Assembly (NCBI GenBank): GCA_016177735.1
Contig: JACOUS010000026.1
Location: forward strand, 66,375-130,374
Direction of reading: 5' to 3'
DNA: 64,000 bases
DNA from: Ignavibacteriales bacterium
Lineage (GTDB): Bacteria; Bacteroidota; Ignavibacteria; Ignavibacteriales; Melioribacteraceae
Shown: piece by piece, positions 1 to 64,000 of the stretch
Layout: each line of letters opens with the position of its first letter
How positions within the stretch are numbered: position 1 is the first letter of the stretch
Notes under the pieces: model-generated
The model's input: the letters and a program-made list of their open reading frames with translations, nothing else
Database searches by the model: none
Told to the model about the DNA's origin: nothing
Translations under genes and position numbers: made by a program

Positions 1-100
1 CAGTAGCAAACACACTCACCCACTTTGCGTTCGGTGCTTGTGCCTTTACATTTGGAACAATTATAACAAGACAGAATAAAAAAATTAATGCGTGTTTCAT
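1..100 (-). CDS. Secreted protein, N-terminal fragment (runs off window)
   Basis: An ATG at 98-100 on the minus strand opens a frame that stays open to the left edge of the window (33 codons). It begins Met-Lys-His and continues with a hydrophobic stretch (ALIFLFCLVIIVP), then a short segment ending in KAQA, which looks like a signal peptide with a cleavage site near residue 21. Only the leader and about a dozen mature residues are visible, so no function can be given. It is divergent from nuoA, with a 225-base gap that must hold both promoters. No clear Shine-Dalgarno sequence precedes the ATG. Confidence 0.55.
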   Translation of the reverse strand, partial: MKHALIFLFCLVIIVPNVKAQAPNAKWVSVFAT

Positions 101-273
101 TTATTGATAATTTTTATTCATAATAAATTTAGTTAAATCCGGCGTAATGTTAAATCGTAGAACAATTTTATTTTGTGTGTGAAAAATTTTTCTCTTCATC
201 ATCATCTATAAAAAATTTTAAAAGTTGTTCATCAAATTTTACAATGAAATAAAAGAAATGTTAGTCTGATTTC

Positions 274-302
274 TTGACAATCGTACATGGTTGTATTATT
301 TT
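274..302 (+). promoter_or_regulatory. Putative sigma-70-like promoter of the nuo operon
   Basis: A consensus -35 hexamer TTGACA lies at 274-279. With a 17-base spacer it is followed by TATTTT at 297-302 as a possible -10. Transcription would begin near 309, giving a leader of under 20 bases before the nuoA ATG at 326. The rest of 101-273 is AT-rich without recognisable structure. Assigned from sequence only. Confidence 0.45.
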
Positions 303-325
303 CGAACCAACTTTTTTGAAAGGTC

Positions 326-751
326 ATGCTTACTGATTTCGGAAAAATTCTGATCTTTATAATACTAGCAATAGTATTCGTAATAATCACCCTCTTAATT
401 AGTAAACTAATTCGTCCTAATAGACCAACATTCGAGAAGCAGAAAGTTTATGAATGCGGTGAAAACCCGGAAGGTTCTCCGTGGGTGAAATTCAACATAC
501 GTTTTTATGTTGTTGCACTGATTTTCATAATATTTGATGTTGAAGTTGTACTTCTTTTTCCGTGGGCTTTGATTTACAAAGAATATGGAATTTACGGCTT
601 TGCAGTCGGGTTGATATTTTTATTGATACTCGGACTCGGGATGGCGTACGAATGGCGGAAAGGAGATTTAGAATGGGCACGACCTCAGCCGAAACCACCA
701 AAATTATCCGATATACTAAATCGTAATTCTGAAACTCTAAATTCCAATTGA
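326..751 (+). CDS. nuoA: NADH-quinone oxidoreductase subunit A (NuoA)
   Basis: Small membrane subunit of respiratory complex I, at the junction of the membrane arm and the peripheral arm. The 141-residue protein has three predicted membrane helices (about 8-28, 60-80, 86-108). It carries the family signature YECG at 42-45, on the loop that contacts the quinone site, and the acidic FDVE motif at 70-73 in the second helix. The C-terminal tail is rich in proline and charge. It is the first gene of the operon, and nuoB starts four bases after its stop. AAGG lies unusually close (2 bases) to the ATG, so start-site recognition may not depend on it. Confidence 0.96.
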
Positions 752-755
752 ACAT

Positions 756-1247
756 ATGGGTTTACTTGATAAAGAATTTTCCGACGGCAATATTGTTATA
801 GCAAAAGTAGATGATCTTTTTAACTGGGCAAGACTTTCCTCCATCTGGCAGTTAGGATTCGGGCTTGCATGCTGTGCAATTGAGATGATGGCTACTTCTG
901 CTTCTCATTATGATTTTGACCGGTTTGGTGTTATACCGCGTAACACGCCGAGACAAGCAGACGCTATTATAATTTCCGGTACAGTTACTCTTAAAATGGC
1001 TCTGCGCATCAAACGCTTGTACGAACAGATGCCGGATCCCAAATACATTATTTCAATGGGAAGCTGCGCTAACTGCGGAGGACCGTATTGGGAACACGGC
1101 TATCACGTGTTGAAAGGAGTTGACCGTGTCATTCCGGTTGATGTTTATGTGCCGGGCTGCCCGCCAAGACCCGAAGCTCTTCTCGAAGGTCTCCTGAAAT
1201 TACAAGAAAAAATCCGTAACGAATCTCTTAGAAAAAAATCCGCATGA
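756..1247 (+). CDS. nuoB: NADH-quinone oxidoreductase subunit B (NuoB)
   Basis: Peripheral-arm subunit that binds Fe-S cluster N2, the last electron carrier before quinone. Four expected cysteine ligands are present: the adjacent pair C39-C40 (FGLACCAIE), C104 in GSCANCGG and C135 in VPGCPPRPE. The length (163 aa) is usual for the family. The stop overlaps the start of nuoC by four bases, which suggests translational coupling. Assignment is secure from the cysteine pattern and position. Confidence 0.97.
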
Positions 1248-1774
1248 AAAACACAGAAGAAATTTTTGAGCTGTTAAAAAAAGAGTTCGGTGATGCTGTT
1301 CTGCAAATCGATAAAGAAACGCCTACCGAACCAATTATCTTTGTTGATCCGCTGAAGATAAATGTTGTTGGAGAATTTTTACGCGTCAGCGAAGAATTAA
1401 AGTTCGACAGTTTGATGTGTCTATCGGGTGTTGATGATGCCAACGGTACAAAAGTTAAAGATGAAGCCGGGCTCGATACAATTCAAGGTGGAACACTGAG
1501 TGTTTATTATCATTTATACTCTACTACGCTGAATCATAAAATTAATTTAAAAGTATCTGCACAAAGAGAAGATCCAAAAGTTGAATCTGTTGAAAACATT
1601 TGGAAGTGTGCAGATTGGCACGAGCGTGAAGCATTCGATATGTATGGAATTATTTTTTTGAACCACCCGGACTTGCGTAGAATATTGATGCCCTACGATT
1701 GGGAAGCCGGTTACCCGCTTCGAAAAGATTATAAGAATCCTGAATTTTATCAGGGAATGAAAGTTCCTTATTAA
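1244..1774 (+). CDS. nuoC: NADH-quinone oxidoreductase subunit C (NuoC, 30 kDa)
   Basis: Hydrophilic 30-kDa subunit of the complex I peripheral arm, needed for assembly around the quinone site. It has no cofactor. The C-terminal signature is clear: [11 protein letters not shown], then [10 protein letters not shown] and GYPLRKDY. The length (176 aa) fits a stand-alone NuoC, so NuoC and NuoD are not fused here. The ATG overlaps the end of nuoB by four bases. A 127-base gap separates it from nuoD, the longest gap in the operon. Confidence 0.95.
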
Positions 1775-1855
1775 TAAAGAAAGAATTAAAAGAAGGCAGT
1801 GATAGAATTATTGAGATACAAAAGATGCTGAACGTTTTAATGAATAGTCTTCATT
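1774..1855 (+). pseudogene. Possible C-terminal relic of a four-helix-bundle (bS23-like) protein
   Basis: Between nuoC and nuoD an open stretch reads KELKEGSDRIIEI...LMNSLH and then a stop at 1853-1855. It has no start codon of its own. The helical, leucine/isoleucine-spaced pattern after K-E resembles the last helix of the small four-helix-bundle proteins that are common in Bacteroidota. This is a weak resemblance recalled by eye. It could equally be a chance frame. Confidence 0.2.
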
Positions 1856-1872
1856 AACCGGTCACACATCTA

Positions 1873-1893
1873 AATACTCAATACTGAATACTA
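1873..1893. repeat. Heptamer-phased short repeat (AATACTN, three units)
   Basis: Three consecutive 7-base units, each AATACT plus one variable base, lie directly upstream of nuoD and end 8 bases before its ATG. This is one member of a set of 7-base-periodic short arrays in this window, each with a different unit. A 7-base unit shifts reading frame by one with each copy, so this is not a coding repeat. Confidence 0.6.
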
Positions 1894-1901
1894 AAAAAGA
1901 G

Positions 1902-3017
1902 ATGGCACTAAAAACCGAGACAATGGTATTGAACATGGGTCCTCAACACCCTTCCACTCACGGAGTGTTGAGACTCGAACTCGAGCTTGAAGGCGAGCTG
2001 ATTAAAAAAGTAATTCCACACATCGGCTATCTTCACAGATGTTTTGAAAAACACGCCGAAGCTATGCAGTACAATCAGGTAATTCCTTATACGGATAGAA
2101 TGGATTATCTCGCTTCGATGTACAATAATTTCGGTTATGTGATTGCCGTAGAAAAATTAATGGGCATCGAAGTTCCCGAACGTGTTCAATACATACGGCT
2201 TATCATGGGCGAGCTTCAAAGAATTGCATCGCACCTTGTCGCACTCGGTACTTACGGATTGGATATCGGCGCATTCACTCCTTTCCTCTATTTATTCCGA
2301 GACCGCGAAAAAATATTAAGCTTATTCGAAATGACTTGCGGCGCGAGACTTCTTTACAATTACATGTGGGTCGGGGGTCTTTCGCATGATATTCACCCGG
2401 ATTTTCAGAGACTAACAAAAGAATTTATAAATTATTTCAAACCAACTATTGTAGAACTTGATAGCCTGCTGAGCTACAATAAAATTTTTATTGAACGCAC
2501 TGCAAACATCGGCATTTTGCCGGTTGATACCGCGATCAATTATGGAGTAACGGGACCAATGCTTCGCGGCAGCGGAATCAAATTCGATTTGCGCAGAAAT
2601 GATCCGTATTCAATTTACAACAGATTTGATTTCGATATTCCGGTCGGCAAAGGTTTGGTTGGTACGGTCGGCGATTGCTGGGATAGATATTATGTGCGCG
2701 TGCGCGAAATGGAAGAGAGCCTAAAAATTTTAGAACAGGCAATCGATAATATTCCCGAAGGCGATGTTCAATCTGCAATTCCGAAAAGAATCAAACCGCC
2801 GAAAGGAACAGTTTATTCAAGAGTAGAAACCCCGCGCGGCGAACTCGGATATTTTATTATAAGCGACGGCAGCACAAATCCGTTCCGTGTTAAAGTGCGC
2901 GCTCCATCATTTGTTAATTTGGAAGTGCTCGGAGAACTGTGCAAAGGGCATCTCGTTGCAGATGTAATTGCAATTCTCGGAAGCGTAGATATAGTTTTGG
3001 GAGAAGTAGATAGATAA
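1902..3017 (+). CDS. nuoD: NADH-quinone oxidoreductase subunit D (NuoD, 49 kDa)
   Basis: The 49-kDa peripheral subunit that forms the quinone-binding cavity together with NuoB. The N-terminal signature [14 protein letters not shown] is intact. [14 protein letters not shown] and the Y/D residues around YTDRMDYLA, which line the quinone pocket, follow. The C-terminus ends in the usual VLGEVDR. At 371 aa it is slightly shorter than many NuoD proteins but has all the conserved blocks. The stop shares a base with the nuoH ATG at 3017, implying coupled translation. Confidence 0.97.
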
Positions 3018-4084
3018 TGTATCAATACTTTTACGAATTACTCGGCAGTGAAATACTTGCAACGTTAATCACCGCGGCTGTTCCGCTTGTTAATGTTTTG
3101 CTTGCGGCATTAATCGGTGTTTATCTCGAAAGAAAAGTTTCTGCTCACATGCAAGACCGCCTCGGTCCGATGCGTACCGGATGGCACGGAATTTTTCAAA
3201 CCGTTGCAGATTTTATCAAGATGCTGCAAAAGGAAGATGCTGTTTCTACAGAAGTTGATAAAAAACTTTACAACCTTGCGCCGGTGCTTGTTTTTACCGG
3301 ATCTTTTGCAGCGTACGCAGTTATTCCCTTTTCGAGCAAAGTGATCGGAACAGAAGCAGAAGTTGGAATTTTTTACTTACTCGCAATTTCAAGTTTGGTT
3401 GTTGCCGGAATTTTAATGGCAGGCTGGTCATCAAACAATAAATATTCTTTGCTCGGCGCTATGCGTTCTGCTTCGCAAATTATCAGCTACGAAATTCCAA
3501 CTGCAATTGTTGTTCTTTCAATGGTGATGTACACCGGCACATTGAGCCTCGATAAAATGAGTCAGATGCAGACGGCATATTTCTGGAACTGGAATATTTT
3601 AGGCGGCGCGGAATTCGGATTCGCAAAATTTTTGTTGATCCCGTTTATGATTGTGGGATTTATTATCATTTACATCAGCACACTTGCAGAAGTTAACAGA
3701 ACACCTTTTGATATTCCCGAAGCGGAATCCGAACTTGTTGCCGGATATTTTACCGAATACTGCGGAATGAAATGGGCAATGTTCATGCTCTCTGAATACG
3801 GAAATATGTTTGCCGTTTCCGGACTCGTTACAATTTTATTTTTTGGCGGATACCAATCGCCGCTCGGTTACTTCGGCGATGCAATTGGTGTGCACTGGAT
3901 GATTCCTTTCGAACAAGTTTTTTGGTTTATTGCAAAAGGATGGTTTTTCGTTTTCGTACAAATGTGGTTACGCTGGACTTTACCGAGATTACGTGTCGAT
4001 CAACTTATGAGTTTGTGCTGGAAATATTTGATACCGTACGCTTTCGTTAATTTGATAATCATTGGAATTATTACTCTCTTATAA
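3017..4084 (+). CDS. nuoH: NADH-quinone oxidoreductase subunit H (NuoH)
   Basis: Membrane subunit linking the quinone cavity to the proton-pumping arm. It is hydrophobic, with about eight predicted helices. The signatures are ERKVSAHMQDRLGPMRTG near the N-terminus and the acidic loop EVNRTPFDIPEAESELVAGYFTEY in the second half, with its cluster of glutamates near the quinone entry. The length (355 aa) is typical. It starts on the last base of nuoD and is followed six bases later by nuoI. Confidence 0.97.
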   Translation: MYQYFYELLGSEILATLITAAVPLVNVLLAALIGVYLERKVSAHMQDRLGPMRTGWHGIFQTVADFIKMLQKEDAVSTEVDKKLYNLAPVLVFTGSFAAYAVIPFSSKVIGTEAEVGIFYLLAISSLVVAGILMAGWSSNNKYSLLGAMRSASQIISYEIPTAIVVLSMVMYTGTLSLDKMSQMQTAYFWNWNILGGAEFGFAKFLLIPFMIVGFIIIYISTLAEVNRTPFDIPEAESELVAGYFTEYCGMKWAMFMLSEYGNMFAVSGLVTILFFGGYQSPLGYFGDAIGVHWMIPFEQVFWFIAKGWFFVFVQMWLRWTLPRLRVDQLMSLCWKYLIPYAFVNLIIIGIITLL

Positions 4085-4089
4085 AGATT

Positions 4090-4644
4090 ATGAAACAATA
4101 CTTGAAAAATACATGGGACGGAATTTGGACTGTACTTATCGGTATGAAGATTACCTTTAAACATCTCTTCACACCGGCAGTAACAATTCAATATCCAGAT
4201 GTAAAAGTACCGCTGCCCGAACGTGTTCGGAACCGGCTTTATGTTAACATTGACGACTGTATCGGCTGCGATCAATGTTCGCGCGCTTGTCCGGTAAGCT
4301 GTATCGAAATTGAAACAACAAAAGCTATTCCGGGCGAAGACCTCGGCACAACATCAAACGGAAAAAAGAAAGCACTATGGGTAACAAAATTTAATATCGA
4401 TATTGCAAAATGCTGTTACTGCCAATTGTGTGTATTCCCTTGCCCTACTGAATGTATTTACATGACAGACGTTTATGAATTTGCAGAATACGAAAGAGAA
4501 AATTTAGTTTATAAATTTTCCGCATTAACTGAAACTGAAGCGGTTGAGAAAAAAGCCAACTTCGAAAAGTTTCAGGCAGAAAAAGAAGCACAGAAAGCTG
4601 CTGCAGCCGCTAAACCAAAAGAAGAACAGAAACCGGTTAATTAG
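4090..4644 (+). CDS. nuoI: NADH-quinone oxidoreductase subunit I (NuoI, 2x[4Fe-4S])
   Basis: Ferredoxin-like subunit carrying clusters N6a and N6b that pass electrons to N2 in NuoB. Two four-cysteine motifs are visible: C57-C60-C63-C67 (CIGCDQCSRAC) and C108-C111-C114-C118, with additional cysteines C71 and C122 completing the pairwise pattern. The C-terminal tail (about 150-184) is a charged, alanine- and lysine-rich low-complexity extension. In the absence of nuoEFG, this subunit is the likely entry point for electrons from an alternative donor such as ferredoxin (inference). Confidence 0.96.
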   Translation: MKQYLKNTWDGIWTVLIGMKITFKHLFTPAVTIQYPDVKVPLPERVRNRLYVNIDDCIGCDQCSRACPVSCIEIETTKAIPGEDLGTTSNGKKKALWVTKFNIDIAKCCYCQLCVFPCPTECIYMTDVYEFAEYERENLVYKFSALTETEAVEKKANFEKFQAEKEAQKAAAAAKPKEEQKPVN

Positions 4645-4646
4645 TT

Positions 4647-5144
4647 ATGGACTTTTACAATATCATATTTTTCTTATTCGCTTTGATTACAATTGTCTCG
4701 GCGTTTATTGTAGTTACTTCACGGAATATAATTTACTCGGGTTTCAGTTTGCTGTTTACGTTTTTCGGTGTTGCCGGAATTTATGTTTTGCTCGGTTCTG
4801 ATTTTATTGCGGTTGTTCAAATTATGGTTTATGTCGGCGGCATTCTGATTCTGATACTTTTCGGTGTGATGCTGACAAACAAAATTGTCGATGTAGAAAT
4901 AAGAACCGGTGCTTCGCACATGCTGCCGGCGGCTATCGGTGTTGGAATTTTATTCGGCGCATTAACCGCTGTTATGGTTTTCACCGGATGGAAATCGGAA
5001 CCCGGATTAGTACCGCAAACAACAACTGTCGATATCGGTAAATTACTAATCACGGATTACGTTTTAATTTTTGAATTACTTGCAATGCTGTTACTTGTTG
5101 CATTAATCGGCGCAGCAACAATTGCAAGAAGAGAGAAAGAATAA
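4647..5144 (+). CDS. nuoJ: NADH-quinone oxidoreductase subunit J (NuoJ)
   Basis: Membrane subunit of complex I with five predicted helices. It carries the family block NIIYSGFSLLFTFFGVAGIYVLLGSDFIAVVQIMVYVGGILILILFGVML split over helices 2 and 3, including the pi-bulge region around QIMVYVGG. The length (165 aa) is normal. It starts two bases after the nuoI stop. A 97-base gap with a large palindrome follows before nuoK. Confidence 0.94.
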   Translation: MDFYNIIFFLFALITIVSAFIVVTSRNIIYSGFSLLFTFFGVAGIYVLLGSDFIAVVQIMVYVGGILILILFGVMLTNKIVDVEIRTGASHMLPAAIGVGILFGALTAVMVFTGWKSEPGLVPQTTTVDIGKLLITDYVLIFELLAMLLLVALIGAATIARREKE

Positions 5145-5149
5145 TTTTC

Positions 5150-5227
5150 AATTCTGAGTCACGGTTTTGGTCGGGACGAAGAATCTCTAACTCGATTTCA
5201 TCGAGATTCTTCACTTAGTTCAGAATT
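5150..5227. repeat. Palindromic intergenic repeat, copy 1 (nuoJ-nuoK gap)
   Basis: A nested inverted repeat fills the gap between nuoJ and nuoK. The inner arms GAAGAATCTC (5178-5187) and GAGATTCTTC (5203-5212) are a perfect 10-base complement. The outer arms AATTCTGA (5150-5157) and TCAGAATT (5220-5227) also pair. The left part (ATTCTGAGTC, then GTCGGG, then ATCTC) is alignable with 41544-41610, so this is a dispersed family. It lies inside a transcribed operon, so the RNA would carry the hairpin. Confidence 0.7.
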
Positions 5228-5241
5228 TAAGGAGAAATAAT

Positions 5242-5553
5242 TTGTTTCAGGTTGGTTTAACACATTTTCTTGTTGTAAGCACAATCCTCTTTTCACTCGG
5301 CATTTACGGAATTGTAACACGCAAAAATGCCGTGATGGTTTTGATGGGAATCGAATTAATACTAAACGCCGCAAACATTAACTTCATTGCTTTCGCTAAG
5401 TATGGCAATTTCGGGTTGAATGGACAAATAATTGCACTCTTCGTAATTATACTTGCCGCCGCCGAAGCCGCAATAGCGCTCGCAATTGTACTCAATACTT
5501 ATAAAACATTTTCAAATGTAAACGTTGACGAAATCGACAAATTAAAAGAATAG
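5242..5553 (+). CDS. nuoK: NADH-quinone oxidoreductase subunit K (NuoK)
   Basis: Small antiporter-like membrane subunit (103 aa, three helices), homologous to MrpC. The key glutamates are present: GIELILNAANINFIAF in helix 2, and AAAEAAIALAIVLN in helix 3. Translation probably begins at TTG 5242, because a good Shine-Dalgarno (GGAGAA, 5231-5236) sits at the right distance and the frame gives the usual family N-terminus (FQVGLTHFLVVS). nuoL starts three bases after the stop. Confidence 0.95.
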   Translation: MFQVGLTHFLVVSTILFSLGIYGIVTRKNAVMVLMGIELILNAANINFIAFAKYGNFGLNGQIIALFVIILAAAEAAIALAIVLNTYKTFSNVNVDEIDKLKE

Positions 5554-5556
5554 CTC

Positions 5557-7656
5557 ATGAGCGAAAGTTTACTTATTAATCTATCTATAATCATTTTATT
5601 TCTCCCCTTGGCGGGTTTTATAAAAGTAGTTCTCTTCGGCAAAAAATTTCCGAAACTTTATCTGCTCGAAGTAGCAATTATTTCAATTGCTTTTGCCCTC
5701 TCAGTCTTTGTGATGTATTCCAAACTTGCCTACTACAACACAAAAGATATTATCGGCGCGTTCACTTGGATCAGCACTGGCAACGCTCCTTTTTCTGATG
5801 TGCTGAATATTGAACTTGGGATAAAGATAGACAACGTTACAGTAATAATGCTGTTCGTTGTTAATTTGATCAGCATGCTGGTGCACATATATTCAATTGA
5901 ATATATGCGCGGCGATAAACGATACACACGCTACTTCTCATATCTCGGCATCTTTACATTTTCGATGCTCGGTATCGTACTCACCCACAATTTATTGATG
6001 ATGTACATTTTTTGGGAATTGGTTGGTCTTTCATCATACTTGTTAATTGGTTTCTGGTTCGAAAAAAAATCTGCCGCAGATGCCGCAAAGAAAGCGTTTA
6101 TCGTTAATAGAATCGGCGATATTGGAATGTTCATCGGTATATTAATTTTATTCACGAGCTACAAAACTTTTACATTCGATACAATCTTTGCACAGATAGC
6201 CGCCGGTAATTTGCCGTTCGGAAGTTCTGCATGGTTAACAGCCGCCGGAATTCTGGTATTCATGGGCGCAGTTGGAAAATCTGCACAGTTCCCGCTTCAT
6301 GTTTGGCTGCCCGATGCAATGGAAGGTCCTACTCCGGTCAGCGCATTAATTCACGCCGCAACAATGGTTGCCGCCGGTGTTTATCTTGTTACAAGAATTT
6401 TTGTGATGCTCACTGCAGATGCAATGCTCGTAATTGCTGTAGTCGGCGCATTCACTTCTTTAATAGCCGCAACAATTGCACTCACACAAAATGACATCAA
6501 AAAAGTTTTAGCATACTCGACTGTTTCGCAGCTGGGTTACATGATTATGTCTCTTGGTGTTGGTGCTTATGTGTTTGCATTCTTCCATCTTGTTACACAT
6601 GCTTTCTTCAAAGCTTGCTTGTTTCTCGGTTCGGGTTCGGTAATTCATTCGATGCACCACGAACAGGATATCCGCAACATGGGCGGACTCAAAAAGAAAA
6701 TGCCGGTTACTTACTGGACATTCTTGATTTCAACTATTGCTATTTCCGGTGTGCCGTTAACATCAGGATTTTTAAGTAAAGACGGAATCCTTGCCGGAAC
6801 ACTTGCTTTCGGCAAATTAACCGGGCATTGGCTCATACCGATTATAGGATTTACCGTTGCGGCTTTGACTGCATTCTACATGTTCCGTTTGGTAATTTTA
6901 ACTTTCCACGGTGAACCGAGAGATCATCACAAATTTGATCATGCACACGAATCGCCGCTTGTAATGATCGCGCCTTTGGCAGTGCTTGCAACACTTTCTA
7001 TTTTTATTTTCTACACACCAAATCCGCTTTCGCCCGATGCCGGCTGGTTTATGAGTAGTTGGGTTAAAACTCCGGAACAAGTAACACCCGTTGATACAAG
7101 ATTTGATTTCTTAAAACCGTCCGCAGAAAATATTCACGGCGGACATCACGGCGAAATTGTGCACTCTGTTCTGTACACTGAAACAATGCACTGGGCTCAC
7201 TACCCCGCTATGATTCTTTCGCTTGTTGTAGCCGGTCTCGGAATTTTAACTGCATTTATGTTTTATCAATGGAAAAAAATTAACGTTGATAAATTAATTG
7301 AGAATAAATTTACTAATGCACTTTACAGAGGCTCGCTCAACAAATGGAAAATTGACGAAGCGTACGATGCGACTGCAATAAACGGAACATTGCAAACCGG
7401 AAGCGGTCTTTCGTGGTTCGATCAAAAAATTGTTGACGGCGCCGTTAACGGTTCCGCCCGGCTCACAAGAATTGTTTCAAAAATTAGCGGCTGGTTTGAT
7501 ACGTATGCTGTTGACGGCTTTGTAAACTTTACGGCTTTCTTCAGCGGATTTATCGGATTGAGTTTTAGAAAATTGCAAACCGGCAAAGTGCAGACTTACA
7601 TTGTACTCGTAGTTTTTTCAGTAATCATTTTGTTACTGTTCTTTAAACCGTTTTAA
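5557..7656 (+). CDS. nuoL: NADH-quinone oxidoreductase subunit L (NuoL)
   Basis: Largest proton-pumping subunit and end of the membrane arm. The antiporter core contains the lysine/histidine-rich block GKSAQFPLHVWLPDAMEGPTPVSALIHAATMV and the discontinuous-helix region LTQNDIKKVLAYSTVSQLGYM. The C-terminal third has the long lateral amphipathic helix region and a final membrane anchor. At 699 aa it is longer than the E. coli protein (about 613). The extra length is a soluble, histidine-containing loop around residues 490-545 (HGGHHGEIVHS). Confidence 0.96.
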   Translation: MSESLLINLSIIILFLPLAGFIKVVLFGKKFPKLYLLEVAIISIAFALSVFVMYSKLAYYNTKDIIGAFTWISTGNAPFSDVLNIELGIKIDNVTVIMLFVVNLISMLVHIYSIEYMRGDKRYTRYFSYLGIFTFSMLGIVLTHNLLMMYIFWELVGLSSYLLIGFWFEKKSAADAAKKAFIVNRIGDIGMFIGILILFTSYKTFTFDTIFAQIAAGNLPFGSSAWLTAAGILVFMGAVGKSAQFPLHVWLPDAMEGPTPVSALIHAATMVAAGVYLVTRIFVMLTADAMLVIAVVGAFTSLIAATIALTQNDIKKVLAYSTVSQLGYMIMSLGVGAYVFAFFHLVTHAFFKACLFLGSGSVIHSMHHEQDIRNMGGLKKKMPVTYWTFLISTIAISGVPLTSGFLSKDGILAGTLAFGKLTGHWLIPIIGFTVAALTAFYMFRLVILTFHGEPRDHHKFDHAHESPLVMIAPLAVLATLSIFIFYTPNPLSPDAGWFMSSWVKTPEQVTPVDTRFDFLKPSAENIHGGHHGEIVHSVLYTETMHWAHYPAMILSLVVAGLGILTAFMFYQWKKINVDKLIENKFTNALYRGSLNKWKIDEAYDATAINGTLQTGSGLSWFDQKIVDGAVNGSARLTRIVSKISGWFDTYAVDGFVNFTAFFSGFIGLSFRKLQTGKVQTYIVLVVFSVIILLLFFKPF

Positions 7657-7680
7657 CACATTGTAAAAAAATTTATAACT

Positions 7681-7699
7681 GAACGGTCACAAGCCGTTC
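7681..7699. repeat. Small hairpin in the nuoL-nuoM gap
   Basis: GAACGG (7681-7686) pairs with CCGTTC (7694-7699) around a 7-base loop. No T-run follows on the plus strand, so it is unlikely to be a strong terminator inside the operon. A similar GAACGGTCA-containing hairpin is found at 50410-50430 after typA. Confidence 0.4.
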
Positions 7700-7726
7700 G
7701 CTACAAAAAAAATATAGGTTGATAAT

Positions 7727-9328
7727 ATGATTGGATTCCCGATTCTTTCGCTAATAACATTTCTTCCGGTATTAGGAATGATAATTATTTTGTTCCTAAA
7801 GAAAGAGCAGACTGCTGTAATAAAATACACAGCGCTAGCCATTACGGCGCTGCAAGTTGTGCTCGCTCTCGTTCTGCTGATGAATTATAATTACTCTGCA
7901 GCCGGCGTTTATGAAGAAAAATCATTTCAGTTCATAGAAAAATTCAGATGGATTAATATTACCGGCATCTCGTGGCTCGGCACGGTAAAAGTTGATTACT
8001 TCCTCGGCATCGATGGTTTGAGTATGCCGATGGTTATTCTCACTGCGTTAATTTCATTCATTGCTACTTTATCTTCTTGGAATATCAATCACTCGCTCAA
8101 AGGCTACTTTGCACTTTTCCTTCTGCTCGATACCGGAATGATGGGCGTGTTTGTTTCGCTCGATTTTTTCCTCTTCTACATTTTCTGGGAATTAATGCTT
8201 CTGCCGATGTACTTCCTGATCGGTATTTGGGGCGGACCAAGAAAAGAATATGCGGCTATTAAATTTTTCATTTATACTTTATTCGGAAGCGTGTTCATGT
8301 TATTGGTTATGATCGGTTTGTATTTCAGCGCTACCGAAACTCTCGCAGACGGATCGAAAGTATTTACATTCAACATTCTCCAGTTAATGAACTCTGCTAA
8401 TTATACTGCGGATGGAATTCTCTCGTCGTTAAATCCGAACAACATGAGATTTGCTGCATACATTGCTTTGTTTGTCGGCTTTGCGATTAAAATTCCGATG
8501 TTCCCTTTCCACACATGGCTGCCCGATGCACACGTTGAAGCACCGACTCCCATCAGCGTTATTCTTGCCGGTGTTCTTCTGAAAATGGGTACATACGGAA
8601 TTTTGAGAATCAGTTACCCGGTATTTCCCGATGTCACAAAACAATTAATGTGGTGGATTGCTCTCTTCGGAGTGATAAATATTATTTACGGTGCACTTGT
8701 TGCGCTTGCACAAAAAGATTTCAAAAAGTTGATCGCATATTCTTCCGTTTCTCACATGGGATATGTTCTGCTCGGGATGGCTTCGCTTACAAGTGTCGGC
8801 ATCAACGGCGCAATTTTCCAGATGTTTAATCATGGAACAATTACCGCAATGCTCTTCTTGATTGTAGGCGTAATTTACGATAGAACCCACACAAGAGGAT
8901 TAAATGATTTCGGCGGACTTGCATCACAGCTTCCCATTTACACCGGGTTTGTTACCGTTGCATTCTTTGCTGCAATCGGTCTGCCAAGCATGAGCGGATT
9001 TATTTCGGAAGCATTTGTTTTCGTCGGTGCTTTCAGTATCGATGCGATAAGAACATTAACAATAATTTCCACTCTCGGCATTTTGCTCGGAGCGGGTTAC
9101 ATGCTTTGGACTTTACAAAGAATTTTCTTCGGTCCCCTCAATGAAAAATGGGCTAACCTGAAAGACCTTGAATTCAGAGAGTATGCAATGTTCATTCCTC
9201 TAACGATTGTTATAATTTTCTTGGGTGTTTATCCTTCTGCTATGTTGAACATTATGAATACATCTGTTAATTCACTTGTGAATCTTTTGTCTGGCAACAT
9301 TAACATAACATCAATCAGCGGGTTTTAA
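7727..9328 (+). CDS. nuoM: NADH-quinone oxidoreductase subunit M (NuoM)
   Basis: Proton-pumping antiporter-like subunit with about 14 helices (533 aa). The signatures are LLDTGMMGVFVSLDFFLFYIFWELMLLPMYFLIGIWGG, cut across helices 4-5 with the essential Glu in FWEL, and KIPMFPFHTWLPDAHVEAPTPISVILAGVLLKMGTYG. The lysine of AQKDFKKLIAYSSVSHMG is also present. It lies 70 bases after nuoL with a hairpin between. nuoN begins directly after its stop. Confidence 0.96.
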   Translation: MIGFPILSLITFLPVLGMIIILFLKKEQTAVIKYTALAITALQVVLALVLLMNYNYSAAGVYEEKSFQFIEKFRWINITGISWLGTVKVDYFLGIDGLSMPMVILTALISFIATLSSWNINHSLKGYFALFLLLDTGMMGVFVSLDFFLFYIFWELMLLPMYFLIGIWGGPRKEYAAIKFFIYTLFGSVFMLLVMIGLYFSATETLADGSKVFTFNILQLMNSANYTADGILSSLNPNNMRFAAYIALFVGFAIKIPMFPFHTWLPDAHVEAPTPISVILAGVLLKMGTYGILRISYPVFPDVTKQLMWWIALFGVINIIYGALVALAQKDFKKLIAYSSVSHMGYVLLGMASLTSVGINGAIFQMFNHGTITAMLFLIVGVIYDRTHTRGLNDFGGLASQLPIYTGFVTVAFFAAIGLPSMSGFISEAFVFVGAFSIDAIRTLTIISTLGILLGAGYMLWTLQRIFFGPLNEKWANLKDLEFREYAMFIPLTIVIIFLGVYPSAMLNIMNTSVNSLVNLLSGNINITSISGF

Positions 9329-9330
9329 TT

Positions 9331-10851
9331 TTGGCGATGCAAATGACAAACTTATATCAATCAATACTGCTCATCCTTCCCGAAATTGTTGTATCGAGCG
9401 TACTAATTATTTTGGTGCTTTCGGATTTGATCTTTCACAAAGATAAAAGAGTTATCCCCTTCATTGCCGGGCTCGGAATTATTGTTACCGGCGCGTTTGT
9501 TATTAACCAATTCGGTATCACCGGATTTGCATTCCAAACTTCTTCGCAAACCGTCCGCAATTACGGTATGATGGCTATTGATTCATTCGGAGTTTTCTTC
9601 AAATTAATTGTTACGGCTTCTTCATTATTGATTCTCTTTTTCTCTCACGCATCGAACGAAATTCAAAAAACTAAAGACAGACTCGGCGAATATTACGCAT
9701 TGATTTTCGGAATGATTCTCGGCATGTTCTTCATGATTTCCGCAACAGATATGATTTTGATTTACCTATCGATGGAAATGATGTCGCTTTCATCGTACGT
9801 ATTAGCCGGCTTCACAAAATTGAGAGACCGCAGCAGCGAAGCATCATTAAAATATTTGATTTACGGCGCCGTCTCTTCCGGTTTAATGTTGTTCGGAATT
9901 TCCATCGTTTACGGAATGACAGGCAGTACGAACCTTTACGTAATAAATTCTTTGATACAAGCTCCGCAGATTAATCTCTTCGCACTTTCATTTGCAATTG
10001 TGTTAATCTTTGCCGGAATCGGATATAAAATTTCTTCTGCACCTTTTCATTTTTGGACACCCGATGTTTACGAAGGCGCACCGATAACAATCACGGCATT
10101 TCTTTCGGTTGCAAGCAAAGCCGCCGGCTTCGCACTTTTGATCCGCTTCATCAAAACAACGTTTGTTTCTTACATTGACAGCAACGGCTCGTGGACACTC
10201 ATTAACGTGTTCGATTGGAAACCTATTTTGATCGGCATATCAATTCTTACAATGACGCTCGGAAACTTTTCCGCACTCTGGCAAGATAATCTTAAAAGAA
10301 TGCTCGCATATTCGAGCATAGCACATGCCGGTTACTTACTGCTTGGTTTGGTAGTTTTTTCCAATCAAGGTTTGATTGCAATACTAATTTATTTCATCGT
10401 TTATTTATTGATGAACCTCGGCGCATTCCTAATTGTAATGTTGGTTGCAAACAAAACCGGTTCTGAAGAAATTGACGATTACAACGGGCTCGGTTACACT
10501 TCTCCGCTGCTCGCAGTGTCCTTCGCAATATTTTTAATATCGTTAACCGGACTTCCGCCCACTGCCGGATTTATCGGCAAACTCTATTTATTCATCGCAC
10601 TTGTTGATGCAAAAATGATTTTCGTTGCGGTGATTGCACTTCTCAATAGTGTTGTTTCTTTGTACTACTACATCCGCGTTCTCAAACACATGTATCTTGT
10701 TAAACCGACCGAATCGACTGCCACCGTTGTTCCTTCACTGAATAACAGAATATTGGTTCTAGCTCTTGCGGCACCGGTGTTAATATTTGGTATTTATTTT
10801 GCGCCCATAGTTGATCTTGCAAAGAATTGTCTCGTGATTCTCGGTTTATAA
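9331..10851 (+). CDS. nuoN: NADH-quinone oxidoreductase subunit N (NuoN)
   Basis: Third antiporter-like membrane subunit of complex I (about 506 aa). Conserved features include IYLSMEMMSLSSYVLAGF with the essential acidic residue, GYKISSAPFHFWTPDVYEGAPITITAFLSVASKAAGFA and the lysine in WQDNLKRMLAYSSIAHAGY. The open frame offers TTG at 9331 and ATGs at 9337 and 9343. The start cannot be decided because no good ribosome-binding site precedes any of them. It is the last gene of the operon; no nuoE, nuoF or nuoG is present in the window. Confidence 0.95.
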   Translation: MAMQMTNLYQSILLILPEIVVSSVLIILVLSDLIFHKDKRVIPFIAGLGIIVTGAFVINQFGITGFAFQTSSQTVRNYGMMAIDSFGVFFKLIVTASSLLILFFSHASNEIQKTKDRLGEYYALIFGMILGMFFMISATDMILIYLSMEMMSLSSYVLAGFTKLRDRSSEASLKYLIYGAVSSGLMLFGISIVYGMTGSTNLYVINSLIQAPQINLFALSFAIVLIFAGIGYKISSAPFHFWTPDVYEGAPITITAFLSVASKAAGFALLIRFIKTTFVSYIDSNGSWTLINVFDWKPILIGISILTMTLGNFSALWQDNLKRMLAYSSIAHAGYLLLGLVVFSNQGLIAILIYFIVYLLMNLGAFLIVMLVANKTGSEEIDDYNGLGYTSPLLAVSFAIFLISLTGLPPTAGFIGKLYLFIALVDAKMIFVAVIALLNSVVSLYYYIRVLKHMYLVKPTESTATVVPSLNNRILVLALAAPVLIFGIYFAPIVDLAKNCLVILGL

Positions 10852-10979
10852 AAGTTACACCTTCTTACCTTGCGTCTGAGTGCTCGCTTTTATAATTTTT
10901 TGACGCAAATTTTACACGACATCTTTTTTGCTTTTAAGTTATCTAATTTCGCATAATCTCAATTAACCCGGATTTTATT

Positions 10980-11282
10980 ATGAACTATGTTGACGAATTG
11001 ATTTCGCAAAAGGAAATCTTTATCAAATTTATGAAGGAGAAATACCCCGTTTTCAATAACTCAAATATTTTTTTCAGAGATCTGCAGTACGCAATCAAAA
11101 GTTTCTTTGAAAAGAAGGATAAGAAGCTCAGCTATTCCGTTACAGAAAAGACAGCACTTGATTTCATCGATCATCTCGAAAAGAGCAAAGAGCTGGTTCG
11201 AATCTCAAATAATTCATGGAAATTGAATTTTTCTTTTGCAGCCGCTGTTAAAGAAACAGAACATCAAAAAAATTTATCTTAG
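10980..11282 (+). CDS. Hypothetical 100-residue protein
   Basis: I do not recognise this protein. It is charged, lysine- and glutamate-rich and mostly helical in appearance, with no cysteine cluster, signal peptide or membrane segment. The middle (RDLQYAIKSFF...EKTALDFIDHLEKSKELVRISNNSWKL) is compatible with a small winged-helix-like fold, but this is only a guess. It lies 18 bases upstream of the iscA-like gene in the same direction, which suggests co-transcription with Fe-S and oxidative-stress genes. A 128-base gap after nuoN gives room for its own promoter. Confidence 0.6.
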   Translation: MNYVDELISQKEIFIKFMKEKYPVFNNSNIFFRDLQYAIKSFFEKKDKKLSYSVTEKTALDFIDHLEKSKELVRISNNSWKLNFSFAAAVKETEHQKNLS

Positions 11283-11299
11283 AAAGGATTTAATCTAAA

Positions 11300-11653
11300 A
11301 TGAACAACGAGACAACTATACAGAACGAGATAGATATAACAGAGAAGGCTATTCTGCAAGTCCGACGGATAAAAGAAGAAAATAACATACCGGCAGAATA
11401 TGGCTTGCGTATAGGCGTTAAAGGCGGGGGCTGTTCCGGATTAACATATCAGCTCGGCTTCGATGCCGAATCAAAACATGGCGACACCATTATTGAAAAA
11501 GAAGGTTTGAAACTATTTGTTGACGGTAAAAGTTTATTTTACTTAAGTGGTACCGTTCTCGATTTCAGCGACGGACTTAACGGTAAAGGTTTTGTTTTTA
11601 ATAATCCTAACGCTACCAAAACATGCGGCTGCGGCGAATCATTCGGCGTTTGA
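11300..11653 (+). CDS. Iron-sulfur cluster carrier, IscA/ErpA/HesB family
   Basis: A-type Fe-S carrier that delivers clusters to apo-proteins. It has the three invariant cysteines of the family: C45 in [10 protein letters not shown], and C109 and C111 in the C-terminal TCGCGESF. The length (117 aa) is typical. Sequence alone does not separate IscA from ErpA or SufA, so no symbol is given. It lies just downstream of complex I, which needs many clusters, and directly upstream of superoxide dismutase. This suggests a small stress/Fe-S unit (inference). Confidence 0.93.
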
Positions 11654-11654
11654 T

Positions 11655-12374
11655 ATGGAAAGAAGAAAATTTCTATTATCACTCGGTTTGATTGGTGCCG
11701 CATCTGCTGCACAAAAAATTGAAGCAATTACAAAAAAAATAAATAACGAAAGGAGTAACAAAGTAATGAGCAAATTCGAATTACCGTCATTACCTTATGC
11801 ATTCAATGCATTAGAACCTCACATTGATGCGCGAACAATGGAGATTCATCACGGCAAACATCACGCAGCATACGTTAATAATTTGAATAACGCAGTTAAC
11901 GGAACAGACCTCGAAGGAAAATCTTTGGAAGAATTATTTCAAAATGTTTCCAAACTTCCGGCGGCTGTAAGAAATAACGGCGGCGGGCATTACAACCACT
12001 CTTTGTTTTGGAATATTATGGGACCAAATAAAGGAGGTCAGCCAGCCGGTGCTTTGGCAGATGCAATCAACGGCTCTTTCGGATCGTTTGATAAACTCAA
12101 AGAGTTGTTTAATAATGCTGCGGCTACACGTTTCGGCTCGGGATGGGCTTGGCTTGTTGCAGCGGACGGCAAACTATCAGTTACCTCAACACCAAATCAA
12201 GATAACCCGTTGATGGACCTTGCAGATGTAAAAGGCTTCCCGGTAATGGGATTGGATGTTTGGGAACATGCTTACTATCTGAATTACCAAAACCGCAGAC
12301 CCGATTACATTGCCGCTTGGTGGAATGTTGTAAACTGGGATGAAGTGGCAAAACGTTTGGCTTCGGTAAAATAA
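11655..12374 (+). CDS. Superoxide dismutase (Fe/Mn family) with possible Tat leader
   Basis: Fe/Mn superoxide dismutase. The core contains the metal-ligand motifs [25 protein letters not shown] and [18 protein letters not shown] (Asp and His ligands). Two starts are possible. ATG 11655 begins [19 protein letters not shown], a twin-arginine-type leader with an AxA-like end, and immediately follows the iscA stop. ATG 11766 begins [11 protein letters not shown], the usual cytoplasmic N-terminus, and has a strong AGGAG (11751-11755) ten bases upstream. The protein may thus be made as exported and cytosolic forms, or the short form (202 aa) may be the only one. Confidence 0.93.
11751..11768 (+). 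promoter_or_regulatory. Internal ribosome-binding site within the sod frame
   Basis: AGGAG at 11751-11755 with a 10-base spacer to ATG 11766. It lies inside the longer sod reading frame and decides between a leader-containing and a leaderless product. The upstream ATG at 11655 has no comparable site. Confidence 0.6.
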
Positions 12375-12827
12375 TTTTTGGAGTGTTTGTAAATTTTATA
12401 CAAAACAAAAATTATTGCGATCAGATTTAAAACCCCGGCGACGGGGTTTTGTTTTTTTAACAAGCTGCCTTTGAACCGCTTCCCTTTTCATGGTCAAAAA
12501 TTTATCTCCACTTAAACTTAACAAGTGGGATTGATGTCCAATCAAAAAACTTCAGGCAGCATGTTTGTTATCTTCATAATAAATAACCAACAAACTAAAA
12601 TTGATTATGGAACTAACGAAACAAACTTAGAGTAAAAGCAACATAAACACGGGGAAAAATTTTACGGATTGTGGTTTGATTTGCTTGCCATACTATTTGC
12701 AAAGCTTCACAATTAATACGATCAATCTTTTAGAACTAGTAAACAGAAATCAATTCTGTAGTTCAATCCCCCCGAATTTATTCGTTGAAAAATTCATCAG
12801 GCAATAAACGAAAAGGCTATTCAACAA
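12375..12827. other. Gene-free stretch between sod and the LytTR gene
   Basis: This 453-base stretch holds the terminator at 12429-12458. After it I see no gene. The last 40 bases before 12828 are open in the LytTR frame after a TGA at 12786-12788 and read K-I-H-Q-A-I-N-E-K-A-I-Q-Q, resembling the end of a receiver domain (see the LytTR entry). No tRNA or riboswitch is recognised. Confidence 0.6.
12429..12458 (+). terminator. Intrinsic terminator after superoxide dismutase
   Basis: A perfect 9-base stem AAAACCCCG (12429-12437) / CGGGGTTTT (12442-12450) with loop GCGA is followed by a T-rich tail to 12458. The same stem is used at 17351-17372 with a different loop. Confidence 0.9.
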
Positions 12828-13238
12828 GTGGGAAATTACAAAGATGCCGCCGCTAAAAAACTAATACACCTCAATCAATTTGTGCAGCCCGGTGCTCAAA
12901 ATTTCGTGATGAGCAAACCTGATAAGTATTTCTTTGTGAAAGTAGATTACAGCACTGTTAAAGTCAGCTTCGATGAAATAAAATTTGTGGAAGGATTGAA
13001 AGACTACATAAAAATTCATATCAACGATAAATTTATTATTACCAAAAGCACTATCAAAAATATGGAAAGCAAACTTCCATCCGAACAATTTACAAGAGTG
13101 CACAAGTCTTACATCATATCAATAGACAAGATTGACAAAATTGAGTACAACCACATCTTCATCGGGCAAAATAAAATTCCGATCGGGATGCAGTTTAAAG
13201 ATTCCTTCTACGAAAAAATTAATTATCTAAGACTCTGA
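12828..13238 (+). CDS. LytTR-family DNA-binding protein, possible truncated response regulator
   Basis: The C-terminal 100 residues are a LytTR DNA-binding domain: YFFVKVDYSTVKVSFDEIKFVEGLKDYIKIH, then the hallmark FTRVHKSYIISIDKIDKIE. It would bind promoter DNA as a transcription regulator. There is no receiver domain. The GTG at 12828 is the first standard start, but the frame is open back to 12789 and the residues before the GTG (QAINEKAIQQ) look like the last helix and linker of a REC domain. It could be a genuine stand-alone LytTR protein, or the remnant of a LytR/AlgR-type regulator that lost its receiver. No partner kinase is adjacent. Confidence 0.8.
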   Translation: MGNYKDAAAKKLIHLNQFVQPGAQNFVMSKPDKYFFVKVDYSTVKVSFDEIKFVEGLKDYIKIHINDKFIITKSTIKNMESKLPSEQFTRVHKSYIISIDKIDKIEYNHIFIGQNKIPIGMQFKDSFYEKINYLRL

Positions 13239-13253
13239 GTTCACAAAAAAATT

Positions 13254-14570
13254 TTAATCAAATCGTGATCTACTCGACCAAAGTTCCGGCAAAGTGAGAC
13301 TCAAATAAAATTGCCAGTAACTGTTTTTGATTAGCCCCTTATTTGTCGTTCCTTCCATGCCGTATTCAACGGAAAGATTTATTGTACTCGTATAATCGTA
13401 TGGAATACCAACGCCGAAACTTATTCCTTTTGAATTGATTGGTGTGTTGTCAATTTCCATGTAAGAACTTTTATAATTTGCGCCGAGTCTGTAATAGATT
13501 TTCTCGTACCATGAATCATTTCTGCCTTGAGCCGGCAAATATTCTGCTCCAACAGAAATGCGGCTGTTGTCTTTTGTATCAAGCTTTGGATTAGAAAAAT
13601 TTATTTTAGACCACTCCGACCATTCATAATCGAATCCGGCTCTGAAATTATTCCCTTTGTTAACAGCGATTCCAATGCCAAACTTTTGAGGAATCTTTAT
13701 GCTTGGCTGATCTTTTGTATCCAGCGAAGTCGCTGTTCCGTTGTACGTAAACCAAAGATCATCTTTTGTGTTGAGTTTTTTGCCGGCGCCGTAAATTAAT
13801 CCAAAAGTGTAAACCCAATCTTGTCCGGCTTTGTTCTGTTTATCTTCACCGGTAGAATATTGCAGACCGTAATCAAAATAGAGACTGTGTGCCGAACGTT
13901 CGCTCTTTAGTTCATAACCGGCAAAGCTTCCGTTGCTTTCAGCGGTTTCTGTTTGTGAAATTGTTCCAGCTATGTAAGAGGTGTTGAAACCGAGAGACAA
14001 ACCGTCAAATATTTTAAATGAGTTGCCCCAATAGATTCTGTTGAGTCCGCCGCTTCCTTTGTAAGTTTTATCAAACGTAGTAAGTTCGCCGCCCACTTCA
14101 TCACTCGAATTAATTTCATAATCGACAGAACTAAAAGGGACAAATCCGAAACTGCTTGCCCACCAGTTTGTGAAATATAAACTCGCGGAAAAATAACTGA
14201 GAGTAACATCGCCGCCGGTTTGAGAAGCATAATTATTTTCTGACTTGTAATAGATTCCGGCAACGCCAACTTCCATAACGTACGAATCGCGAAATCCAAG
14301 ATAAGATGCCGGGTTCACATTATTTATCGACCGCCCGGATTGAAAAGCTATTCCCGTTCCGCCCAAAGATTTATTGATGCCGTAATTATTATCATTCAAT
14401 TGCCCGACACCAAACATTGAATAAATTGAGTTGCGGACTTGAGCATTTGAAGTCTGTGTATAACAAAAGGTGCAGCATGTTATCAAAAAAATTATCAACA
14501 ACATTTTTTGCGGACACTTCTTCAAAAAAAACAGAACGATATTTTTTTTATTCATCGCGGAAGTTCTCAA
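13254..14570 (-). CDS. Outer-membrane beta-barrel protein (hypothetical)
   Basis: 438-residue exported protein with alternating hydrophobic/polar strands rich in Gly, Tyr, Ser and Asn and the motif SLGGTGIAFQSGRSINNVNPASYLGFRDS. Such an N-terminal block is seen in FadL/PorV-like barrel proteins of Bacteroidota. The leader is long. A second start at residue 6 (MNKKNIVLFFLKKC...) would give a more usual signal sequence. Its start overlaps the stop of the DUF4270 gene by four bases, implying coupled translation and possibly a shared envelope function. The substrate is unknown. Confidence 0.75.
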   Translation of the reverse strand: MRTSAMNKKNIVLFFLKKCPQKMLLIIFLITCCTFCYTQTSNAQVRNSIYSMFGVGQLNDNNYGINKSLGGTGIAFQSGRSINNVNPASYLGFRDSYVMEVGVAGIYYKSENNYASQTGGDVTLSYFSASLYFTNWWASSFGFVPFSSVDYEINSSDEVGGELTTFDKTYKGSGGLNRIYWGNSFKIFDGLSLGFNTSYIAGTISQTETAESNGSFAGYELKSERSAHSLYFDYGLQYSTGEDKQNKAGQDWVYTFGLIYGAGKKLNTKDDLWFTYNGTATSLDTKDQPSIKIPQKFGIGIAVNKGNNFRAGFDYEWSEWSKINFSNPKLDTKDNSRISVGAEYLPAQGRNDSWYEKIYYRLGANYKSSYMEIDNTPINSKGISFGVGIPYDYTSTINLSVEYGMEGTTNKGLIKNSYWQFYLSLTLPELWSSRSRFD

Positions 14571-15883
14571 TAAGACAAGTAATAAATTTTCAGTTTTGTA
14601 TTTTGATTTTTCGAATCAAGAATCAGCCGCTCTAAAGTTTTGTGATGTTCGTCGTTCGGCAGCATTATCAAAAGTCCTTGTCCGGGGTCGATATAATTAT
14701 CGGCGAATTCATTCGTTAAATAGCTTGTGATATCAAATGTGTAATTTGTTTCTTCATGATAGAGTTCATCCACGTTTAATGTTGAAGTGCTGTGAGCATA
14801 CGTTCGTTGGTTTAGCTTATCGGATTTATAAAGAATCAGATCGGTTGGAAGATCAAAGGAATCGTAGCTTCCTTTTAAAGGCGCAAGTAAAAGCTGAGCT
14901 TTCATGATTGTGCCCCGCTCTTTCAAAAATATTTCCGGCAATGTCGGAAATTTTACTTTTACAAATAATCCAACCCCGCCTTGCAGAAAGGAGTGCCCTT
15001 CAGTTTTATCACTTGATTGTTCGCTCCGTTGTTCAACAAGAGAATTCAACTGCGTTGATGAGAAATCGTGTTTAATATTATTGAATTGCTTAACGGAATT
15101 GTTCAACGGAAACTCGTAATTAATTTCTTCTACATCAGTTTCTTCATATCTGCTCGTGTATAGAACTAATTTCAAATCGGCGGCAGAAAAACCAATTATA
15201 GAACCTTCGTAAGAATCGTCTGCCTTCAATACTAATCCGTGAAAGTAGTTGATAAAACTTTCGTCATCGGCAATAAATTCGGATTTGCTTTTTAACTTGT
15301 CGAACAAATCAAGACCGATTCGGTCGCTTATTCTAATTGTTAATGTGTCAATTGTGTTGTTTGGCTGCGGAGTATAAATAATTGAACCGATCGGTTCGGC
15401 ATCGCAATTAAACTCCGTGCCGCTTGTGATAACATCGTTATCGTCAAGTTTTATTTTCTCGGTTAATTGATGAACAGATATTTTTTGACTTCCGGTCGTA
15501 TCGCCGTAAAAATATTTGTTGTAGCTGATCACCAAACTCAATGAATCATACACGTCATCGTTATCAATTGAACCGGAATTATCAGGTATCCCGATCTGGG
15601 AATAACTGCTGCAAGTTACTTTTCCGAAAACAGCATCGCTGTAATTTCCGATCAACATACTCCCCGTTCCGGAAGTAACAAGTGTATCTTGAATTACGGT
15701 CGATAGACTTACGGAAAATGTATCAATTAAAGTTAGATTCGTTTGCGACTCGATGTATTTTTCACCGAGTGTAAATTCTGTTGAGTTTTCTTTACATGCG
15801 GTAAAGAATAAGCCAAAAGAAAAAATTATTAATAGTGCCGACCGGACGCGGGAAATTCCAAAAGATTTTTTGTTCACACTCAT
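14567..15883 (-). CDS. DUF4270 family lipoprotein
   Basis: 438-residue protein with an N-terminal hydrophobic leader ending in FFTAC, a lipobox whose cysteine would be lipidated (about residue 30). The mature part is a beta-rich secreted domain with the DUF4270 pattern (GSMLIGNYSDAVFGKVTCSSYSQIGIPD near the N-terminus). The family is Bacteroidota-specific and of unknown function. It is the first gene of a two-gene unit with the outer-membrane protein downstream. It is divergent from the Kelch lipoprotein across a 343-base gap. Confidence 0.8.
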   Translation of the reverse strand: MSVNKKSFGISRVRSALLIIFSFGLFFTACKENSTEFTLGEKYIESQTNLTLIDTFSVSLSTVIQDTLVTSGTGSMLIGNYSDAVFGKVTCSSYSQIGIPDNSGSIDNDDVYDSLSLVISYNKYFYGDTTGSQKISVHQLTEKIKLDDNDVITSGTEFNCDAEPIGSIIYTPQPNNTIDTLTIRISDRIGLDLFDKLKSKSEFIADDESFINYFHGLVLKADDSYEGSIIGFSAADLKLVLYTSRYEETDVEEINYEFPLNNSVKQFNNIKHDFSSTQLNSLVEQRSEQSSDKTEGHSFLQGGVGLFVKVKFPTLPEIFLKERGTIMKAQLLLAPLKGSYDSFDLPTDLILYKSDKLNQRTYAHSTSTLNVDELYHEETNYTFDITSYLTNEFADNYIDPGQGLLIMLPNDEHHKTLERLILDSKNQNTKLKIYYLSY

Positions 15884-16226
15884 AAATGTTTTGATGTAAT
15901 TTAAGCAGCCTTCATTGTTTTAGTAACCGTGCCTTGCAAATCAAATAGATTCTACAGACGAAAAAAAAATATTTATACGAATGCTGAATTTTTGTAGACA
16001 AACAATTCTATCCGGTTGATAATCTTATTTGTGATTATCCGCCCGGCTATTTTTGACGGGCAATCCGCATTCTATCTCCTTTCATATTTTTTCTTCGCCC
16101 AACAGCACTAAGTGAGAGCATCGATTAAATAAATATGTTTGTCTATAATTTCTTTTAATACATCTACAAAATTTTCTTGTTACAGAATCATGAAATACTT
16201 TTGCTCTTAGTTTCATAATACTGAGA
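15884..16226. other. Divergent intergenic region, no gene recognised
   Basis: 343 bases between the divergent DUF4270 and Kelch lipoprotein genes. It must contain promoters for both. It is AT-rich, with one short CCCG/CGGG hairpin-like match around 16043-16061. I see no credible coding frame, tRNA or recognised regulatory RNA. Confidence 0.5.
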
Positions 16227-17315
16227 GTGAAAATCATGACAAATGTGAAGTTCAAAACCCCTTTCAATTATTTATCAATCAAAGCAATAAATATTTTCAT
16301 AAAAGTATTTCTCTTTTCGTTTCTTCTTTTATTGACTGCCGCGTGCAAAGAAGATGACAACGACGACGAAGAACTAATCGGCAACTGGAAAGAACTTTCC
16401 GATTTTGAAGGTGTCCCCCGCTCGGATGCTGTTGCATTCACAATCGGTAATAAGGCATACGTGGGCACCGGCTACGATGGCGAAAATCGATTAAAAGATT
16501 TTTGGGAATATGATCCTCAAACAAACAATTGGACACGCAAAGCCGACTTCCCCGGAGTTGCTCGCAGCGGTGCGGTTGGTTTTGGTACGGATACAAAAGG
16601 TTACATCGGAACGGGATACGACGGCACAAACAAGTTAAAAGATTTTTGGGAATACGATCCGGCGACCAATACTTGGAAACAAGCTGCAGATTTTGAGGGG
16701 ACTGCACGATACGGCGCTGCAGCTTTTGCTATCGATAACAAAGGTTATGTCGGCACTGGCTACGACGGCAACTCATTAAAAGATTTTTGGCAGTACGATC
16801 CTTCAACAAATCAGTGGACTCAAAAAATTAGTTTGTCTGGCGGCAAACGCCGCGATGCAGTGGCTTTTGTTATCGACGGCAAAGCATTTATCTGCACCGG
16901 AGTCGATAACGGTGTCTACGAAAATGATTTACTCGAATACAATCCGGCAGCAAATGAGTGGACAAAGAAACGTTCCATTGCAGATTTATCTTCCGGCAAC
17001 TACGATGACGATTACACCAGCATAACCGGCATCAACAAAGCAGCATTCGCAGTTAACGGTAAAGGATACGTTGCAGCCGGCGGCACAAGCAGTGCCGAAA
17101 CTAACGTTTGGGAATACGATCCAAGTTCGGATTTGTGGACGCAAAAAACTTCGCTTGAAGCCACTGCTCGTGTTGAAGCTGTCGGCTTTGCAATTGGAGA
17201 TTGTGGCTACGTAACTACCGGAAGAAATTCGAACTATTACTTTGATGATCTTTGGGGATTTGAACCCGGCTCCGACCAAGTTGATCTCGACAAGATTTCT
17301 ATCGTAGAACCGTAA
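16227..17315 (+). CDS. Kelch-repeat lipoprotein
   Basis: A surface or periplasmic lipoprotein. The hydrophobic leader ends in LLTAAC, followed by a very acidic spacer (KEDDNDDEEL). The rest is a series of about six Kelch-type blades of roughly 48 residues, each with the pattern R-x-x-A-V-A-F, G-K-A-Y-V-G-T-G-Y-D-G, then D-F-W-E-Y-D-P and N-x-W. Together these would close a beta-propeller. The ligand is unknown. The blades are also similar at the DNA level (AAAAGATTTTTGG recurs at about 16493, 16637 and 16779), pointing to recent internal duplication. The start may instead be the ATG at residue 4. Confidence 0.85.
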   Translation: MKIMTNVKFKTPFNYLSIKAINIFIKVFLFSFLLLLTAACKEDDNDDEELIGNWKELSDFEGVPRSDAVAFTIGNKAYVGTGYDGENRLKDFWEYDPQTNNWTRKADFPGVARSGAVGFGTDTKGYIGTGYDGTNKLKDFWEYDPATNTWKQAADFEGTARYGAAAFAIDNKGYVGTGYDGNSLKDFWQYDPSTNQWTQKISLSGGKRRDAVAFVIDGKAFICTGVDNGVYENDLLEYNPAANEWTKKRSIADLSSGNYDDDYTSITGINKAAFAVNGKGYVAAGGTSSAETNVWEYDPSSDLWTQKTSLEATARVEAVGFAIGDCGYVTTGRNSNYYFDDLWGFEPGSDQVDLDKISIVEP

Positions 17316-17350
17316 TTAAAATTTGCCGAAACAAACATGATTTAAAACAG

Positions 17351-17376
17351 AAAACCCCGTCATCGGGGTTTTTCTA
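17351..17376. terminator. Bidirectional intrinsic terminator
   Basis: Stem AAAACCCCG (17351-17359) / CGGGGTTTT (17364-17372) with loop TCAT, T-rich on both strands. It lies between the convergent Kelch gene (plus) and atpC (minus) and can serve both. The stem is identical to that at 12429-12450. Confidence 0.88.
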
Positions 17377-17407
17377 TTTACTCAAATCTCAATACCGATA
17401 TCTAAAA

Positions 17408-17815
17408 TTACAATCCGGCACCGGCAAATTTTATTCTGTTTAAAGCTCTTTGTAAAGAAGCTTCTGCGCGCAAAACATCGATATCAATTTTTCTACTGCC
17501 CAACCTTTCTTTTGCTCTGCTATATGATTGGCGTGCACGTTCAACATCAATTTCGTTTACAGATTCAACGCTATCGGCAAGCACAAGAACTTTGTTTTTG
17601 AGAATTTCGACCGTACCGCCGCTTGTTACAAATTCCAAAATATTTCCTTTGGCTTCAACAATTTTTATTCTGCCGATCTCCAGTGAACTTAACAGCGGAG
17701 CGTGATTAAACAACACTTGAAAATTACCGAGCGTACCGGGAAGTGTAATCGATTTTACTTCACCTTTGTAAGCTGTTTTTGACGGAGTTATTATTTCAAC
17801 AATAAGCTCTTTCAT
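17408..17815 (-). CDS. atpC: ATP synthase F1 epsilon subunit
   Basis: Epsilon subunit of F1, part of the central stalk and an inhibitor of ATP hydrolysis. The N-terminal beta-sandwich (LIVEIITPSKTAYKGEVKSITLPGTLGNFQVLFNHAPLLSSLEIGRI) and the C-terminal helical hairpin (ERARQSYSRAKERL) are both present. The length is 135 aa. It starts one base after the atpD stop. No other F1Fo genes are adjacent. Confidence 0.95.
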   Translation of the reverse strand: MKELIVEIITPSKTAYKGEVKSITLPGTLGNFQVLFNHAPLLSSLEIGRIKIVEAKGNILEFVTSGGTVEILKNKVLVLADSVESVNEIDVERARQSYSRAKERLGSRKIDIDVLRAEASLQRALNRIKFAGAGL

Positions 17816-17816
17816 A

Positions 17817-19244
<1,428 letters not shown>

Positions 19245-19340
19245 TCAAATTTTAGTCCGTAAAATTAAAAAGAAGCGGCTTTATTTCCAAAGAGAGACGG
19301 GGATGAAATTTTATTTTTTGAAAAGCATTTATAACATCAA

Positions 19341-19364
19341 AGGGCGAATCAATGGATTCGCCCT
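19341..19364. terminator. Hairpin downstream of the oxidoreductase operon
   Basis: A perfect 10-base stem AGGGCGAATC / GATTCGCCCT with loop AATG lies 12 bases after the stop of the gamma-subunit gene (minus strand) and upstream of atpD. The T-run after it on the minus strand is short (TTTGATGTT), so its strength as a terminator is uncertain. Confidence 0.55.
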
Positions 19365-19375
19365 ACATGAAATTA

Positions 19376-19930
19376 TTACACTGTCATCCCAAGTCTTCCA
19401 ACAAGCTCCATTCCCTTTTCAATTGCTTGCTTGTTGAGCGGAATTAAGTGATGATATCTTTCCGGCAAAACTTTTTTCAATCCTTCCAAAGCAGATTCAA
19501 AAGTAATCACCGGTTTCTTCTTCAACAGCGCACCGAGAATTATCATGTTCATCACTTTCGTGTTGCTCAATTTAGCGGCTTCGTTAGCGGCTTCAATCGG
19601 CACGATATCAATATCGGTTCGTACCGGCGGTTTCATAATTGTGCTCGCTTCGTAAATTAATAGCCCGCCCGGTTTAACGGCATGTTCAAATTTATCGAGC
19701 GACGGCTGATTGAGTGCAATCACCGTATCAAATTTTGTTAAGATTGGCGAACTGATTTTTGTATCGCTGATAATTGCAATACAATTTGCAGTACCTCCGC
19801 GCATTTCGGGTCCATATGAAGGCATCCAGCTGACTTCTTTATCTTCCATAACTCCGCCGTAGCAGAGAATTTGCCCCAAAGATAAAACACCTTGACCGCC
19901 GAATCCGGCAATGATAATTTCTTCAGTCAT
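19376..19930 (-). CDS. 2-oxoacid:ferredoxin oxidoreductase, gamma subunit
   Basis: Gamma subunit of a thiamine-dependent 2-oxoacid:ferredoxin oxidoreductase. The N-terminus IIIAGFGGQGVLSLGQILCYGG is the family signature (coenzyme A/dimer region), followed by SWMPSYGPEMRGGTANC. The length is 184 aa. It is last in a four-gene unit (delta-alpha-beta-gamma) with two bases between stop and start. The VOR/KOR-like subunit order cannot by itself fix the substrate (branched-chain 2-oxoacids or 2-oxoglutarate). Confidence 0.9.
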   Translation of the reverse strand: MTEEIIIAGFGGQGVLSLGQILCYGGVMEDKEVSWMPSYGPEMRGGTANCIAIISDTKISSPILTKFDTVIALNQPSLDKFEHAVKPGGLLIYEASTIMKPPVRTDIDIVPIEAANEAAKLSNTKVMNMIILGALLKKKPVITFESALEGLKKVLPERYHHLIPLNKQAIEKGMELVGRLGMTV

Positions 19931-19932
19931 AA

Positions 19933-20757
19933 TTATTCTCCTTTACCGTTTGGTGTTTTAAGATCGCCGAGCGGATAATACGGCAGCATGTTTTCTTCGA
20001 GCCATTTATTTGATTCGAGCGGTGTCATCTTCCAATTGGAAGGACAATTAGTGACTATCTCGACAAAGCAAAGTCCTTTCTTTTCTTTCTGATATTTGAA
20101 GCTGTTGAGAATCGCTTTCTTTGCTTTGCGAACATTGTTCGGCGTGTTAACTGCACATCGAGTTGCATAATAAACACCCGGCAATGTGGCGATGAGATCG
20201 GTAATCTTGAGAGGATAGCCCATCATTGCAACATCGCGCCCGAAAGGCGAAGTAGTTGATTTCATTCCGGGCAAAGTTGTCGGCGCCATTTGTCCGCCGG
20301 TCATCCCGTAAATTCCATTATTGATGAATACGATCAAAATATTTTCACCGCGGTTGCATGTATGAATTGTTTCGCCGGTTCCGATTGCGGCAAGGTCCCC
20401 ATCACCCTGATACGAGAAGACATATTTTTCCGGCAGAACTCTTTTGATTCCGGTTGCAGCAGCAGATGCACGACCGTGTGCGGCTTCGGTCATATCAATG
20501 TTGAAATAATTATAAGCGAATACGGAACATCCGACCGGCGCAACACCGATTGTATCTTCTTGAATTCCAAGTTCTGCAATTGCTTCGGCTATTATTCGAT
20601 GTGCAACTCCATGTCCGCAGCCCGGGCAATAATGCATCGGTATATCGGTGAGTGTTTCCGGTTTTTCATAAACCAAATTTTCATTTGTGCAGATACTTTC
20701 TTCAGCAATTATTTCTTCGAAGTGTTTATTTTCTTCAAGCATAGTCTTCTCGTTCAT
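19933..20757 (-). CDS. 2-oxoacid:ferredoxin oxidoreductase, beta subunit (TPP-binding)
   Basis: Thiamine-diphosphate subunit that decarboxylates the 2-oxoacid. CPGCGHG at 44-50 and the TPP motif beginning GDGD at 118-121 and ending in the NN of VFINNGIYGMTGGQM are clear. The N-terminal 35 residues (charged, EE-rich) are an extension not needed for catalysis. The start overlaps the alpha-subunit stop by four bases. The gene is transcribed with its alpha and gamma partners. Confidence 0.92.
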   Translation of the reverse strand: MNEKTMLEENKHFEEIIAEESICTNENLVYEKPETLTDIPMHYCPGCGHGVAHRIIAEAIAELGIQEDTIGVAPVGCSVFAYNYFNIDMTEAAHGRASAAATGIKRVLPEKYVFSYQGDGDLAAIGTGETIHTCNRGENILIVFINNGIYGMTGGQMAPTTLPGMKSTTSPFGRDVAMMGYPLKITDLIATLPGVYYATRCAVNTPNNVRKAKKAILNSFKYQKEKKGLCFVEIVTNCPSNWKMTPLESNKWLEENMLPYYPLGDLKTPNGKGE

Positions 20758-21824
20758 AAAGCCTCCACAGAAAATTTTTCTTCAATCTTGTGAAGAATTT
20801 CTTCGGGTGCCGGCACAATTCCTCCCATCCTTCCGTGAAATTCAACAACTGTTTTTCCGTTGACTGCAAGTTTAACATCTTCCAACATTTGCCCGGCATT
20901 CATTTCGACATCGAGAAATCCTTTTACATTGTCTGCAAGTTTATTCAGTTCATCGTACGGGAACGGGAACAAAGTTATTGGTCTGAACACACCAACTTTA
21001 ATTCCTTTTTCTCTTGCAAGCATTGCAGTCTTTTTGCAGATGCGTGCGACTAATCCGAAAGCAGTTAAAATAATATCTGCATCGTCGCACATATATTTTT
21101 CAAAACGTATTTCTTCCTCTTCGATCTTTTTGTATTTAGCTTGCAGATGCTTGTTAATTTCTTCCATCGCTTCGGGTTCCATGTGAAGTGATGTAATAAA
21201 ATTACGTTCGCGGTTTTTGGGTTTGCCAACTGTTGCCCACGAAGGAGGATTGAAGCTTCTCTGTATCTGTTCAAACAATTCTACTTTTTCCATCATCTGC
21301 CCGAGCGCACCGTCCGCTAAAATCATAACCGGGTTGCGCCACTTGAATGCGAGATCAAAACCAAGTTTAACATGATCAACCATTTCCTGAACAGTAGAAG
21401 GTGCAATCACAATTAATTTATAATCGCCGTGCCCGCCGCCTTTCACTGCTTGAAAATAATCTCCTTGAGAGGGTTGAATTGTTCCCAATCCCGGACCACC
21501 TCTAACAACATTAACAAGCAAGCATGGAAGCTCAGCACAAGCGATGTACGAAATCCCTTCTTGCATCAAACTAATGCCGGGTGATGATGAAGAAGTCATC
21601 ACTTTCTTCCCGGTTCCGGCAGCGCCGTAAATCATATTGATTGATGCAATTTCGCTTTCCGCTTGAAGAACAATCATGCCGGTTCGCACGTAAGCTTCTT
21701 TGCTCAAGTATTCCAGAATTTCAGATTGAGGGGTAATCGGGTAACCAAAATAGCCGTCGCATCCAACACGAATTACTGCTTCGGCAAGCGCTTCATTCCC
21801 CTTCATTAATTTTAGTTCTTTCAT
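20754..21824 (-). CDS. 2-oxoacid:ferredoxin oxidoreductase, alpha subunit (VorB type)
   Basis: Alpha subunit of the same complex (356 aa). The signatures are MKGNEALAEAVIRVGCDGYFGYPITPQSEILEYL at the N-terminus and SSSPGISLMQEGISYIACAELPCLLVNVVRGGPGLGTIQPSQGDYFQAVKGGGHGD in the middle, each broken by loops. The form is typical of VorB/KorA-like proteins that keep a separate ferredoxin subunit. It overlaps the delta gene by four bases. The substrate remains open: 3-methyl-2-oxobutanoate or 2-oxoglutarate. Confidence 0.9.
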   Translation of the reverse strand: MKELKLMKGNEALAEAVIRVGCDGYFGYPITPQSEILEYLSKEAYVRTGMIVLQAESEIASINMIYGAAGTGKKVMTSSSSPGISLMQEGISYIACAELPCLLVNVVRGGPGLGTIQPSQGDYFQAVKGGGHGDYKLIVIAPSTVQEMVDHVKLGFDLAFKWRNPVMILADGALGQMMEKVELFEQIQRSFNPPSWATVGKPKNRERNFITSLHMEPEAMEEINKHLQAKYKKIEEEEIRFEKYMCDDADIILTAFGLVARICKKTAMLAREKGIKVGVFRPITLFPFPYDELNKLADNVKGFLDVEMNAGQMLEDVKLAVNGKTVVEFHGRMGGIVPAPEEILHKIEEKFSVEAL

Positions 21825-22108
21825 AAGCCCACCGCCACTGTTAAATCGCCGGTAACATTAGAGATAACTGCAACCGGTTCTTTTTTCTTTTCAAGTTTAC
21901 GATAGACTTTGATAATTGCTTCGGGACAAACAAGCGCGCAGTTGGTGCATCCCGTACAATTATCCTGAATCTTAACGATATAATGATAACCTTTTGAGTT
22001 AAGCTTTCGAGAAAGCTCCAGCGTATCTTGTGGACAGGCTGCAGCGCAAAGTTCACATCCTTTGCATTTCTCAATATCAATTAAGATATCGCCTTTTACT
22101 TTTGCCAT
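21821..22108 (-). CDS. 4Fe-4S ferredoxin-type (delta) subunit of the oxidoreductase
   Basis: 95-residue ferredoxin with two [4Fe-4S] motifs: CKGCELCAAACP and CTGCTNCALVCP. It is the first gene of the unit and carries electrons from the TPP centre to soluble ferredoxin. A Shine-Dalgarno AGAGG sits on the minus strand at about 22114-22118, with a normal spacer to the ATG. A terminator-like hairpin lies immediately upstream. Confidence 0.9.
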   Translation of the reverse strand: MAKVKGDILIDIEKCKGCELCAAACPQDTLELSRKLNSKGYHYIVKIQDNCTGCTNCALVCPEAIIKVYRKLEKKKEPVAVISNVTGDLTVAVGL

Positions 22109-22130
22109 AGATGCCTCTAGGTTTGTTTAA

Positions 22131-22165
22131 AACAAAAAAAGGTTATAGTTGTTGCTATAACCTTT
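22131..22165 (-). terminator. Terminator-like hairpin in the leader of the oxidoreductase operon
   Basis: Read on the minus strand, an 11-base perfect stem (CTATAACCTTT at 22155-22165 and AAAGGTTATAG at 22138-22148, plus-strand coordinates) with a 6-base loop ends in a run of seven T. The run stops only about 25 bases before the first ATG of the operon. It could terminate read-through from upstream, but the previous gene ends about 590 bases away. It could also act as an attenuator in the leader. Confidence 0.65.
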
Positions 22166-22556
22166 CGTTCGGTTTTTATATTTAATTCGTAGTATTTCTA
22201 CCAAAATTTCTTTCACTGCGACCTCTAAATTGTTTCCAGCTTTGATTCTATTTTCTCCATTAAAGTGCGAAGAAATAATTGCCAACAATATTTTAGTCTA
22301 TAAAAGTCGAAAGCATTTTATTAGAAACTAACGTGCCAAACTTCACTGCCCTTTCCATAAAATTTACAGTGAAAAAATAATGATTATTTCTGAAAAACAA
22401 GCGGTGTAAGAATTCTTTTTAGAATACAATTGCAGACCGCCGCTCTGATTTTCATAAATGAGAAAGCATAACTTTCTTTGAGAAATGGATTGTTGTTATA
22501 GTCTTGTGTTGTTAATGGTTAGATGAAAAAGTAATAAGCATGATTGCATGAAATGA

Positions 22557-22676
22557 GTACGAAGTACGATTTACGAAGGACGAATTTTAAAAAATTGCCT
22601 TTCGTACTTCGAACTTTGTACCTCGTACTTGTTTTTTAAATTGTAATTCATAAATCAAAAAATTCGTACTTCGTAC
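22557..22676. repeat. Inverted arrays of degenerate heptamers (GTACGAA / TTCGTAC)
   Basis: Four 7-base units of the form GTACGAA occupy 22557-22584. After 16 bases, four units of the complementary form TTCGTAC occupy 22601-22628. Two more TTCGTAC units follow at 22663-22676. Unit copies differ by one or two bases but keep a strict 7-base phase. The two main arrays can fold into an imperfect 28-base-pair hairpin. Confidence 0.75.
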
Positions 22677-22755
22677 TTTATCTGTTCTTTCTCCCTCGTT
22701 TCCAAATCCCATGTTTGCTGCAAATTGTTATATAGAGACTGCCGGCAATAAAAAT

Positions 22756-23865
22756 TTATTTGCAAAATAGTTCTTTCTTCACTGTAACCTTCTCCAACAT
22801 TTTTAAATTAACCTCTACGCCAATTCCCGGTAAAGACGGTACATTCATAGTCCCGTCTTTGTTTACAATAAATTCAGGCTCAACGATATCTTGCTTATAA
22901 TATCTTTTGCTTGCAGATATATCACCGGGCAGAGTAAAATTCGGAAGCGATGCAAGCGCAACATTCCCAGCCCTTCCAATTCCCGATTCAAGCATACCGC
23001 CGTGCCAAACCGGAATATTTTTAGATGCACAATAATCGTGTATCAATTTCGATTCCGTAAACCCGCCAACACGACCCGGCTTAATATTAATTACCCGGCA
23101 GCTGCCCAATTCAATTGCGGCGCGTGTATCATCAATCGAATGAATACTTTCATCCAGGCATAATGGAGTTTTAAGTTCACGTTGAAGTTTTGAATGATCG
23201 TAAATATCTTCATACCCAAGCGGCTGTTCAATTAACAACAAATTGTAATCGTCCATTTGTTTAAACAAATCTATGTCTTTCAATTCGTACGCAGAGTTTG
23301 CATCAACTTGCAGAAGAATATCAGCGAACTGATTTCTTAACGCACTTACAAATTGAATATCGTTACCCGGAGAAATTTTTATTTTGATTCGTTTGTAACC
23401 ATCGGCAAGATAACCTTCTACTTTCCTTATCAACTCTGCGGCGGAAGGTTGAATACCAATACTTACACCTACATCAATTTTATTTCTTGTTCCACCCAGC
23501 ATTTTAGAGAGAGAAATATTTTTTGACTTTGCAAACAAATCCCACAGTGCGGCTTCGAGTCCGGCTTTTGCCATCATGTGCCCGCGTACTTTGGCATTGA
23601 GAGCAATTGCTTCATCAATATTAAGAATGTTCTTTCCAAGAATTGCCGGTATCAAAAACTCGGAAAGTATATGCCAGGCAGTTGTTACAGTTTCGTAAGA
23701 ATAAAACGGTGTCCCTTCTGCAACAGATTCTCCCCAGCCGGTCAAACCTTCTCCGTCAACGCGAACAATAATATGTTCTTCATCATATTCGGTTCCCATT
23801 GATGTTGTGAAAGGAGAAACTAATTCCATTTTAATGTGGCGAAGTTCGATCTTCTCTAATTTCAT
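22756..23865 (-). CDS. Enolase-superfamily racemase, N-acylamino-acid racemase/OSB synthase type
   Basis: 369-residue enolase-superfamily enzyme. All catalytic residues are present: the KxK pair K161/K163, metal ligands D188, E213 and D238, and the second base K262. The late block GGMLESGIGRAGN...LPNFTLPGDISASKRYY is typical of the N-succinylamino-acid racemase/o-succinylbenzoate synthase (NSAR/OSBS) group rather than L-Ala-D/L-Glu epimerase. Known family roles are menaquinone synthesis (MenC) or racemisation of N-acylated amino acids. As the last gene of a peptide-catabolic series with no other men genes nearby, amino-acid racemisation seems more likely (inference). Confidence 0.85.
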   Translation of the reverse strand: MKLEKIELRHIKMELVSPFTTSMGTEYDEEHIIVRVDGEGLTGWGESVAEGTPFYSYETVTTAWHILSEFLIPAILGKNILNIDEAIALNAKVRGHMMAKAGLEAALWDLFAKSKNISLSKMLGGTRNKIDVGVSIGIQPSAAELIRKVEGYLADGYKRIKIKISPGNDIQFVSALRNQFADILLQVDANSAYELKDIDLFKQMDDYNLLLIEQPLGYEDIYDHSKLQRELKTPLCLDESIHSIDDTRAAIELGSCRVINIKPGRVGGFTESKLIHDYCASKNIPVWHGGMLESGIGRAGNVALASLPNFTLPGDISASKRYYKQDIVEPEFIVNKDGTMNVPSLPGIGVEVNLKMLEKVTVKKELFCK

Positions 23866-23894
23866 TTTTGTATCTCTCTGTTTTTTATTTCGAA

Positions 23895-25046
23895 CTATCC
23901 CAATATCTCTTTGTGTTCGTTATAAACTATTCCTCTTTCTTTCAAACCGTTCAGAACAAAATTTACACATTCTTTTTTTTGCCCGATATATTCAGGCGGG
24001 CAAATTCCTTTTCTATTGAACAATCCTTCTGCCAGCATGCGAAGTACAGTCGTTGCTGTATATCCGGTTGTTCTTGCCATAGAGTGAACGTTAGTCTTTT
24101 CGTCATAGCAATCAAACAAATCATAAACATAGCGAAATTTCTTTTTCTCTTTTTCACCTTCGATAATCACTTTCATAATCGTAAATTCTTTATCATTAGG
24201 TTTTAGTTCCCACATTGGAAATAAAAGCTTTGCCGTCAAATCAACCGGTCTAATTTTCGTGTTATTTATTTTTATCTCCTCTTTGCTAAAAAAACCGGCA
24301 TCGCGGAGTATCTGCATTTTTTGAATATGACCCGGATAGCGGAGCGTTTTCTCTTTCATGTTCGGAACCTTCAGCGTAACAGCAAGTGTCCGCAGCCCAT
24401 CACTATTGAATGCCTCAAGCGTTCCGGCTTCAGGGAAATTAATATACTCGGGCTCTGACAATGCCGGACGAATAATTATTTTTCCATTTTCTATATAACG
24501 TGCCGGACGAGTATATTCTTCAATCACGTCAATGGGAGAAAACCCGGCTTTATATTCGAAGGGATATTCTCTAACAACCGGTAAGCCGCCTACATAAATT
24601 AATATTGTCTCCAATCGATCAAGCTGTGAATTGACAAAACCAGCCAGCAAATTGCTCATTCCCGGTGCAACTCCGCAGTCAACAATCGCCGTTACATTTT
24701 TTTCGAGAGCAAGTTTATCAAGTGCAAAAGGATCTTCCGGAAAGAAAGCAATATCAACAACATTTTTGCCGGCACTAATAATTTCTTTAAGTGTACTGAA
24801 TCCCATGAATCCGGGAACAGCACTCAATACTAAATCACAATTTTTGAGTAAGGCACGCAGCTGCTTAGTATCCGAAAGGTCTTTCACTATTTTTCTAACC
24901 GGAATGCCGTTCTGAATTTTATCAAGATTTTGCTTGTTGAGATCGGCAACCGTTACGTTAAATAATTTTTCTTTTGCCAGGTCAACAGCCATCGGGCGGC
25001 CTACTAATCCGGCACCAAGCACTAGTACATTCATTTTTTTTCTCAA
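23895..25046 (-). CDS. Saccharopine dehydrogenase-like / lysine 6-dehydrogenase-like oxidoreductase
   Basis: 383-residue NAD(P)-dependent enzyme. The Rossmann motif VLGAGLVGRPMAVDL is at the N-terminus, and CGVAPGMSNLLAGF and the C-terminal SMARTTGYTATTVLRMLAEG block are typical of saccharopine dehydrogenase family proteins of this size. In the family, close relatives include saccharopine reductases and lysine 6-dehydrogenase, which deaminates lysine directly. Sequence reading cannot separate them. It sits between an M14 carboxypeptidase and an amino-acid racemase, so a role in degrading released lysine or another basic amino acid fits. ATG at residue 5 is an alternative start. Confidence 0.75.
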   Translation of the reverse strand: MRKKMNVLVLGAGLVGRPMAVDLAKEKLFNVTVADLNKQNLDKIQNGIPVRKIVKDLSDTKQLRALLKNCDLVLSAVPGFMGFSTLKEIISAGKNVVDIAFFPEDPFALDKLALEKNVTAIVDCGVAPGMSNLLAGFVNSQLDRLETILIYVGGLPVVREYPFEYKAGFSPIDVIEEYTRPARYIENGKIIIRPALSEPEYINFPEAGTLEAFNSDGLRTLAVTLKVPNMKEKTLRYPGHIQKMQILRDAGFFSKEEIKINNTKIRPVDLTAKLLFPMWELKPNDKEFTIMKVIIEGEKEKKKFRYVYDLFDCYDEKTNVHSMARTTGYTATTVLRMLAEGLFNRKGICPPEYIGQKKECVNFVLNGLKERGIVYNEHKEILG

Positions 25047-25168
25047 AATGTTATCGGCTAAAAATATACAATTAGATAGTTCAACCGCCTCAATAAACTA
25101 AGAAAAGATTTTCAACTAATAATTTGCACAATATTATCATTTTCAATATAGAATAATAAATTTTTTCT

Positions 25169-26686
25169 CTACTGCCGGCTAACAACCCGCAGTATCGGAA
25201 AGTCTTTTCCTACATTTAACAGATACTCAAATTTTTTATATGTAACCAACCCTATTTCGGATTTAGGCTCTAAAGCAGTTACAATCAAATTATTCTTTAA
25301 TTGACTAACCGGGATAAAAATATATTCATCTTCACGGAAACTTTTTTTAATCTCTTTTACTTCAACAGCCGGATCGACCACAGTATCTCTTTCAAAATCC
25401 ATCGAGTCGATTCTACTGATATAATACTGTTCAATTTGTTCATCATCGGATTTTTTGTAATTGGAGTAAGTTAACGAGTGTTTATCTGTCCACTCAATTA
25501 TTTCCAGTAAACTTTTAGGAATTAAATATCCTTTCGGTCTCTGAACATTATAAATAGATTTTACTGCCGGGCGGTAATCATTCACCGTGACAATAGTATC
25601 GTTATTTGAATAATAAGATAAAAGAGGAAGTTCCAATTTACTACCGTCGGGAAAATGCTCTAATTGAACGGCGACATTATTCGGCACATCATTGCTAATT
25701 AATTTTTCTCTTTCCTTTTGAACAAGATTTTTAATTTCATCTTTATAGTTAAAACAAAATTCCAACAAGCCAATCATGCCGGTCATTTGTCCTTCTGCCC
25801 TATGACGAATGTTATCTACAAAATTATCTTTACCGTTCAAGCCCTCTTGTATAAAAGAAAAAGTATTTTGTATTCCGAGACTTTGTCTCCCGTCGTTGAT
25901 ATCAAAAGTGCTGTGGCGTATGTAATCAATTTCCGGTGGTCCGCCGGGGCTATATTCAAAATAAGTGAAACGTCTTTCATTCAAATAATTTTTTATGAAA
26001 GAGAGATATTTTTTTTTCTGAAAGTTTCTTATTTCATCGGATACGTTAATGTTGGTATTTGTTCCTATCTCTTCATCATTGTTAAAACGAGCGCCATAAT
26101 TTTTCCATGTATCTCCGTAAGGAAAGTATTCATGAACATCCATCGTTGCTTCAAAAAGATATTTATCGAATAATTTATGTAACGCGATTGTCTCCGGTTC
26201 AGTAAGAATCAAATGATTCCGGTTCAAGTCGGCGTCGTTTCCGTTGCGTCTCATATTTTTTTCCGAACCGTCGGGATTCATTTGCGGAATCAGGGCAAAG
26301 TCTATCTTTTCGAACAAGTATCTGTTTTCGGGTTTCAACAAATTGCTTGCAAGCAGCAGCGCTCCTTCTTTGCCCGATTGTTCATTGCCGTGTTGTTGTG
26401 CAAAGATGAGCACGCTGATTTTATTTTCATCTTTCCCGAATTCGGTGTTAGAAAATTTCATCACATACAAATTTCTATTTTCAACAGACTTGCCGATTAT
26501 CTCAACAGTCAAAAGGTCGGAAGATTTATCGAGTTCATTAACAAAGCCGGATAATTCGCCGTAAGATGTAATCTGTGAATAATTATTTTTCTCGAGCGGT
26601 GTTTGTTGTGCAAAAGTAATTGTAACCGACAACATTAATACACAAACCGAACTATAGATTTTTTTCACGGTTGGATAGCTCCTCAA
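25169..26686 (-). CDS. Secreted M14-family zinc carboxypeptidase
   Basis: 505-residue exported metallopeptidase. The signal peptide (about 1-26, ending TFAQ) is followed by an M14 catalytic domain: zinc ligands H99 and E102 in QQHGNEQSGKE, and H185 in MDVHEY. Substrate-binding elements QMNPDG (135-140) and RRNGNDADLNRNH are present. The C-terminal third (about 330-505) is a beta-rich accessory domain. The start overlaps the PorV-like gene by four bases. It would trim C-terminal residues from peptides outside the cytoplasm. Confidence 0.88.
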   Translation of the reverse strand: MRSYPTVKKIYSSVCVLMLSVTITFAQQTPLEKNNYSQITSYGELSGFVNELDKSSDLLTVEIIGKSVENRNLYVMKFSNTEFGKDENKISVLIFAQQHGNEQSGKEGALLLASNLLKPENRYLFEKIDFALIPQMNPDGSEKNMRRNGNDADLNRNHLILTEPETIALHKLFDKYLFEATMDVHEYFPYGDTWKNYGARFNNDEEIGTNTNINVSDEIRNFQKKKYLSFIKNYLNERRFTYFEYSPGGPPEIDYIRHSTFDINDGRQSLGIQNTFSFIQEGLNGKDNFVDNIRHRAEGQMTGMIGLLEFCFNYKDEIKNLVQKEREKLISNDVPNNVAVQLEHFPDGSKLELPLLSYYSNNDTIVTVNDYRPAVKSIYNVQRPKGYLIPKSLLEIIEWTDKHSLTYSNYKKSDDEQIEQYYISRIDSMDFERDTVVDPAVEVKEIKKSFREDEYIFIPVSQLKNNLIVTALEPKSEIGLVTYKKFEYLLNVGKDFPILRVVSRQ

Positions 26687-27732
26687 AAGTTAATATCTAA
26701 TGAGACACGGTGGACACTCGGCAGAATATCATACACAGAATATGCATAATCAAATCTGATCAATGTTGATGCGAACGGAACAGAAGCACCGGCACCAAAA
26801 GTAAAGTCTTCATCAGAGTAATTATATTTATAGCCGCCTCTTAAATAAAGACGGTCGAAGAATGAAAACTCTGTACCAAAATTAAGCCGTTCACTGTTAT
26901 CATTCGGATGTACGGCATCAATTCCGCCGCGTACTTTTACAAAATCGGATTGATATATGTCGAAGCCTATTCCTACTTGAAAATTTAACGGCAGAGGGTA
27001 ATCGTCTGTTTGCAGCCGTGCCGGCGTCAATCTGCTCAACGGGTAGTTGTCATTTTTCAGATATTGAATATCGAGATCGGGTCCATCGAATCGCAAATCA
27101 CTGCCGAAATTGCTCATGCACATTGCAATTGTAAGATTTTGAAAATCGAGTTGATATTGTGTCCCTACGTCAAAAGCAAAACCGCCGGCAGATTCATTCC
27201 AAATTTTTTGGGAAACATATTTAACCGTTATGCCAAAGCTGAATTTATCAGTAAGATATTTTGCATACGTTAATCCAAGAGCCAAATCCCGGGCATCATA
27301 AAATCTTCCGGTACCGTTTGGTTTTTCTTCGGTAGTAACTTCAATTCCATCCGTACCGAATGTAATCATACTTAAAGCAAAAACCCCATATCCATCAACG
27401 TTATAAGCAACGGCAGCGGCACTAAAGTCAAAGAGTTTGAACCAATTCATATAAGAAAAATGAGCTTGAGCCGAATTTACTTTTACTAACCCGGCCGGAT
27501 TCCAGAACACCGAAGATGCATCTTGAATATTGCCGGCAACGGCACTACCCATTCCGGCTGCTTTCGCTCCAACCGGTATTTGTAAAAAGTTCGCACCGGA
27601 AGTTCCAAGATTTGGATTTTGCGCAAACATTATTGTATTAACCATAGTAAGTAAGAACAAAATTTTTTTCATTTCCAATCCGCCCGTCGTTAGATTGAAA
27701 AATTTATTAAAAATAATTTTTAGTGCTTTCAT
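26683..27732 (-). CDS. PorV/PorQ-family outer-membrane protein
   Basis: Outer-membrane barrel of the PorV/PorQ (UPF0164-like) family. The N-terminal signature is LQIPVGAKAAGMGSAVAGNIQDASSVFWNPAGLVKV, broken by the first strand. PorV proteins act as T9SS shuttles/chaperones for cargo, and paralogues often accompany surface-protein operons. The ATG at 27732 overlaps the previous stop (ATGA), but the ATG at 27672 (residue 21, MKKILFLLTMVNTIMFAQ) gives a normal signal peptide and is likely the real start. It lies between a putative T9SS cargo protein and an exported carboxypeptidase. Confidence 0.8.
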   Translation of the reverse strand: MKALKIIFNKFFNLTTGGLEMKKILFLLTMVNTIMFAQNPNLGTSGANFLQIPVGAKAAGMGSAVAGNIQDASSVFWNPAGLVKVNSAQAHFSYMNWFKLFDFSAAAVAYNVDGYGVFALSMITFGTDGIEVTTEEKPNGTGRFYDARDLALGLTYAKYLTDKFSFGITVKYVSQKIWNESAGGFAFDVGTQYQLDFQNLTIAMCMSNFGSDLRFDGPDLDIQYLKNDNYPLSRLTPARLQTDDYPLPLNFQVGIGFDIYQSDFVKVRGGIDAVHPNDNSERLNFGTEFSFFDRLYLRGGYKYNYSDEDFTFGAGASVPFASTLIRFDYAYSVYDILPSVHRVSLDINF

Positions 27733-30485
27733 TTTATCACCGCAAATCTTTCAATGAACTCTGCATCTTGAGATTTTAAAACATAGATGTACATGCCCGA
27801 AGCAATTTCCCTACCGCTTTCGGTACGTAAATCCCAAACTTCCGTTCCGCTTCTGCTGTTATGATGTAATGTTTTAACCAAATCGGCATCAACAGTAAAG
27901 ATGTGAATGGTACATTCTTGCGGAAGATTAATAAATTGAATCTGCCTCAAAGGTTCGCGCCGCAATTCGCCAAATTCAGGTTCGTATAAAGAAGAAGCCA
28001 AATACGGATTGGGTACAACTCTAACTCTGTTGATGTTTTGTGTTATCGCCGAATGATCTACAGTAGAACCTTCTATCTTGAATTTATATTTATCCATTAA
28101 GTTTGGCAGAACCGGCTTAACTGTTTCTAAAGAAAATTTATTACCGGCAGAAGGAGGCTGATTTTCAGAAAAGATGATTTTGCCTTTAATGCCATCAAAC
28201 GTAAAAGTACCCGATGAGTAGAGTGTATCAACTGCTAAAATTAATCCGGTATCTTTTACGGTTAGCGAAACAAATTTGCGGTTTTCCGAATCGATGCCAT
28301 TTCCTTCAATATTAATCAGGTAAAAATTGTTCTGCACTAAATTTGTATCAACAACTTCAAAAGAGATTTGCACGATATCGCTTCCGCCAATTCGTGAAAT
28401 ACTTTTTATGAGATCCGGCGGAGTCATTTTGAAAATTACACCGATAGGAATTGACTGTCTCTGCCCTATTTCAAACGGTCTTGAATGCACTAAAGAATCA
28501 ACTTTATTCTTAACTGCATTAACCGAAAAATTAACCGTGATTCGATCACCTTGTTCCGGTCGAAGAGAAGACGTAGTGCCCTCCGGGTCAACCAACTTAA
28601 GTGTAATTCCTTCTGTTGAAAGAGCAAGATTTCTTCCGCCATAAGGATACGGATAGCCAGTTCGTATTACTTCACCGGTTGATAGATTTGTAACATTGAA
28701 AGCGGAAGAAGAGGTAAATTCAATTTCATACTTGTACGGTTTTGTTTTTGCAGAATCATTAACTACTACCGAAACCTGTGTAGCCAAATCGCCGTTTTCT
28801 TTTTTGGGTAAGAATGAAAAGAAAATATCGTAAACATTTCCACCGAGAGAATCATTGTCCACCGGATCAACTAATAAAAGATAATTAGATTTTCCCGTTC
28901 CGGTATATTCAACATTAGAAGACGAAACGGGATTTCTCCCTAATGCAGACGAATGAGGAATAACAGAAACAATATTCGGCGCATCAAGAGTATTTCCCAA
29001 AGCGCTTTCCAAACTTTCGAGAGTGCCCGAACCACGATCATAAGCAGTAATCGAGTACCAATATTCAAATCCGTTAATTATTGTAGTATCGGTATAGCTA
29101 TATTGAAGTCCCGTGTTGCTGCCAATAGAATTAACTAAATCAAATTCGGCAAGTTTTGTCCAATTGAGTCCTTTATCAATACTTCTATAAATTCTATACC
29201 CTTCAAAATCATACTCGCCTGAAAAACCATCAAGACTGTTCTCTGCGTCACTATCCCAAATCAATACTGCTTTGTTATTGCCGGCATTGCCGCTGAGTTT
29301 TGGTCTGGGTGGAGGTTTTGGCAATTGAAAATTTACATCGGCAGTATTTTGCGCTTGCGCTGCGGCATCCAATAATTCATCAAGTGTTTCACCGGCAACA
29401 ATTGCCGTTACAAATGTTAAGGTATCGCCTCTGTTTAATGTGTAAGGACCGGATGAAATATGTGCACACAAATCTAAACCGGATGGCGGAATTGCAGCCG
29501 GATCATCGTAATGAAGATTTGGACTTGAACCGGTATGAAAATACTTGCTGCCAATGGGTGAATTGTATAAAGATTTACTGCTCGACATAATTCCGTATAG
29601 AATCGTATCCTTGTCTGCAATTTCATCATCATCATAAATAACATAATGCATGTCGGTTATACCGGCTTCCGTTCCGTTAATCTCCGGAGTCTTCAAAAAT
29701 TTAACACCCATGAAACCGGTTTTGCCGTCGGGCCATTCGTTCGATATGCCGTCGTCATAAAAGTAAAGAAGATTTTTTGTTTTATCGAAACCGATTCTAT
29801 CATCCAGATATTCCGGGTCGCCGCCACTTACATTGCCAACATCGCAATCGGTGTACAGATTAAAATATAATCCGTTAAGGGTACCGGAACTTTTATTAAC
29901 TATCTGGAATTTGAAGAAGATAATATTCTTAACAAACTTAACACCAAATGCATATCCGGTTTGAATAACTTCTAAGCCGATAATTCCATTTGTAGAATTA
30001 CTGTCATTATAAACAGCATAGCTGTCCTGATCAGAAATAAACAAAGGATCGCCATTCGCATCTTTGGCGTGCCATCCTTTTTCCGGATTCCATGAATTGG
30101 GATCATCGCTGAATGCGATTCGTGCCGTATCCTTATTATTATAACCGGCTGCAGCTTCCCATTCTTCATTATTGGTATATCTTGCTTGAATTACATTGCC
30201 CGGAATACCTACATAAGGATTGATTCTATAGATATAATGTTTTGTGCTGTTAATTGGAAATTCTCCGGAAGGACCTTGTGTAATTCTGCGCGGATAAAGT
30301 TTGCCTCTGTTTTCAAAAAACAAACCGATATTGCTCGCGTTATGCGTTCCGCCGGCTCTGTCCACTATTCCCAAAACTTTCTCAAGCCCGGCTCTTTCTA
30401 TCTCATCTTTTTCTTTACTATTCTGAGAAAATATTATAGAAGTAAAAAACATGGTGATAAAGAAAACTTTTAGCGGCAGTTTCAT
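27729..30485 (-). CDS. Large secreted protein with fibronectin-III domain and C-terminal sorting/FlgD-like domain
   Basis: 918-residue exported protein (signal peptide about 1-20, ending IIFSQ). A central Fn3-like module (about 405-500: AVLIWDSDAENSLDGFSGEYDFEGYRIYRS) follows a beta-rich N-terminal region. The C-terminus (about 820-918) is a FlgD/T9SS-like Ig fold with NPYLASS and GREIASGMYIYVLKS, ending in ERFAVIK. It is probably displayed on the cell surface and might capture polymer or assist the TonB receptor encoded just upstream. No catalytic motif is recognised. Confidence 0.75.
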   Translation of the reverse strand: MKLPLKVFFITMFFTSIIFSQNSKEKDEIERAGLEKVLGIVDRAGGTHNASNIGLFFENRGKLYPRRITQGPSGEFPINSTKHYIYRINPYVGIPGNVIQARYTNNEEWEAAAGYNNKDTARIAFSDDPNSWNPEKGWHAKDANGDPLFISDQDSYAVYNDSNSTNGIIGLEVIQTGYAFGVKFVKNIIFFKFQIVNKSSGTLNGLYFNLYTDCDVGNVSGGDPEYLDDRIGFDKTKNLLYFYDDGISNEWPDGKTGFMGVKFLKTPEINGTEAGITDMHYVIYDDDEIADKDTILYGIMSSSKSLYNSPIGSKYFHTGSSPNLHYDDPAAIPPSGLDLCAHISSGPYTLNRGDTLTFVTAIVAGETLDELLDAAAQAQNTADVNFQLPKPPPRPKLSGNAGNNKAVLIWDSDAENSLDGFSGEYDFEGYRIYRSIDKGLNWTKLAEFDLVNSIGSNTGLQYSYTDTTIINGFEYWYSITAYDRGSGTLESLESALGNTLDAPNIVSVIPHSSALGRNPVSSSNVEYTGTGKSNYLLLVDPVDNDSLGGNVYDIFFSFLPKKENGDLATQVSVVVNDSAKTKPYKYEIEFTSSSAFNVTNLSTGEVIRTGYPYPYGGRNLALSTEGITLKLVDPEGTTSSLRPEQGDRITVNFSVNAVKNKVDSLVHSRPFEIGQRQSIPIGVIFKMTPPDLIKSISRIGGSDIVQISFEVVDTNLVQNNFYLINIEGNGIDSENRKFVSLTVKDTGLILAVDTLYSSGTFTFDGIKGKIIFSENQPPSAGNKFSLETVKPVLPNLMDKYKFKIEGSTVDHSAITQNINRVRVVPNPYLASSLYEPEFGELRREPLRQIQFINLPQECTIHIFTVDADLVKTLHHNSRSGTEVWDLRTESGREIASGMYIYVLKSQDAEFIERFAVIK

Positions 30486-30515
30486 TTCAAAACCTTTATG
30501 AGAATGATTATTTTT

Positions 30516-32993
30516 TTAAAAACCAAAATTGATAGTCGTTCCTAATCTAATTGTTCTCAGCGGACCGAAGTTAGAAGGATCTTGCATATATTCTTTGGAA
30601 TGACTTCCTTCAAAAGTGAAAGACGGATCGCCGGTATCACCATAAACATAAAGCACATTTTTATGATCGGTGAGATTAATTGCTTCAAGAAATAATCTCA
30701 TAACAATATTTTCACTAAGATTAAATCGTTTGCCGATTATCAAATCAATCGAATAGGTTGAAGGGAGCCTGAGTGAATTTTTTTCTACAAACCCAATATC
30801 TCTTCCGCTTGGTGTATATGGATAGCCCGAAGAAGCTCTGGCAATTAAACTCAACTCCATCTGTTCAAAAACTTGGCTGCCGAAAATTTCCGGTCCGGTA
30901 TTTTCGGGAATAGTGAGTGTTCCGGAAAGATTGAGCACATGAGATTTATCGAAATCCAAATAATAAAGCTGGGTAGATTCTTGCGTGCCGGGATATTGCT
31001 CTGTTTCCGATGAAGCACTGCCTTTGGCTGCAGAATAAGTGTAAGTTAAACCTCCCGAAAAATATTTATCCGGGCGGATATCAACATTCACTTCAAAACC
31101 TTTCATGTTTGCGTAATCTTCATTAACATAAAGAGTGTACCCGGTGTATCGTCCATCTACAAATGGGAAAAAATATTTTGTTCCTATTAATCCGCTAACA
31201 TCTTTATAATAAGCCGTCAAACTCATTGCAATGCGGTCGGAAAATTGATGCGAGATGCCTACTTCATAAGCAATGGTTCGTTGTGCATCCAAATCGGCTT
31301 GACCGAACAAAGGTTCGCGGACGTTAACATCGTACTGCCTGTTCTCAAAAAGAAATTGAAATTCAGGATTTTGGAAAAAATGACCGTATGCAAAATGAAG
31401 TTTGGTTTTATCCGAGATCGGATGGGCAATTCCTATGCGCGGTGAAAATTGTGAACGGGCTTTCACTTTAATTATTGATTTTGGATTTAACGGATTGTCT
31501 CTAAACTCCGCATTTGCATTCAAATAGTCATATCGTAATCCAATGTTAATTACAAGAAAAGGAAATTCTATTTTGTCTTGAACATAAGCCGCAGCTTCAA
31601 ACGGATTTGTTCTATAATCGTTGATATAAGGAAATGTTCTTTTGGGATCATAAATAGTAAAAAGTTTCAGCCAATTTTTTTTGAAGGCACCGCCGAATTT
31701 AATTTCGTTCAAGCCGTCAACTTGCCAAACAGCATCGGCTTTCAAATCAATAGTTGCCGTGCGGCTATCGGTTAGTTCAAGCGGGTCGGCAGCTTTGTAG
31801 AATTCAAATCCATTCCCGATACCGGAAAAATATTCAAACTGAGAAGTTGATAAATATTGCGATGTGTCTTTATCTATTCCGGAATAATATCCTTGGTTAA
31901 AATAAGAGAGACGCAGTTCATAAAATAAATTAGACCTAACCGTGTGTGTAGCAATTAAAGAAGATTGCCAGCTGTCGGTTCGGCGTCTTAGATATTGTCC
32001 CGGAATATATTTGTACGAGTGATTATAACCTTGATGTTTATCTAAACTTCCACGGTTTGAAAAAGAAATTTTAAAAGATTCGATAGCATTCGAAGTGAAC
32101 TTGATGAAAAAGGTTTGAGTAGTATCATAACCAAATGGAAGATAACTTAACTTGCTGTTATGTTCACCCGAAACAAAAAATTTAAGATCGTTCCCCCAAA
32201 TAGGTCCACCGATGCTGCCGTTAATTCTAAGTTCACCTAATTCAGAAAATTTTTTAACTCCAAAGCGGCTTGTTCTTACTTCAAGCTTTCCGTCAAACTT
32301 TTCACCGCCGTCTCTGGTAACAATATTAACAACGCCGCTTAATGCATTTCCATATTCAGCGTTGAATGTTCCGCTAAGCAGACTCATTTCCTGTATAGCA
32401 TCGTTATTGAGCTGGGTTGCAAGTCCGCCAAGCAAAGGGTCTTGCACGTACATTCCGTCAACCAAATAAGCAACTTCGTTAGATCTTCCGCCCCTAATAT
32501 GAAGCTCGCTTCCAGAGCCAATCACACCGGCTTGCAGCGCAAGAAGTTCTGTAAAATTTGAAGCCGGCAAAGATTCTATTTCTTTGCGCGAAAGAACCGA
32601 AATGCTGCTTGTCAGGTCTTTTTGAATTAACGGGGTTTGTGCCGTAACTGTAACCCCCCGAACTTCCACCGATCCTTGATTGAGTTGAACCGGCAATGAA
32701 GTTGTTTGATCGGCAATAATTTTAACCTGGCTGATTGTAATCTGCTCGTAGCCAATAAAACTTACTTTTACCTGATAAGTGCCCGGAGGAATATTTAGAA
32801 TTACGTACTTCCCTTCTTCATCCGCTGCGGCGCCAAGATTAGTACCAATAATTAAAATATTCGCACCGGCAAGTGCTTCGCCGGTCTGTGCATCTGTAAT
32901 TTTGCCGGCAAGTTTTCCGGTAATTCCGGCAAACAAATTAATCTGTACAAGTATCAATAAGAAAATTATTTTTTTCATAATTGTTTCCGTCAA
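30516..32993 (-). CDS. TonB-dependent outer-membrane receptor with CarboxypepD_reg-like domain
   Basis: 825-residue TonB-dependent receptor. The signal peptide is best from the ATG at residue 6 (MKKIIFLLILVQINLFAG). An N-terminal carboxypeptidase-regulatory-like beta-sandwich (about 25-105, GKITDAQTGEALAGANILI) precedes the plug (about 125-225, LHIRGGRSNEVAYLVDGMYVQDP...FNAEYGNALSGVVNIVTRDGG). A 22-strand-type barrel with a C-terminal aromatic residue follows. It imports a ligand across the outer membrane using TonB energy. No SusD partner is encoded next to it; the large Fn3 protein downstream may take that role. The context points to a peptide-like ligand. Confidence 0.9.
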   Translation of the reverse strand: MTETIMKKIIFLLILVQINLFAGITGKLAGKITDAQTGEALAGANILIIGTNLGAAADEEGKYVILNIPPGTYQVKVSFIGYEQITISQVKIIADQTTSLPVQLNQGSVEVRGVTVTAQTPLIQKDLTSSISVLSRKEIESLPASNFTELLALQAGVIGSGSELHIRGGRSNEVAYLVDGMYVQDPLLGGLATQLNNDAIQEMSLLSGTFNAEYGNALSGVVNIVTRDGGEKFDGKLEVRTSRFGVKKFSELGELRINGSIGGPIWGNDLKFFVSGEHNSKLSYLPFGYDTTQTFFIKFTSNAIESFKISFSNRGSLDKHQGYNHSYKYIPGQYLRRRTDSWQSSLIATHTVRSNLFYELRLSYFNQGYYSGIDKDTSQYLSTSQFEYFSGIGNGFEFYKAADPLELTDSRTATIDLKADAVWQVDGLNEIKFGGAFKKNWLKLFTIYDPKRTFPYINDYRTNPFEAAAYVQDKIEFPFLVINIGLRYDYLNANAEFRDNPLNPKSIIKVKARSQFSPRIGIAHPISDKTKLHFAYGHFFQNPEFQFLFENRQYDVNVREPLFGQADLDAQRTIAYEVGISHQFSDRIAMSLTAYYKDVSGLIGTKYFFPFVDGRYTGYTLYVNEDYANMKGFEVNVDIRPDKYFSGGLTYTYSAAKGSASSETEQYPGTQESTQLYYLDFDKSHVLNLSGTLTIPENTGPEIFGSQVFEQMELSLIARASSGYPYTPSGRDIGFVEKNSLRLPSTYSIDLIIGKRFNLSENIVMRLFLEAINLTDHKNVLYVYGDTGDPSFTFEGSHSKEYMQDPSNFGPLRTIRLGTTINFGF

Positions 32994-33015
32994 AACCCTC
33001 TTGCTGAAAAAGTAA

Positions 33016-33870
33016 TTACTTACTTATCAATTTTTGACTATCCATTATTTTTTGAGTTTCGGTTAAGAATCTGTTGGCTTTAATTTTACTCTGCACTGCA
33101 CATTGAGTAGCAATAGCATTTATAATAACCGAAATTGCCGAAAAGGAATTTGTGAAAAGCATATTGTCGCTTTTAACCGTCAGGCAAATTTCTGAATGGA
33201 GTGTGATTGGCGAAGCCTCTTTATTCGTAATGGAAATTATTTTAATGCCTCTCTCTTTCGCAAATTTTGCCGTCTCGATTGTTTCATTGGAATATGGAGG
33301 GAAGGAAAAACATACCAGCAGATCATTCTTATTCAAAAATAAAATCTGTTCGTGAAAGACAACACTCGTGTGCTTCAAAACAGAAGCATCAATTCCCACT
33401 TGCGTTAATTGATATGCAAGTATTTCGGCAAGAAGATAGGAGATTCCTAACCCGGCTGTATAAACCCGCTGTGCTTTAACCATTGCAGAAACGCTGCGGT
33501 TAAAATTTTCTCTATCAATTAAATGAAGTGTGTCGTTTATATTTTTTATATCGAGGTTGGCAACTTCGGTTAAAAGATCCTCTTTTGCACTGTGTTTAAA
33601 AAGCGGAAATATTTCTTTGTTGTCTAATTGGCTTTTAAGAGAGTTTGCAACCTCTGCACGCAGTTCATTGAAACCGCTGAAGCCGATATTCTGAGCCACA
33701 CGAACTATTGTAGCAACACTTATCTTTGTAGCTTTAGAAAGTTCATGAATACTCAAGAATGGTATTTCATCCAAATTATCGATTAAGAATTCTGCAATCT
33801 TCCTCTGATTTTTTGGAAGAGCATTAAACTTGCTCTGAATTTTGCTTTTTATTTCCTGGTACCTTGCCAT
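33016..33870 (-). CDS. MurR/RpiR-family transcriptional regulator (HTH + SIS)
   Basis: 284-residue regulator. An N-terminal helix-turn-helix (about 30-65, LSIHELSKATKISVATIVRVAQNIGFSGFNEL) and a C-terminal SIS phosphosugar-binding domain (about 115-250, VYTAGLGISYLLAEILAYQLTQVG) identify the RpiR/MurR family. It lies inside the catabolic series, between the small T9SS cargo gene and the TonB receptor, and is probably its local regulator. The SIS domain usually senses a phosphorylated sugar, which is unexpected beside peptidases and may hint at a muropeptide- or amino-sugar-derived signal. Confidence 0.88.
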   Translation of the reverse strand: MARYQEIKSKIQSKFNALPKNQRKIAEFLIDNLDEIPFLSIHELSKATKISVATIVRVAQNIGFSGFNELRAEVANSLKSQLDNKEIFPLFKHSAKEDLLTEVANLDIKNINDTLHLIDRENFNRSVSAMVKAQRVYTAGLGISYLLAEILAYQLTQVGIDASVLKHTSVVFHEQILFLNKNDLLVCFSFPPYSNETIETAKFAKERGIKIISITNKEASPITLHSEICLTVKSDNMLFTNSFSAISVIINAIATQCAVQSKIKANRFLTETQKIMDSQKLISK

Positions 33871-33917
33871 TTTATCAAACCATTTTATTTAAGAAATACT
33901 TCCGCTTTGTTCAAAGA

Positions 33918-35048
33918 TTACTTTAACACTATCATTTTCTTTGCGGCAGTGTAACTTCCCGACTTCAGTTGATAAAAATAGACACCGCTCGAAAGCTGCA
34001 AGCTGCTGGTTGATAATTGAATTGAATATGTACCGGCTTGTTTATATTCATTCACAAGTGAAGCTACTTCGTTCCCAAGAACATCATATACTTTCAAAGC
34101 AGTGTAACCCGGGACTTGTAACTTGTAACGAATTGTTGTTTCCGGATTAAACGGATTCGGATAGTTTTGTTCGAGTGTAAAATCAGTTGGTAGTTTATTC
34201 AAGCCCGGTTCTACCGAGGTTATGAGATTATATTTTTGCTGCGCTTGTTCCATACCGGCAAGCATTTCAGCTTCGTTCGTGCCGTAAGAAAGAGCTATGT
34301 AATAAGTTACCGAATCACCGGTGGCAATAGACCTGGAATTGAACGACGGAATCAGAGCTGGAGCGTCAACATCTGCATCATTCGGATTCGTTACAAAAGA
34401 AGAATCAAAAGAGTTATAGCTAAGTTTGCTGTAGAATAATGAGTCTTTCTCATAGTCGGTAAAATAATAGAAAGCACTCAAGGATTTTAAATTTTCAGAC
34501 AAAGGTTTGAAACCAACAACCTTTCCATTCTTTGTACTAATTATGCCGCTTGCTTTTGAATACGTAACTGTATCTCCACCGTTTCTATTATTATCTATCC
34601 GCGGTAGATGTTCAAAACCGATTATTGCATCAATAGAATTTGTTTCTCTATTTGTAACTGTGTATTTAACAAGAAACGATGTTAGGTTCTGCCAGCAATA
34701 AACATTTACTTTTTCCAATACATTTGGTGGTGCGCTTGAATAATTATTATTGTAACTGCCGTAAATTTCATAATCTCCATAAGTTGGAGAGGCAAGCATT
34801 TGAGTCGGCTCTTCAATATCAAGGTCATTTATAAGATCGAAGACACTATTTTCTCCGGTACCGACAAGCAATGCATTCCTATATAATTGCCGGGTAGTAT
34901 CGGGCAGCGAATAGATAGCAACTCTTCCGTAGTCGCTTACATAAATATTTATTTTATCGAGATACAAATCGACTTGACCAAACGCCGATTGATTAAAAAT
35001 AAAAAAGAAACTAATAACAGCGGCTGGATAGAGTAGTAGTTTTTTCAT
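33918..35048 (-). CDS. Secreted protein with T9SS type A C-terminal sorting domain
   Basis: 376-residue exported protein. The signal peptide (about 1-24) is followed by a beta-rich domain of unknown function (about 25-275). The C-terminal sorting domain (about 290-376) contains PTDFTLEQNYPNPFNPET, then TALKVYDVLGNEVASLVNE and SGVYFYQLKSG...KKMIVLK. This marks it as T9SS cargo anchored or released at the surface. The codons for the Leu-Gln-Val-Pro-Gly-Tyr part of the sorting domain contain a 7-base repeat (ACTTGTA twice on the plus strand, 34114-34127) that also occurs in non-coding DNA at 38799. Confidence 0.88.
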   Translation of the reverse strand: MKKLLLYPAAVISFFFIFNQSAFGQVDLYLDKINIYVSDYGRVAIYSLPDTTRQLYRNALLVGTGENSVFDLINDLDIEEPTQMLASPTYGDYEIYGSYNNNYSSAPPNVLEKVNVYCWQNLTSFLVKYTVTNRETNSIDAIIGFEHLPRIDNNRNGGDTVTYSKASGIISTKNGKVVGFKPLSENLKSLSAFYYFTDYEKDSLFYSKLSYNSFDSSFVTNPNDADVDAPALIPSFNSRSIATGDSVTYYIALSYGTNEAEMLAGMEQAQQKYNLITSVEPGLNKLPTDFTLEQNYPNPFNPETTIRYKLQVPGYTALKVYDVLGNEVASLVNEYKQAGTYSIQLSTSSLQLSSGVYFYQLKSGSYTAAKKMIVLK

Positions 35049-35091
35049 AACGCACCTCGTTGGTTAATTAAAAATTTGGTGAATCAAATAA

Positions 35092-36501
35092 TTATTGCCA
35101 GCCAAATAAATTTGGCGGAATCAGTAGTATTAATCCCAGCAGAATCAAAATGATCATCAACGGTAAAACCCATTTTGCCCATTTATCCCACGGCACTCTT
35201 GCCATAGTAAGAGCTCCCATAGTTACTGCAGAAGTGGGGATAATAATGTTTGTGTATTCTCCAAACTGAAATGCGAGAATGGATATCTGTCTTGTTACTC
35301 CGCTTAAATCTGCAAGCGGAGCCATTATCGGCATAGTGAGCGCTGCTTGTCCGCTTCCGGAATGAACAAAGAAATTTATGATTGCTTGTATTATGAACAT
35401 CTTTTGTGATGCAAAAACCGGCGAGGAAGATTGAACAAAGGGAGTAAGTGAATAAAGCACAGTATCGATAATCTGTCCATCACGTGAAATAACTAAAGTG
35501 GCTCTTGCCAATGCTATTATTATGGCAGTTCCTACTAAATCTTTTGCACCTTCTACGAAACCTTTTACAATCTCATCGGATTTTAGTCCTCCAATAATTC
35601 CGACTAATATCCCCATAATAAAAAAGAGAGCAGATATTTCTTCTATGAACCAGCCGAGCTCAATTACCCCAACAACTAAAAAAACAAGAGAAAGCAAAAA
35701 CGTCACCAGCACAATTTTTCGTCGTACGGAAAAAGTCACGTTATTGTTATACTGTTCTTCGAACTTTTCATTTTTTCTTCTTTCACTATCTTCATTATAG
35801 GTAGGACTGATTTGAGGATTGTGCAAAACTTTTTTTGCATAATAGGAAACAAATACTACGGCTATAAGATTGGATATGAACCAGACAACAAGTCTATAAC
35901 CAATACCTGAAAAAATAGGGACATCGGCAATACCCTGAGCAATACCAACATTAAACGGATTAATGAATGCAGATGCAAAACCAATTTGAGCACCAATTAA
36001 AGGAATTGCAACACCGGTAATCGAATCGTAGCCAAGAGCCAAACAAATAGGTACAATTATCAAAACAAATGGAATTATTTCCTCATTCATTCCGAATGTT
36101 GCCCCGCCAAGTGAAAATAAAGAAAGCAAAACCGGGATGAATAGATTTCTTAATGTCTTTGATGATTGATGAGCTTTTGCAAGTTTATTAAGTAAGGAAT
36201 TTATTGCATCGGTTTTTTGAAAAACATTAAACGCTCCGCCAACTAGCAAAACAAATCCAATTATCACCGAACCTTCTACAAATCCTTTTATTGGAGAAAT
36301 GAAAAGCGCCCCAAGCCCTTGCGGTTTGCTTTCAACGTAACGAAATGAATTTTGCACTACAACTTCTTTGCCGTCAATGACCGTCCGTTCGTACTTCCCA
36401 CCGGGGATTATCCATGTTAATGCTGCTATCAAAACAAGCAAAGAGAAAATTAGCAAGTAAGTATTGGGAACTCTGAATCTAATTTTTTTTCTCCGGCTCA
36501 T
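35092..36501 (-). CDS. YfcC-family transporter (putative basic amino acid/peptide antiporter)
   Basis: 469-residue integral membrane protein with about 12 helices. The N-terminus FRVPNTYLLIFSLLVLIAALTWIIPGGKYER and the paired hairpins with FGMNEEIIPFVLIIVPICLALGYDS and FINPFNVGIAQGIA identify the YfcC/ArcD-like family. These proteins are predicted to move basic amino acids or small peptides. It overlaps the cyanophycinase gene by four bases, so both are probably made together. Uptake of the products of cyanophycinase (beta-Asp-Arg or related dipeptides) is a plausible role but is not shown by sequence. Confidence 0.8.
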   Translation of the reverse strand: MSRRKKIRFRVPNTYLLIFSLLVLIAALTWIIPGGKYERTVIDGKEVVVQNSFRYVESKPQGLGALFISPIKGFVEGSVIIGFVLLVGGAFNVFQKTDAINSLLNKLAKAHQSSKTLRNLFIPVLLSLFSLGGATFGMNEEIIPFVLIIVPICLALGYDSITGVAIPLIGAQIGFASAFINPFNVGIAQGIADVPIFSGIGYRLVVWFISNLIAVVFVSYYAKKVLHNPQISPTYNEDSERRKNEKFEEQYNNNVTFSVRRKIVLVTFLLSLVFLVVGVIELGWFIEEISALFFIMGILVGIIGGLKSDEIVKGFVEGAKDLVGTAIIIALARATLVISRDGQIIDTVLYSLTPFVQSSSPVFASQKMFIIQAIINFFVHSGSGQAALTMPIMAPLADLSGVTRQISILAFQFGEYTNIIIPTSAVTMGALTMARVPWDKWAKWVLPLMIILILLGLILLIPPNLFGWQ

Positions 36502-37361
36502 TCAATTACTCTTTTTGTTTTGAGATCGAACCTGTCCCCATCTATCAATACGTGTAACTTCATGCCGGTTATGCCGGTATTTCCGTTTTTATCTTCGCGG
36601 ATATTACATGAGTCGGTCGGATCATAAACAAGAACTTGATTGCTGCCGACTACTTCAAATGTGTCATCAGGATATACTATAATTGAGGTAGATTCGTCGA
36701 TTGCAACGCCAATAAGATCGGGATGTTCAATTAGGCTTGATATAGTTCTGTTGTGCCTTTTTCTTTTAAGAAAATGTTGATCAATGATTACGTTTTTTAG
36801 AAATCCGAATCCTTGTTTTGTCTCTACGTTTCCTCTTTCAATTGTTACAAAACTTTTTGTAGAGTCTTTATTTATCAATTCATTGCCTGTAATCATAACT
36901 TCACTCATAACAGCAGCACCGGCACTCGTGCCCCCTACTACCCCTCCGTTGTTGTACAAGTCAAATACTTTTGCAAGTAATTTGGTACCGAGCATATCTC
37001 TTGTAAGATCGCTTTGATCACCGCCGAGAAAAAAGACAGCGGTTGCCTCGTCAACTTTTTTTAAATTGCTATCGGCATCCGCTGTTTCTCTTGTAAAAAT
37101 TAAATAATCGGAGTAAGTACCCAATTCCTTAAATTCTTCTACTTGTATGAGAGAATTTTCGATTGGATCTGAACCGGCATTAGGGATAATTATAATTTTC
37201 GCTTTTGGTCCACCGGCAAGTTCAACAAATTTTTTCATGATGGATGTTACTTGCGCGCCGCCAATTATAACTAACTTTCCCCTCTCCTTTGAATAGACAT
37301 ATGAATTAAATAGTAAGACGGTTAAAAACAAACCGATAAATATTTTTTTAATCATTTCCAT
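36498..37361 (-). CDS. Exported cyanophycinase-like serine peptidase (S51)
   Basis: 287-residue protein with an N-terminal signal-like segment (about 6-24, IFIGLFLTVLLFNSYVYS). The catalytic serine is S146 in GGTSAGAAVMS. The upstream FLGGDQ (111-116) and the cyanophycinase-type DQHFLKRKRHNR (194-205) and AIDESTS are all present, which separates it from the PepE dipeptidase group. Cyanophycinases cut the Asp backbone of cyanophycin to beta-Asp-Arg dipeptides. The leader suggests action outside the cytoplasm, on polymer from other cells. It overlaps the M20 peptidase gene by 14 bases. Confidence 0.85.
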   Translation of the reverse strand: MEMIKKIFIGLFLTVLLFNSYVYSKERGKLVIIGGAQVTSIMKKFVELAGGPKAKIIIIPNAGSDPIENSLIQVEEFKELGTYSDYLIFTRETADADSNLKKVDEATAVFFLGGDQSDLTRDMLGTKLLAKVFDLYNNGGVVGGTSAGAAVMSEVMITGNELINKDSTKSFVTIERGNVETKQGFGFLKNVIIDQHFLKRKRHNRTISSLIEHPDLIGVAIDESTSIIVYPDDTFEVVGSNQVLVYDPTDSCNIREDKNGNTGITGMKLHVLIDGDRFDLKTKRVIE

Positions 37362-38460
37362 TTCTCCTCACAAGTTCCAAAGCTATTTCAGCGGACTTTA
37401 TTAAATCCTCGATGTAAATAAATTCATCATTACCATGAGGATTTTGAGCGCCGATGCCGAGATTTACAGACCCGATTCCTCTTTTGTTCAGAGAATTTGC
37501 ATCGCTTCCGCCAAGTGATATTTTAGGCTGTGGTATTAATCCCACAGCAGTTAGAGCACGTACAATTTCCGTATAAACATCCGAATTCTCGGAAATTGTG
37601 TACGGGGAAAAATCCCAATTATGATCGAGTACTATTGAAGCGTTAGCGGCTTCAACTTCTTTCTTAAATACGTCAGCGAGTATATTAAAATGGTTTTCAG
37701 CCTTTTGTGAATTAAATGATCTAACTTCCCCTTTAAGCTCTGCAAATTCGGGAATGACATTGACCGCAAAACCGCTGTTAAGTGTTCCAATATTTAGTGT
37801 TGTTTCTTCGTCAATTCTTCCTAAGGGAAGTTTGCTGATTGCCCTTGCAGCAATTTGCAATGCATTAATTCCCCTTTCGGGTGCAATACCCGAATGAGAT
37901 GCTTTCCCGATTACTTTTATTTGAAATGCAATAGCACCACACGCAGAATAAATAAAGTTGCCGGGTCTGTAGCTCGAATCGAATACAAATCCTTTTTTTA
38001 CTTTTTTATCTAATTCGAGATTTAATGAGCCGTAAAGTGTCGCCTCTTCGCAAGTCGTAAAAGCAACCGTAAAATTTTTAACTGGAATTTGTTCCTTCGC
38101 AATCATTTCTAAAGTATAAAGTAGAACAGAAACACCGGCACGGTTGTCAACTCCGAGTACTGTCTCCCCGGAAGAAGTTATTCTATTTTCTGTAACTATT
38201 GGAGTTACACCGGTCGTTGGGCGGGCAGTATCCATGTGAGCTAATAGAACAAAATCACCGCCATCACCAATTTTACAAATTACATTGCCTGTATTACTAC
38301 CGGTTTTATTTCTAGAATTATCTTCTGTTACTTCATAACCAAGATTTGTCAAGAATGTATCTATAAAATTTGCAATTGGTTTCTCACTACCGGAAAGTGC
38401 ATTGATCTTTGTAAGCTGCAAAAAGAGATTTATCAAATTATTGTCGTTCTTATGTAACAT
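37348..38460 (-). CDS. M20-family metallopeptidase (peptidase T-like)
   Basis: 370-residue cytoplasmic zinc peptidase. The metal and catalytic residues of clan MH are visible: H75 and D77 (LLAHMDTA), bridging D105 (LGVDNRAG), the base E138 and ligand E139 (TCEEA), D161, and H342. The dimerisation domain (ASHSGIAPERGINALQIAARAI) is inserted in the middle. There is no signal peptide. It opens the 11-gene series, with a consensus-like promoter upstream, and overlaps the cyanophycinase gene. It may hydrolyse the imported dipeptides; an N-acyl-amino-acid hydrolase role is an alternative because M20 enzymes also act with NSAR-type racemases. Confidence 0.85.
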   Translation of the reverse strand: MLHKNDNNLINLFLQLTKINALSGSEKPIANFIDTFLTNLGYEVTEDNSRNKTGSNTGNVICKIGDGGDFVLLAHMDTARPTTGVTPIVTENRITSSGETVLGVDNRAGVSVLLYTLEMIAKEQIPVKNFTVAFTTCEEATLYGSLNLELDKKVKKGFVFDSSYRPGNFIYSACGAIAFQIKVIGKASHSGIAPERGINALQIAARAISKLPLGRIDEETTLNIGTLNSGFAVNVIPEFAELKGEVRSFNSQKAENHFNILADVFKKEVEAANASIVLDHNWDFSPYTISENSDVYTEIVRALTAVGLIPQPKISLGGSDANSLNKRGIGSVNLGIGAQNPHGNDEFIYIEDLIKSAEIALELVRRNGND

Positions 38461-38498
38461 TTTTTACAAAATTCATTATTAATGAAATAATTGTTTCA

Positions 38499-38527
38499 GA
38501 AATATGAAAAAAAAGTTTTATTGTCAA
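38499..38527 (-). promoter_or_regulatory. Putative promoter of the 11-gene catabolic series
   Basis: On the minus strand TTGACA (38527-38522) is followed after exactly 17 bases by TATTTC (38504-38499). The predicted start would be near 38492, about 30 bases before the ATG at 38460. No Shine-Dalgarno sequence is seen in the short leader. Confidence 0.5.
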
Positions 38528-38798
38528 GCAAAAGAATCGATTAATAATAACAGGAAGCAAAACGGATATTTTTGTTACTTGTTGGCTGGAAGTAGTACTT
38601 TATTGAAAGATGGCTGTTCGTTTCTTATACCTAATACTCCACACTGAATATTCGTGTTTTCATATTGTCATTTTACATTAGTAATTCATTGCTATCTACA
38701 ATTGGTATCTAGTAATTAATTTTTCATAGTTGCACTTCGTATTTCTTACTCACAATAGTTTCGAGTTTGTTGTCTTTTGTTATTTGTTTTTGGTTATT

Positions 38799-38819
38799 AC
38801 TTGTAACTTGTTACTTGCC
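38799..38819. repeat. Heptamer-phased repeat (ACTTGNN, three units)
   Basis: Three consecutive 7-base units beginning ACTTG, in the gap between the M20 peptidase and lipA genes. The first 13 bases (ACTTGTAACTTGT) are identical to 34114-34126, which lies inside the T9SS cargo gene. A further pair in the same phase (CTTCGTA, CCTCGTT) follows around 38842-38855, next to a GC clamp. Confidence 0.6.
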
Positions 38820-38881
38820 AATTGGTTATTAAAAAATTAGTCCTTCGTACCTCGTTCCGCCTACGGCGGATCGTACTTGCC

Positions 38882-39787
38882 TTACACAAGCTCCGCATGT
38901 TTATCCGCGTGATACGAACTGCGCACAAGCGGCGATGATTCCACAGCTTTCAAACCAATTTGCAATCCGTACTCTTTGTAGAATTTAAACTCGTCGAGTG
39001 TAACATAACGGTGTACGGGCAAATGATTTTTCGTCGGCTGCAGATATTGCCCGATAGTCATAATATCACAACCGCTGTTGTGTAAATCATTTATTAGTTC
39101 GGTTACTTCCTCTTTATTTTCGCCGATGCCGACCATAATCCCGCTCTTTGTTCTCAAACCCTTTTGTTTGAACCAGCGGATAACATCGAGACTTCTTTCA
39201 TATTTTGCTTGTGGACGCACCGCATGATATAATCTTTGCACAGTTTCCAGATTATGATTCAAAATATCCGGCGGATTTTCGAGAATGATTTCGAAAGCAT
39301 GTTGCTCACCTTTGAAATCCGGAATCAAAATTTCAATTGTAGTATCCGGCATTCTTTCGCGGATCAACCGAACCGACTCGGAAAAAATAGAAGCTCCGCC
39401 GTCTTTTAATTCATCGCGGTTAACGGATGTGATCACAACATGTTTTAAATTCAGCGATTCAACGGATTCCGCAACGCGGCGCGGTTCATCGAGATCGAGT
39501 TCATTCGGCAGACCAACTTTAACATTGCAAAATCCGCAGCTGCGTGTGCATGTATCGCCAAGTATCATAAATGTTGCTGTTCTTCTATTCCAGCATTCGG
39601 CAAGATTCGGGCATTTTGCTTCTTCGCAAACAGTGTGAAGTTTACTCTTGCGCATCAATTCATAAACTTCTTTATAATTTTGTCCGCTCGGCAAACGTAC
39701 TTTTAACCACTCCGGTCTCTTGCCGAGATCGGTTTTTTCTTGTTCTATCGTTTCCTTAAAAGCCAATTGGTGTTGATTGATTTTCAT
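38882..39787 (-). CDS. lipA: Lipoyl synthase
   Basis: Radical SAM enzyme that inserts two sulfurs into the octanoyl group on lipoyl domains. The auxiliary-cluster cysteines C54, C59, C65 (CX4CX5C) and the radical-SAM cysteines C80, C84, C87 (CX3CX2C) are in place. The C-terminal RSSYHAD, needed for the auxiliary cluster serine ligand, is intact. The length is 301 aa. It is the last gene of the lpd-lipB-E1-E2-lipA series, so enzyme and cofactor synthesis are encoded together. A 114-base gap with a 19-base element shared with the typA upstream region precedes it. Confidence 0.96.
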   Translation of the reverse strand: MKINQHQLAFKETIEQEKTDLGKRPEWLKVRLPSGQNYKEVYELMRKSKLHTVCEEAKCPNLAECWNRRTATFMILGDTCTRSCGFCNVKVGLPNELDLDEPRRVAESVESLNLKHVVITSVNRDELKDGGASIFSESVRLIRERMPDTTIEILIPDFKGEQHAFEIILENPPDILNHNLETVQRLYHAVRPQAKYERSLDVIRWFKQKGLRTKSGIMVGIGENKEEVTELINDLHNSGCDIMTIGQYLQPTKNHLPVHRYVTLDEFKFYKEYGLQIGLKAVESSPLVRSSYHADKHAELV

Positions 39788-39837
39788 TGTTTCTTATTCC
39801 ACATTTATTTTTCGTTCCTACTCATGTCTCTTGTTCA

Positions 39838-39880
39838 TGATCTTATTCTTGCTCTGTTTTAATTTTAGATCAAGAGTAAG
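39838..39880. repeat. Repeat element upstream of lipA (19-base match to the typA element)
   Basis: The plus-strand sequence TGATCTTATTCTTGCTCTG at 39838-39856 is identical to 52301-52319. It is followed at 39867-39880 by AGATCAAGAGTAAG, an approximate inverted complement, as in the typA copy. It begins 51 bases upstream of the lipA ATG. It may be a mobile/dispersed repeat or a shared control site. Confidence 0.6.
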
Positions 39881-39901
39881 TTCAGGAGAATGGGCAAGAT
39901 T

Positions 39902-41533
39902 TTAAACTATGCTCGTATCAAAATTTTCCAAAGTATCTTTAATTGATTTCAGAAATTTACCACCAAGCATTCCATCTACCAAACGGTGATCGTGGCTGAG
40001 CGATAAATACATCATCGGTTTGATGGCTATGCTTTCTATTCCATTATTTTCGATAACAACCGGTTTTTTAGTAACAGCGCCAACCCCAAGTATTCCAACT
40101 TCCGGCTGATTAATAATAGGTGTTCCGAACAGCGTACCGAACACACCATAATTAGTAATTGAAAATGTACCGTCCATAATATCATCGGGCACAAGTTTTT
40201 TTGTACGCGAACGATTGCCGAGATCGGCAATTGCTTTTGCAAGTCCGCGGATATTTTTTTCATCTGCATTTTTAATGTTCGGAACAATCAAACCGTTCGG
40301 TTCGATTGCAACAGCAATTCCAAGATTAATAAATTTTTTAACAACAATATTATTCCCGTCAAGCGATGCATTCATCAACGGAAATTCTTTGAGTGCTTTT
40401 ATAACCGCAAAAGAGATGAACGGCATGTAAGTTAACTTGATGCCGTCTTTCGAAAATGTTTCGCGGTTCTGTTCGATAAAATTATGAACACGCGACATAT
40501 CAATTTCAATCATCGCCGTAACATGAACTGAAGTGTCGCGACTGTTAGTCATGTGATACATAATCCGCTGGCGGATATTATCCATCGGAATAATTTCGAC
40601 ACGTTGACCCGGTGTATATTTCGGCGCATCTGTCTTTCGCACCGGAAGCGGTTCTGCTTTTGAGTAATCAATTTGCGGAACAGCAGTAATGCCGCTCTTT
40701 TTATTTTTCAGATAATTCAAAACATCATTCTTTGTAATTCTTCCGCCGATGCCCGAACCGGAAACATTTTCCAATTCGCTCATCGAAATTCCTTCGGTGC
40801 GCGCGATGTTCAACACAAGCGGCGAGAAAAATTTATTTCCGGCTGAACGCTGTAAGTTATCAGCTTGATGATTAGAAGGCTGGAAAGTTTGAAGTTTGGT
40901 TTCTTGTTTATACTCTTGTTCGCCTTTGGCGGGTTTCTCTTGTTCTTCAATTTTCTGTTTGACCAAACCGCTGCTTGTTCTAATTTTAGCAACGGCGGTT
41001 CCAACTTGCACGGTATCATTTTCGTTGAAAAGAATTTCCGTGATTACTCCATCAGCCGACGATGGTACTTCGGTATCAACTTTATCGGTACTTATTTCAA
41101 AAATAATTTCATCGCATTTTACCGCATCCCCAACTTTTTTATGCCATTTGATAATTGTTCCTTCCATAATCGATTCGCCCATCTTCGGCATAGGCACATC
41201 AATAATTTCTCCGCCTACTTGAGTTGTTGAAGGCGTTTCATCTTTTTTCACATCCTCTTTTTTTACTTCTTCTATCTGAACGGCGCCGCCGTTGGTTTCA
41301 ATAATTGCGACTATTGTTCCAACAACAACAGTTTCTTGCTCAAAAACTTTTATATCAACAAGTACTCCGTCTTCGGGACTTGGAATTTCGGTATCAACTT
41401 TATCTGTGCTTATTTCATAAATGATCTCGTCTTTTTTTACTCTATCGCCTTTTTTCTTGTGCCATTTAATGAGTGTTCCTTCCGTGATGCTTTCACCCAT
41501 TTGCGGCATTACTACGTTTACCTTCATTTCCAC
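39902..41533 (-). CDS. 2-oxoacid dehydrogenase E2, dihydrolipoyl acyltransferase with two lipoyl domains
   Basis: 543-residue core acyltransferase. It has two lipoyl domains with lipoylated lysines K45 and K151, each in EISTDKVDTE. A flexible linker (about 190-232), a peripheral-subunit-binding domain (about 235-275, FSPLVLNIARTEGISMSELENVSGSGIGGRITKNDV) and a catalytic domain ending in LSHDHRLVDGMLGG follow. The acyl group is probably branched-chain or acetyl; sequence does not decide. Linker residues 211-228 (KLQTFQPSNHQADNLQ) are encoded by heptamer-phased repeat DNA (AAGTTTG twice on the plus strand, 40885-40898) and look like repeat sequence captured in frame. Confidence 0.93.
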   Translation of the reverse strand: MEMKVNVVMPQMGESITEGTLIKWHKKKGDRVKKDEIIYEISTDKVDTEIPSPEDGVLVDIKVFEQETVVVGTIVAIIETNGGAVQIEEVKKEDVKKDETPSTTQVGGEIIDVPMPKMGESIMEGTIIKWHKKVGDAVKCDEIIFEISTDKVDTEVPSSADGVITEILFNENDTVQVGTAVAKIRTSSGLVKQKIEEQEKPAKGEQEYKQETKLQTFQPSNHQADNLQRSAGNKFFSPLVLNIARTEGISMSELENVSGSGIGGRITKNDVLNYLKNKKSGITAVPQIDYSKAEPLPVRKTDAPKYTPGQRVEIIPMDNIRQRIMYHMTNSRDTSVHVTAMIEIDMSRVHNFIEQNRETFSKDGIKLTYMPFISFAVIKALKEFPLMNASLDGNNIVVKKFINLGIAVAIEPNGLIVPNIKNADEKNIRGLAKAIADLGNRSRTKKLVPDDIMDGTFSITNYGVFGTLFGTPIINQPEVGILGVGAVTKKPVVIENNGIESIAIKPMMYLSLSHDHRLVDGMLGGKFLKSIKDTLENFDTSIV

Positions 41534-41543
41534 TCCTTTTTGT

Positions 41544-41610
41544 CATTCTGAGTCCCCCGATTTCAGTCGGGGACAAAGGATCTCCAAACATTTTACGTTC
41601 GAGATTCCTC
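41544..41610. repeat. Palindromic intergenic repeat, copy 2 (E1-E2 gap)
   Basis: CATTCTGAGTC at 41544 is followed by an 8-base stem (GTCCC...GGGAC with one bulged C), then GGATCTC and, after a spacer, GAGATTCCTC. Order and spacing match the copy at 5150-5227. It fills most of the 89-base gap between the E1 and E2 genes. Confidence 0.65.
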
Positions 41611-41622
41611 TTTACACCAGCA

Positions 41623-43746
41623 TTAATAATTCAACAAATGTTTCAATGAATTATAAATTTTATTTCTTGTCGGAAGAATTTCATATTCCAAATTTGGATG
41701 ATACGGAATCGGTGCATCTTTAGCGGCAATTCTTCGCACCGGTCCGTCCAAACTTTCGAAACAATTTTCCGTAATCTGAGCGGCAATCTCCGCACCGAAT
41801 CCGGCAGTCAAAGTATCTTCATGAATGATTATTGCTTTGCCGGTTTTTCTAATTGAGTTATAAATTGTTTCGGTATCGAGCGGTGCAATTGTTCTGACAT
41901 CTATCAACTCAATCGAGTAACCTTCTTCTTCAAGTCTCTTAACCGCAAAATTAGATTCGTGCACCATCGCACCGTAAGTAATTATTGAAAGATCATTTCC
42001 TTCTTTCATAACCCTTGCTTTGCCGAACGGAACTAAATAATCTGCATCCGGTTCCGGCGCAGTTGCATAACTTTGTCTGTACAAACCTTTGTGTTCAAGA
42101 AATAAAACCGGATCGTTCAAACGCAGTGCAGTCTTCAGCAGCCCTTTTGCATCGGCAGCGTTGGATGGATACGCAATCAACAAACCGGGCATGTGTGCAA
42201 AAAATCCTTCTATGTTTTGACTATGGTACAAACCTCCGTGAATGTATCCGCCGACTGCAACACGGGTGACTACCGGTGCTTCAAATAAATTGTTTGATCT
42301 GTATCTGTACATTACAAGTTCATCGCGGAACTGCATAAATGCGGGCCAGATGTAATCGCCAAATTGAATTTCCGCGCACGGTTTCAATCCCGCAAGAGCC
42401 ATTCCGATTGCTACGCCTTCAATGCTTGCCTCAGCGAGCGGCGAATTAAAAACTCTATCGTTGCCGAACATTGTTGATAAACCTTTTGTTGCAGTGAACA
42501 CACCGCCTTTCGGATCGGCAACATCTTCACCGAGCACATAAATTTTTTCGTTCCGCTCCATCTCTTCGCGCAGTGCATGATTGATTGCATCAACCATCAC
42601 AACCGGCTTTCCTTCGTGCGATAATTTTTCATATTCAAGTTTATCGCGTTTGCCCGATTCATCAAGCACAAACCTGATTGCCGTTTCTGAAGTTGGGTCT
42701 GCTTGTTTCAATGCCCAATCAGCCGCTTCGTTGATGTGCTGCGTAATTTCTTTTTTGAATTCCTGATAAGCAAGTTCGGTCAAAATTCCTTTTTTAATCA
42801 GAACTTTGCTGAAAAGTTCAATCGGATCTTTCTTCAAATCTTCTTGCAAAGAATCTTGTTCGCGATATTTTTTTTGATCATCCGAAGAAGAATGCGAGAA
42901 TAATCTTACAACGTGTGCTTCAATCAATGCCGGACCTTTGCCCTGACGTGCATGTTTGAAAGCACTTTGTGCAACGGCATGAGTCTGTAAAAAATCGGTT
43001 CCATCAACTTCGAGCCGCAAAAGATTTTCGTAACCTTTCATCATTTCGAGAATCGAAGAATTTTTTCCGGCAGTTTGATTCTGCACCGGAACGGAAATAG
43101 CCCATTTGTTATTTTGAATTACAAACACAACGGGAATTTTTTCTCTTGCAGCCCAATTAACCGCTTCATGAAATTCACCTTGCGATGTAGTTCCCTCGCC
43201 GCTGCTAACGTAAACAACTCCATCAATTCCTTTTCGCTTCAAGGCAAGCGCGGTTCCAACAGCTTGTAAAAATTGTGTGCCGGTGGGACTCGATTGCGTT
43301 GGTATATTAAATTCTTTTGAAGACCAATGACACGGCATCTGTCTTCCGCCGGTTAAAGGATCATCTGCTTTGGCAAGAAATGCAAGAAACAATTCTTCGG
43401 GTTTTGTTCCGACTGTAATTGAAAAGCACATATCGCGGTAATACGGATAAGCCCAATCGACACCTTTCTGCATTGCAAGACCAAAGGCAACTTGTGTCGC
43501 TTCATGCCCGGCGCCGGCAATATGAAAAAATGCTTTCCCTTGTTTCAACAATGTCATCACTTTGTGATCGATTGCGCGCGATACATGCATTATGCGAAGC
43601 GCGTTCATCAATTCATCCTTTGTCAATCCGCCGAATGAATCGATCTTGCCGGTCGGCAGTGTGCCGTTCCCTTTTTTATCTAAAACGGTAGTTTCTTCTG
43701 TCTTGCCGTTTTTTGTCATCTGAAGTTCCCTCGTTTTGTTTTTCAA
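41623..43746 (-). CDS. 2-oxoacid dehydrogenase E1, fused alpha-beta subunits
   Basis: 707-residue single-chain E1. The alpha part (about 1-350) holds the TPP motif GEGTTSQGEFHEAVNWAAREKIPVVFVIQNN. The beta part starts near 375 (VVMVDAINHALREEMERNEKIYVLGEDVADPKGG) and ends with the typical transketolase C-terminal domain. Alpha-beta fusions of this kind are common in Bacteroidota. It decarboxylates a 2-oxoacid (pyruvate or branched-chain) and transfers the acyl group to the E2 encoded next. The start overlaps the lipB stop by four bases. Confidence 0.93.
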   Translation of the reverse strand: MKNKTRELQMTKNGKTEETTVLDKKGNGTLPTGKIDSFGGLTKDELMNALRIMHVSRAIDHKVMTLLKQGKAFFHIAGAGHEATQVAFGLAMQKGVDWAYPYYRDMCFSITVGTKPEELFLAFLAKADDPLTGGRQMPCHWSSKEFNIPTQSSPTGTQFLQAVGTALALKRKGIDGVVYVSSGEGTTSQGEFHEAVNWAAREKIPVVFVIQNNKWAISVPVQNQTAGKNSSILEMMKGYENLLRLEVDGTDFLQTHAVAQSAFKHARQGKGPALIEAHVVRLFSHSSSDDQKKYREQDSLQEDLKKDPIELFSKVLIKKGILTELAYQEFKKEITQHINEAADWALKQADPTSETAIRFVLDESGKRDKLEYEKLSHEGKPVVMVDAINHALREEMERNEKIYVLGEDVADPKGGVFTATKGLSTMFGNDRVFNSPLAEASIEGVAIGMALAGLKPCAEIQFGDYIWPAFMQFRDELVMYRYRSNNLFEAPVVTRVAVGGYIHGGLYHSQNIEGFFAHMPGLLIAYPSNAADAKGLLKTALRLNDPVLFLEHKGLYRQSYATAPEPDADYLVPFGKARVMKEGNDLSIITYGAMVHESNFAVKRLEEEGYSIELIDVRTIAPLDTETIYNSIRKTGKAIIIHEDTLTAGFGAEIAAQITENCFESLDGPVRRIAAKDAPIPYHPNLEYEILPTRNKIYNSLKHLLNY

Positions 43747-44468
43747 TTAGTCTCTTTCAATTCGGGACTAACTTTCGCAAACTCAAATTCGTGTTTCGGT
43801 TTTTCAATTATCTCATCGTATCCAAAAACAATTTTGAAATTTTCTCTCACTTTGTTTTTCACTTCGTTTATGTCGATCTCTTTTCCCAATTCCCTTTTTA
43901 ATGAAGTAACATCTTTATCTCTAATTCCGCACGGAACAATTCCGCCAAAGAAATTCAAATCTGTGCTGATGTTAAAAGCAAAACCGTGCATTGTAATCCA
44001 TCGGCTCACTTTAATTCCAATTGCGGCAATTTTTCTTTTGCCGATCCACACACCGGTGTATTTTGAATTGCGTTCTGTCTGCAGCCCGTACTCGGCACAA
44101 GTTTTCATAATAACTTCTTCAAGTCCGCGTAAATATTCGTGCGTATCTTCTTTCCATTCGCTCAAATTGATTATCGGGTAGCCAACAATTTGTCCGGGAC
44201 CGTGGTAAGTTATATCGCCGCCTCTATCAATTTCATAAACACTGATGCCGAGTTCTTTCAATTGATCATCATTACTCAAAAGATTTTCTTTATCGGCAAC
44301 TTTGCCCAAAGTGTAAGTATGCGGATGTTCCAATAAAAATAATGTGTCGTCAATTTCGCCGCGCAGTCTTTGCGTAAAAATTTCCTTCTGCAAATCCCAT
44401 GCTTGTTTATAATCAATAAAACCAAGATCAGAGTAAATTAGTTTTCTATATGTGGATCGATTCGCCAT
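43743..44468 (-). CDS. lipB: Octanoyltransferase
   Basis: Transfers octanoate from acyl carrier protein to lipoyl domains, the first step of lipoate synthesis. The motif RGGDITYHGPGQIVGYPI, the conserved lysine in KIAAIGIKVSRW and the acyl-accepting cysteine in PCGIRDKDVTSL are all present. The length (241 aa) is normal. It overlaps lpd by 23 bases and E1 by four, so the three are likely translated together. Confidence 0.95.
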   Translation of the reverse strand: MANRSTYRKLIYSDLGFIDYKQAWDLQKEIFTQRLRGEIDDTLFLLEHPHTYTLGKVADKENLLSNDDQLKELGISVYEIDRGGDITYHGPGQIVGYPIINLSEWKEDTHEYLRGLEEVIMKTCAEYGLQTERNSKYTGVWIGKRKIAAIGIKVSRWITMHGFAFNISTDLNFFGGIVPCGIRDKDVTSLKRELGKEIDINEVKNKVRENFKIVFGYDEIIEKPKHEFEFAKVSPELKETN

Positions 44469-45849
44469 ACGCGTTAGCTGCCGCTTCCATTATTGATTCC
44501 GATAAAGTCGGATGTGCATGAATGGTTTTAACAATTGTTTCATAATCTGCTTCAACGGATTTTGCAAGAGTAAGTTCCGCAATCAATTCGGTTGCTTCTG
44601 GACCAATAATATGAGCACCGAGAAGCTCGCCGTATTTGGTATCGAAAATAAGTTTAACAAATCCGTCTCTTTCGCCTACTGCGAAAGCTTTTCCGCTTGC
44701 CATGAACGGGAATTTTCCAATCTTAATTTCGTAACCGGCTTCGCGTGCTTTCTGCTCGGTCATTCCAACACTTGCAACTTGCGGAATGCAGTAAGTACAT
44801 CCGGGAATTGTATCATAATTTACCGGAACCGTGTGCAAACCTTTCATTGTTTCTACACAATTTATTCCTTCTGCCGAAGCAACGTGTGCAAGCCACGGCG
44901 CACCGATCACATCGCCTATCGCATAAATATTCCGCACATTTGTTTGATATGTTCTTTTATCAACTTTGACGTGACCTTTTTCTATTTCAACACCGAGTTC
45001 CTCCAAACCAAAACCCTCAACATTTCCGGTGACACCAATTGCGCTCAAAACTTTATCGGCTTTCAATTCAATTTTCTTTCCGTCTTTTTCAATTGATACA
45101 ACAACGTAATCTTTCTTCGCTTCTGCTTTTTCAACTTTTGCCGAAGTATAAATCTCAATTCCTCTCTTCTTAAAATTCTTTGCGAGCAGATCGGAAACTT
45201 CTTTATCTTCAATCGGCAGAATGCTGTCGAGCATTTCAACAATCGTAACTTTTGTGCCGAGTACGGAATAAAAATAAGCGAACTCGACACCGATTGCACC
45301 GGCACCGATAACGATCAATTCCTTCGGTTGTTTTTCCAAAATCATCGCTTCGGTCGATGTTATAATATTTTTTCGATCAACCGGAATAGCCGGAAAAATT
45401 TTCGGTCGTGCACCGGTTGCAATTATAATTTTATCTGCGTTAATAGAATCAATCTTCTTCCCATCGTTATCAAAAACTTCGATCTGATTTTTTGAAGCGA
45501 GTTTTCCGAGTCCGCGTATTCTATCAATTTTATTTTTCTTTACAAGTAGTTCAACATTTTTAGTAATCCGGTCGGAAATATCGCGGCTGCGCTTAATTAT
45601 CTTCCCAAAATCAAAACTCAATCCTTGTACAGAAATACCAAAATCATTCGAATGATTTTTCATCAAGTCATAAAGTTCTGCATTTTTGAGAAGTGATTTA
45701 GTAGGAATACATCCCCAATTCAAACATATACCGCCAAGATTTTCTTTATCAATAACTACGGTTTTAAAGCCGAGTTGACCGGCTCTTATTGCCGCGACGT
45801 AACCGCCGGGCCCGCCGCCAAGAATTGCAATTTCATAATTTTTACTCAT
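44446..45849 (-). CDS. lpd: Dihydrolipoyl dehydrogenase (E3)
   Basis: FAD-dependent E3 that re-oxidises lipoamide. It has the FAD motif GGGPGGYVAA (11-20), the redox disulfide C42/C47 in GGICLNWGCIP, an NAD motif VIGAGAIGVEFAY and the C-terminal HAHPTLSES with the catalytic His. I chose the ATG at 45849 because GGAAAG precedes it at a suitable distance and the protein then begins in the usual way (MSKNYEIAILGGG). The upstream ATG at 45903 would add 18 unlikely residues. It is the first gene of the lipoate/2-oxoacid dehydrogenase series. Confidence 0.95.
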   Translation of the reverse strand: MSKNYEIAILGGGPGGYVAAIRAGQLGFKTVVIDKENLGGICLNWGCIPTKSLLKNAELYDLMKNHSNDFGISVQGLSFDFGKIIKRSRDISDRITKNVELLVKKNKIDRIRGLGKLASKNQIEVFDNDGKKIDSINADKIIIATGARPKIFPAIPVDRKNIITSTEAMILEKQPKELIVIGAGAIGVEFAYFYSVLGTKVTIVEMLDSILPIEDKEVSDLLAKNFKKRGIEIYTSAKVEKAEAKKDYVVVSIEKDGKKIELKADKVLSAIGVTGNVEGFGLEELGVEIEKGHVKVDKRTYQTNVRNIYAIGDVIGAPWLAHVASAEGINCVETMKGLHTVPVNYDTIPGCTYCIPQVASVGMTEQKAREAGYEIKIGKFPFMASGKAFAVGERDGFVKLIFDTKYGELLGAHIIGPEATELIAELTLAKSVEADYETIVKTIHAHPTLSESIMEAAANAYGESIHI

Positions 45850-45975
45850 TAATCTTTCCGAATTGATTGAACTAAAGGCAGCGAAATATACATAACAAAG
45901 CATTTATAAAAAAACATGAGCTCCTTTTTTAATAATTATTAAACCTAACAAGGTTTTTGCGGTAAATGTTCATTC

Positions 45976-46122
45976 GAGTGCAGAGTTCAGGCTTGCCCGG
46001 CTACGACGGGTGACGAGTGTAGAGTTGAAAGTTGAATCTGAAAAAATTGAGTTTCGGGTTTGGAGTTTAGTGTTAACATCATCATCAAGTATCAAGTATC
46101 CAGAATCGAGCATCCAGAATCA
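45976..46122. repeat. Extended heptamer-phased repeat region
   Basis: Most of this intergenic stretch between lpd and nth is built of 7-base units in several blocks: GAGTGCA/GAGTTCA (45976-45989), AGTGTAG then AGTTGAA twice (46016-46036), four GAGTTTN-like units (46049-46076) and five units of the form AGNATCN (46088-46122). The last block reaches the stop codon of nth (46120-46122). A GC-rich insert lies near 45991-46010. Confidence 0.75.
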
Positions 46123-46833
46123 GGTTCCGACATTATCGAGCAGCATAAAATCTCTTTTCTTCCCGGTGGAAGTGTTGTCCAAATTTTTGTTGGGATATTT
46201 ACAAATCTCCGCGAGCGGACAAGCTCCGCAATTCGGCTTTGCCGGTTTGCAAATTTCTCGTCCAAGCCGGATTAAATTTGTGTGAAATGAATGAGCGATT
46301 CCATCCGGAAAATTTTTATTAAGTGCGTAGAAAGTTTTATCGGGCGTTTTTGCCGATACAATTCCAATCCGGTTTGTTGTTCTGTGAACATGTGTATCAA
46401 CCGGACAAACATTTCTATCGAGTGCAAACAATAAAACACAACTTGCTGTTTTAACACCGATTCCTTTGAACGATGTCAATTCTTCAATCGCTTTTTCATT
46501 GTTAAACTTTTGGATGAAGTTCAGCGAAATATTCCCACGTTTATCGAGTTCTGTAATTAGATTTTTTATCGCTGAAGATTTTTGTAGGGCTAAACCGGCA
46601 ACACGGATTATCTTTTCGATCACACTTCTTTTTTCATGGAGTAATTCATCCCACGATTTGTATTTGTTTTTCAAACTGCGGAAAGCTTTGTACGAATTGT
46701 TATCGTTTGTGTTTTGGGAAAGGATTGTAGCGATCAAAAGATCGAGCGGATCTGGAAGTTTTTTACTCCGCTCCGGCACACCGAAATGGTTTATCAATAT
46801 TTTGTTTACAGTGATCATCAATTCAATGGGCAA
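46120..46833 (-). CDS. nth: Endonuclease III (DNA glycosylase/AP lyase)
   Basis: Base-excision repair enzyme for oxidised pyrimidines. The helix-hairpin-helix (LTSFKGIGVKTASCVLL) carries the catalytic lysine K128, and D146 in CPVDTHVHR is the second catalytic residue. The C-terminal [4Fe-4S] cluster cysteines C195, C202, C205, C211 (CX6CX2CX5C) are intact. At 237 aa it is a little longer than usual, because of the hydrophilic tail after the cluster. The stop codon falls within a heptamer array, so the tail may have been extended by it. Confidence 0.93.
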   Translation of the reverse strand: MPIELMITVNKILINHFGVPERSKKLPDPLDLLIATILSQNTNDNNSYKAFRSLKNKYKSWDELLHEKRSVIEKIIRVAGLALQKSSAIKNLITELDKRGNISLNFIQKFNNEKAIEELTSFKGIGVKTASCVLLFALDRNVCPVDTHVHRTTNRIGIVSAKTPDKTFYALNKNFPDGIAHSFHTNLIRLGREICKPAKPNCGACPLAEICKYPNKNLDNTSTGKKRDFMLLDNVGT

Positions 46834-46875
46834 TAAATGATAATCAAAAGATAGAAAAATTAGCGGAACAAAAAA

Positions 46876-48483
46876 TCAGTTCACTTTATAAATCGGAATT
46901 GTGATATAAAATTTACTTCCTTTATTAACTTCGCTTTCGACCCAAATTTTGCCGCCTTGTTTCTCGCAAAATTCTTTGCAGAGAATCAATCCGAGTCCCG
47001 TTCCTTTTTCTCTTGAATGCCCGATCTCTTTGTTGTTCACATCGATTCTAAAAAGTTTTTTCATATCATCATTGCTCAGACCGATTCCGGTATCTTCAAC
47101 GGACATTTGGACAAATGTGCCGTCTCCTACTGCGTTTACGCTTACCGCACCTCCTTCCGGCGTAAATTTAACTGCGTTGGTCAGCAAATTCCTGATAACG
47201 GTTGACAACAGATTTTTATCTGCATAAACCAGCAATGTTGAATTTGCGTTAACCTTCAGCGTAATTTTTTTATTCTCGGCTTGTGTATTAACCAGCTTGA
47301 GGTTTTCTTTAATAATATTTTTCAACGATAACGATTCATGATTGACCTGAATTAAATCCGATTGAGCACGCGACCAGCACAAAAGATCTTCCAATAATTT
47401 TTGCGTGTTTGCTGCAGTATCGTAAATTATTTTAATAAGTTCTTTTTTCTCGGTATCGGTTAATTCGTTATAATCTTCTTCAATAATTTGAGATGTGCCG
47501 AGCATTATAAATATCGGGTTTTTCAAATCGTGCCCGATGATTGAAAAGAGTTTGTCTTTCGATGAATTCAACTGCTGAAGTTTATACTCTGATTCGGCAA
47601 GCTGATTATTAAGCTCAACATATTTTCCGGCTTCTTGTTCAATTTGATCGCGAGAGTAAGCAATATCTTGAAGAATTTTTTCTCTCTCAATTTCTGCAAG
47701 TATTCTCTCGGAAATATCCCGCAGAATAAAAAGCACAAGTATCGGTCTGCCGTTATCGTTTTTAATTACGTCTATGTTTGATTCGACATGAAAAACCGTG
47801 CCGTTATTTTTATTCAGCCTGAATGTGCAAGAACTTAAGTGACCGCCGTCTAAAATATTTCTCAGGTATTCCGAAAACATCTGCTGATCTTCATCAAAGA
47901 TAAATTCACTCAGCTTTTTCCCGAACAAGTTTTCCACTGTACTGCTTTCAACCATTTCAACAAATTTATCGGATGCAAATGATATCGTTCCGTCAAGTTC
48001 GGTTGTTACAATTCCATCGGGCGAAGTAGCAAGAATCGACTCGGAAAGCAATTCACTTTTTATAAATTTTTCTTCCGCGCTAATTTCATTTTGTATTTTT
48101 TGCGCCGCAATGGATAAGCCGGTAATTACACCGTATGAATTTTTAATCGGATTGAAATGAACTCCAAAATCGCAGTTGTCACCAAACTCAAAAGAATATT
48201 TGTCCGTAAATTTTTTACCGGCTAACGCGAGGTCGCTGTGATTCTTCCAGTATTCCACATCTTTGTAAGGAATTAACGCAAGAAAGTTATCGCCGGTTTT
48301 TATCTCAACGGAAAATTTATTTAAAAAATATTCTCTGAAGTTTTCGTTAAATGCGAGGAAACAGTAATCGTTATCAAGCGACCAGAAAAAATCATCGGTT
48401 GAATTTATCATCGCTTCGAATAGATGTTCGTAATCAATATTTTCGAAGAAATAGTTATCACTTTCTTTTTTCTGCAAAAACAT
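46876..48483 (-). CDS. Cytoplasmic PAS-domain sensor histidine kinase
   Basis: 535-residue sensor kinase without membrane segments. It has two PAS-type domains (about 18-130 and 145-265, the latter with the PAC ending FILRDISERILAE), a short coiled coil (about 265-310), the phosphoacceptor H318 in FSIIGHDLKNPIF and a HATPase domain with LLTNAVKFTPEGG, DTGIGLS and GTGLGL. It probably senses an internal signal through PAS. No response regulator is adjacent; the truncated LytTR protein at 12828 is far away and of a different type. It is divergent from the phosphohexomutase gene. Confidence 0.92.
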   Translation of the reverse strand: MFLQKKESDNYFFENIDYEHLFEAMINSTDDFFWSLDNDYCFLAFNENFREYFLNKFSVEIKTGDNFLALIPYKDVEYWKNHSDLALAGKKFTDKYSFEFGDNCDFGVHFNPIKNSYGVITGLSIAAQKIQNEISAEEKFIKSELLSESILATSPDGIVTTELDGTISFASDKFVEMVESSTVENLFGKKLSEFIFDEDQQMFSEYLRNILDGGHLSSCTFRLNKNNGTVFHVESNIDVIKNDNGRPILVLFILRDISERILAEIEREKILQDIAYSRDQIEQEAGKYVELNNQLAESEYKLQQLNSSKDKLFSIIGHDLKNPIFIMLGTSQIIEEDYNELTDTEKKELIKIIYDTAANTQKLLEDLLCWSRAQSDLIQVNHESLSLKNIIKENLKLVNTQAENKKITLKVNANSTLLVYADKNLLSTVIRNLLTNAVKFTPEGGAVSVNAVGDGTFVQMSVEDTGIGLSNDDMKKLFRIDVNNKEIGHSREKGTGLGLILCKEFCEKQGGKIWVESEVNKGSKFYITIPIYKVN

Positions 48484-48635
48484 TTTTCCTCTCAGAAATT
48501 TAAAGCATGGTTATAATTACCCTCTTATGATTATCGAAAATTTTTTGAGATTGTTTAGTTTTTCATTTTTTGATATTGTTACAAACAGATTTGATAATTT
48601 TTTCGAACAAATCAAAAAAAAATAATAGAGGAACT

Positions 48636-49982
48636 ATGCCGACTTTGATGGTTAGTATTTCGGGAATCCGTGGAATTGTTGGCGACGGATTAGATCCAAA
48701 CGTGCTTGTAAAATATACATCTGCTTACGCTGATTTTTGCGGCAAAGGGAAAATTGTTATTGGCAATGACGGCAGAATCTCCGGTGAAATGGTGCGCAGC
48801 ATTGTTATCGGAACACTTCTCGCAAAAGGAAATGATGTTGTCGATATCGGTATCTGTCCAACTCCTACAGTTTTGTTCAACGTAAAAAATTTAAAAGCTG
48901 TCGGCGGCATACAAATTTCTGCAAGCCACAACCCGAATGAGTGGAATGCACTTAAACTTCTCAACCGCAAAGGCGAATTCATGAGTCCGGATGAAAATGC
49001 CGCGATGTTAAAGCTTCTCGATAACACCAATAAAAAATTTGCCGGGTGGAATAAACTCGGCAAACTCACGCGTTACGAAAAAGGTTTGGATGATCATGTC
49101 AACGCTGTGCTGAAAATGGATTACATCAACATTGCAAAAATCCGCCGCAGAAAATTCAAAGTTCTGCTCGATTGCGTTAACGGTGCCGGGGCATATTCAA
49201 TGCCGCAGCTTTTGGAGAAACTCGGATGCAAAGTAACAGCAGTAAATTGTGAAAAGTCCGGTGTCTTTCCGCGTCTGCCCGAACCGCTCCCCGAAAATTT
49301 AACCGCAACTATGAAAGCAGTAAAAAAATATAAAGCAGATATTGGAATTGTTGTTGATCCCGATGTTGATCGTCTCGTTCTAATTACGGAAAAAGGCGAA
49401 CCATTCGGAGAAGAAAATACAATTACGCAAGCGGTTAAATTTTATCTCTCGAAAAAGAAAGGCAATGTTGTTGTAAATCTTTCGACAACACGGGCAGTTG
49501 AAGATGTTGCAAATGAATTCGGCTCAAAAGTTTTCCGCTCGCCGGTTGGCGAAGCAAATGTTGTGAAGAAAATGAAAGAAGTGAAAGCCGTAATCGGCGG
49601 CGAAGGAAGCGGCGGAGTAATTCTTCCGAAAGTCAATTTCGGCAGAGATGCACTTGTTGGAACTGTGATTATGCTTCAGCATTTGCTGGAATTCGGCGGA
49701 ACGATGAGCCAGCTAAAAAATTCTCTTCCGCAATTTTCTATTGCGAAGAAAAAAATTGAACCCGGCTCGCTCAACCCCGACCGCGCTTTAGAAAAATTGA
49801 TCGACAAGTACAAAGACCAAAAAATAAATCTTGAAGACGGTGTGCGGATTGATTTTGATGATCACTGGGCACACTTCAGAAAATCCAACACAGAACCGAT
49901 CATCCGCTGTATCGTTGAAGCAAAAACGAAAAAAGATGCTGAGGTGCTTGCAAAAAAATATTTCGGAGAGCTGAAAAGTTAA
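48636..49982 (+). CDS. Phosphoglucosamine mutase-like phosphohexomutase
   Basis: Alpha-D-phosphohexomutase. It contains the phosphoserine loop GIQISASHNPNEWN with S97, the metal loop DPDVDRL, the sugar-binding GGEGSGGVI and the phosphate-binding RKSNTEPIIRCIVE near the C-terminus. The family contains GlmM (glucosamine-6-P to glucosamine-1-P) and phosphomanno/glucomutases. GlmM is likely by sequence style and length (448 aa) but not certain. The ATG at 48636 is preferred to 48570 because GAGGAA precedes it and the protein then begins with the family N-terminus (MPTLMVSISGIRGIVG). Confidence 0.88.
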   Translation: MPTLMVSISGIRGIVGDGLDPNVLVKYTSAYADFCGKGKIVIGNDGRISGEMVRSIVIGTLLAKGNDVVDIGICPTPTVLFNVKNLKAVGGIQISASHNPNEWNALKLLNRKGEFMSPDENAAMLKLLDNTNKKFAGWNKLGKLTRYEKGLDDHVNAVLKMDYINIAKIRRRKFKVLLDCVNGAGAYSMPQLLEKLGCKVTAVNCEKSGVFPRLPEPLPENLTATMKAVKKYKADIGIVVDPDVDRLVLITEKGEPFGEENTITQAVKFYLSKKKGNVVVNLSTTRAVEDVANEFGSKVFRSPVGEANVVKKMKEVKAVIGGEGSGGVILPKVNFGRDALVGTVIMLQHLLEFGGTMSQLKNSLPQFSIAKKKIEPGSLNPDRALEKLIDKYKDQKINLEDGVRIDFDDHWAHFRKSNTEPIIRCIVEAKTKKDAEVLAKKYFGELKS

Positions 49983-50144
49983 ACTTGCCACACATAAAAG
50001 TGCAAAGGAACACGGATAACCCGCCAACAAGCGGCGGGCAAGCCACGCCAAAAGGATGGCGGGCAAGCTCTGATTGAGCGGATTCACGCGGATGAAATCC
50101 GTAAACATGGTTTCATCAGTGTAATCCGTGGTCTATTAAAATTA

Positions 50145-50336
50145 TTAATGCGGTAGAGCTGTTAATGAAGGAGAGCCAACTTCATCATCTTCAAAATATA
50201 ACTCAACAGCCTCTTTCAAATTGTTAATCGCTTCTTTGATTGTTTCGCCAAAAAAAAGATACTTCAACATTCAGACAGCGCGAAACAAAATATTTATCTT
50301 CCTTCCAAACAACATAATCATTTCACGGTTCTTCAT
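50145..50336 (-). pseudogene. HicB-like antitoxin relic with frame disruptions
   Basis: Minus-strand pieces in different frames line up with one HicB-type protein: an ATG at 50336, then VVWKEDKYFVSRCLNVEVSF in a second frame, then GETIKEAINNLKEAVELYFEDD...LPH and a stop at 50145-50147 in the first frame again. The second shift falls at an 8-base homopolymer run near 50252-50259. HicB antitoxins have exactly this order (KY-VSRCLE, G-T-EEA-NLKEAVELY). No hicA is adjacent. Two frame disruptions argue for decay rather than a single sequencing error. Confidence 0.6.
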
Positions 50337-50397
50337 AATTTCAATAAAAAATATTTCTTTTCGTTAACATTGCAAACATCACAATGCGATCTGCTGC

Positions 50398-50430
50398 AAA
50401 AAAAAATGAGGAACGGTCAGTGACCGTTCC
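50398..50430 (-). terminator. Intrinsic terminator of typA
   Basis: On the minus strand a 9-base stem GGAACGGTC/GACCGTTCC with a 3-base loop (50410-50430) is followed by a short spacer and a long T-run. It ends about 10 bases after the typA stop. Confidence 0.88.
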
Positions 50431-50440
50431 AAACAAATTC

Positions 50441-52255
50441 TTAATTGCTTTCAAGTTTGCTCAAGTTGTAGCGTTTCCGCTCGTTCGGATCCAAATATAA
50501 TTTGCGGAGGCGGATAGACTTCGGGGTAATCTCAACCATCTCGTCATCGGAAATATATTCGAGCGCTTCTTCGAGAGAAAATTTAATTGCCGGAGTAATT
50601 TTAATTGCTTTATCGGAACCGGAAGCGCGCATGTTTGTAAGTTTTTTTCCGCGCTGAATGTTTACTTCGATATCATTCTCTTTGGTGTGTTCGCCGATAA
50701 TTTGTCCGCGGTACACAACATCGCCCGGATCGATGAAAAACTTTCCTCTATCTTGAAGCGAATCAATTGCATAAGCAGTTGAAGGACCTTCATCCATCGA
50801 GATCACCACGCCGTTTGTTTTTCCCGCAATTGCTCCTTTAAAATATTCGTACTGGAAAAAGCGATGATGCATCACTGCTTCGCCGGAAGTTGCCGTTAAA
50901 ACTTTTGTACGGAGTCCCATAATTCCGCGTGATGGAATATGAAACTCGAGTTTATTCATGTTCCCTTTGTTGTCCATTTTAACCATCTGTCCGCGGCGCT
51001 GACCGACAAGCTCGATAACTTTTCCGGCTGATTCGACCGGCACATCAACAACAAGAACTTCAATAGGTTCTGCTTTCTTTCCGTTGATCTCTTTGTAAAT
51101 AACTTTCGGTTCGCGGATCTGCAGTTCGTAACCTTCGCGTCTCATATTTTCGATTAAGATCGATAAATGTAAAATGCCGCGACCGGAAACTTTATACGAA
51201 TCCGGCGAGCTTGTATCTTGCACACGAAGAGCAACATTATGTTCTAATTCTTTGTAAAGTCTATCCCGTAATTGCCGCGATGTAACGAACTTACCTTCCT
51301 TTCCGTAAAACGGAGAATTGTTCACCGTGAAAGTCATGCTGATCGTCGGTTCGTCAATAGAAATAATCGGAAGCGGTTCGGGATTTTCCGCGTCGGAAAT
51401 TGTATCGCCAATGTCAACATCTTCGATGCCAACAACTGCACAAATATCACCGGCAGTTACTTCTTCAACTTCAACTCTGTTCAATCCATCAAAGACAAAA
51501 ATCTGACGCAACGAAATATTATGTTCCGAGCCGTCTCTTTTTATAATGCAAAGTTTATCGGATTTTCTAAGTGTACCTCTGAATACTCTGCCGATGCCGA
51601 TACGCCCCACATAATCATTATAATCGAGCGAGGTTATCTGCAATTGAATAGTTCCTTCGTTGATAGGCGGCGGCGGAATTTTTGCAATAATCATTTCAAG
51701 CAATGGGATCAAGTCTTCGCGCGGATCATCAAGATTTTCTATTGCCCAGCCGTCTCTTCCGCTTGCATACACGTACGGAAAATCAAGCTGATTTTCATCG
51801 GCTCCCAATTCAATAAAGAGATCATAAATTTCATCGAGCACTTCGAGCGGACGGTTATCGGGGCGGTCAATTTTATTAATCACAACAATCGGGCGCAGAT
51901 GCAGACTGAGAGCTTTTTCGAGAACGAACCGTGTCTGCGGCATCGGTCCCTCGAACGAATCAACTAGAAGCAGAACACCGTCTGCCATTTTAAGAACTCG
52001 TTCAACTTCGCCGCCGAAATCTGCGTGACCGGGTGTATCAATTACATTTATTTTAGAATCGTGATACGGAATGCTGATATTTTTTGCGAGAATAGTAATG
52101 CCGCGTTCTCTTTCAAGATCATTCGAATCGAGAAATCTTTCGCGCACAACCTGATTATTTCTGAACACGTGGCATTGTTTAAGTATTTGATCAACGAGAG
52201 TAGTTTTCCCGTGATCGACGTGTGCTATTATTGCTATGTTGCGTATACTTTTCAT
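50441..52255 (-). CDS. typA: Ribosome-associated GTPase TypA/BipA
   Basis: 604-residue translational GTPase acting in ribosome assembly and stress/cold adaptation. It has the G1 motif [10 protein letters not shown], the switch region [12 protein letters not shown]3 [12 protein letters not shown] and G4 NKIDR. The BipA-specific C-terminal part ([28 protein letters not shown] and [13 protein letters not shown]) is intact. A large inverted repeat lies about 28-122 bases upstream of its ATG. A strong terminator follows its stop, so it is probably a single-gene unit. Confidence 0.97.
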
Positions 52256-52282
52256 TGAACTCCTTTAATAATACTTCTACTA

Positions 52283-52377
52283 TCTCTTGCCCTTGATTCT
52301 TGATCTTATTCTTGCTCTGGACGATTACACGACAGAACTGAAAAGAATGTGAAAAAGAATAAGATCACGAGCAAGAG
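52283..52377. repeat. Large inverted repeat upstream of typA
   Basis: GATCTTATTCTT (52302-52313) is complemented perfectly by AAGAATAAGATC (52355-52366), and CTCTTGC (52284-52290) by GCAAGAG (52371-52377). The left arm contains CTTG words about every six bases. It shares 19 identical bases (52301-52319) with the element upstream of lipA. It could be a hairpin in the typA leader, a protein-binding palindrome or a dispersed repeat. Confidence 0.7.
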
Positions 52378-52401
52378 TAAGAATTAATGTTGATTATTTT
52401 T

Positions 52402-53310
52402 TTAATTCATTCTTGTTCTTTTGGCAAAATAACTCATGAGAGCTTTATCGAACGGCTGGCTTGTATCTATTAGATTATATTCGATACCGAAATTCAAACA
52501 ACCGCTTTTAAGCCGGTTTAAATATTCATTCATCGCATCTTTATAGGCGCGTTGAATTTGATGCGGCTGTGTTGTTATCCGTTCTTCCGTTTCGAGGTCA
52601 ACAAAAACGGCATCGCGGTCAAATCCAAAATTTCTTTCCGCCGGATCCAAAATTTGAAAAACTATCACTTCATTTTTTTTATGATAAACATGTTTCAGCG
52701 CAGAAATTATCGAATCCGGTTCATCAAAAAAATCGGAAATGATAATCGTGAGTCCGCGCTTTTTTATTTTCTCGGAAACTTCATCGAGACATTTAGCAGT
52801 GGAAGTTGCGCCCGAAGGTTTAATTCCGTTCAAAGCCGTCAAAAGAGTTTTCAGATAAACTCGGTTCGCTTTCGACGGAAGATAATTGTGAATCTTATCG
52901 GAGTAAATTGTAATGCCGGCAGCATCTTGCTGGTTAATCATCAAGTAAGCCAAACTTGCCGCAAGCGTAATTGCATAATCGAGTTTTGAAATTTTGCTTT
53001 CATGTTTGAACTGCATCGATTTGCTGATATCAAGGAAAATATTGCAGATCAAATTTGTTTCTTCTTCGTACTGTTTGATAAAATATCTTTCGCTCTTCGC
53101 GTAAACTTTCCAATCAACATCTTTCAGCGAATCCCCTTGCATGTACGGGCGGTGTTCGCTGAATTCGACACTGAAACCGTGATAAGGACTGCGGTGCAGC
53201 CCGACCATAAATCCTTCAACTACCATTCGTGCTTTCAACTCGAGAGTCTTTAATTTGGAAATTACCGATGGGTCGAGATATGTTTTGTAATCTTTTACTT
53301 TTACAGACAT
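52402..53310 (-). CDS. DUF58 domain protein (vWA-like)
   Basis: 302-residue soluble protein. The DUF58 signature is seen in SEHRPYMQGDSLKDVDWKVYAKSERYFIKQYEEETN, followed by a von Willebrand A-like fold with the metal-site motif LDISKSMQF. DUF58 proteins usually accompany MoxR AAA ATPases and Bat proteins in envelope-stress gene groups. No MoxR gene is adjacent here. It shares a base with the TPR lipoprotein gene, so the two are co-translated. Confidence 0.88.
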   Translation of the reverse strand: MSVKVKDYKTYLDPSVISKLKTLELKARMVVEGFMVGLHRSPYHGFSVEFSEHRPYMQGDSLKDVDWKVYAKSERYFIKQYEEETNLICNIFLDISKSMQFKHESKISKLDYAITLAASLAYLMINQQDAAGITIYSDKIHNYLPSKANRVYLKTLLTALNGIKPSGATSTAKCLDEVSEKIKKRGLTIIISDFFDEPDSIISALKHVYHKKNEVIVFQILDPAERNFGFDRDAVFVDLETEERITTQPHQIQRAYKDAMNEYLNRLKSGCLNFGIEYNLIDTSQPFDKALMSYFAKRTRMN

Positions 53311-53828
53311 TACTGATTGCTTTTGAGTTTCTTCTCTAATATTTCATCCGGCGTCAATCCAAGATTATCCAATTCCAATCTAACAGAGTTTGCAAATTGA
53401 CTCTTCGGATATTTTTTCATGAACAATTCATAATATGTTCTCGCCGAATCCATCTGTCCGAGATCGTTCGAGAAAATAAATCCGGTTAAGAAAAGCGAGA
53501 GTTCTGCAGTTGAATCTTGCGGGTAATTATTGAAAACTCTTTTGTAATAACCGAGTGCTTTCGAAAGGCTCACCGGTTTGTCGATATCTGGAATAATAGA
53601 ATTATGATACAAGCGTGCACATTCAAGAAGTCCTTTCGCGGCAAATTTACTCTCCGGATTTTCTACAGCTAATTTTTCAAATCCTCCAACTGCCTCATTA
53701 TATTTTTTGTCGTCAAGATTCTTCTTTGCCGAATCGTACATTTCTTTATCATTAACGGGGTTACAGCCGTTTACTAAAAAAATAGAAAGCAAAAAAAGTG
53801 TAATGATTTTTTTCATCCGAAGTTCCAA
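53310..53828 (-). CDS. TPR-type outer-membrane lipoprotein
   Basis: 172-residue lipoprotein. The leader ends in LVNGC (lipobox), best from the ATG at residue 5 (MKKIITLFLL). The mature part has tetratricopeptide-like helices (YDSAKKNLDDKKYNEAVGGFEKLAVENPES and later ARTYYELFMKKYPKSQFA), similar in style to BamD-like or Bat-associated TPR proteins but much shorter than BamD. It ends on the first base of the DUF58 gene. The function is unknown. Confidence 0.75.
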   Translation of the reverse strand: MELRMKKIITLFLLSIFLVNGCNPVNDKEMYDSAKKNLDDKKYNEAVGGFEKLAVENPESKFAAKGLLECARLYHNSIIPDIDKPVSLSKALGYYKRVFNNYPQDSTAELSLFLTGFIFSNDLGQMDSARTYYELFMKKYPKSQFANSVRLELDNLGLTPDEILEKKLKSNQ

Positions 53829-53884
53829 AAAGATTTTTTTTACGGGTGGAAATATACAATCAAAATGAGGTTGTAAAAAGGGAT

Positions 53885-54946
53885 TTATTTGAATGACCAG
53901 TTTATAATTTCGTTTGGAGTAAGTTTTAACGAATCGCCGCGCGACGAAGAAACTCTTCTTCCAATTGATTCAAGCTGAAGCTGCAAGCACGAACGGCATT
54001 TGCGCGGGTCGTCTTTCAAACATTTTCTATCGGGATAAATTTGATACTGCTCCCGGTACGGATTCGGAGTAAAATCCGGCATGATAATGTTAGCGCCGGC
54101 ATTCAATCCTTTTATTCTGCCGTCTTCATCAAGCGTTGCAAGCGCAGTTGTTGCCGGGATGTGTACATTTTTCAAAATCAATCTCGCCACAGCCATCGTG
54201 TTCAAAGTTAATTCAACACTGCCGGAATTTTTTGATTGATACGGAGTATTCGGCGATGGAATGAACGGACCAAACGCCGCCATATCGAGATCGAATTCTT
54301 TGCAAAGCAAAATATCATCAGCAATATCTTCAACTGTCTGCATCGGAAGACCGATCATATTTCCCGACCCGATTTGATAACCGATGTTCTTCAAAAATTT
54401 TAGATGTTCGATGCGGTCGCTTAATTTTTGCTTGTTATGATAAAGAGAATACAATTTCGGATTCGCGGTTTCGTGTTTCAACAAGTAACGGTCTGCACCG
54501 GCAATTTTCCAGGCTCTGTATTCATCAAAGCCGCGTTCTCCAAGACTTAATGTTATTGCCGCGTTCGTCTGTTGTTTAATCGAATAAATAATGTACGCAA
54601 TCAAATCGGTATCAAATCCGTGGTCTTCGCCGGACTGCAGAACAATCGTAAAAATTCCGAGGTTAGTAATCATCTGTGCGGTTGCAATTACTTCTTCTGG
54701 AGACATTCTGTAGCGAGTTAGAGTTAAATTAGCTTCGCGCAATCCGCAGTAAAAACAATTTTGATCGCAGTAATTGGAAATTTCTATAATACCCCTCAAA
54801 TGAACTTCGTCATAGCAGTAGAACTGGCGTACTTCATCTGCGCGCGTGTATAAAAGATTTTTATCGTCTTCGTTTTTCAAACTCAGCAGATAAACAATCT
54901 CTTCGCGTGTCAGTTCATCCTTATGTAATAGTTCGTGAAGGTTCAT
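53885..54946 (-). CDS. hydE: [FeFe]-hydrogenase maturase HydE (radical SAM)
   Basis: 353-residue radical SAM enzyme of the HydE/BioB type. The SAM cluster cysteines are C60, C64, C67 (CDQNCFYC). The optional second cluster motif CX7CX2C is complete at C308, C316, C319. HydE works with HydG and HydF in building the 2Fe subcluster of [FeFe] hydrogenase; HydE acts on the organometallic Fe-Cys intermediate to supply the bridging ligand. The presence of hydG upstream (171-base gap) strongly supports HydE over PylB-like relatives. hydF and the hydrogenase genes are not in the window. Confidence 0.9.
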   Translation of the reverse strand: MNLHELLHKDELTREEIVYLLSLKNEDDKNLLYTRADEVRQFYCYDEVHLRGIIEISNYCDQNCFYCGLREANLTLTRYRMSPEEVIATAQMITNLGIFTIVLQSGEDHGFDTDLIAYIIYSIKQQTNAAITLSLGERGFDEYRAWKIAGADRYLLKHETANPKLYSLYHNKQKLSDRIEHLKFLKNIGYQIGSGNMIGLPMQTVEDIADDILLCKEFDLDMAAFGPFIPSPNTPYQSKNSGSVELTLNTMAVARLILKNVHIPATTALATLDEDGRIKGLNAGANIIMPDFTPNPYREQYQIYPDRKCLKDDPRKCRSCLQLQLESIGRRVSSSRGDSLKLTPNEIINWSFK

Positions 54947-55029
54947 TAATTTATTTTATTTTACAATTCTTTATAATCACATTGAGAACAAGTTCTTTTC
55001 TAAACTCATCCCCCGCCCCTTCTCTTAAA

Positions 55030-55052
55030 TTTATCCGCCATCTTATTGGCGG
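55030..55052. repeat. GC-rich clamp hairpin between hydE and hydG
   Basis: CCGCCA and TGGCGG pair around a short AT loop in an otherwise AT-rich gap. Similar GGCGG/CCGCC clamps occur near 38854 and 50022. Confidence 0.4.
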
Positions 55053-55117
55053 GGATGAGGTCGTTATGAACACTCAACCTTAAAACCACCAAAGTTATTT
55101 TTACACAACTGCAATCA

Positions 55118-56512
55118 CTAGAAGAAAACATCTCTCTCGCCTTGCTTTACGCGTTCGAGCATTTTGATCGTTTTATTTTTAGTCGCACTGTCGTCAAGTT
55201 TTTCAATTTCGTTTTGAACAAATTCTTTTGCAACGTTCTGTGTTTCATCGGATGCATAATCATCAACATATTCTTGAAATGTCGAGATAGCATTCGGCGT
55301 ACAAAGTTTGCCGATGTTTCCCGATTTCGCCAATTCCATAAAACGGTCGCCTGTTCTCGATGAACGATAACAAGCCGTGCAAAAACTCGGCAAGTAACCA
55401 AGTCCGCAGCAGTCTTTAACAACTTCGTCCAATGTTCTGTGATCGCCGAGCTGAAATTGTTCCATCTCGTGTTCTTCCAAACTTTCTTTCGACTCCGCAT
55501 ACGCACCCGGCGAAGTTCTGCTGCCGGCGCTGATTTGCGAGACACCGAAATTAAAAAGTTCACGCCTCAATTCCGCACGCTCGCGTGTTGATAAAATTAT
55601 TCCGGTGTACGGCACAGCAAGTCTTATAACCGCAATTAATTTTTTGAAAGATTCATCATCAACAGCAAACGGAGGCTTGTGCGAAAGCGGTGCGTTGAAC
55701 GCCGGCTCAAGTCTCGGAATCGAAATTGTGTGCGGACCAACTCCAAAAGTGCGGTCGAGATTAAATGCATGGCTCAACAAAGCAAGCGTTTCAAATTTAT
55801 AATCGGTTAACCCGAATAGAGCGCCAATACCAACATCATCAATACCGGCTTGAAGTGCGCGGTCCATCGCATATAAGCGCCATGCGTAATCACGTTTCGG
55901 TCCATCGGGATGCATCTGCATATAAGTTTTGTAATGATATGTTTCCTGAAAACATTGATATGTTCCGATGCCGAAACTTTTGAGCGTCTTAAATTCATCA
56001 ATCGAAAGAGGCGCTGTGTTAATGTTAACACGGCGAATATTCCCGCCGTTAATGTGAACATCGTAAATTGCTTTGATTGCATCGCCGATAAATTCCATCG
56101 AAGATTTTTTCGGATGCTCGCCGGCAACAAGCAATATTCTTTTGTGCCCTTGCCTAACAAGATATTCTGTTTCTGCACGTACTTCATCGATGCTCAAAGT
56201 TTTTCTGATTAGCTCTCGGTTGTCTCTCCGGAAAGCGCAGTACAAACAATTGTTCACACATAAATTTGTAACGTAAAGCGGCGCAAAAAGGACTAATCTA
56301 TTTCCATAAATAGTTTTTTTAACTTCTTTGGCGGTACGGAATAATTCATCAAGTATTTCGGGATCGGAAATGTTCAACAGTGCTGCACTTTCTTCAAGCG
56401 ACAAGCCTTTTGCAAATTTGGATTTTTGAATTGCTTCTCTCTGCAGAACCGGATCGTTCAGCTTTTCATTTTCAAGCAGAGACGAGATGTAAACTTCATT
56501 GATAAATTCCAT
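55118..56512 (-). CDS. hydG: [FeFe]-hydrogenase maturase HydG (tyrosine lyase)
   Basis: Radical SAM tyrosine lyase that makes CO and cyanide ligands for the hydrogenase H-cluster. The SAM cysteines are C85, C89, C92 (CVNNCLYC, numbering from 56512). The C-terminal HydG-specific motif CX2CX22C (FCTACYR...GKLC), which binds the auxiliary cluster with the dangler iron, is complete. This separates HydG from ThiH. The ATG at 56512 gives the normal N-terminus (MEFINEVYI) with AAGGGG upstream; the open frame extends to 56602. The length from 56512 is 464 aa. Confidence 0.94.
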   Translation of the reverse strand: MEFINEVYISSLLENEKLNDPVLQREAIQKSKFAKGLSLEESAALLNISDPEILDELFRTAKEVKKTIYGNRLVLFAPLYVTNLCVNNCLYCAFRRDNRELIRKTLSIDEVRAETEYLVRQGHKRILLVAGEHPKKSSMEFIGDAIKAIYDVHINGGNIRRVNINTAPLSIDEFKTLKSFGIGTYQCFQETYHYKTYMQMHPDGPKRDYAWRLYAMDRALQAGIDDVGIGALFGLTDYKFETLALLSHAFNLDRTFGVGPHTISIPRLEPAFNAPLSHKPPFAVDDESFKKLIAVIRLAVPYTGIILSTRERAELRRELFNFGVSQISAGSRTSPGAYAESKESLEEHEMEQFQLGDHRTLDEVVKDCCGLGYLPSFCTACYRSSRTGDRFMELAKSGNIGKLCTPNAISTFQEYVDDYASDETQNVAKEFVQNEIEKLDDSATKNKTIKMLERVKQGERDVFF

Positions 56513-56784
56513 GCAAACCCCTTGCATATTAGAATAAATATCTTGCCTTATTGAACAACAAACATACCATAGCGCCAATGGACGAAAAGGCTTATAAAAC
56601 AAGGGGTTCGCGGCTTTTTTTCTTAAAAAAGAGAATGAGTGGAATTAGTTATTCTACATTCTAAGCAAATTTGGATATTTGAGCCGAAATTAATTTTGAT
56701 GAGTTGCAACGTTCCGTTGAGAAATGGTTGTTAATAACCGGCTCACTCGCACGGCTGTCAATGACCACTCCTTGACACAGCAAA

Positions 56785-57240
56785 TTACGTTGACGGTTCA
56801 TCAAACTGTTCCATAAACATTTTCTTGCTCATCTCGAATTCCGCTTTTTGAAGTTTACGAATCTCTCTCCATCTAATTTCTTCTGCCCAGTCGTTAACAA
56901 CAAAGCGTAGGATTACACAGTAGAAATAAAATACTCCGAGTTCAACAAATAAGAGTACCGAGAAAAAAGTTTTATCCTCACTAACGAGATAAACGATTGG
57001 AGACGGTATTATTATTAAAACAAAAAAAGACGAGAGCCAAAAAAATTTCTGCGTCTTATAAAGCGAATAAATTATAAACGGCGTAAAAATTAGCGCCGCA
57101 CCCGCCGATAAAACAAGTACGCTGCCGTAGGAATAAGATAAAATGTAAAGCGCAGAAGCCGACAATTCAAAGTTGAGATAAAATTTCAACTTGGTCAGCA
57201 AATAATCACTTTCAGCATAACCGATATTCTCGATTTCCAT
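56785..57240 (-). CDS. Hypothetical membrane protein (about four helices)
   Basis: 151 residues with four hydrophobic segments (about 28-45, 48-62, 68-85, 92-113) and a charged, helical C-terminal tail (EEIRWREIRKLQKAEFEMSKKMFMEQF). I do not recognise the family. It stands alone, 64 bases from the PhzF-like gene upstream and 272 bases from hydG downstream. Confidence 0.6.
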   Translation of the reverse strand: MEIENIGYAESDYLLTKLKFYLNFELSASALYILSYSYGSVLVLSAGAALIFTPFIIYSLYKTQKFFWLSSFFVLIIIPSPIVYLVSEDKTFFSVLLFVELGVFYFYCVILRFVVNDWAEEIRWREIRKLQKAEFEMSKKMFMEQFDEPST

Positions 57241-57304
57241 ATTTGTTGCCCCCCGTTTTTAAAGTTACATTGCTGCCAATAATCAACATCGACAAAGTTA
57301 TTTT

Positions 57305-58210
57305 TTATATCTCTATTTCCGTTTTGAAAACAATTCTGGCATTGCCGCCGACTTTAACTTTTACCGGCAAATCATTTTCAATATCTACTTCCACTTCAAC
57401 AACACCGGTTCGCTTGATTGCTTCGCCTTGTTTTCCTTTGAAGGAAAAATATTTCCCTTTCGTGTTTACCAATTTGTGTTGAACAAGATAAGCGCCAAGC
57501 GGTCCGTTTGCATTTCCCGTAACCGGGTCTTCGTTAATGCCGATTGCCGGCGCAAACATTCTTCCTTTTGTTAGAATGCCCTCTTCGTTCGTATCAAATG
57601 TAAAAACAAAATAACCGTTACAATGAATTTCTTTACTAAGTTTTGAGAGTGCTTCTATTTCCGGCTTGAGAGAATCAAGCGTCTTTTGATTTTTTATTCC
57701 GATCAAAACTTTTGAATGACCGGTTGAAACTATTTGTACCGGACACCGCTCATCGATATCATCATCATTCAGATGAAATACTGAGCAAATTTTTTTATTC
57801 ACTTCATCTTCAAACGGATTTTCAAATTCAACTTGCCCTTGCGTCATCACAATTTTATAATCATCGTTTTCTTTTATGATATCAACCGGTAAAATTCCGG
57901 CACCGATTTTTTGAATTACCGTACATGAATCGTAATTGTTTTCTACCGAACGGACGTAATGAGCGGCTATTGTTGCATGCCCGCAAGAAGGGACTTCAAT
58001 TGTCGGCGTAAAAAATCTTATCCATACTTCATGATTATTTTCAGCCGGTTTCAGAATGAAAGCCGTCTCGGAATTGTTAAGTTCTCTTGCAATATTCTGC
58101 ATCTGCTCATCCGCCAATCCGTCCGCATTAGAAACTACGCCGGCGGGATTTCCGCTGAATAATTCTTTTGTAAAAGAATCTACTTGGTATATCCGATATT
58201 TTTTTGACAT
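57305..58210 (-). CDS. PhzF-family isomerase/epimerase-like protein
   Basis: 301-residue PhzF-family protein with the double-hotdog diaminopimelate-epimerase-like fold. N-terminal YQVDSFTKELFSGNPAGVV, the catalytic glutamate in ELNNSETAFI, and the second-half GIGINEDPVTGNANGPLGAYL motif are present. Family members catalyse proton-shift isomerisations, but the substrates of most are unknown. It shares one base with the DUF559 gene upstream. Confidence 0.9.
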   Translation of the reverse strand: MSKKYRIYQVDSFTKELFSGNPAGVVSNADGLADEQMQNIARELNNSETAFILKPAENNHEVWIRFFTPTIEVPSCGHATIAAHYVRSVENNYDSCTVIQKIGAGILPVDIIKENDDYKIVMTQGQVEFENPFEDEVNKKICSVFHLNDDDIDERCPVQIVSTGHSKVLIGIKNQKTLDSLKPEIEALSKLSKEIHCNGYFVFTFDTNEEGILTKGRMFAPAIGINEDPVTGNANGPLGAYLVQHKLVNTKGKYFSFKGKQGEAIKRTGVVEVEVDIENDLPVKVKVGGNARIVFKTEIEI

Positions 58211-58614
58211 TAATTAGCCCGTATTATTTTTGCTCTGTTGTCTATGATCATTTTTATTTCATTTTCAATTCTTTGGAATACTTTATCAGGGTGACTCGTA
58301 AGTTCTTCATTTTTTATTCTAATGAAATGTATGCCGAAGTTTTCTAAATATTCTTGGCGGTCTTTGTCATACTTTTTTTGATCTTGTAAATCGTGTATAT
58401 CTCCATCGACTTCAACAGCTAATTTTAATCTAGGACTGTAAAAATCAATTACATAACTATCAACAGAGTATTGACGAAGAAATAGCTCCTTTATTTGCTT
58501 TTTGCGAAGATATGCCCACATAAGTTTTTCACAATAAGTCATATTTGCACGAAGTTGTCTTCGCCGTTCTTTCATTGCTTTTTTGTTTACAATTTCCCGT
58601 ATTGCATTTTCCAT
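58210..58614 (-). CDS. DUF559 (Vsr/endonuclease-like) protein
   Basis: 134-residue protein with the DUF559 pattern: RANMTYCEKLMWAYLRKKQI, then YVIDFYSPRLKLAVEVDGDIHD and FGIHFIRIKNEEL. The residues D, E and K in this order (IDFY, EVDG, RIKNEE) resemble a very-short-patch-repair/restriction nuclease fold. The biological role is unknown; DUF559 genes are often found as single mobile-looking units. It overlaps the DUF3795 gene by 28 bases. Confidence 0.85.
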   Translation of the reverse strand: MENAIREIVNKKAMKERRRQLRANMTYCEKLMWAYLRKKQIKELFLRQYSVDSYVIDFYSPRLKLAVEVDGDIHDLQDQKKYDKDRQEYLENFGIHFIRIKNEELTSHPDKVFQRIENEIKMIIDNRAKIIRAN

Positions 58615-58910
58615 TTGTCTGCGAGTTCTACAAACTCTGCATAACCGTTCGATTGAATAAACTCGACCGCTTCTTTGTATTTTTTGTACTTGTAGGATTT
58701 CTTGTTGTAAAATTCTTGAATGGTATTACACGAGGTAAAGTTACTGCAGTCTGCACATGAATTATATCTTTTGTTGATACAGCAGATTTTAATTTTGCAT
58801 TTTGCTTTTGAGACGTCTCTTTTGCCGCTTTGATATCCCCATTTACAACCGCGGCAAATTTTTTCTTTGAGATATTTGGCAACTGCATTTGCCTTTTCAA
58901 TACTATTCAT
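58587..58910 (-). CDS. DUF3795-like cysteine-rich protein
   Basis: 107-residue protein with many cysteines in the first half (ICRGCKWG, KCKIKICCINK, CADCSNFTSC), compatible with zinc or Fe-S binding. The C-terminal AVEFIQSNGYAEFVELADKWKMQYGKL resembles the end of DUF3795 proteins. There is no signal peptide. It overlaps DUF559 downstream, and its ATG overlaps the end of an apparently broken frame upstream (58903-59055). Confidence 0.7.
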   Translation of the reverse strand: MNSIEKANAVAKYLKEKICRGCKWGYQSGKRDVSKAKCKIKICCINKRYNSCADCSNFTSCNTIQEFYNKKSYKYKKYKEAVEFIQSNGYAEFVELADKWKMQYGKL

Positions 58911-59055
58911 TTCTTAAATAACGATAAAGAGTGCCGTCATCACCCCTTAAAATTGATAACCATTTACCTTGGGGCTCAATTTCAATAATTGGTTTACATG
59001 GAGAATCCCCTCAATCGTCATCCAATTCCCCAGATTGAACGGCCGCCATGTACAT
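58903..59055 (-). pseudogene. Small broken frame with in-frame TGA
   Basis: From ATG 59055 the minus strand reads MYMAAVQSGELDDD, then TGA (59011-59013), then in the same frame GDSPCKPIIEIEPQGKWLSI...RYLRNE and a TAG at 58903. The part after the TGA looks protein-like and its end overlaps the next ATG by a few bases, as for a real gene in an operon. Probably the end of a decayed gene. A selenocysteine reading is possible in principle but no suitable hairpin follows the TGA. Confidence 0.35.
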
Positions 59056-59121
59056 AAAGTTAAATTCACTATAAAATTACATTTACCAATTCTATGACCT
59101 ATCACTAATTGCCTTTTTCTC

Positions 59122-60063
59122 CTACCCCACCGCATTCTCATTAATCTCAATAAATCCGCGTGAGGCGTTGACGACGCACTTCACACCGAACGGCATTGTG
59201 ATATTTTCTTTTACGTGTCCGTGACGGAGATTGTAGATAACCGGAATTTTCAGGTTCTGGAAATATTCGATAACTACTTCGTTCAATGTAAAAGATTTTT
59301 TTGTGGGGTCGGTTTCAACGCAGTCAACAAAATGCCCGAGGATAACCCCCCTAATCTGTTTGAAAATTTTTGCAAGCCGCAGTTGATTAAACATGCGGTC
59401 GATTCTATATGGTGCTTCGTGCACATCTTCGAGCAGAAGAATTGCATCTTTAATTTTCGGGAAATATTCGGTGCCCATCAGCGAAGTGAACAAACTCAAA
59501 TTGCCGCCGATAAGTCTTCCGACTGCCCTTCCTTTTGTAAGCACAAATATTTTCTCATTACGCGGATTTTTTATCCTACCGATTTTTTTATTCGATGTGA
59601 TCGTTCTCCAAAAAACTTCTTCTGTAAACGGACTAACTTCATCGTGGAAATCAACAGCAACCATCGGTCCGGCAAAAGTGACCAAACCACACTTTGCATA
59701 AAACGCCATCTGCAAAGCGTTGATATCGCTGTAGCCGACAAAAATTTTGGGATTGCTGCGAATCAGTTTGTAATCAATTTTATCGAGCAGTCTGCCAGAG
59801 CCGTAACCGCCGCGAATCGAAAAAATTGCTTTCACGTGTTTGTTATGAAACATGTAATGCAAATCTACGAGGCGCTGTGCATCTGTTCCGGCGAGATAAC
59901 CTTGTTGAATGCCGACATTCTTTCCAACTTCAACGCGGTAACCAAGTTTTTCCAAATATTGAACACCGGAATTTATTTTGGTGAGATCGTCGGGCGAAGA
60001 TGCCGGAGAGATTATTCCAATCACTTCCCCCGGTTTAAGTCGTTTTGGTTTGATTATTCCCAT
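59122..60063 (-). CDS. LD-carboxypeptidase (S66 family)
   Basis: 313-residue serine peptidase of the LdcA family. The nucleophile is S112 in FVGYSDINAL. The glutamate of LLEDVHEAPYRIDRM and the histidine of LRHGHVKEN complete the Ser-Glu-His triad. The family releases D-Ala from murein tetrapeptides in cell-wall recycling, or cleaves related peptides such as microcin C7. It has no signal peptide, so it acts in the cytoplasm. It stands as a single gene. Confidence 0.9.
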   Translation of the reverse strand: MGIIKPKRLKPGEVIGIISPASSPDDLTKINSGVQYLEKLGYRVEVGKNVGIQQGYLAGTDAQRLVDLHYMFHNKHVKAIFSIRGGYGSGRLLDKIDYKLIRSNPKIFVGYSDINALQMAFYAKCGLVTFAGPMVAVDFHDEVSPFTEEVFWRTITSNKKIGRIKNPRNEKIFVLTKGRAVGRLIGGNLSLFTSLMGTEYFPKIKDAILLLEDVHEAPYRIDRMFNQLRLAKIFKQIRGVILGHFVDCVETDPTKKSFTLNEVVIEYFQNLKIPVIYNLRHGHVKENITMPFGVKCVVNASRGFIEINENAVG

Positions 60064-60193
60064 TCAGTAAAATTGAGTGGCTGACTGCTTTCAATATAAC
60101 AAACGAACTTTACTGATGCAAAGAATTTAAATGTAGATTGGAAAAGTTTTTATTAACTGGACAGGTAGAAACCTATAAGTAGCAAATTAACGG

Positions 60194-60250
60194 AAATGTT
60201 AAATGGAAAATGGAAGATTAAAAATGTCTGATCTTTTCCCATTTTCCATT
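60194..60250. repeat. Heptamer array with inverted complement after phoU
   Basis: Five 7-base units of the AAATGGA type (60194-60228) are followed by complementary units of the TTTCCAT type (60236-60249). AATGGAAAATGG (60202-60213) and CCATTTTCCATT (60239-60250) form a perfect 12-base-pair stem. It lies just after the phoU stop and may work as a transcript end, though no T-run follows on the minus strand. Confidence 0.7.
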
Positions 60251-60253
60251 CGG

Positions 60254-60928
60254 TCACCCTTCTTTGTTTTTGTCGCGTTTGTGGTGGGCAACAATTTTCG
60301 CTTCAAGGTAGAAAATTAAATTCTCGCAAATGTTGGTTGCATGATCGGCAAGCCGTTCGATATGCCTTGTTAAAACTATTAAATGCGCACACGGTTCAAT
60401 CAATTCGGGATTTGTCTGCATCTTTGCTACACAAAATTTGAATATCTGTTTGTTCAGTTTGTCAACTTCACCGTCGCTAACGAGCACATTGTTTGCCATG
60501 TCAATATTGTTGTGAATAAATGAATCGATAGCATTTTTCAACATGTCTTTGGCACGGTGACCCATATCGATAACTTGCGATTCGACAATGAGGTCTTTGT
60601 AGTCGCCGGTTTTTTTTACACGCTGACCAATATTAACAGCAATGTCTCCGCATCTTTCGAGCTGGCTGTTAATCATTAAAGCAGAAAGCATGAATCTTAA
60701 ATCCGAAGCCACCGGCTGGAAAATAGCGAGAATATTTTCGCACTGAGTTTGAATCAAATTATCGTATGCATCGATCTCGTTGTCTTTGGCTTTCATTCCG
60801 CGGCACAGCTCGATATTATTTGATTCGAGTGCAGTAATTGCACGGATCACTTGCTCATCAACAAGGGAAGCCATTTTTATCAAATTGGTTTTAAGGCTTT
60901 CAACTTCTCGGTTAAAATGTTCTTGCAT
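60254..60928 (-). CDS. phoU: Phosphate-transport regulator PhoU
   Basis: 224-residue helical protein made of two PhoU three-helix domains (about 1-110 and 115-215). The acidic metal-binding repeats E/DxxxD are seen in NEIDAYDNLIQ and DGEVDKLNKQIF. It restrains the Pst transporter and the phosphate-sensing kinase when phosphate is sufficient. It is the last gene of the pst operon, 11 bases after pstB. Confidence 0.95.
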   Translation of the reverse strand: MQEHFNREVESLKTNLIKMASLVDEQVIRAITALESNNIELCRGMKAKDNEIDAYDNLIQTQCENILAIFQPVASDLRFMLSALMINSQLERCGDIAVNIGQRVKKTGDYKDLIVESQVIDMGHRAKDMLKNAIDSFIHNNIDMANNVLVSDGEVDKLNKQIFKFCVAKMQTNPELIEPCAHLIVLTRHIERLADHATNICENLIFYLEAKIVAHHKRDKNKEG

Positions 60929-60939
60929 GGTTCCCCCTC

Positions 60940-61701
60940 TTATCCGAATCTTCCACGGATATAATCTTCGGTTTGTTTTTTCTCGGGCGCTGTAAACATT
61001 TTTGTTGTATCGGAATATTCAATTAAGTCGCCCATGTAAAAGAAAGCACAGTAATCACTCACGCGCGATGCTTGCTGCATATTATGCGTAACAATAATTA
61101 TTGTGTAAGTGTCTTTCAATTCAAAAATCAGGTCTTCGATTTTGGTAGTAGAGATCGGATCGAGTGCGCTTGCCGGTTCATCCATCAAAAGAATTTCCGG
61201 TTCGACTGCAAGAGCGCGCGCTATACATAAACGCTGCTGCTGCCCTCCGCTCAATGATAAACCGCTTTTGTGAAGATCATCTTTCACTTCATCCCACAAT
61301 GCCGATCTTTGCAAACTTGTTTCAACAATTTCATCCAATCCCTTTTTATCGTTGATGCCGTTTATCTTCGGACCGAATGCAATATTTTCATAAATAGTTT
61401 TCGGGAACGGGTTCGACTTTTGAAAAATCATTCCAACTTTCTTTCTCAGCTCAACAACATCGATATCTTTATCATAAATATTCCGCCCCTCAATCATAAC
61501 GTTACCTTCTATTTTCACGTTGTCAATCAAATCGTTCATGCGATTTAAGGAACGTAGAAAAGTAGATTTGCCGCATCCCGATGGACCAATGAGCGCAGTA
61601 ACCTGATTTGCCGGTATCCGAATTGAAATTTTATTCAGCGCTTGTTTTTTACCGTAGTAGAGATCGAGATTTTCTACAACTATTTTGGGATTATCAAACA
61701 T
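60940..61701 (-). CDS. pstB: Phosphate ABC transporter ATP-binding protein PstB
   Basis: 253-residue ABC ATPase. It has Walker [10 protein letters not shown] (39-47), the signature LSGGQQQRL, Walker [13 protein letters not shown] and the PstB-specific N-terminal style [20 protein letters not shown]. It drives phosphate uptake with PstC and PstA. It starts nine bases after pstA. Confidence 0.97.
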
Positions 61702-61710
61702 TAATCTTTC

Positions 61711-62616
61711 CTAAGATTTTATTTTTTGCCTGAATCTATATCTTACAAAAATTGCAATGAACGACAAACTAAAAGTACAAATCAACAGAACAAATGCCGT
61801 GGCATATTGAATTCCTTTTGTCGCCTCAACATCCGTTGACTGTGTAGCCATCACGTAAATGTGATAACCGAGATTCATAAATTGATCCGTGAGTTTGCCC
61901 GGCAAGTTCGGAAGAAAATATGCTGCGCCGGTAAAAAGAATAGGCGCAACTTCTCCGGCTCCTCTGCCGATTGCCAAAATTGTTCCGGTTAAAATTCCGT
62001 TTATAGAATTCGGGATAATAATTTTTCTAATCGTTTGCCATTTGGTTGCGCCAAGCGCCAAACCTCCGGCACGTAAATCATCGGGAACTGTTTTAAGAGA
62101 TTCTTCAACAGAAACAATCACAACCGGAATTGTTAGGAAAGCCATCGTCATGCTTGCCCATAAAATGTTCGGTTGTCCCCATTGTAATTGTCCGGGTTCG
62201 GAAAAAACTTTATCCATTCCGGTTCCGACAAACTGAATGAAAAATCCCAAGCCAAAAAGCCCGAACACAATTGACGGAACACCGGAAAGCGTATTGACAC
62301 CGAAGCGAATTATCTTTGTTAAAATAGATTTCTTGTTCGCGTACTCGTTCAAATAAATTGCTGTGATTGTACCGATAGGAACACACGCGACTGACATAAT
62401 CAACACAAGCAGTACAGTGCCAACAATTGCCGGGAAAATTCCGCCTTCGGTCATTCCTTCTTTGGGATAGCCGGTTATAAATTCCCACGTAAGATAATCA
62501 CGGCCACCGGAATAAATTTCGAACAAGATAAAAATCAACGATGCGATGATTGCAGCAACAGAGAGAGCAGAAATTATTACGATTCCTTTTCCAAGAAATT
62601 TATTATTCATCATCAT
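61711..62616 (-). CDS. pstA: Phosphate ABC transporter permease PstA
   Basis: 301-residue permease with six predicted helices and the EAA loop (LRAGGLALGATKWQTIRKIIIP) that contacts PstB. The N-terminus has three ATG codons in a row, of which the first overlaps the pstC stop; any could be used. It follows pstC directly. Confidence 0.95.
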   Translation of the reverse strand: MMMNNKFLGKGIVIISALSVAAIIASLIFILFEIYSGGRDYLTWEFITGYPKEGMTEGGIFPAIVGTVLLVLIMSVACVPIGTITAIYLNEYANKKSILTKIIRFGVNTLSGVPSIVFGLFGLGFFIQFVGTGMDKVFSEPGQLQWGQPNILWASMTMAFLTIPVVIVSVEESLKTVPDDLRAGGLALGATKWQTIRKIIIPNSINGILTGTILAIGRGAGEVAPILFTGAAYFLPNLPGKLTDQFMNLGYHIYVMATQSTDVEATKGIQYATAFVLLICTFSLSFIAIFVRYRFRQKIKS

Positions 62617-63659
62617 TCGCCTCTGAACCTTTTCATCAAACGTGCGCGCACATAAAACTCTGCAATTGCATTAATTATAAAAGTGATTATGAAAAGCAGA
62701 ACACCGATAAAAAATAAAACCGTGTAATGTGTATCGCCAAAAACAACTTCCGCCATTTCAGCACCAACAGTTGCGGACATTGTTCGCACCGGTTCGAAAA
62801 TACTAAATGAAGTAAGCGGCGCGTTTCCGGTTGCCATCAAAACAATCATTGTTTCGCCGAATGCTCTGCCGAATCCGAGCAGAAGCGCCGCAAAAATTCC
62901 CGGCGTTGCCGCCGGCATCACTACAAAAAGTGCGGTCTGCCATCTTGTTGCGCCGAGTGCAAGACTTGCCTCAGACATGTATTTCGGAATAGCTGTTAAC
63001 GAATCTTCGGTAACTGTGTAAACAATCGGAATAACTGCAAGAGCCATCGCAACGCCGCCGACAAATGCATTCAATCTGTAACTCACGCCAAAAATATTTT
63101 GAATGATTGTTGCAATTGTTATCAACGCGAAGAACCCGATTACGACGGAAGGAAAACTTGCAAGCAGTTCTATTGCCGGTTTGATAAACTCGCGGAGTTT
63201 TTTATTTGCAAAGAGTGATGAATAAATTGCCGCAAGAATTGCAATCGGTGCACCAAAAAGAATTGCAATGACTGTAACTTTTAAGCTGCCGATAAAAATC
63301 GGTATTAAACCGTATTTCGGATTTTCGCCGACGGGCTGCCAATCTTTGCCGGTCAAATTTTTAAAATCGGCAACATCACCGCTGCCGTTTAATGATGAGT
63401 AACCTTCTAAACTATTCGATGCTGAAGAATCGGAAGGTTCTTCGCCGTAAGTTTCGGACTGAAGAAATTCCTCCGTGTTAATTTTTTTCTCTTTAGGAAA
63501 AAAGATCGGCGCAGCTTCTCTAAAAACAAATACGAAGATTAAAACAATAACTGCCAGCGAAATGAACGAGACAGATTTAATTGTATATTCGGCAAGAAAC
63601 TCACTCAATCTGAATTTACGTTTGAGTGAGTTTCCGTTATTCTTTTTCTTGGTTAGCAT
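62613..63659 (-). CDS. pstC: Phosphate ABC transporter permease PstC
   Basis: Permease partner of PstA with six helices in the main part. The EAA loop (EASLALGATRWQTALFVVMPA) and GFGRAFGETMIVLMATGN are conserved. Between the first and second helices it has a long periplasmic insertion (about 60-120, serine- and asparagine-rich) of the type found in Bacteroidota PstC. I prefer ATG 63659 (MLTKKKNNGNS); a TTG at 63668 would add three residues. It starts about 12 bases after pstS. Confidence 0.95.
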   Translation of the reverse strand: MLTKKKNNGNSLKRKFRLSEFLAEYTIKSVSFISLAVIVLIFVFVFREAAPIFFPKEKKINTEEFLQSETYGEEPSDSSASNSLEGYSSLNGSGDVADFKNLTGKDWQPVGENPKYGLIPIFIGSLKVTVIAILFGAPIAILAAIYSSLFANKKLREFIKPAIELLASFPSVVIGFFALITIATIIQNIFGVSYRLNAFVGGVAMALAVIPIVYTVTEDSLTAIPKYMSEASLALGATRWQTALFVVMPAATPGIFAALLLGFGRAFGETMIVLMATGNAPLTSFSIFEPVRTMSATVGAEMAEVVFGDTHYTVLFFIGVLLFIITFIINAIAEFYVRARLMKRFRGE

Positions 63660-63670
63660 TAATCCCAAAA

Positions 63671-64000
63671 TTATTTGACCGGAAAATAACCAACTTTAGA
63701 AACTATTTCTTGACCTTCTTTGCTCAAAATCCAATCGACGTATTCTTTAATTTCGCCGGTTGGTTTGTTTCTGAGATACAAATACAAATATCTCGCAATC
63801 GGGTAATTACCGTTCTTAATATTTTCTTCTGTAGGTAGGAATGCCGGCGAGTTTGCATCTTTTTTAACCGCAGTGAATTTAATTCCTTTTGCGTACGCCG
63901 CACCGCCGAACCCGATTGCATTTTTATCTTTGACAACAGCGTTAACAACTGCTGCTGTACCCGGTAAACTTTGCATTGTTGCTGTGTAATCCGCACCATT
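63671..64000 (-). CDS. pstS: Phosphate-binding protein PstS, C-terminal part (cut by window edge)
   Basis: 110 codons of an extracytoplasmic phosphate-binding protein are visible; the 5' part lies beyond 64000. The typical C-terminal block is present: LPGTAAVVNAVVKDKNAIGFGGAAYAKG, then YPIARYLYLYLRNKPTGEIKEYVDWILSKEGQEIVSKVGYFPVK. Its position as the first gene before pstC fits the usual pst order. Confidence 0.93.
   Translation of the reverse strand, partial: NGADYTATMQSLPGTAAVVNAVVKDKNAIGFGGAAYAKGIKFTAVKKDANSPAFLPTEENIKNGNYPIARYLYLYLRNKPTGEIKEYVDWILSKEGQEIVSKVGYFPVK

Follow-up and report, generated by a model that had tools for sequence, protein, structure and literature searches.

Among described systems, the closest to the locus treated here are the cyanophycin utilization loci of Bacteroidota, which combine a cyanophycinase, an isoaspartyl dipeptidase and a transporter, according to the relevant passages of one source (Ben Hania et al., as cited in PMC10206079). 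The same passages name Flammeovirga pacifica as an example of a cyanophycin scavenger, and state that, for Firmicutes and Bacteroidota, the isoaspartyl dipeptidases have yet to be discovered (PMC10206079). In F. pacifica WPAGA1 (L191) the gene order is SusC-SusD-lipoprotein-S51-IaaA-YfcC, and a literature search on cyanophycin in Flammeovirga beyond PMC10206079 gave no lead. Also related are the extracellular cyanophycinase (CphE) and the S51 proteins with a Por tail from a soda-lake Balneolaeota isolate and from Salinivirga, as far as the passages of PMC6243061 on them go: they resemble the T9SS-tailed S51 proteins of sister loci of ours, while a tailed S51 is absent from the genome analysed here.

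The window, a stretch of 64,000 nucleotides from an Ignavibacteriales bacterium of the Melioribacteraceae (contig JACOUS010000026.1, positions 66,375 to 130,374), carries a series of genes that a sequence-only reading had proposed as an undescribed, envelope-spanning system for peptide or isopeptide catabolism. The locus is not fully undescribed, because the Bacteroidota loci are in print, at least in the passages of PMC10206079 concerned; what stands of the novelty is a differing set of uptake and cutting proteins. The best reading is that it is a variant of the cyanophycin utilization locus. Like the loci outlined in that source, it has an S51 peptidase, a (here candidate) beta-Asp dipeptidase and a transporter (YfcC in F. 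pacifica) behind a TonB-type receptor. It differs from the same outline in having an M20 peptidase where IadA or IaaA is expected and a TonB-FN3-PorV trio where SusC/SusD is expected, and in adding an in-cluster RpiR regulator with a tandem operator.

The gene series and its conservation

All eleven minus-strand open reading frames are present where they had been placed (Table 1), and they are real and mostly one locus. Gaps between genes are 122, 47, 43, 30, 29 and 22 bases; the four-base overlaps, said to be many, occur at only three of the ten junctions, and one more junction overlaps by 14. Pfam and TIGR models bear out the labels M20, cyanophycinase, YfcC, T9SS tail, RpiR, TonB receptor, PorV, M14, saccharopine-dehydrogenase family and enolase superfamily. 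The FN3 protein has no Pfam hit; its model is beta-rich, and its structural matches are at low TM-score.

Table 1. Features of the locus, numbered from the first letter of the window.
Feature	Position	Strand	Basis
-35 box TTGACA of operon promoter	38522..38527	(-)	sequence
-10-like box TATTTC, abutting operator site 1	38499..38504	(-)	sequence
Operator site 1, TGAAACAATTATTTCA, 30 bp from site 2	38483..38498	(-)	
Operator site 2, TGTAAAAAATGTTACA, overlapping M20 start codon	38453..38468	(-)	
PepT-like M20 metallopeptidase without a recognised signal peptide; candidate beta-Asp-X dipeptidase	37348..38460	(-)	
S51 cyanophycinase-like peptidase, export-type N-terminus	36498..37361	(-)	
YfcC/DcuC-family inner-membrane transporter; candidate beta-Asp dipeptide importer	35092..36501	(-)	
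T9SS-tailed surface protein	33918..35048	(-)	
RpiR/SIS regulator, probable binder of tandem operator	33016..33870	(-)	
TonB-dependent receptor, CarboxypepD_reg N-terminus; first ATG is codon 6	30516..32993	(-)	
FN3 protein, 918-aa beta-rich surface protein	27729..30485	(-)	
PorV/PorQ-family outer-membrane protein; true start may be internal ATG at codon 21	26683..27732	(-)	
M14 zinc carboxypeptidase, export-type N-terminus	25169..26686	(-)	
Saccharopine/lysine-6-dehydrogenase-like enzyme; passenger gene	23895..25046	(-)	
NSAR/OSBS-family enzyme, probably MenC of the window genome	22756..23865	(-)	
Terminator-like hairpin, 12 pairs, then T run; beyond last gene	22137..22166	(-)	

Are these genes kept together among relatives, or scattered? 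In a comparison set of 58 related genomes, a match to the window S51 is found in 24, and M20 lies directly upstream of it in 21 of the 24. Within these 21 cluster genomes RpiR is seen in 19 and YfcC in 18; the TonB-FN3-PorV trio is likewise seen in 18, and in two of the three without it the locus runs into a contig end. The order M20–S51–YfcC–T9SS cargo–RpiR–TonB–FN3–PorV recurs, and the genes are thus not scattered. In a wider scan of 80 loci, M20 immediately precedes S51 in 22 (18 of the 66 loci whose upstream flank is 1.5 kb or longer) and YfcC immediately follows it in 25, while IaaA is present in 5 and CphA in 7, none of these with M20. The recurring gene order, together with the conserved promoter-operator described below, supports one conserved and probably co-regulated locus, and its envelope-spanning arrangement is likewise supported.

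Promoter, operator and regulator

The promoter read as TTGACA-17-TATTTC is found at 38527-38499. Promoter-like and terminator-like sites are both about as frequent in the region as chance would give (57 found against 55.6 expected, and 17 against 15.2, respectively); this promoter stands above chance because its spacing to the operator is kept, with TTGAC 28-29 nt ahead of the first operator site in 19/19 M20- or S51-first loci examined. That count rests on 25 of 30 tandem pairs, without those of L135 (which duplicates L046), L152 (from the same assembly as L148) and L096 and two of L137. Inside the series, minus-strand terminator-like hits are hairpins of 5 to 9 pairs in coding sequence, and no strong internal terminator splits it.

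The conserved unit consists of TTGAC followed by two TGWAA-N6-TTWCA palindromes 30 bp apart (38527-38453 in the window). Tandem pairs number 30 in 149 sources (2.39 Mb), with L046/L135, L042/L043 and L148/L152 not independent, and 27 of them precede the first gene of a cluster, that is, 26 called open reading frames and L152, whose RpiR was found separately. Block shuffles of 148 sources gave 0, 0 and 0 pairs; in six Markov runs no pair turned up when one mismatch at most was allowed, and a single pair, in one of the runs, when two at most were. The tandem operator is absent in 6 of 20 direct cases, a count that is partly circular because the motif was first read from those relatives. In loci that begin with RpiR, the operator precedes that gene. 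Six Bacteroidales SusCD loci have no operator pair anywhere in the stretch, and no RpiR homologue was found in them. There are also discordant cases: one locus (L041, genome G011) has operators and no RpiR in its stretch, and another (L129) has M20, S51 and an RpiR homologue and no operator. The operator is real by conservation, and its probable binder is RpiR, an unstudied regulator for which it would serve as a defined site. A further site in the window genome, ahead of a GH9 gene (L096), was seen and judged doubtful as a second member of the regulon.

Proteins of the envelope

It is to be noted that the TonB-FN3-PorV trio occurs in nine sets in the window genome (that of the window and eight more) with differing neighbours. 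The PorV-like protein of the window scores 217 bits to the PorV family (cut-off 90). The FN3 protein model has a mean pLDDT of 73.6 and a pTM of 0.47, and the C-terminus weakly matches a PorZ model (23.6 bits). Since six Bacteroidales loci carry the same enzymes behind SusC/SusD, the trio may replace SusCD. As in SusC/SusD polysaccharide utilization loci, a TonB receptor with a large surface partner is repeated with varied neighbours; unlike in those loci, the surface partner is of the FN3 type and is joined by a PorV homologue. The SusD model PF07980 has no match in the window genome, and any match in only 12 of the 58; in this genome, where that model finds nothing, the trio is a candidate to stand in for SusCD. 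Literature searches gave no lead for a TonB/PorV module in Ignavibacteria, and none among the matches listed for cyanophycinase together with SusD. The M14 protein has PF00246 and an export-type start; it was compared with the class of the CphZ-type M14 dipeptide hydrolase, which is of the succinylglutamate desuccinylase/aspartoacylase type, and its matches to N-acetyl-ornithine deacetylase and MpaA models are weak and far below cut-off.

Enzymes of the cleavage steps

The window S51 scores 175 bits against TIGR02069 (cut-off 127). In an alignment of 18 of the 21 cluster S51 proteins, the motifs GGDQ, GxSAG, DQHF..R.R..R and IDE are invariant in 18/18 rows. The closest solved structure by sequence is 7uqv, titled pseudo-CphB (140.7 bits, against 92.3 for 3en0) and said to be inactive, and therefore the motifs do not prove activity. 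In a midpoint-rooted tree of 85 S51 rows, 36 of them without a group label, the synthetase-linked S51 of the two genomes that also have IaaA in that cluster falls among M20-linked rows in a branch of 32 rows (support 96/93), and M20-linked rows are not one clade because the M20 label needs at least four changes. Sister loci have a surface S51 with a T9SS tail (a Pfam tail in 4/4 scanned); this protein, carried by 19 of the 21 cluster genomes, is missing from the window genome, where the untailed exported S51 alone remains.

Which enzyme might then split the dipeptides? The M20 protein matches Pfam M20 and scores 241 bits to a PepT-like model (cut-off 274), and the transporter belongs to the DcuC Pfam family and scores 403 bits to the YfcC model (cut-off 500), both below those cut-offs. 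IadA is over cut-off in 0/58 genomes. The window cluster has no IadA or IaaA, with M20 in place, and two IaaA matches of the same genome lie on other contigs. M20 and IaaA never co-occur in the 80 wider loci, which makes M20 a named candidate for the isoaspartyl dipeptidase that, as reported, has yet to be discovered in Bacteroidota, one that is conserved beside cyanophycinase and open to a simple enzyme assay. IaaA homologues occur in 51 of the 58 genomes, including the two in the window genome, and therefore M20 need not be the sole dipeptidase; in one genome (G042) an IaaA gene is about 4 kb from the surface S51 gene. Annotated as PepT-like, M20 could also be a general peptidase.

The last two genes

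The lysine/saccharopine dehydrogenase had been taken as a core part of the system. As a core member it is rejected, being in the cluster in only 2 of the 21 cluster genomes (that of the window and G035), and judged by this distribution it is an occasional passenger. In G039, which has no S51 match, it stands beside a split M14.

The racemase as a demonstrated catabolic step in the window locus is likewise rejected, on comparison of men operons. The enzyme scores 374 bits to TIGR01928 (cut-off 201) and its best solved matches are N-acylamino acid racemase/OSBS entries; no partner N-succinyl- or N-acyltransferase is found among the eleven genes. The window genome has menF, D, H, B, A and E, with menA and menE overlapping and no menC between them, and because its men operon lacks exactly menC, the enzyme is probably MenC. 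A search of this genome with the enzyme itself as query returned a DgcA-like relative only, but the same search missed the menC of G004. By coordinates, a menC-like gene beside menB is absent in 11 of the 12 menB-positive genomes with a close NSAR (at least 60% identity) and present in 33 of the 42 others, these genomes being related, so that the Fisher statistic overstates independence. Reading of 20 men operons (NCBIfam naming covered the L204 genes and the L207 menC, and BLAST clusters linked the remaining operons to these) shows menC missing between menA and menE in 10 of those 12; despite a close NSAR, menC is cut to a 121-aa piece in G010 and kept in G039. All six operons read from genomes lacking any NSAR of at least 40% contain menC, among them those of G004 and G043, overlooked by the coordinate test; of two genomes with NSAR at 40-59%, G044 is without menC and G029 with it. 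What speaks against a role in menaquinone synthesis alone is that Bacteroidales CF (G058) and G059, a 1.9-Mb MAG that may be incomplete, have the cluster NSAR without menB over cut-off. Within the NSAR/OSBS enzymes of the enolase superfamily, the window member differs in that it appears to have displaced an operon-borne menC, probably an instance in which a promiscuous enzyme has taken over from a housekeeping gene.

Function and alternative explanations

We consider it probable that the locus is a self-regulated one for scavenging cyanophycin or a similar beta-aspartyl-linked polymer or oligomer; the cyanophycin-type substrate is supported as the best guess. The cluster has an S51 gene and transporters (YfcC/DcuC and a TonB receptor), and its genome, with no synthetase over cut-off, fits a scavenger. 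The FN3 protein, and the T9SS-tailed protein, would capture oligomers at the surface, which would then pass through the TonB receptor, partnered by the PorV-like protein. Given its family and motifs, the exported S51 would act in the periplasm, cutting the Asp backbone into beta-Asp-Arg/Lys dipeptides; YfcC, from its conserved place, would bring these inward; and cytoplasmic M20 would split them into Asp and Arg or Lys, such loci carrying M20 or IaaA. M14 might trim peptides at the envelope, and the last gene would supply MenC activity, the lysine dehydrogenase being optional. RpiR would keep the operon repressed as long as no ligand is present, acting at the two palindromes, of which the first abuts the -10 box and the second overlaps the start codon. 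The locus looks like a switchable unit for eating nitrogen-rich cyanophycin, or similar peptides, made by other microbes. More tentatively, and with rather more doubt than belief, it might represent a second architecture for beta-aspartyl polymer scavenging, with M20 as the undiscovered isoaspartyl dipeptidase of Bacteroidota-type bacteria, YfcC as a beta-Asp dipeptide importer, the trio as a T9SS-linked SusCD equivalent for many substrates, and a promiscuous NSAR/OSBS enzyme whose displacement of menC ties a catabolic gene to menaquinone synthesis.

Another possibility, which we think unlikely, is that aged or damaged peptides with isoaspartyl and D-residues are scavenged rather than cyanophycin: S51 and M20 would cut beta-Asp bonds in detrital protein, M14 would trim ends, and the racemase with neighbouring D-amino-acid-type enzymes would handle D-residues. 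M14 and an NSAR-type enzyme do follow M20-S51-YfcC in two of the six Bacteroidales loci (L145, L153), whose genomes are without menB over cut-off, so the racemase there is probably not MenC; yet the other four have neither. G035 has a D-cysteine-desulfhydrase-type PALP enzyme and a beta-lactamase-fold protein between M14 and NSAR, and an Amidohydro_3 protein lies beside NSAR in G042, G048 and G010, but such D-type genes are absent from the window, and M14 and NSAR are often unlinked. Moreover, S51 of the same branch keeps the cyanophycinase motifs and includes synthetase-linked members. The latter also speaks against an operon for general peptide uptake whose S51 would be catalytically dead and serve for binding, like the pseudo-CphB of Pseudobacteroides. 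The closeness of 7uqv fits such a dead protein, while catalytic positions invariant in every aligned row would be odd for one, and we regard this explanation as improbable. Turnover of the cell's own cyanophycin is hardly credible and was rejected, as the window genome has no synthetase over cut-off. According to the relevant passages of PMC10206079, genomes with both a cyanophycinase and a synthetase usually have the two in one cluster, but the synthetase is over cut-off in only 3 of the 58 genomes, and in none of the 21 M20-linked ones. These are exactly the remaining three S51-holding genomes, in which S51 stands beside the synthetase, with IaaA in the same cluster in two of them.

Conserved gene order around S51

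Eleven minus-strand open reading frames at 22756-38460, where the sequence-only reading had placed them, were borne out by reading the frames, and searches with Pfam and NCBIfam confirmed the families assigned to them. On its upstream side the cluster is flanked by genes for lipoyl-synthase-like, E2 and E1 dehydrogenase proteins, and on its downstream side by a ferredoxin-like frame (recognized by reading the sequence) and 2-oxoacid:ferredoxin oxidoreductase-type genes; nothing in these flanks connects them to the eleven-gene unit. The gap beyond the operon contains GTACGAAGTACGA three times at 22557-22676, once with a mismatch, against 0.01 expected; this is perhaps a dispersed intergenic repeat.

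How far is this arrangement kept among relatives? The window S51 (cyanophycinase-like) protein has matches in 24 of the 58 genomes searched, and neighbourhoods of up to 20 kb were taken around 23 of them, with a short search locus elsewhere if the contig offered no more. The PepT-like M20 peptidase gene immediately precedes S51 in 21 of these 24 genomes. Among these 21 cluster genomes, the window included, RpiR is present in 19, YfcC in 18 (absent from loci L041, L042 and L043; divergent in L037), and the trio of adjacent TonB receptor, FN3-type and PorV-type genes in 18. The trio is absent from L041, while the contigs of the other two trio-less genomes, G026 and G045, stop too early, the latter showing the start of a TonB gene. 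The remaining three S51 genomes (G036, G038 and G040) are the 3 of 58 with cyanophycin synthetase (CphA) over cut-off, and in G036 and G038 the isoaspartyl dipeptidase IaaA lies inside the synthetase cluster. In G039, a genome without an S51 match, contig C60 carries M14 in two overlapping frames, then saccharopine/lysine-6-dehydrogenase-like and NSAR genes (L099:8866-13097), perhaps as a remnant of a lost cluster. Some relatives have, between or beside M14 and NSAR, a gene for an Amidohydro_3 protein, a beta-lactamase-fold protein or an enzyme of D-cysteine-desulfhydrase type (L100, L101, L102, L104); such genes of D-amino-acid flavour are absent from the window.

From 585 confirmed S51 matches, a scan of named genomes retained the best 80. 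M20 immediately precedes S51 in 22 of these 80 loci and YfcC immediately follows it in 25; IaaA is found in 5 and CphA in 7, neither together with M20. Among the matches listed, those linked to M20 include members of Ignavibacteriota, Calditrichota, KSB1, Elusimicrobiota and Bacteroidales. The Bacteroidales loci with M20 in the best 80 number six (L142, L145, L153, L163, L165, L177); in each, the enzymes stand, by family models, behind SusC and SusD, next to which comes a lipoprotein (Cleaved_Adhesin match in 3 of 3 scanned). Two of them, L145 and L153, go on to M14 and then an NSAR that shares 75-76% identity with the window protein. The order in Flammeovirga pacifica (L191) is SusC-SusD-lipoprotein-S51-IaaA-YfcC; thus, IaaA is placed after S51 and not in the upstream slot of M20. 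With the M20 label mapped onto the S51 tree, five changes are needed, versus a mean of 11.6 for shuffled labels, so that M20 linkage is clustered, yet not single-origin in that tree.

A tandem operator before the first gene

Operator sites at the head of the window cluster
Feature	Position	Strand	Remark
Operator site 1, TGWAA-N6-TTWCA palindrome	38483-38498	-	upstream of first gene
Operator site 2, TGWAA-N6-TTWCA palindrome	38453-38468	-	30 bp from site 1

The -10 box of the window promoter abuts site 1 and site 2 spans the start codon, an arrangement that fits repression. At least two sites (at most one mismatch) precede M20 in 15 of 20 direct cases, the window included, where shuffles average 0.13, and precede other genes of the same loci in 2 of 234; a tandem at 29-31 bp is found in 14 of the 20. 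Across 149 sources (2.39 Mb) there are 30 tandem pairs in total: 26 stand ahead of the cluster's first called gene, that of L152 precedes an RpiR gene located by tblastn, and the other three are one before a GH9 gene in the source genome, G000, and two at a distance from S51 in L137. Site-to-site spacing peaks at 30 bp, the distance of 21 pairs; 6 pairs are 29 bp and 2 are 31 bp apart, and no other distance from 17 to 69 bp has more than 5. Block shuffles gave 0, 0 and 0 pairs; of six Markov runs, none produced a pair at up to one mismatch, and one produced a single pair at up to two.

The tandem precedes RpiR in the RpiR-first loci (L140, L141, L148, L161, L194) and S51 in L128, where M20 was looked for and not found. 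In all 19 M20- or S51-first loci TTGAC precedes the first site by 28-29 nt; in RpiR-first loci the distance is 31-34 nt for 5 of 6 pairs. The six Bacteroidales SusC/SusD loci have neither an RpiR homologue nor a tandem anywhere in their stretches. We infer that RpiR binds the tandem operator; the exceptions are L041, which carries sites with no RpiR within its stretch, and L129, which has an RpiR homologue but no sites. The off-cluster copy in G000 (contig C28, L096:7233-7278), about 180 nt before the GH9 cellulase-like gene, could be a chance match or a second site. Three operator-like sites at 30 bp spacing lie near the stretch end of L137 (20327-20402), about 10 kb from S51.

A putative route from surface to cytoplasm

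Protein location was read from N-termini of the window proteins and relatives. Hydrophobic export-type N-termini are seen in the window S51, M14, T9SS cargo, TonB, FN3 and PorV proteins, and lipoprotein-like ones in two Bacteroidales S51 (L145, L153), while M20 lacks a signal in 6 of 7 relatives shown, the start of the seventh (L036) being probably mis-called. These termini suggest a route in which a substrate would be captured at the cell surface and imported across the outer membrane, S51 would act in the periplasm, YfcC would provide passage at the inner membrane, and M20 would act in the cytoplasm.

Is the window S51 a live enzyme? Its sequence scores higher against 7uqv (140.7 bits) than against 3en0, the enzyme from Synechocystis (92.3 bits), and 7uqv is titled pseudo-CphB, a protein reportedly without activity. 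This likeness is a caveat on the predicted cyanophycinase activity, while the invariance of the S51 motifs and the presence of synthetase-linked S51 in the same tree branch count against a dead S51. Of the 21 cluster genomes, 19 have another S51 gene as well (about 680 aa if complete), often between PorV and M14 and with a T9SS tail in 4 of 4 scanned; the S51 protein search of genomes did not find this surface type in the window genome or G026. Such proteins (e.g., L158:6588-8612) appear to have one intact S51 domain and then a degenerate second, weakly recognisable as S51-like (hhalign E 5.8e-5, probability 66).

As for the dipeptide step, the best matches of the M20 profile (18 rows) are Peptidase T and tripeptidase entries, with poly(aspartic acid) hydrolase and Xaa-Arg dipeptidase weaker. 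None of the 58 genomes has an IadA over cut-off, and each shows weak partial matches to it; IaaA is present in 51 of 58. Besides G036 and G038, the sole near-cluster IaaA seen is that of G042, which lies about 4 kb away from the gene of the surface S51. The cluster occurs without IaaA in G006 and G010, whose assemblies are just 81% and 86% complete. Isoaspartyl dipeptidases of Firmicutes and Bacteroidota are still undiscovered according to PMC10206079.

The trio may serve more widely. G000 has eight further adjacent TonB, FN3-type and PorV-type sets (L116-L123) with varied neighbours, several beside T9SS-tail matches, and no PF07980 (SusD) match. Together with the SusCD swap in Bacteroidales, these sets suggest a general SusCD-like uptake module; no published description of such a trio was found in open-licence PMC texts. 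The whole system had been put forward as a candidate undescribed one, which does not hold for its kind, because cyanophycin-scavenging clusters of strain L21-Spi-D4 and F. pacifica are cited in PMC10206079; the present locus stands as a new variant among them. A TonB receptor near cyanophycinase has been reported in Citromicrobium (PMC3400609), and Por-tailed and untailed S51 in Salinivirga and a soda-lake isolate of Balneolaeota (PMC6243061).

The last gene and the missing menC

The last gene scores 374 bits on TIGR01928, and its best structural alignments are to N-acylamino acid racemase/OSBS structures. In G000, menF, menD, menH, menB, menA and menE lie in a row, and the menC slot between menA and menE (L204, contig C16) is empty, the two genes overlapping by four bases. 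The sole other relative of the last gene found in G000 is DgcA-like, in a search that overlooked the divergent menC of G004. Intact menC is missing from the slot in 11 of 12 menB-positive genomes with a close NSAR copy, and is present in 6 of 6 men operons read from genomes without an NSAR-type gene. In G010 a 121-aa piece of menC is left there (contig C13, L213:5505-5870). From the men operon without menC and this pattern across genomes, the last gene most likely makes o-succinylbenzoate in the window organism. No menB over cut-off was found in Bacteroidales CF or G059, though both have the NSAR gene in the cluster, where it may have a second, catabolic role; the menaquinone and catabolic roles can be compatible in one promiscuous enzyme.
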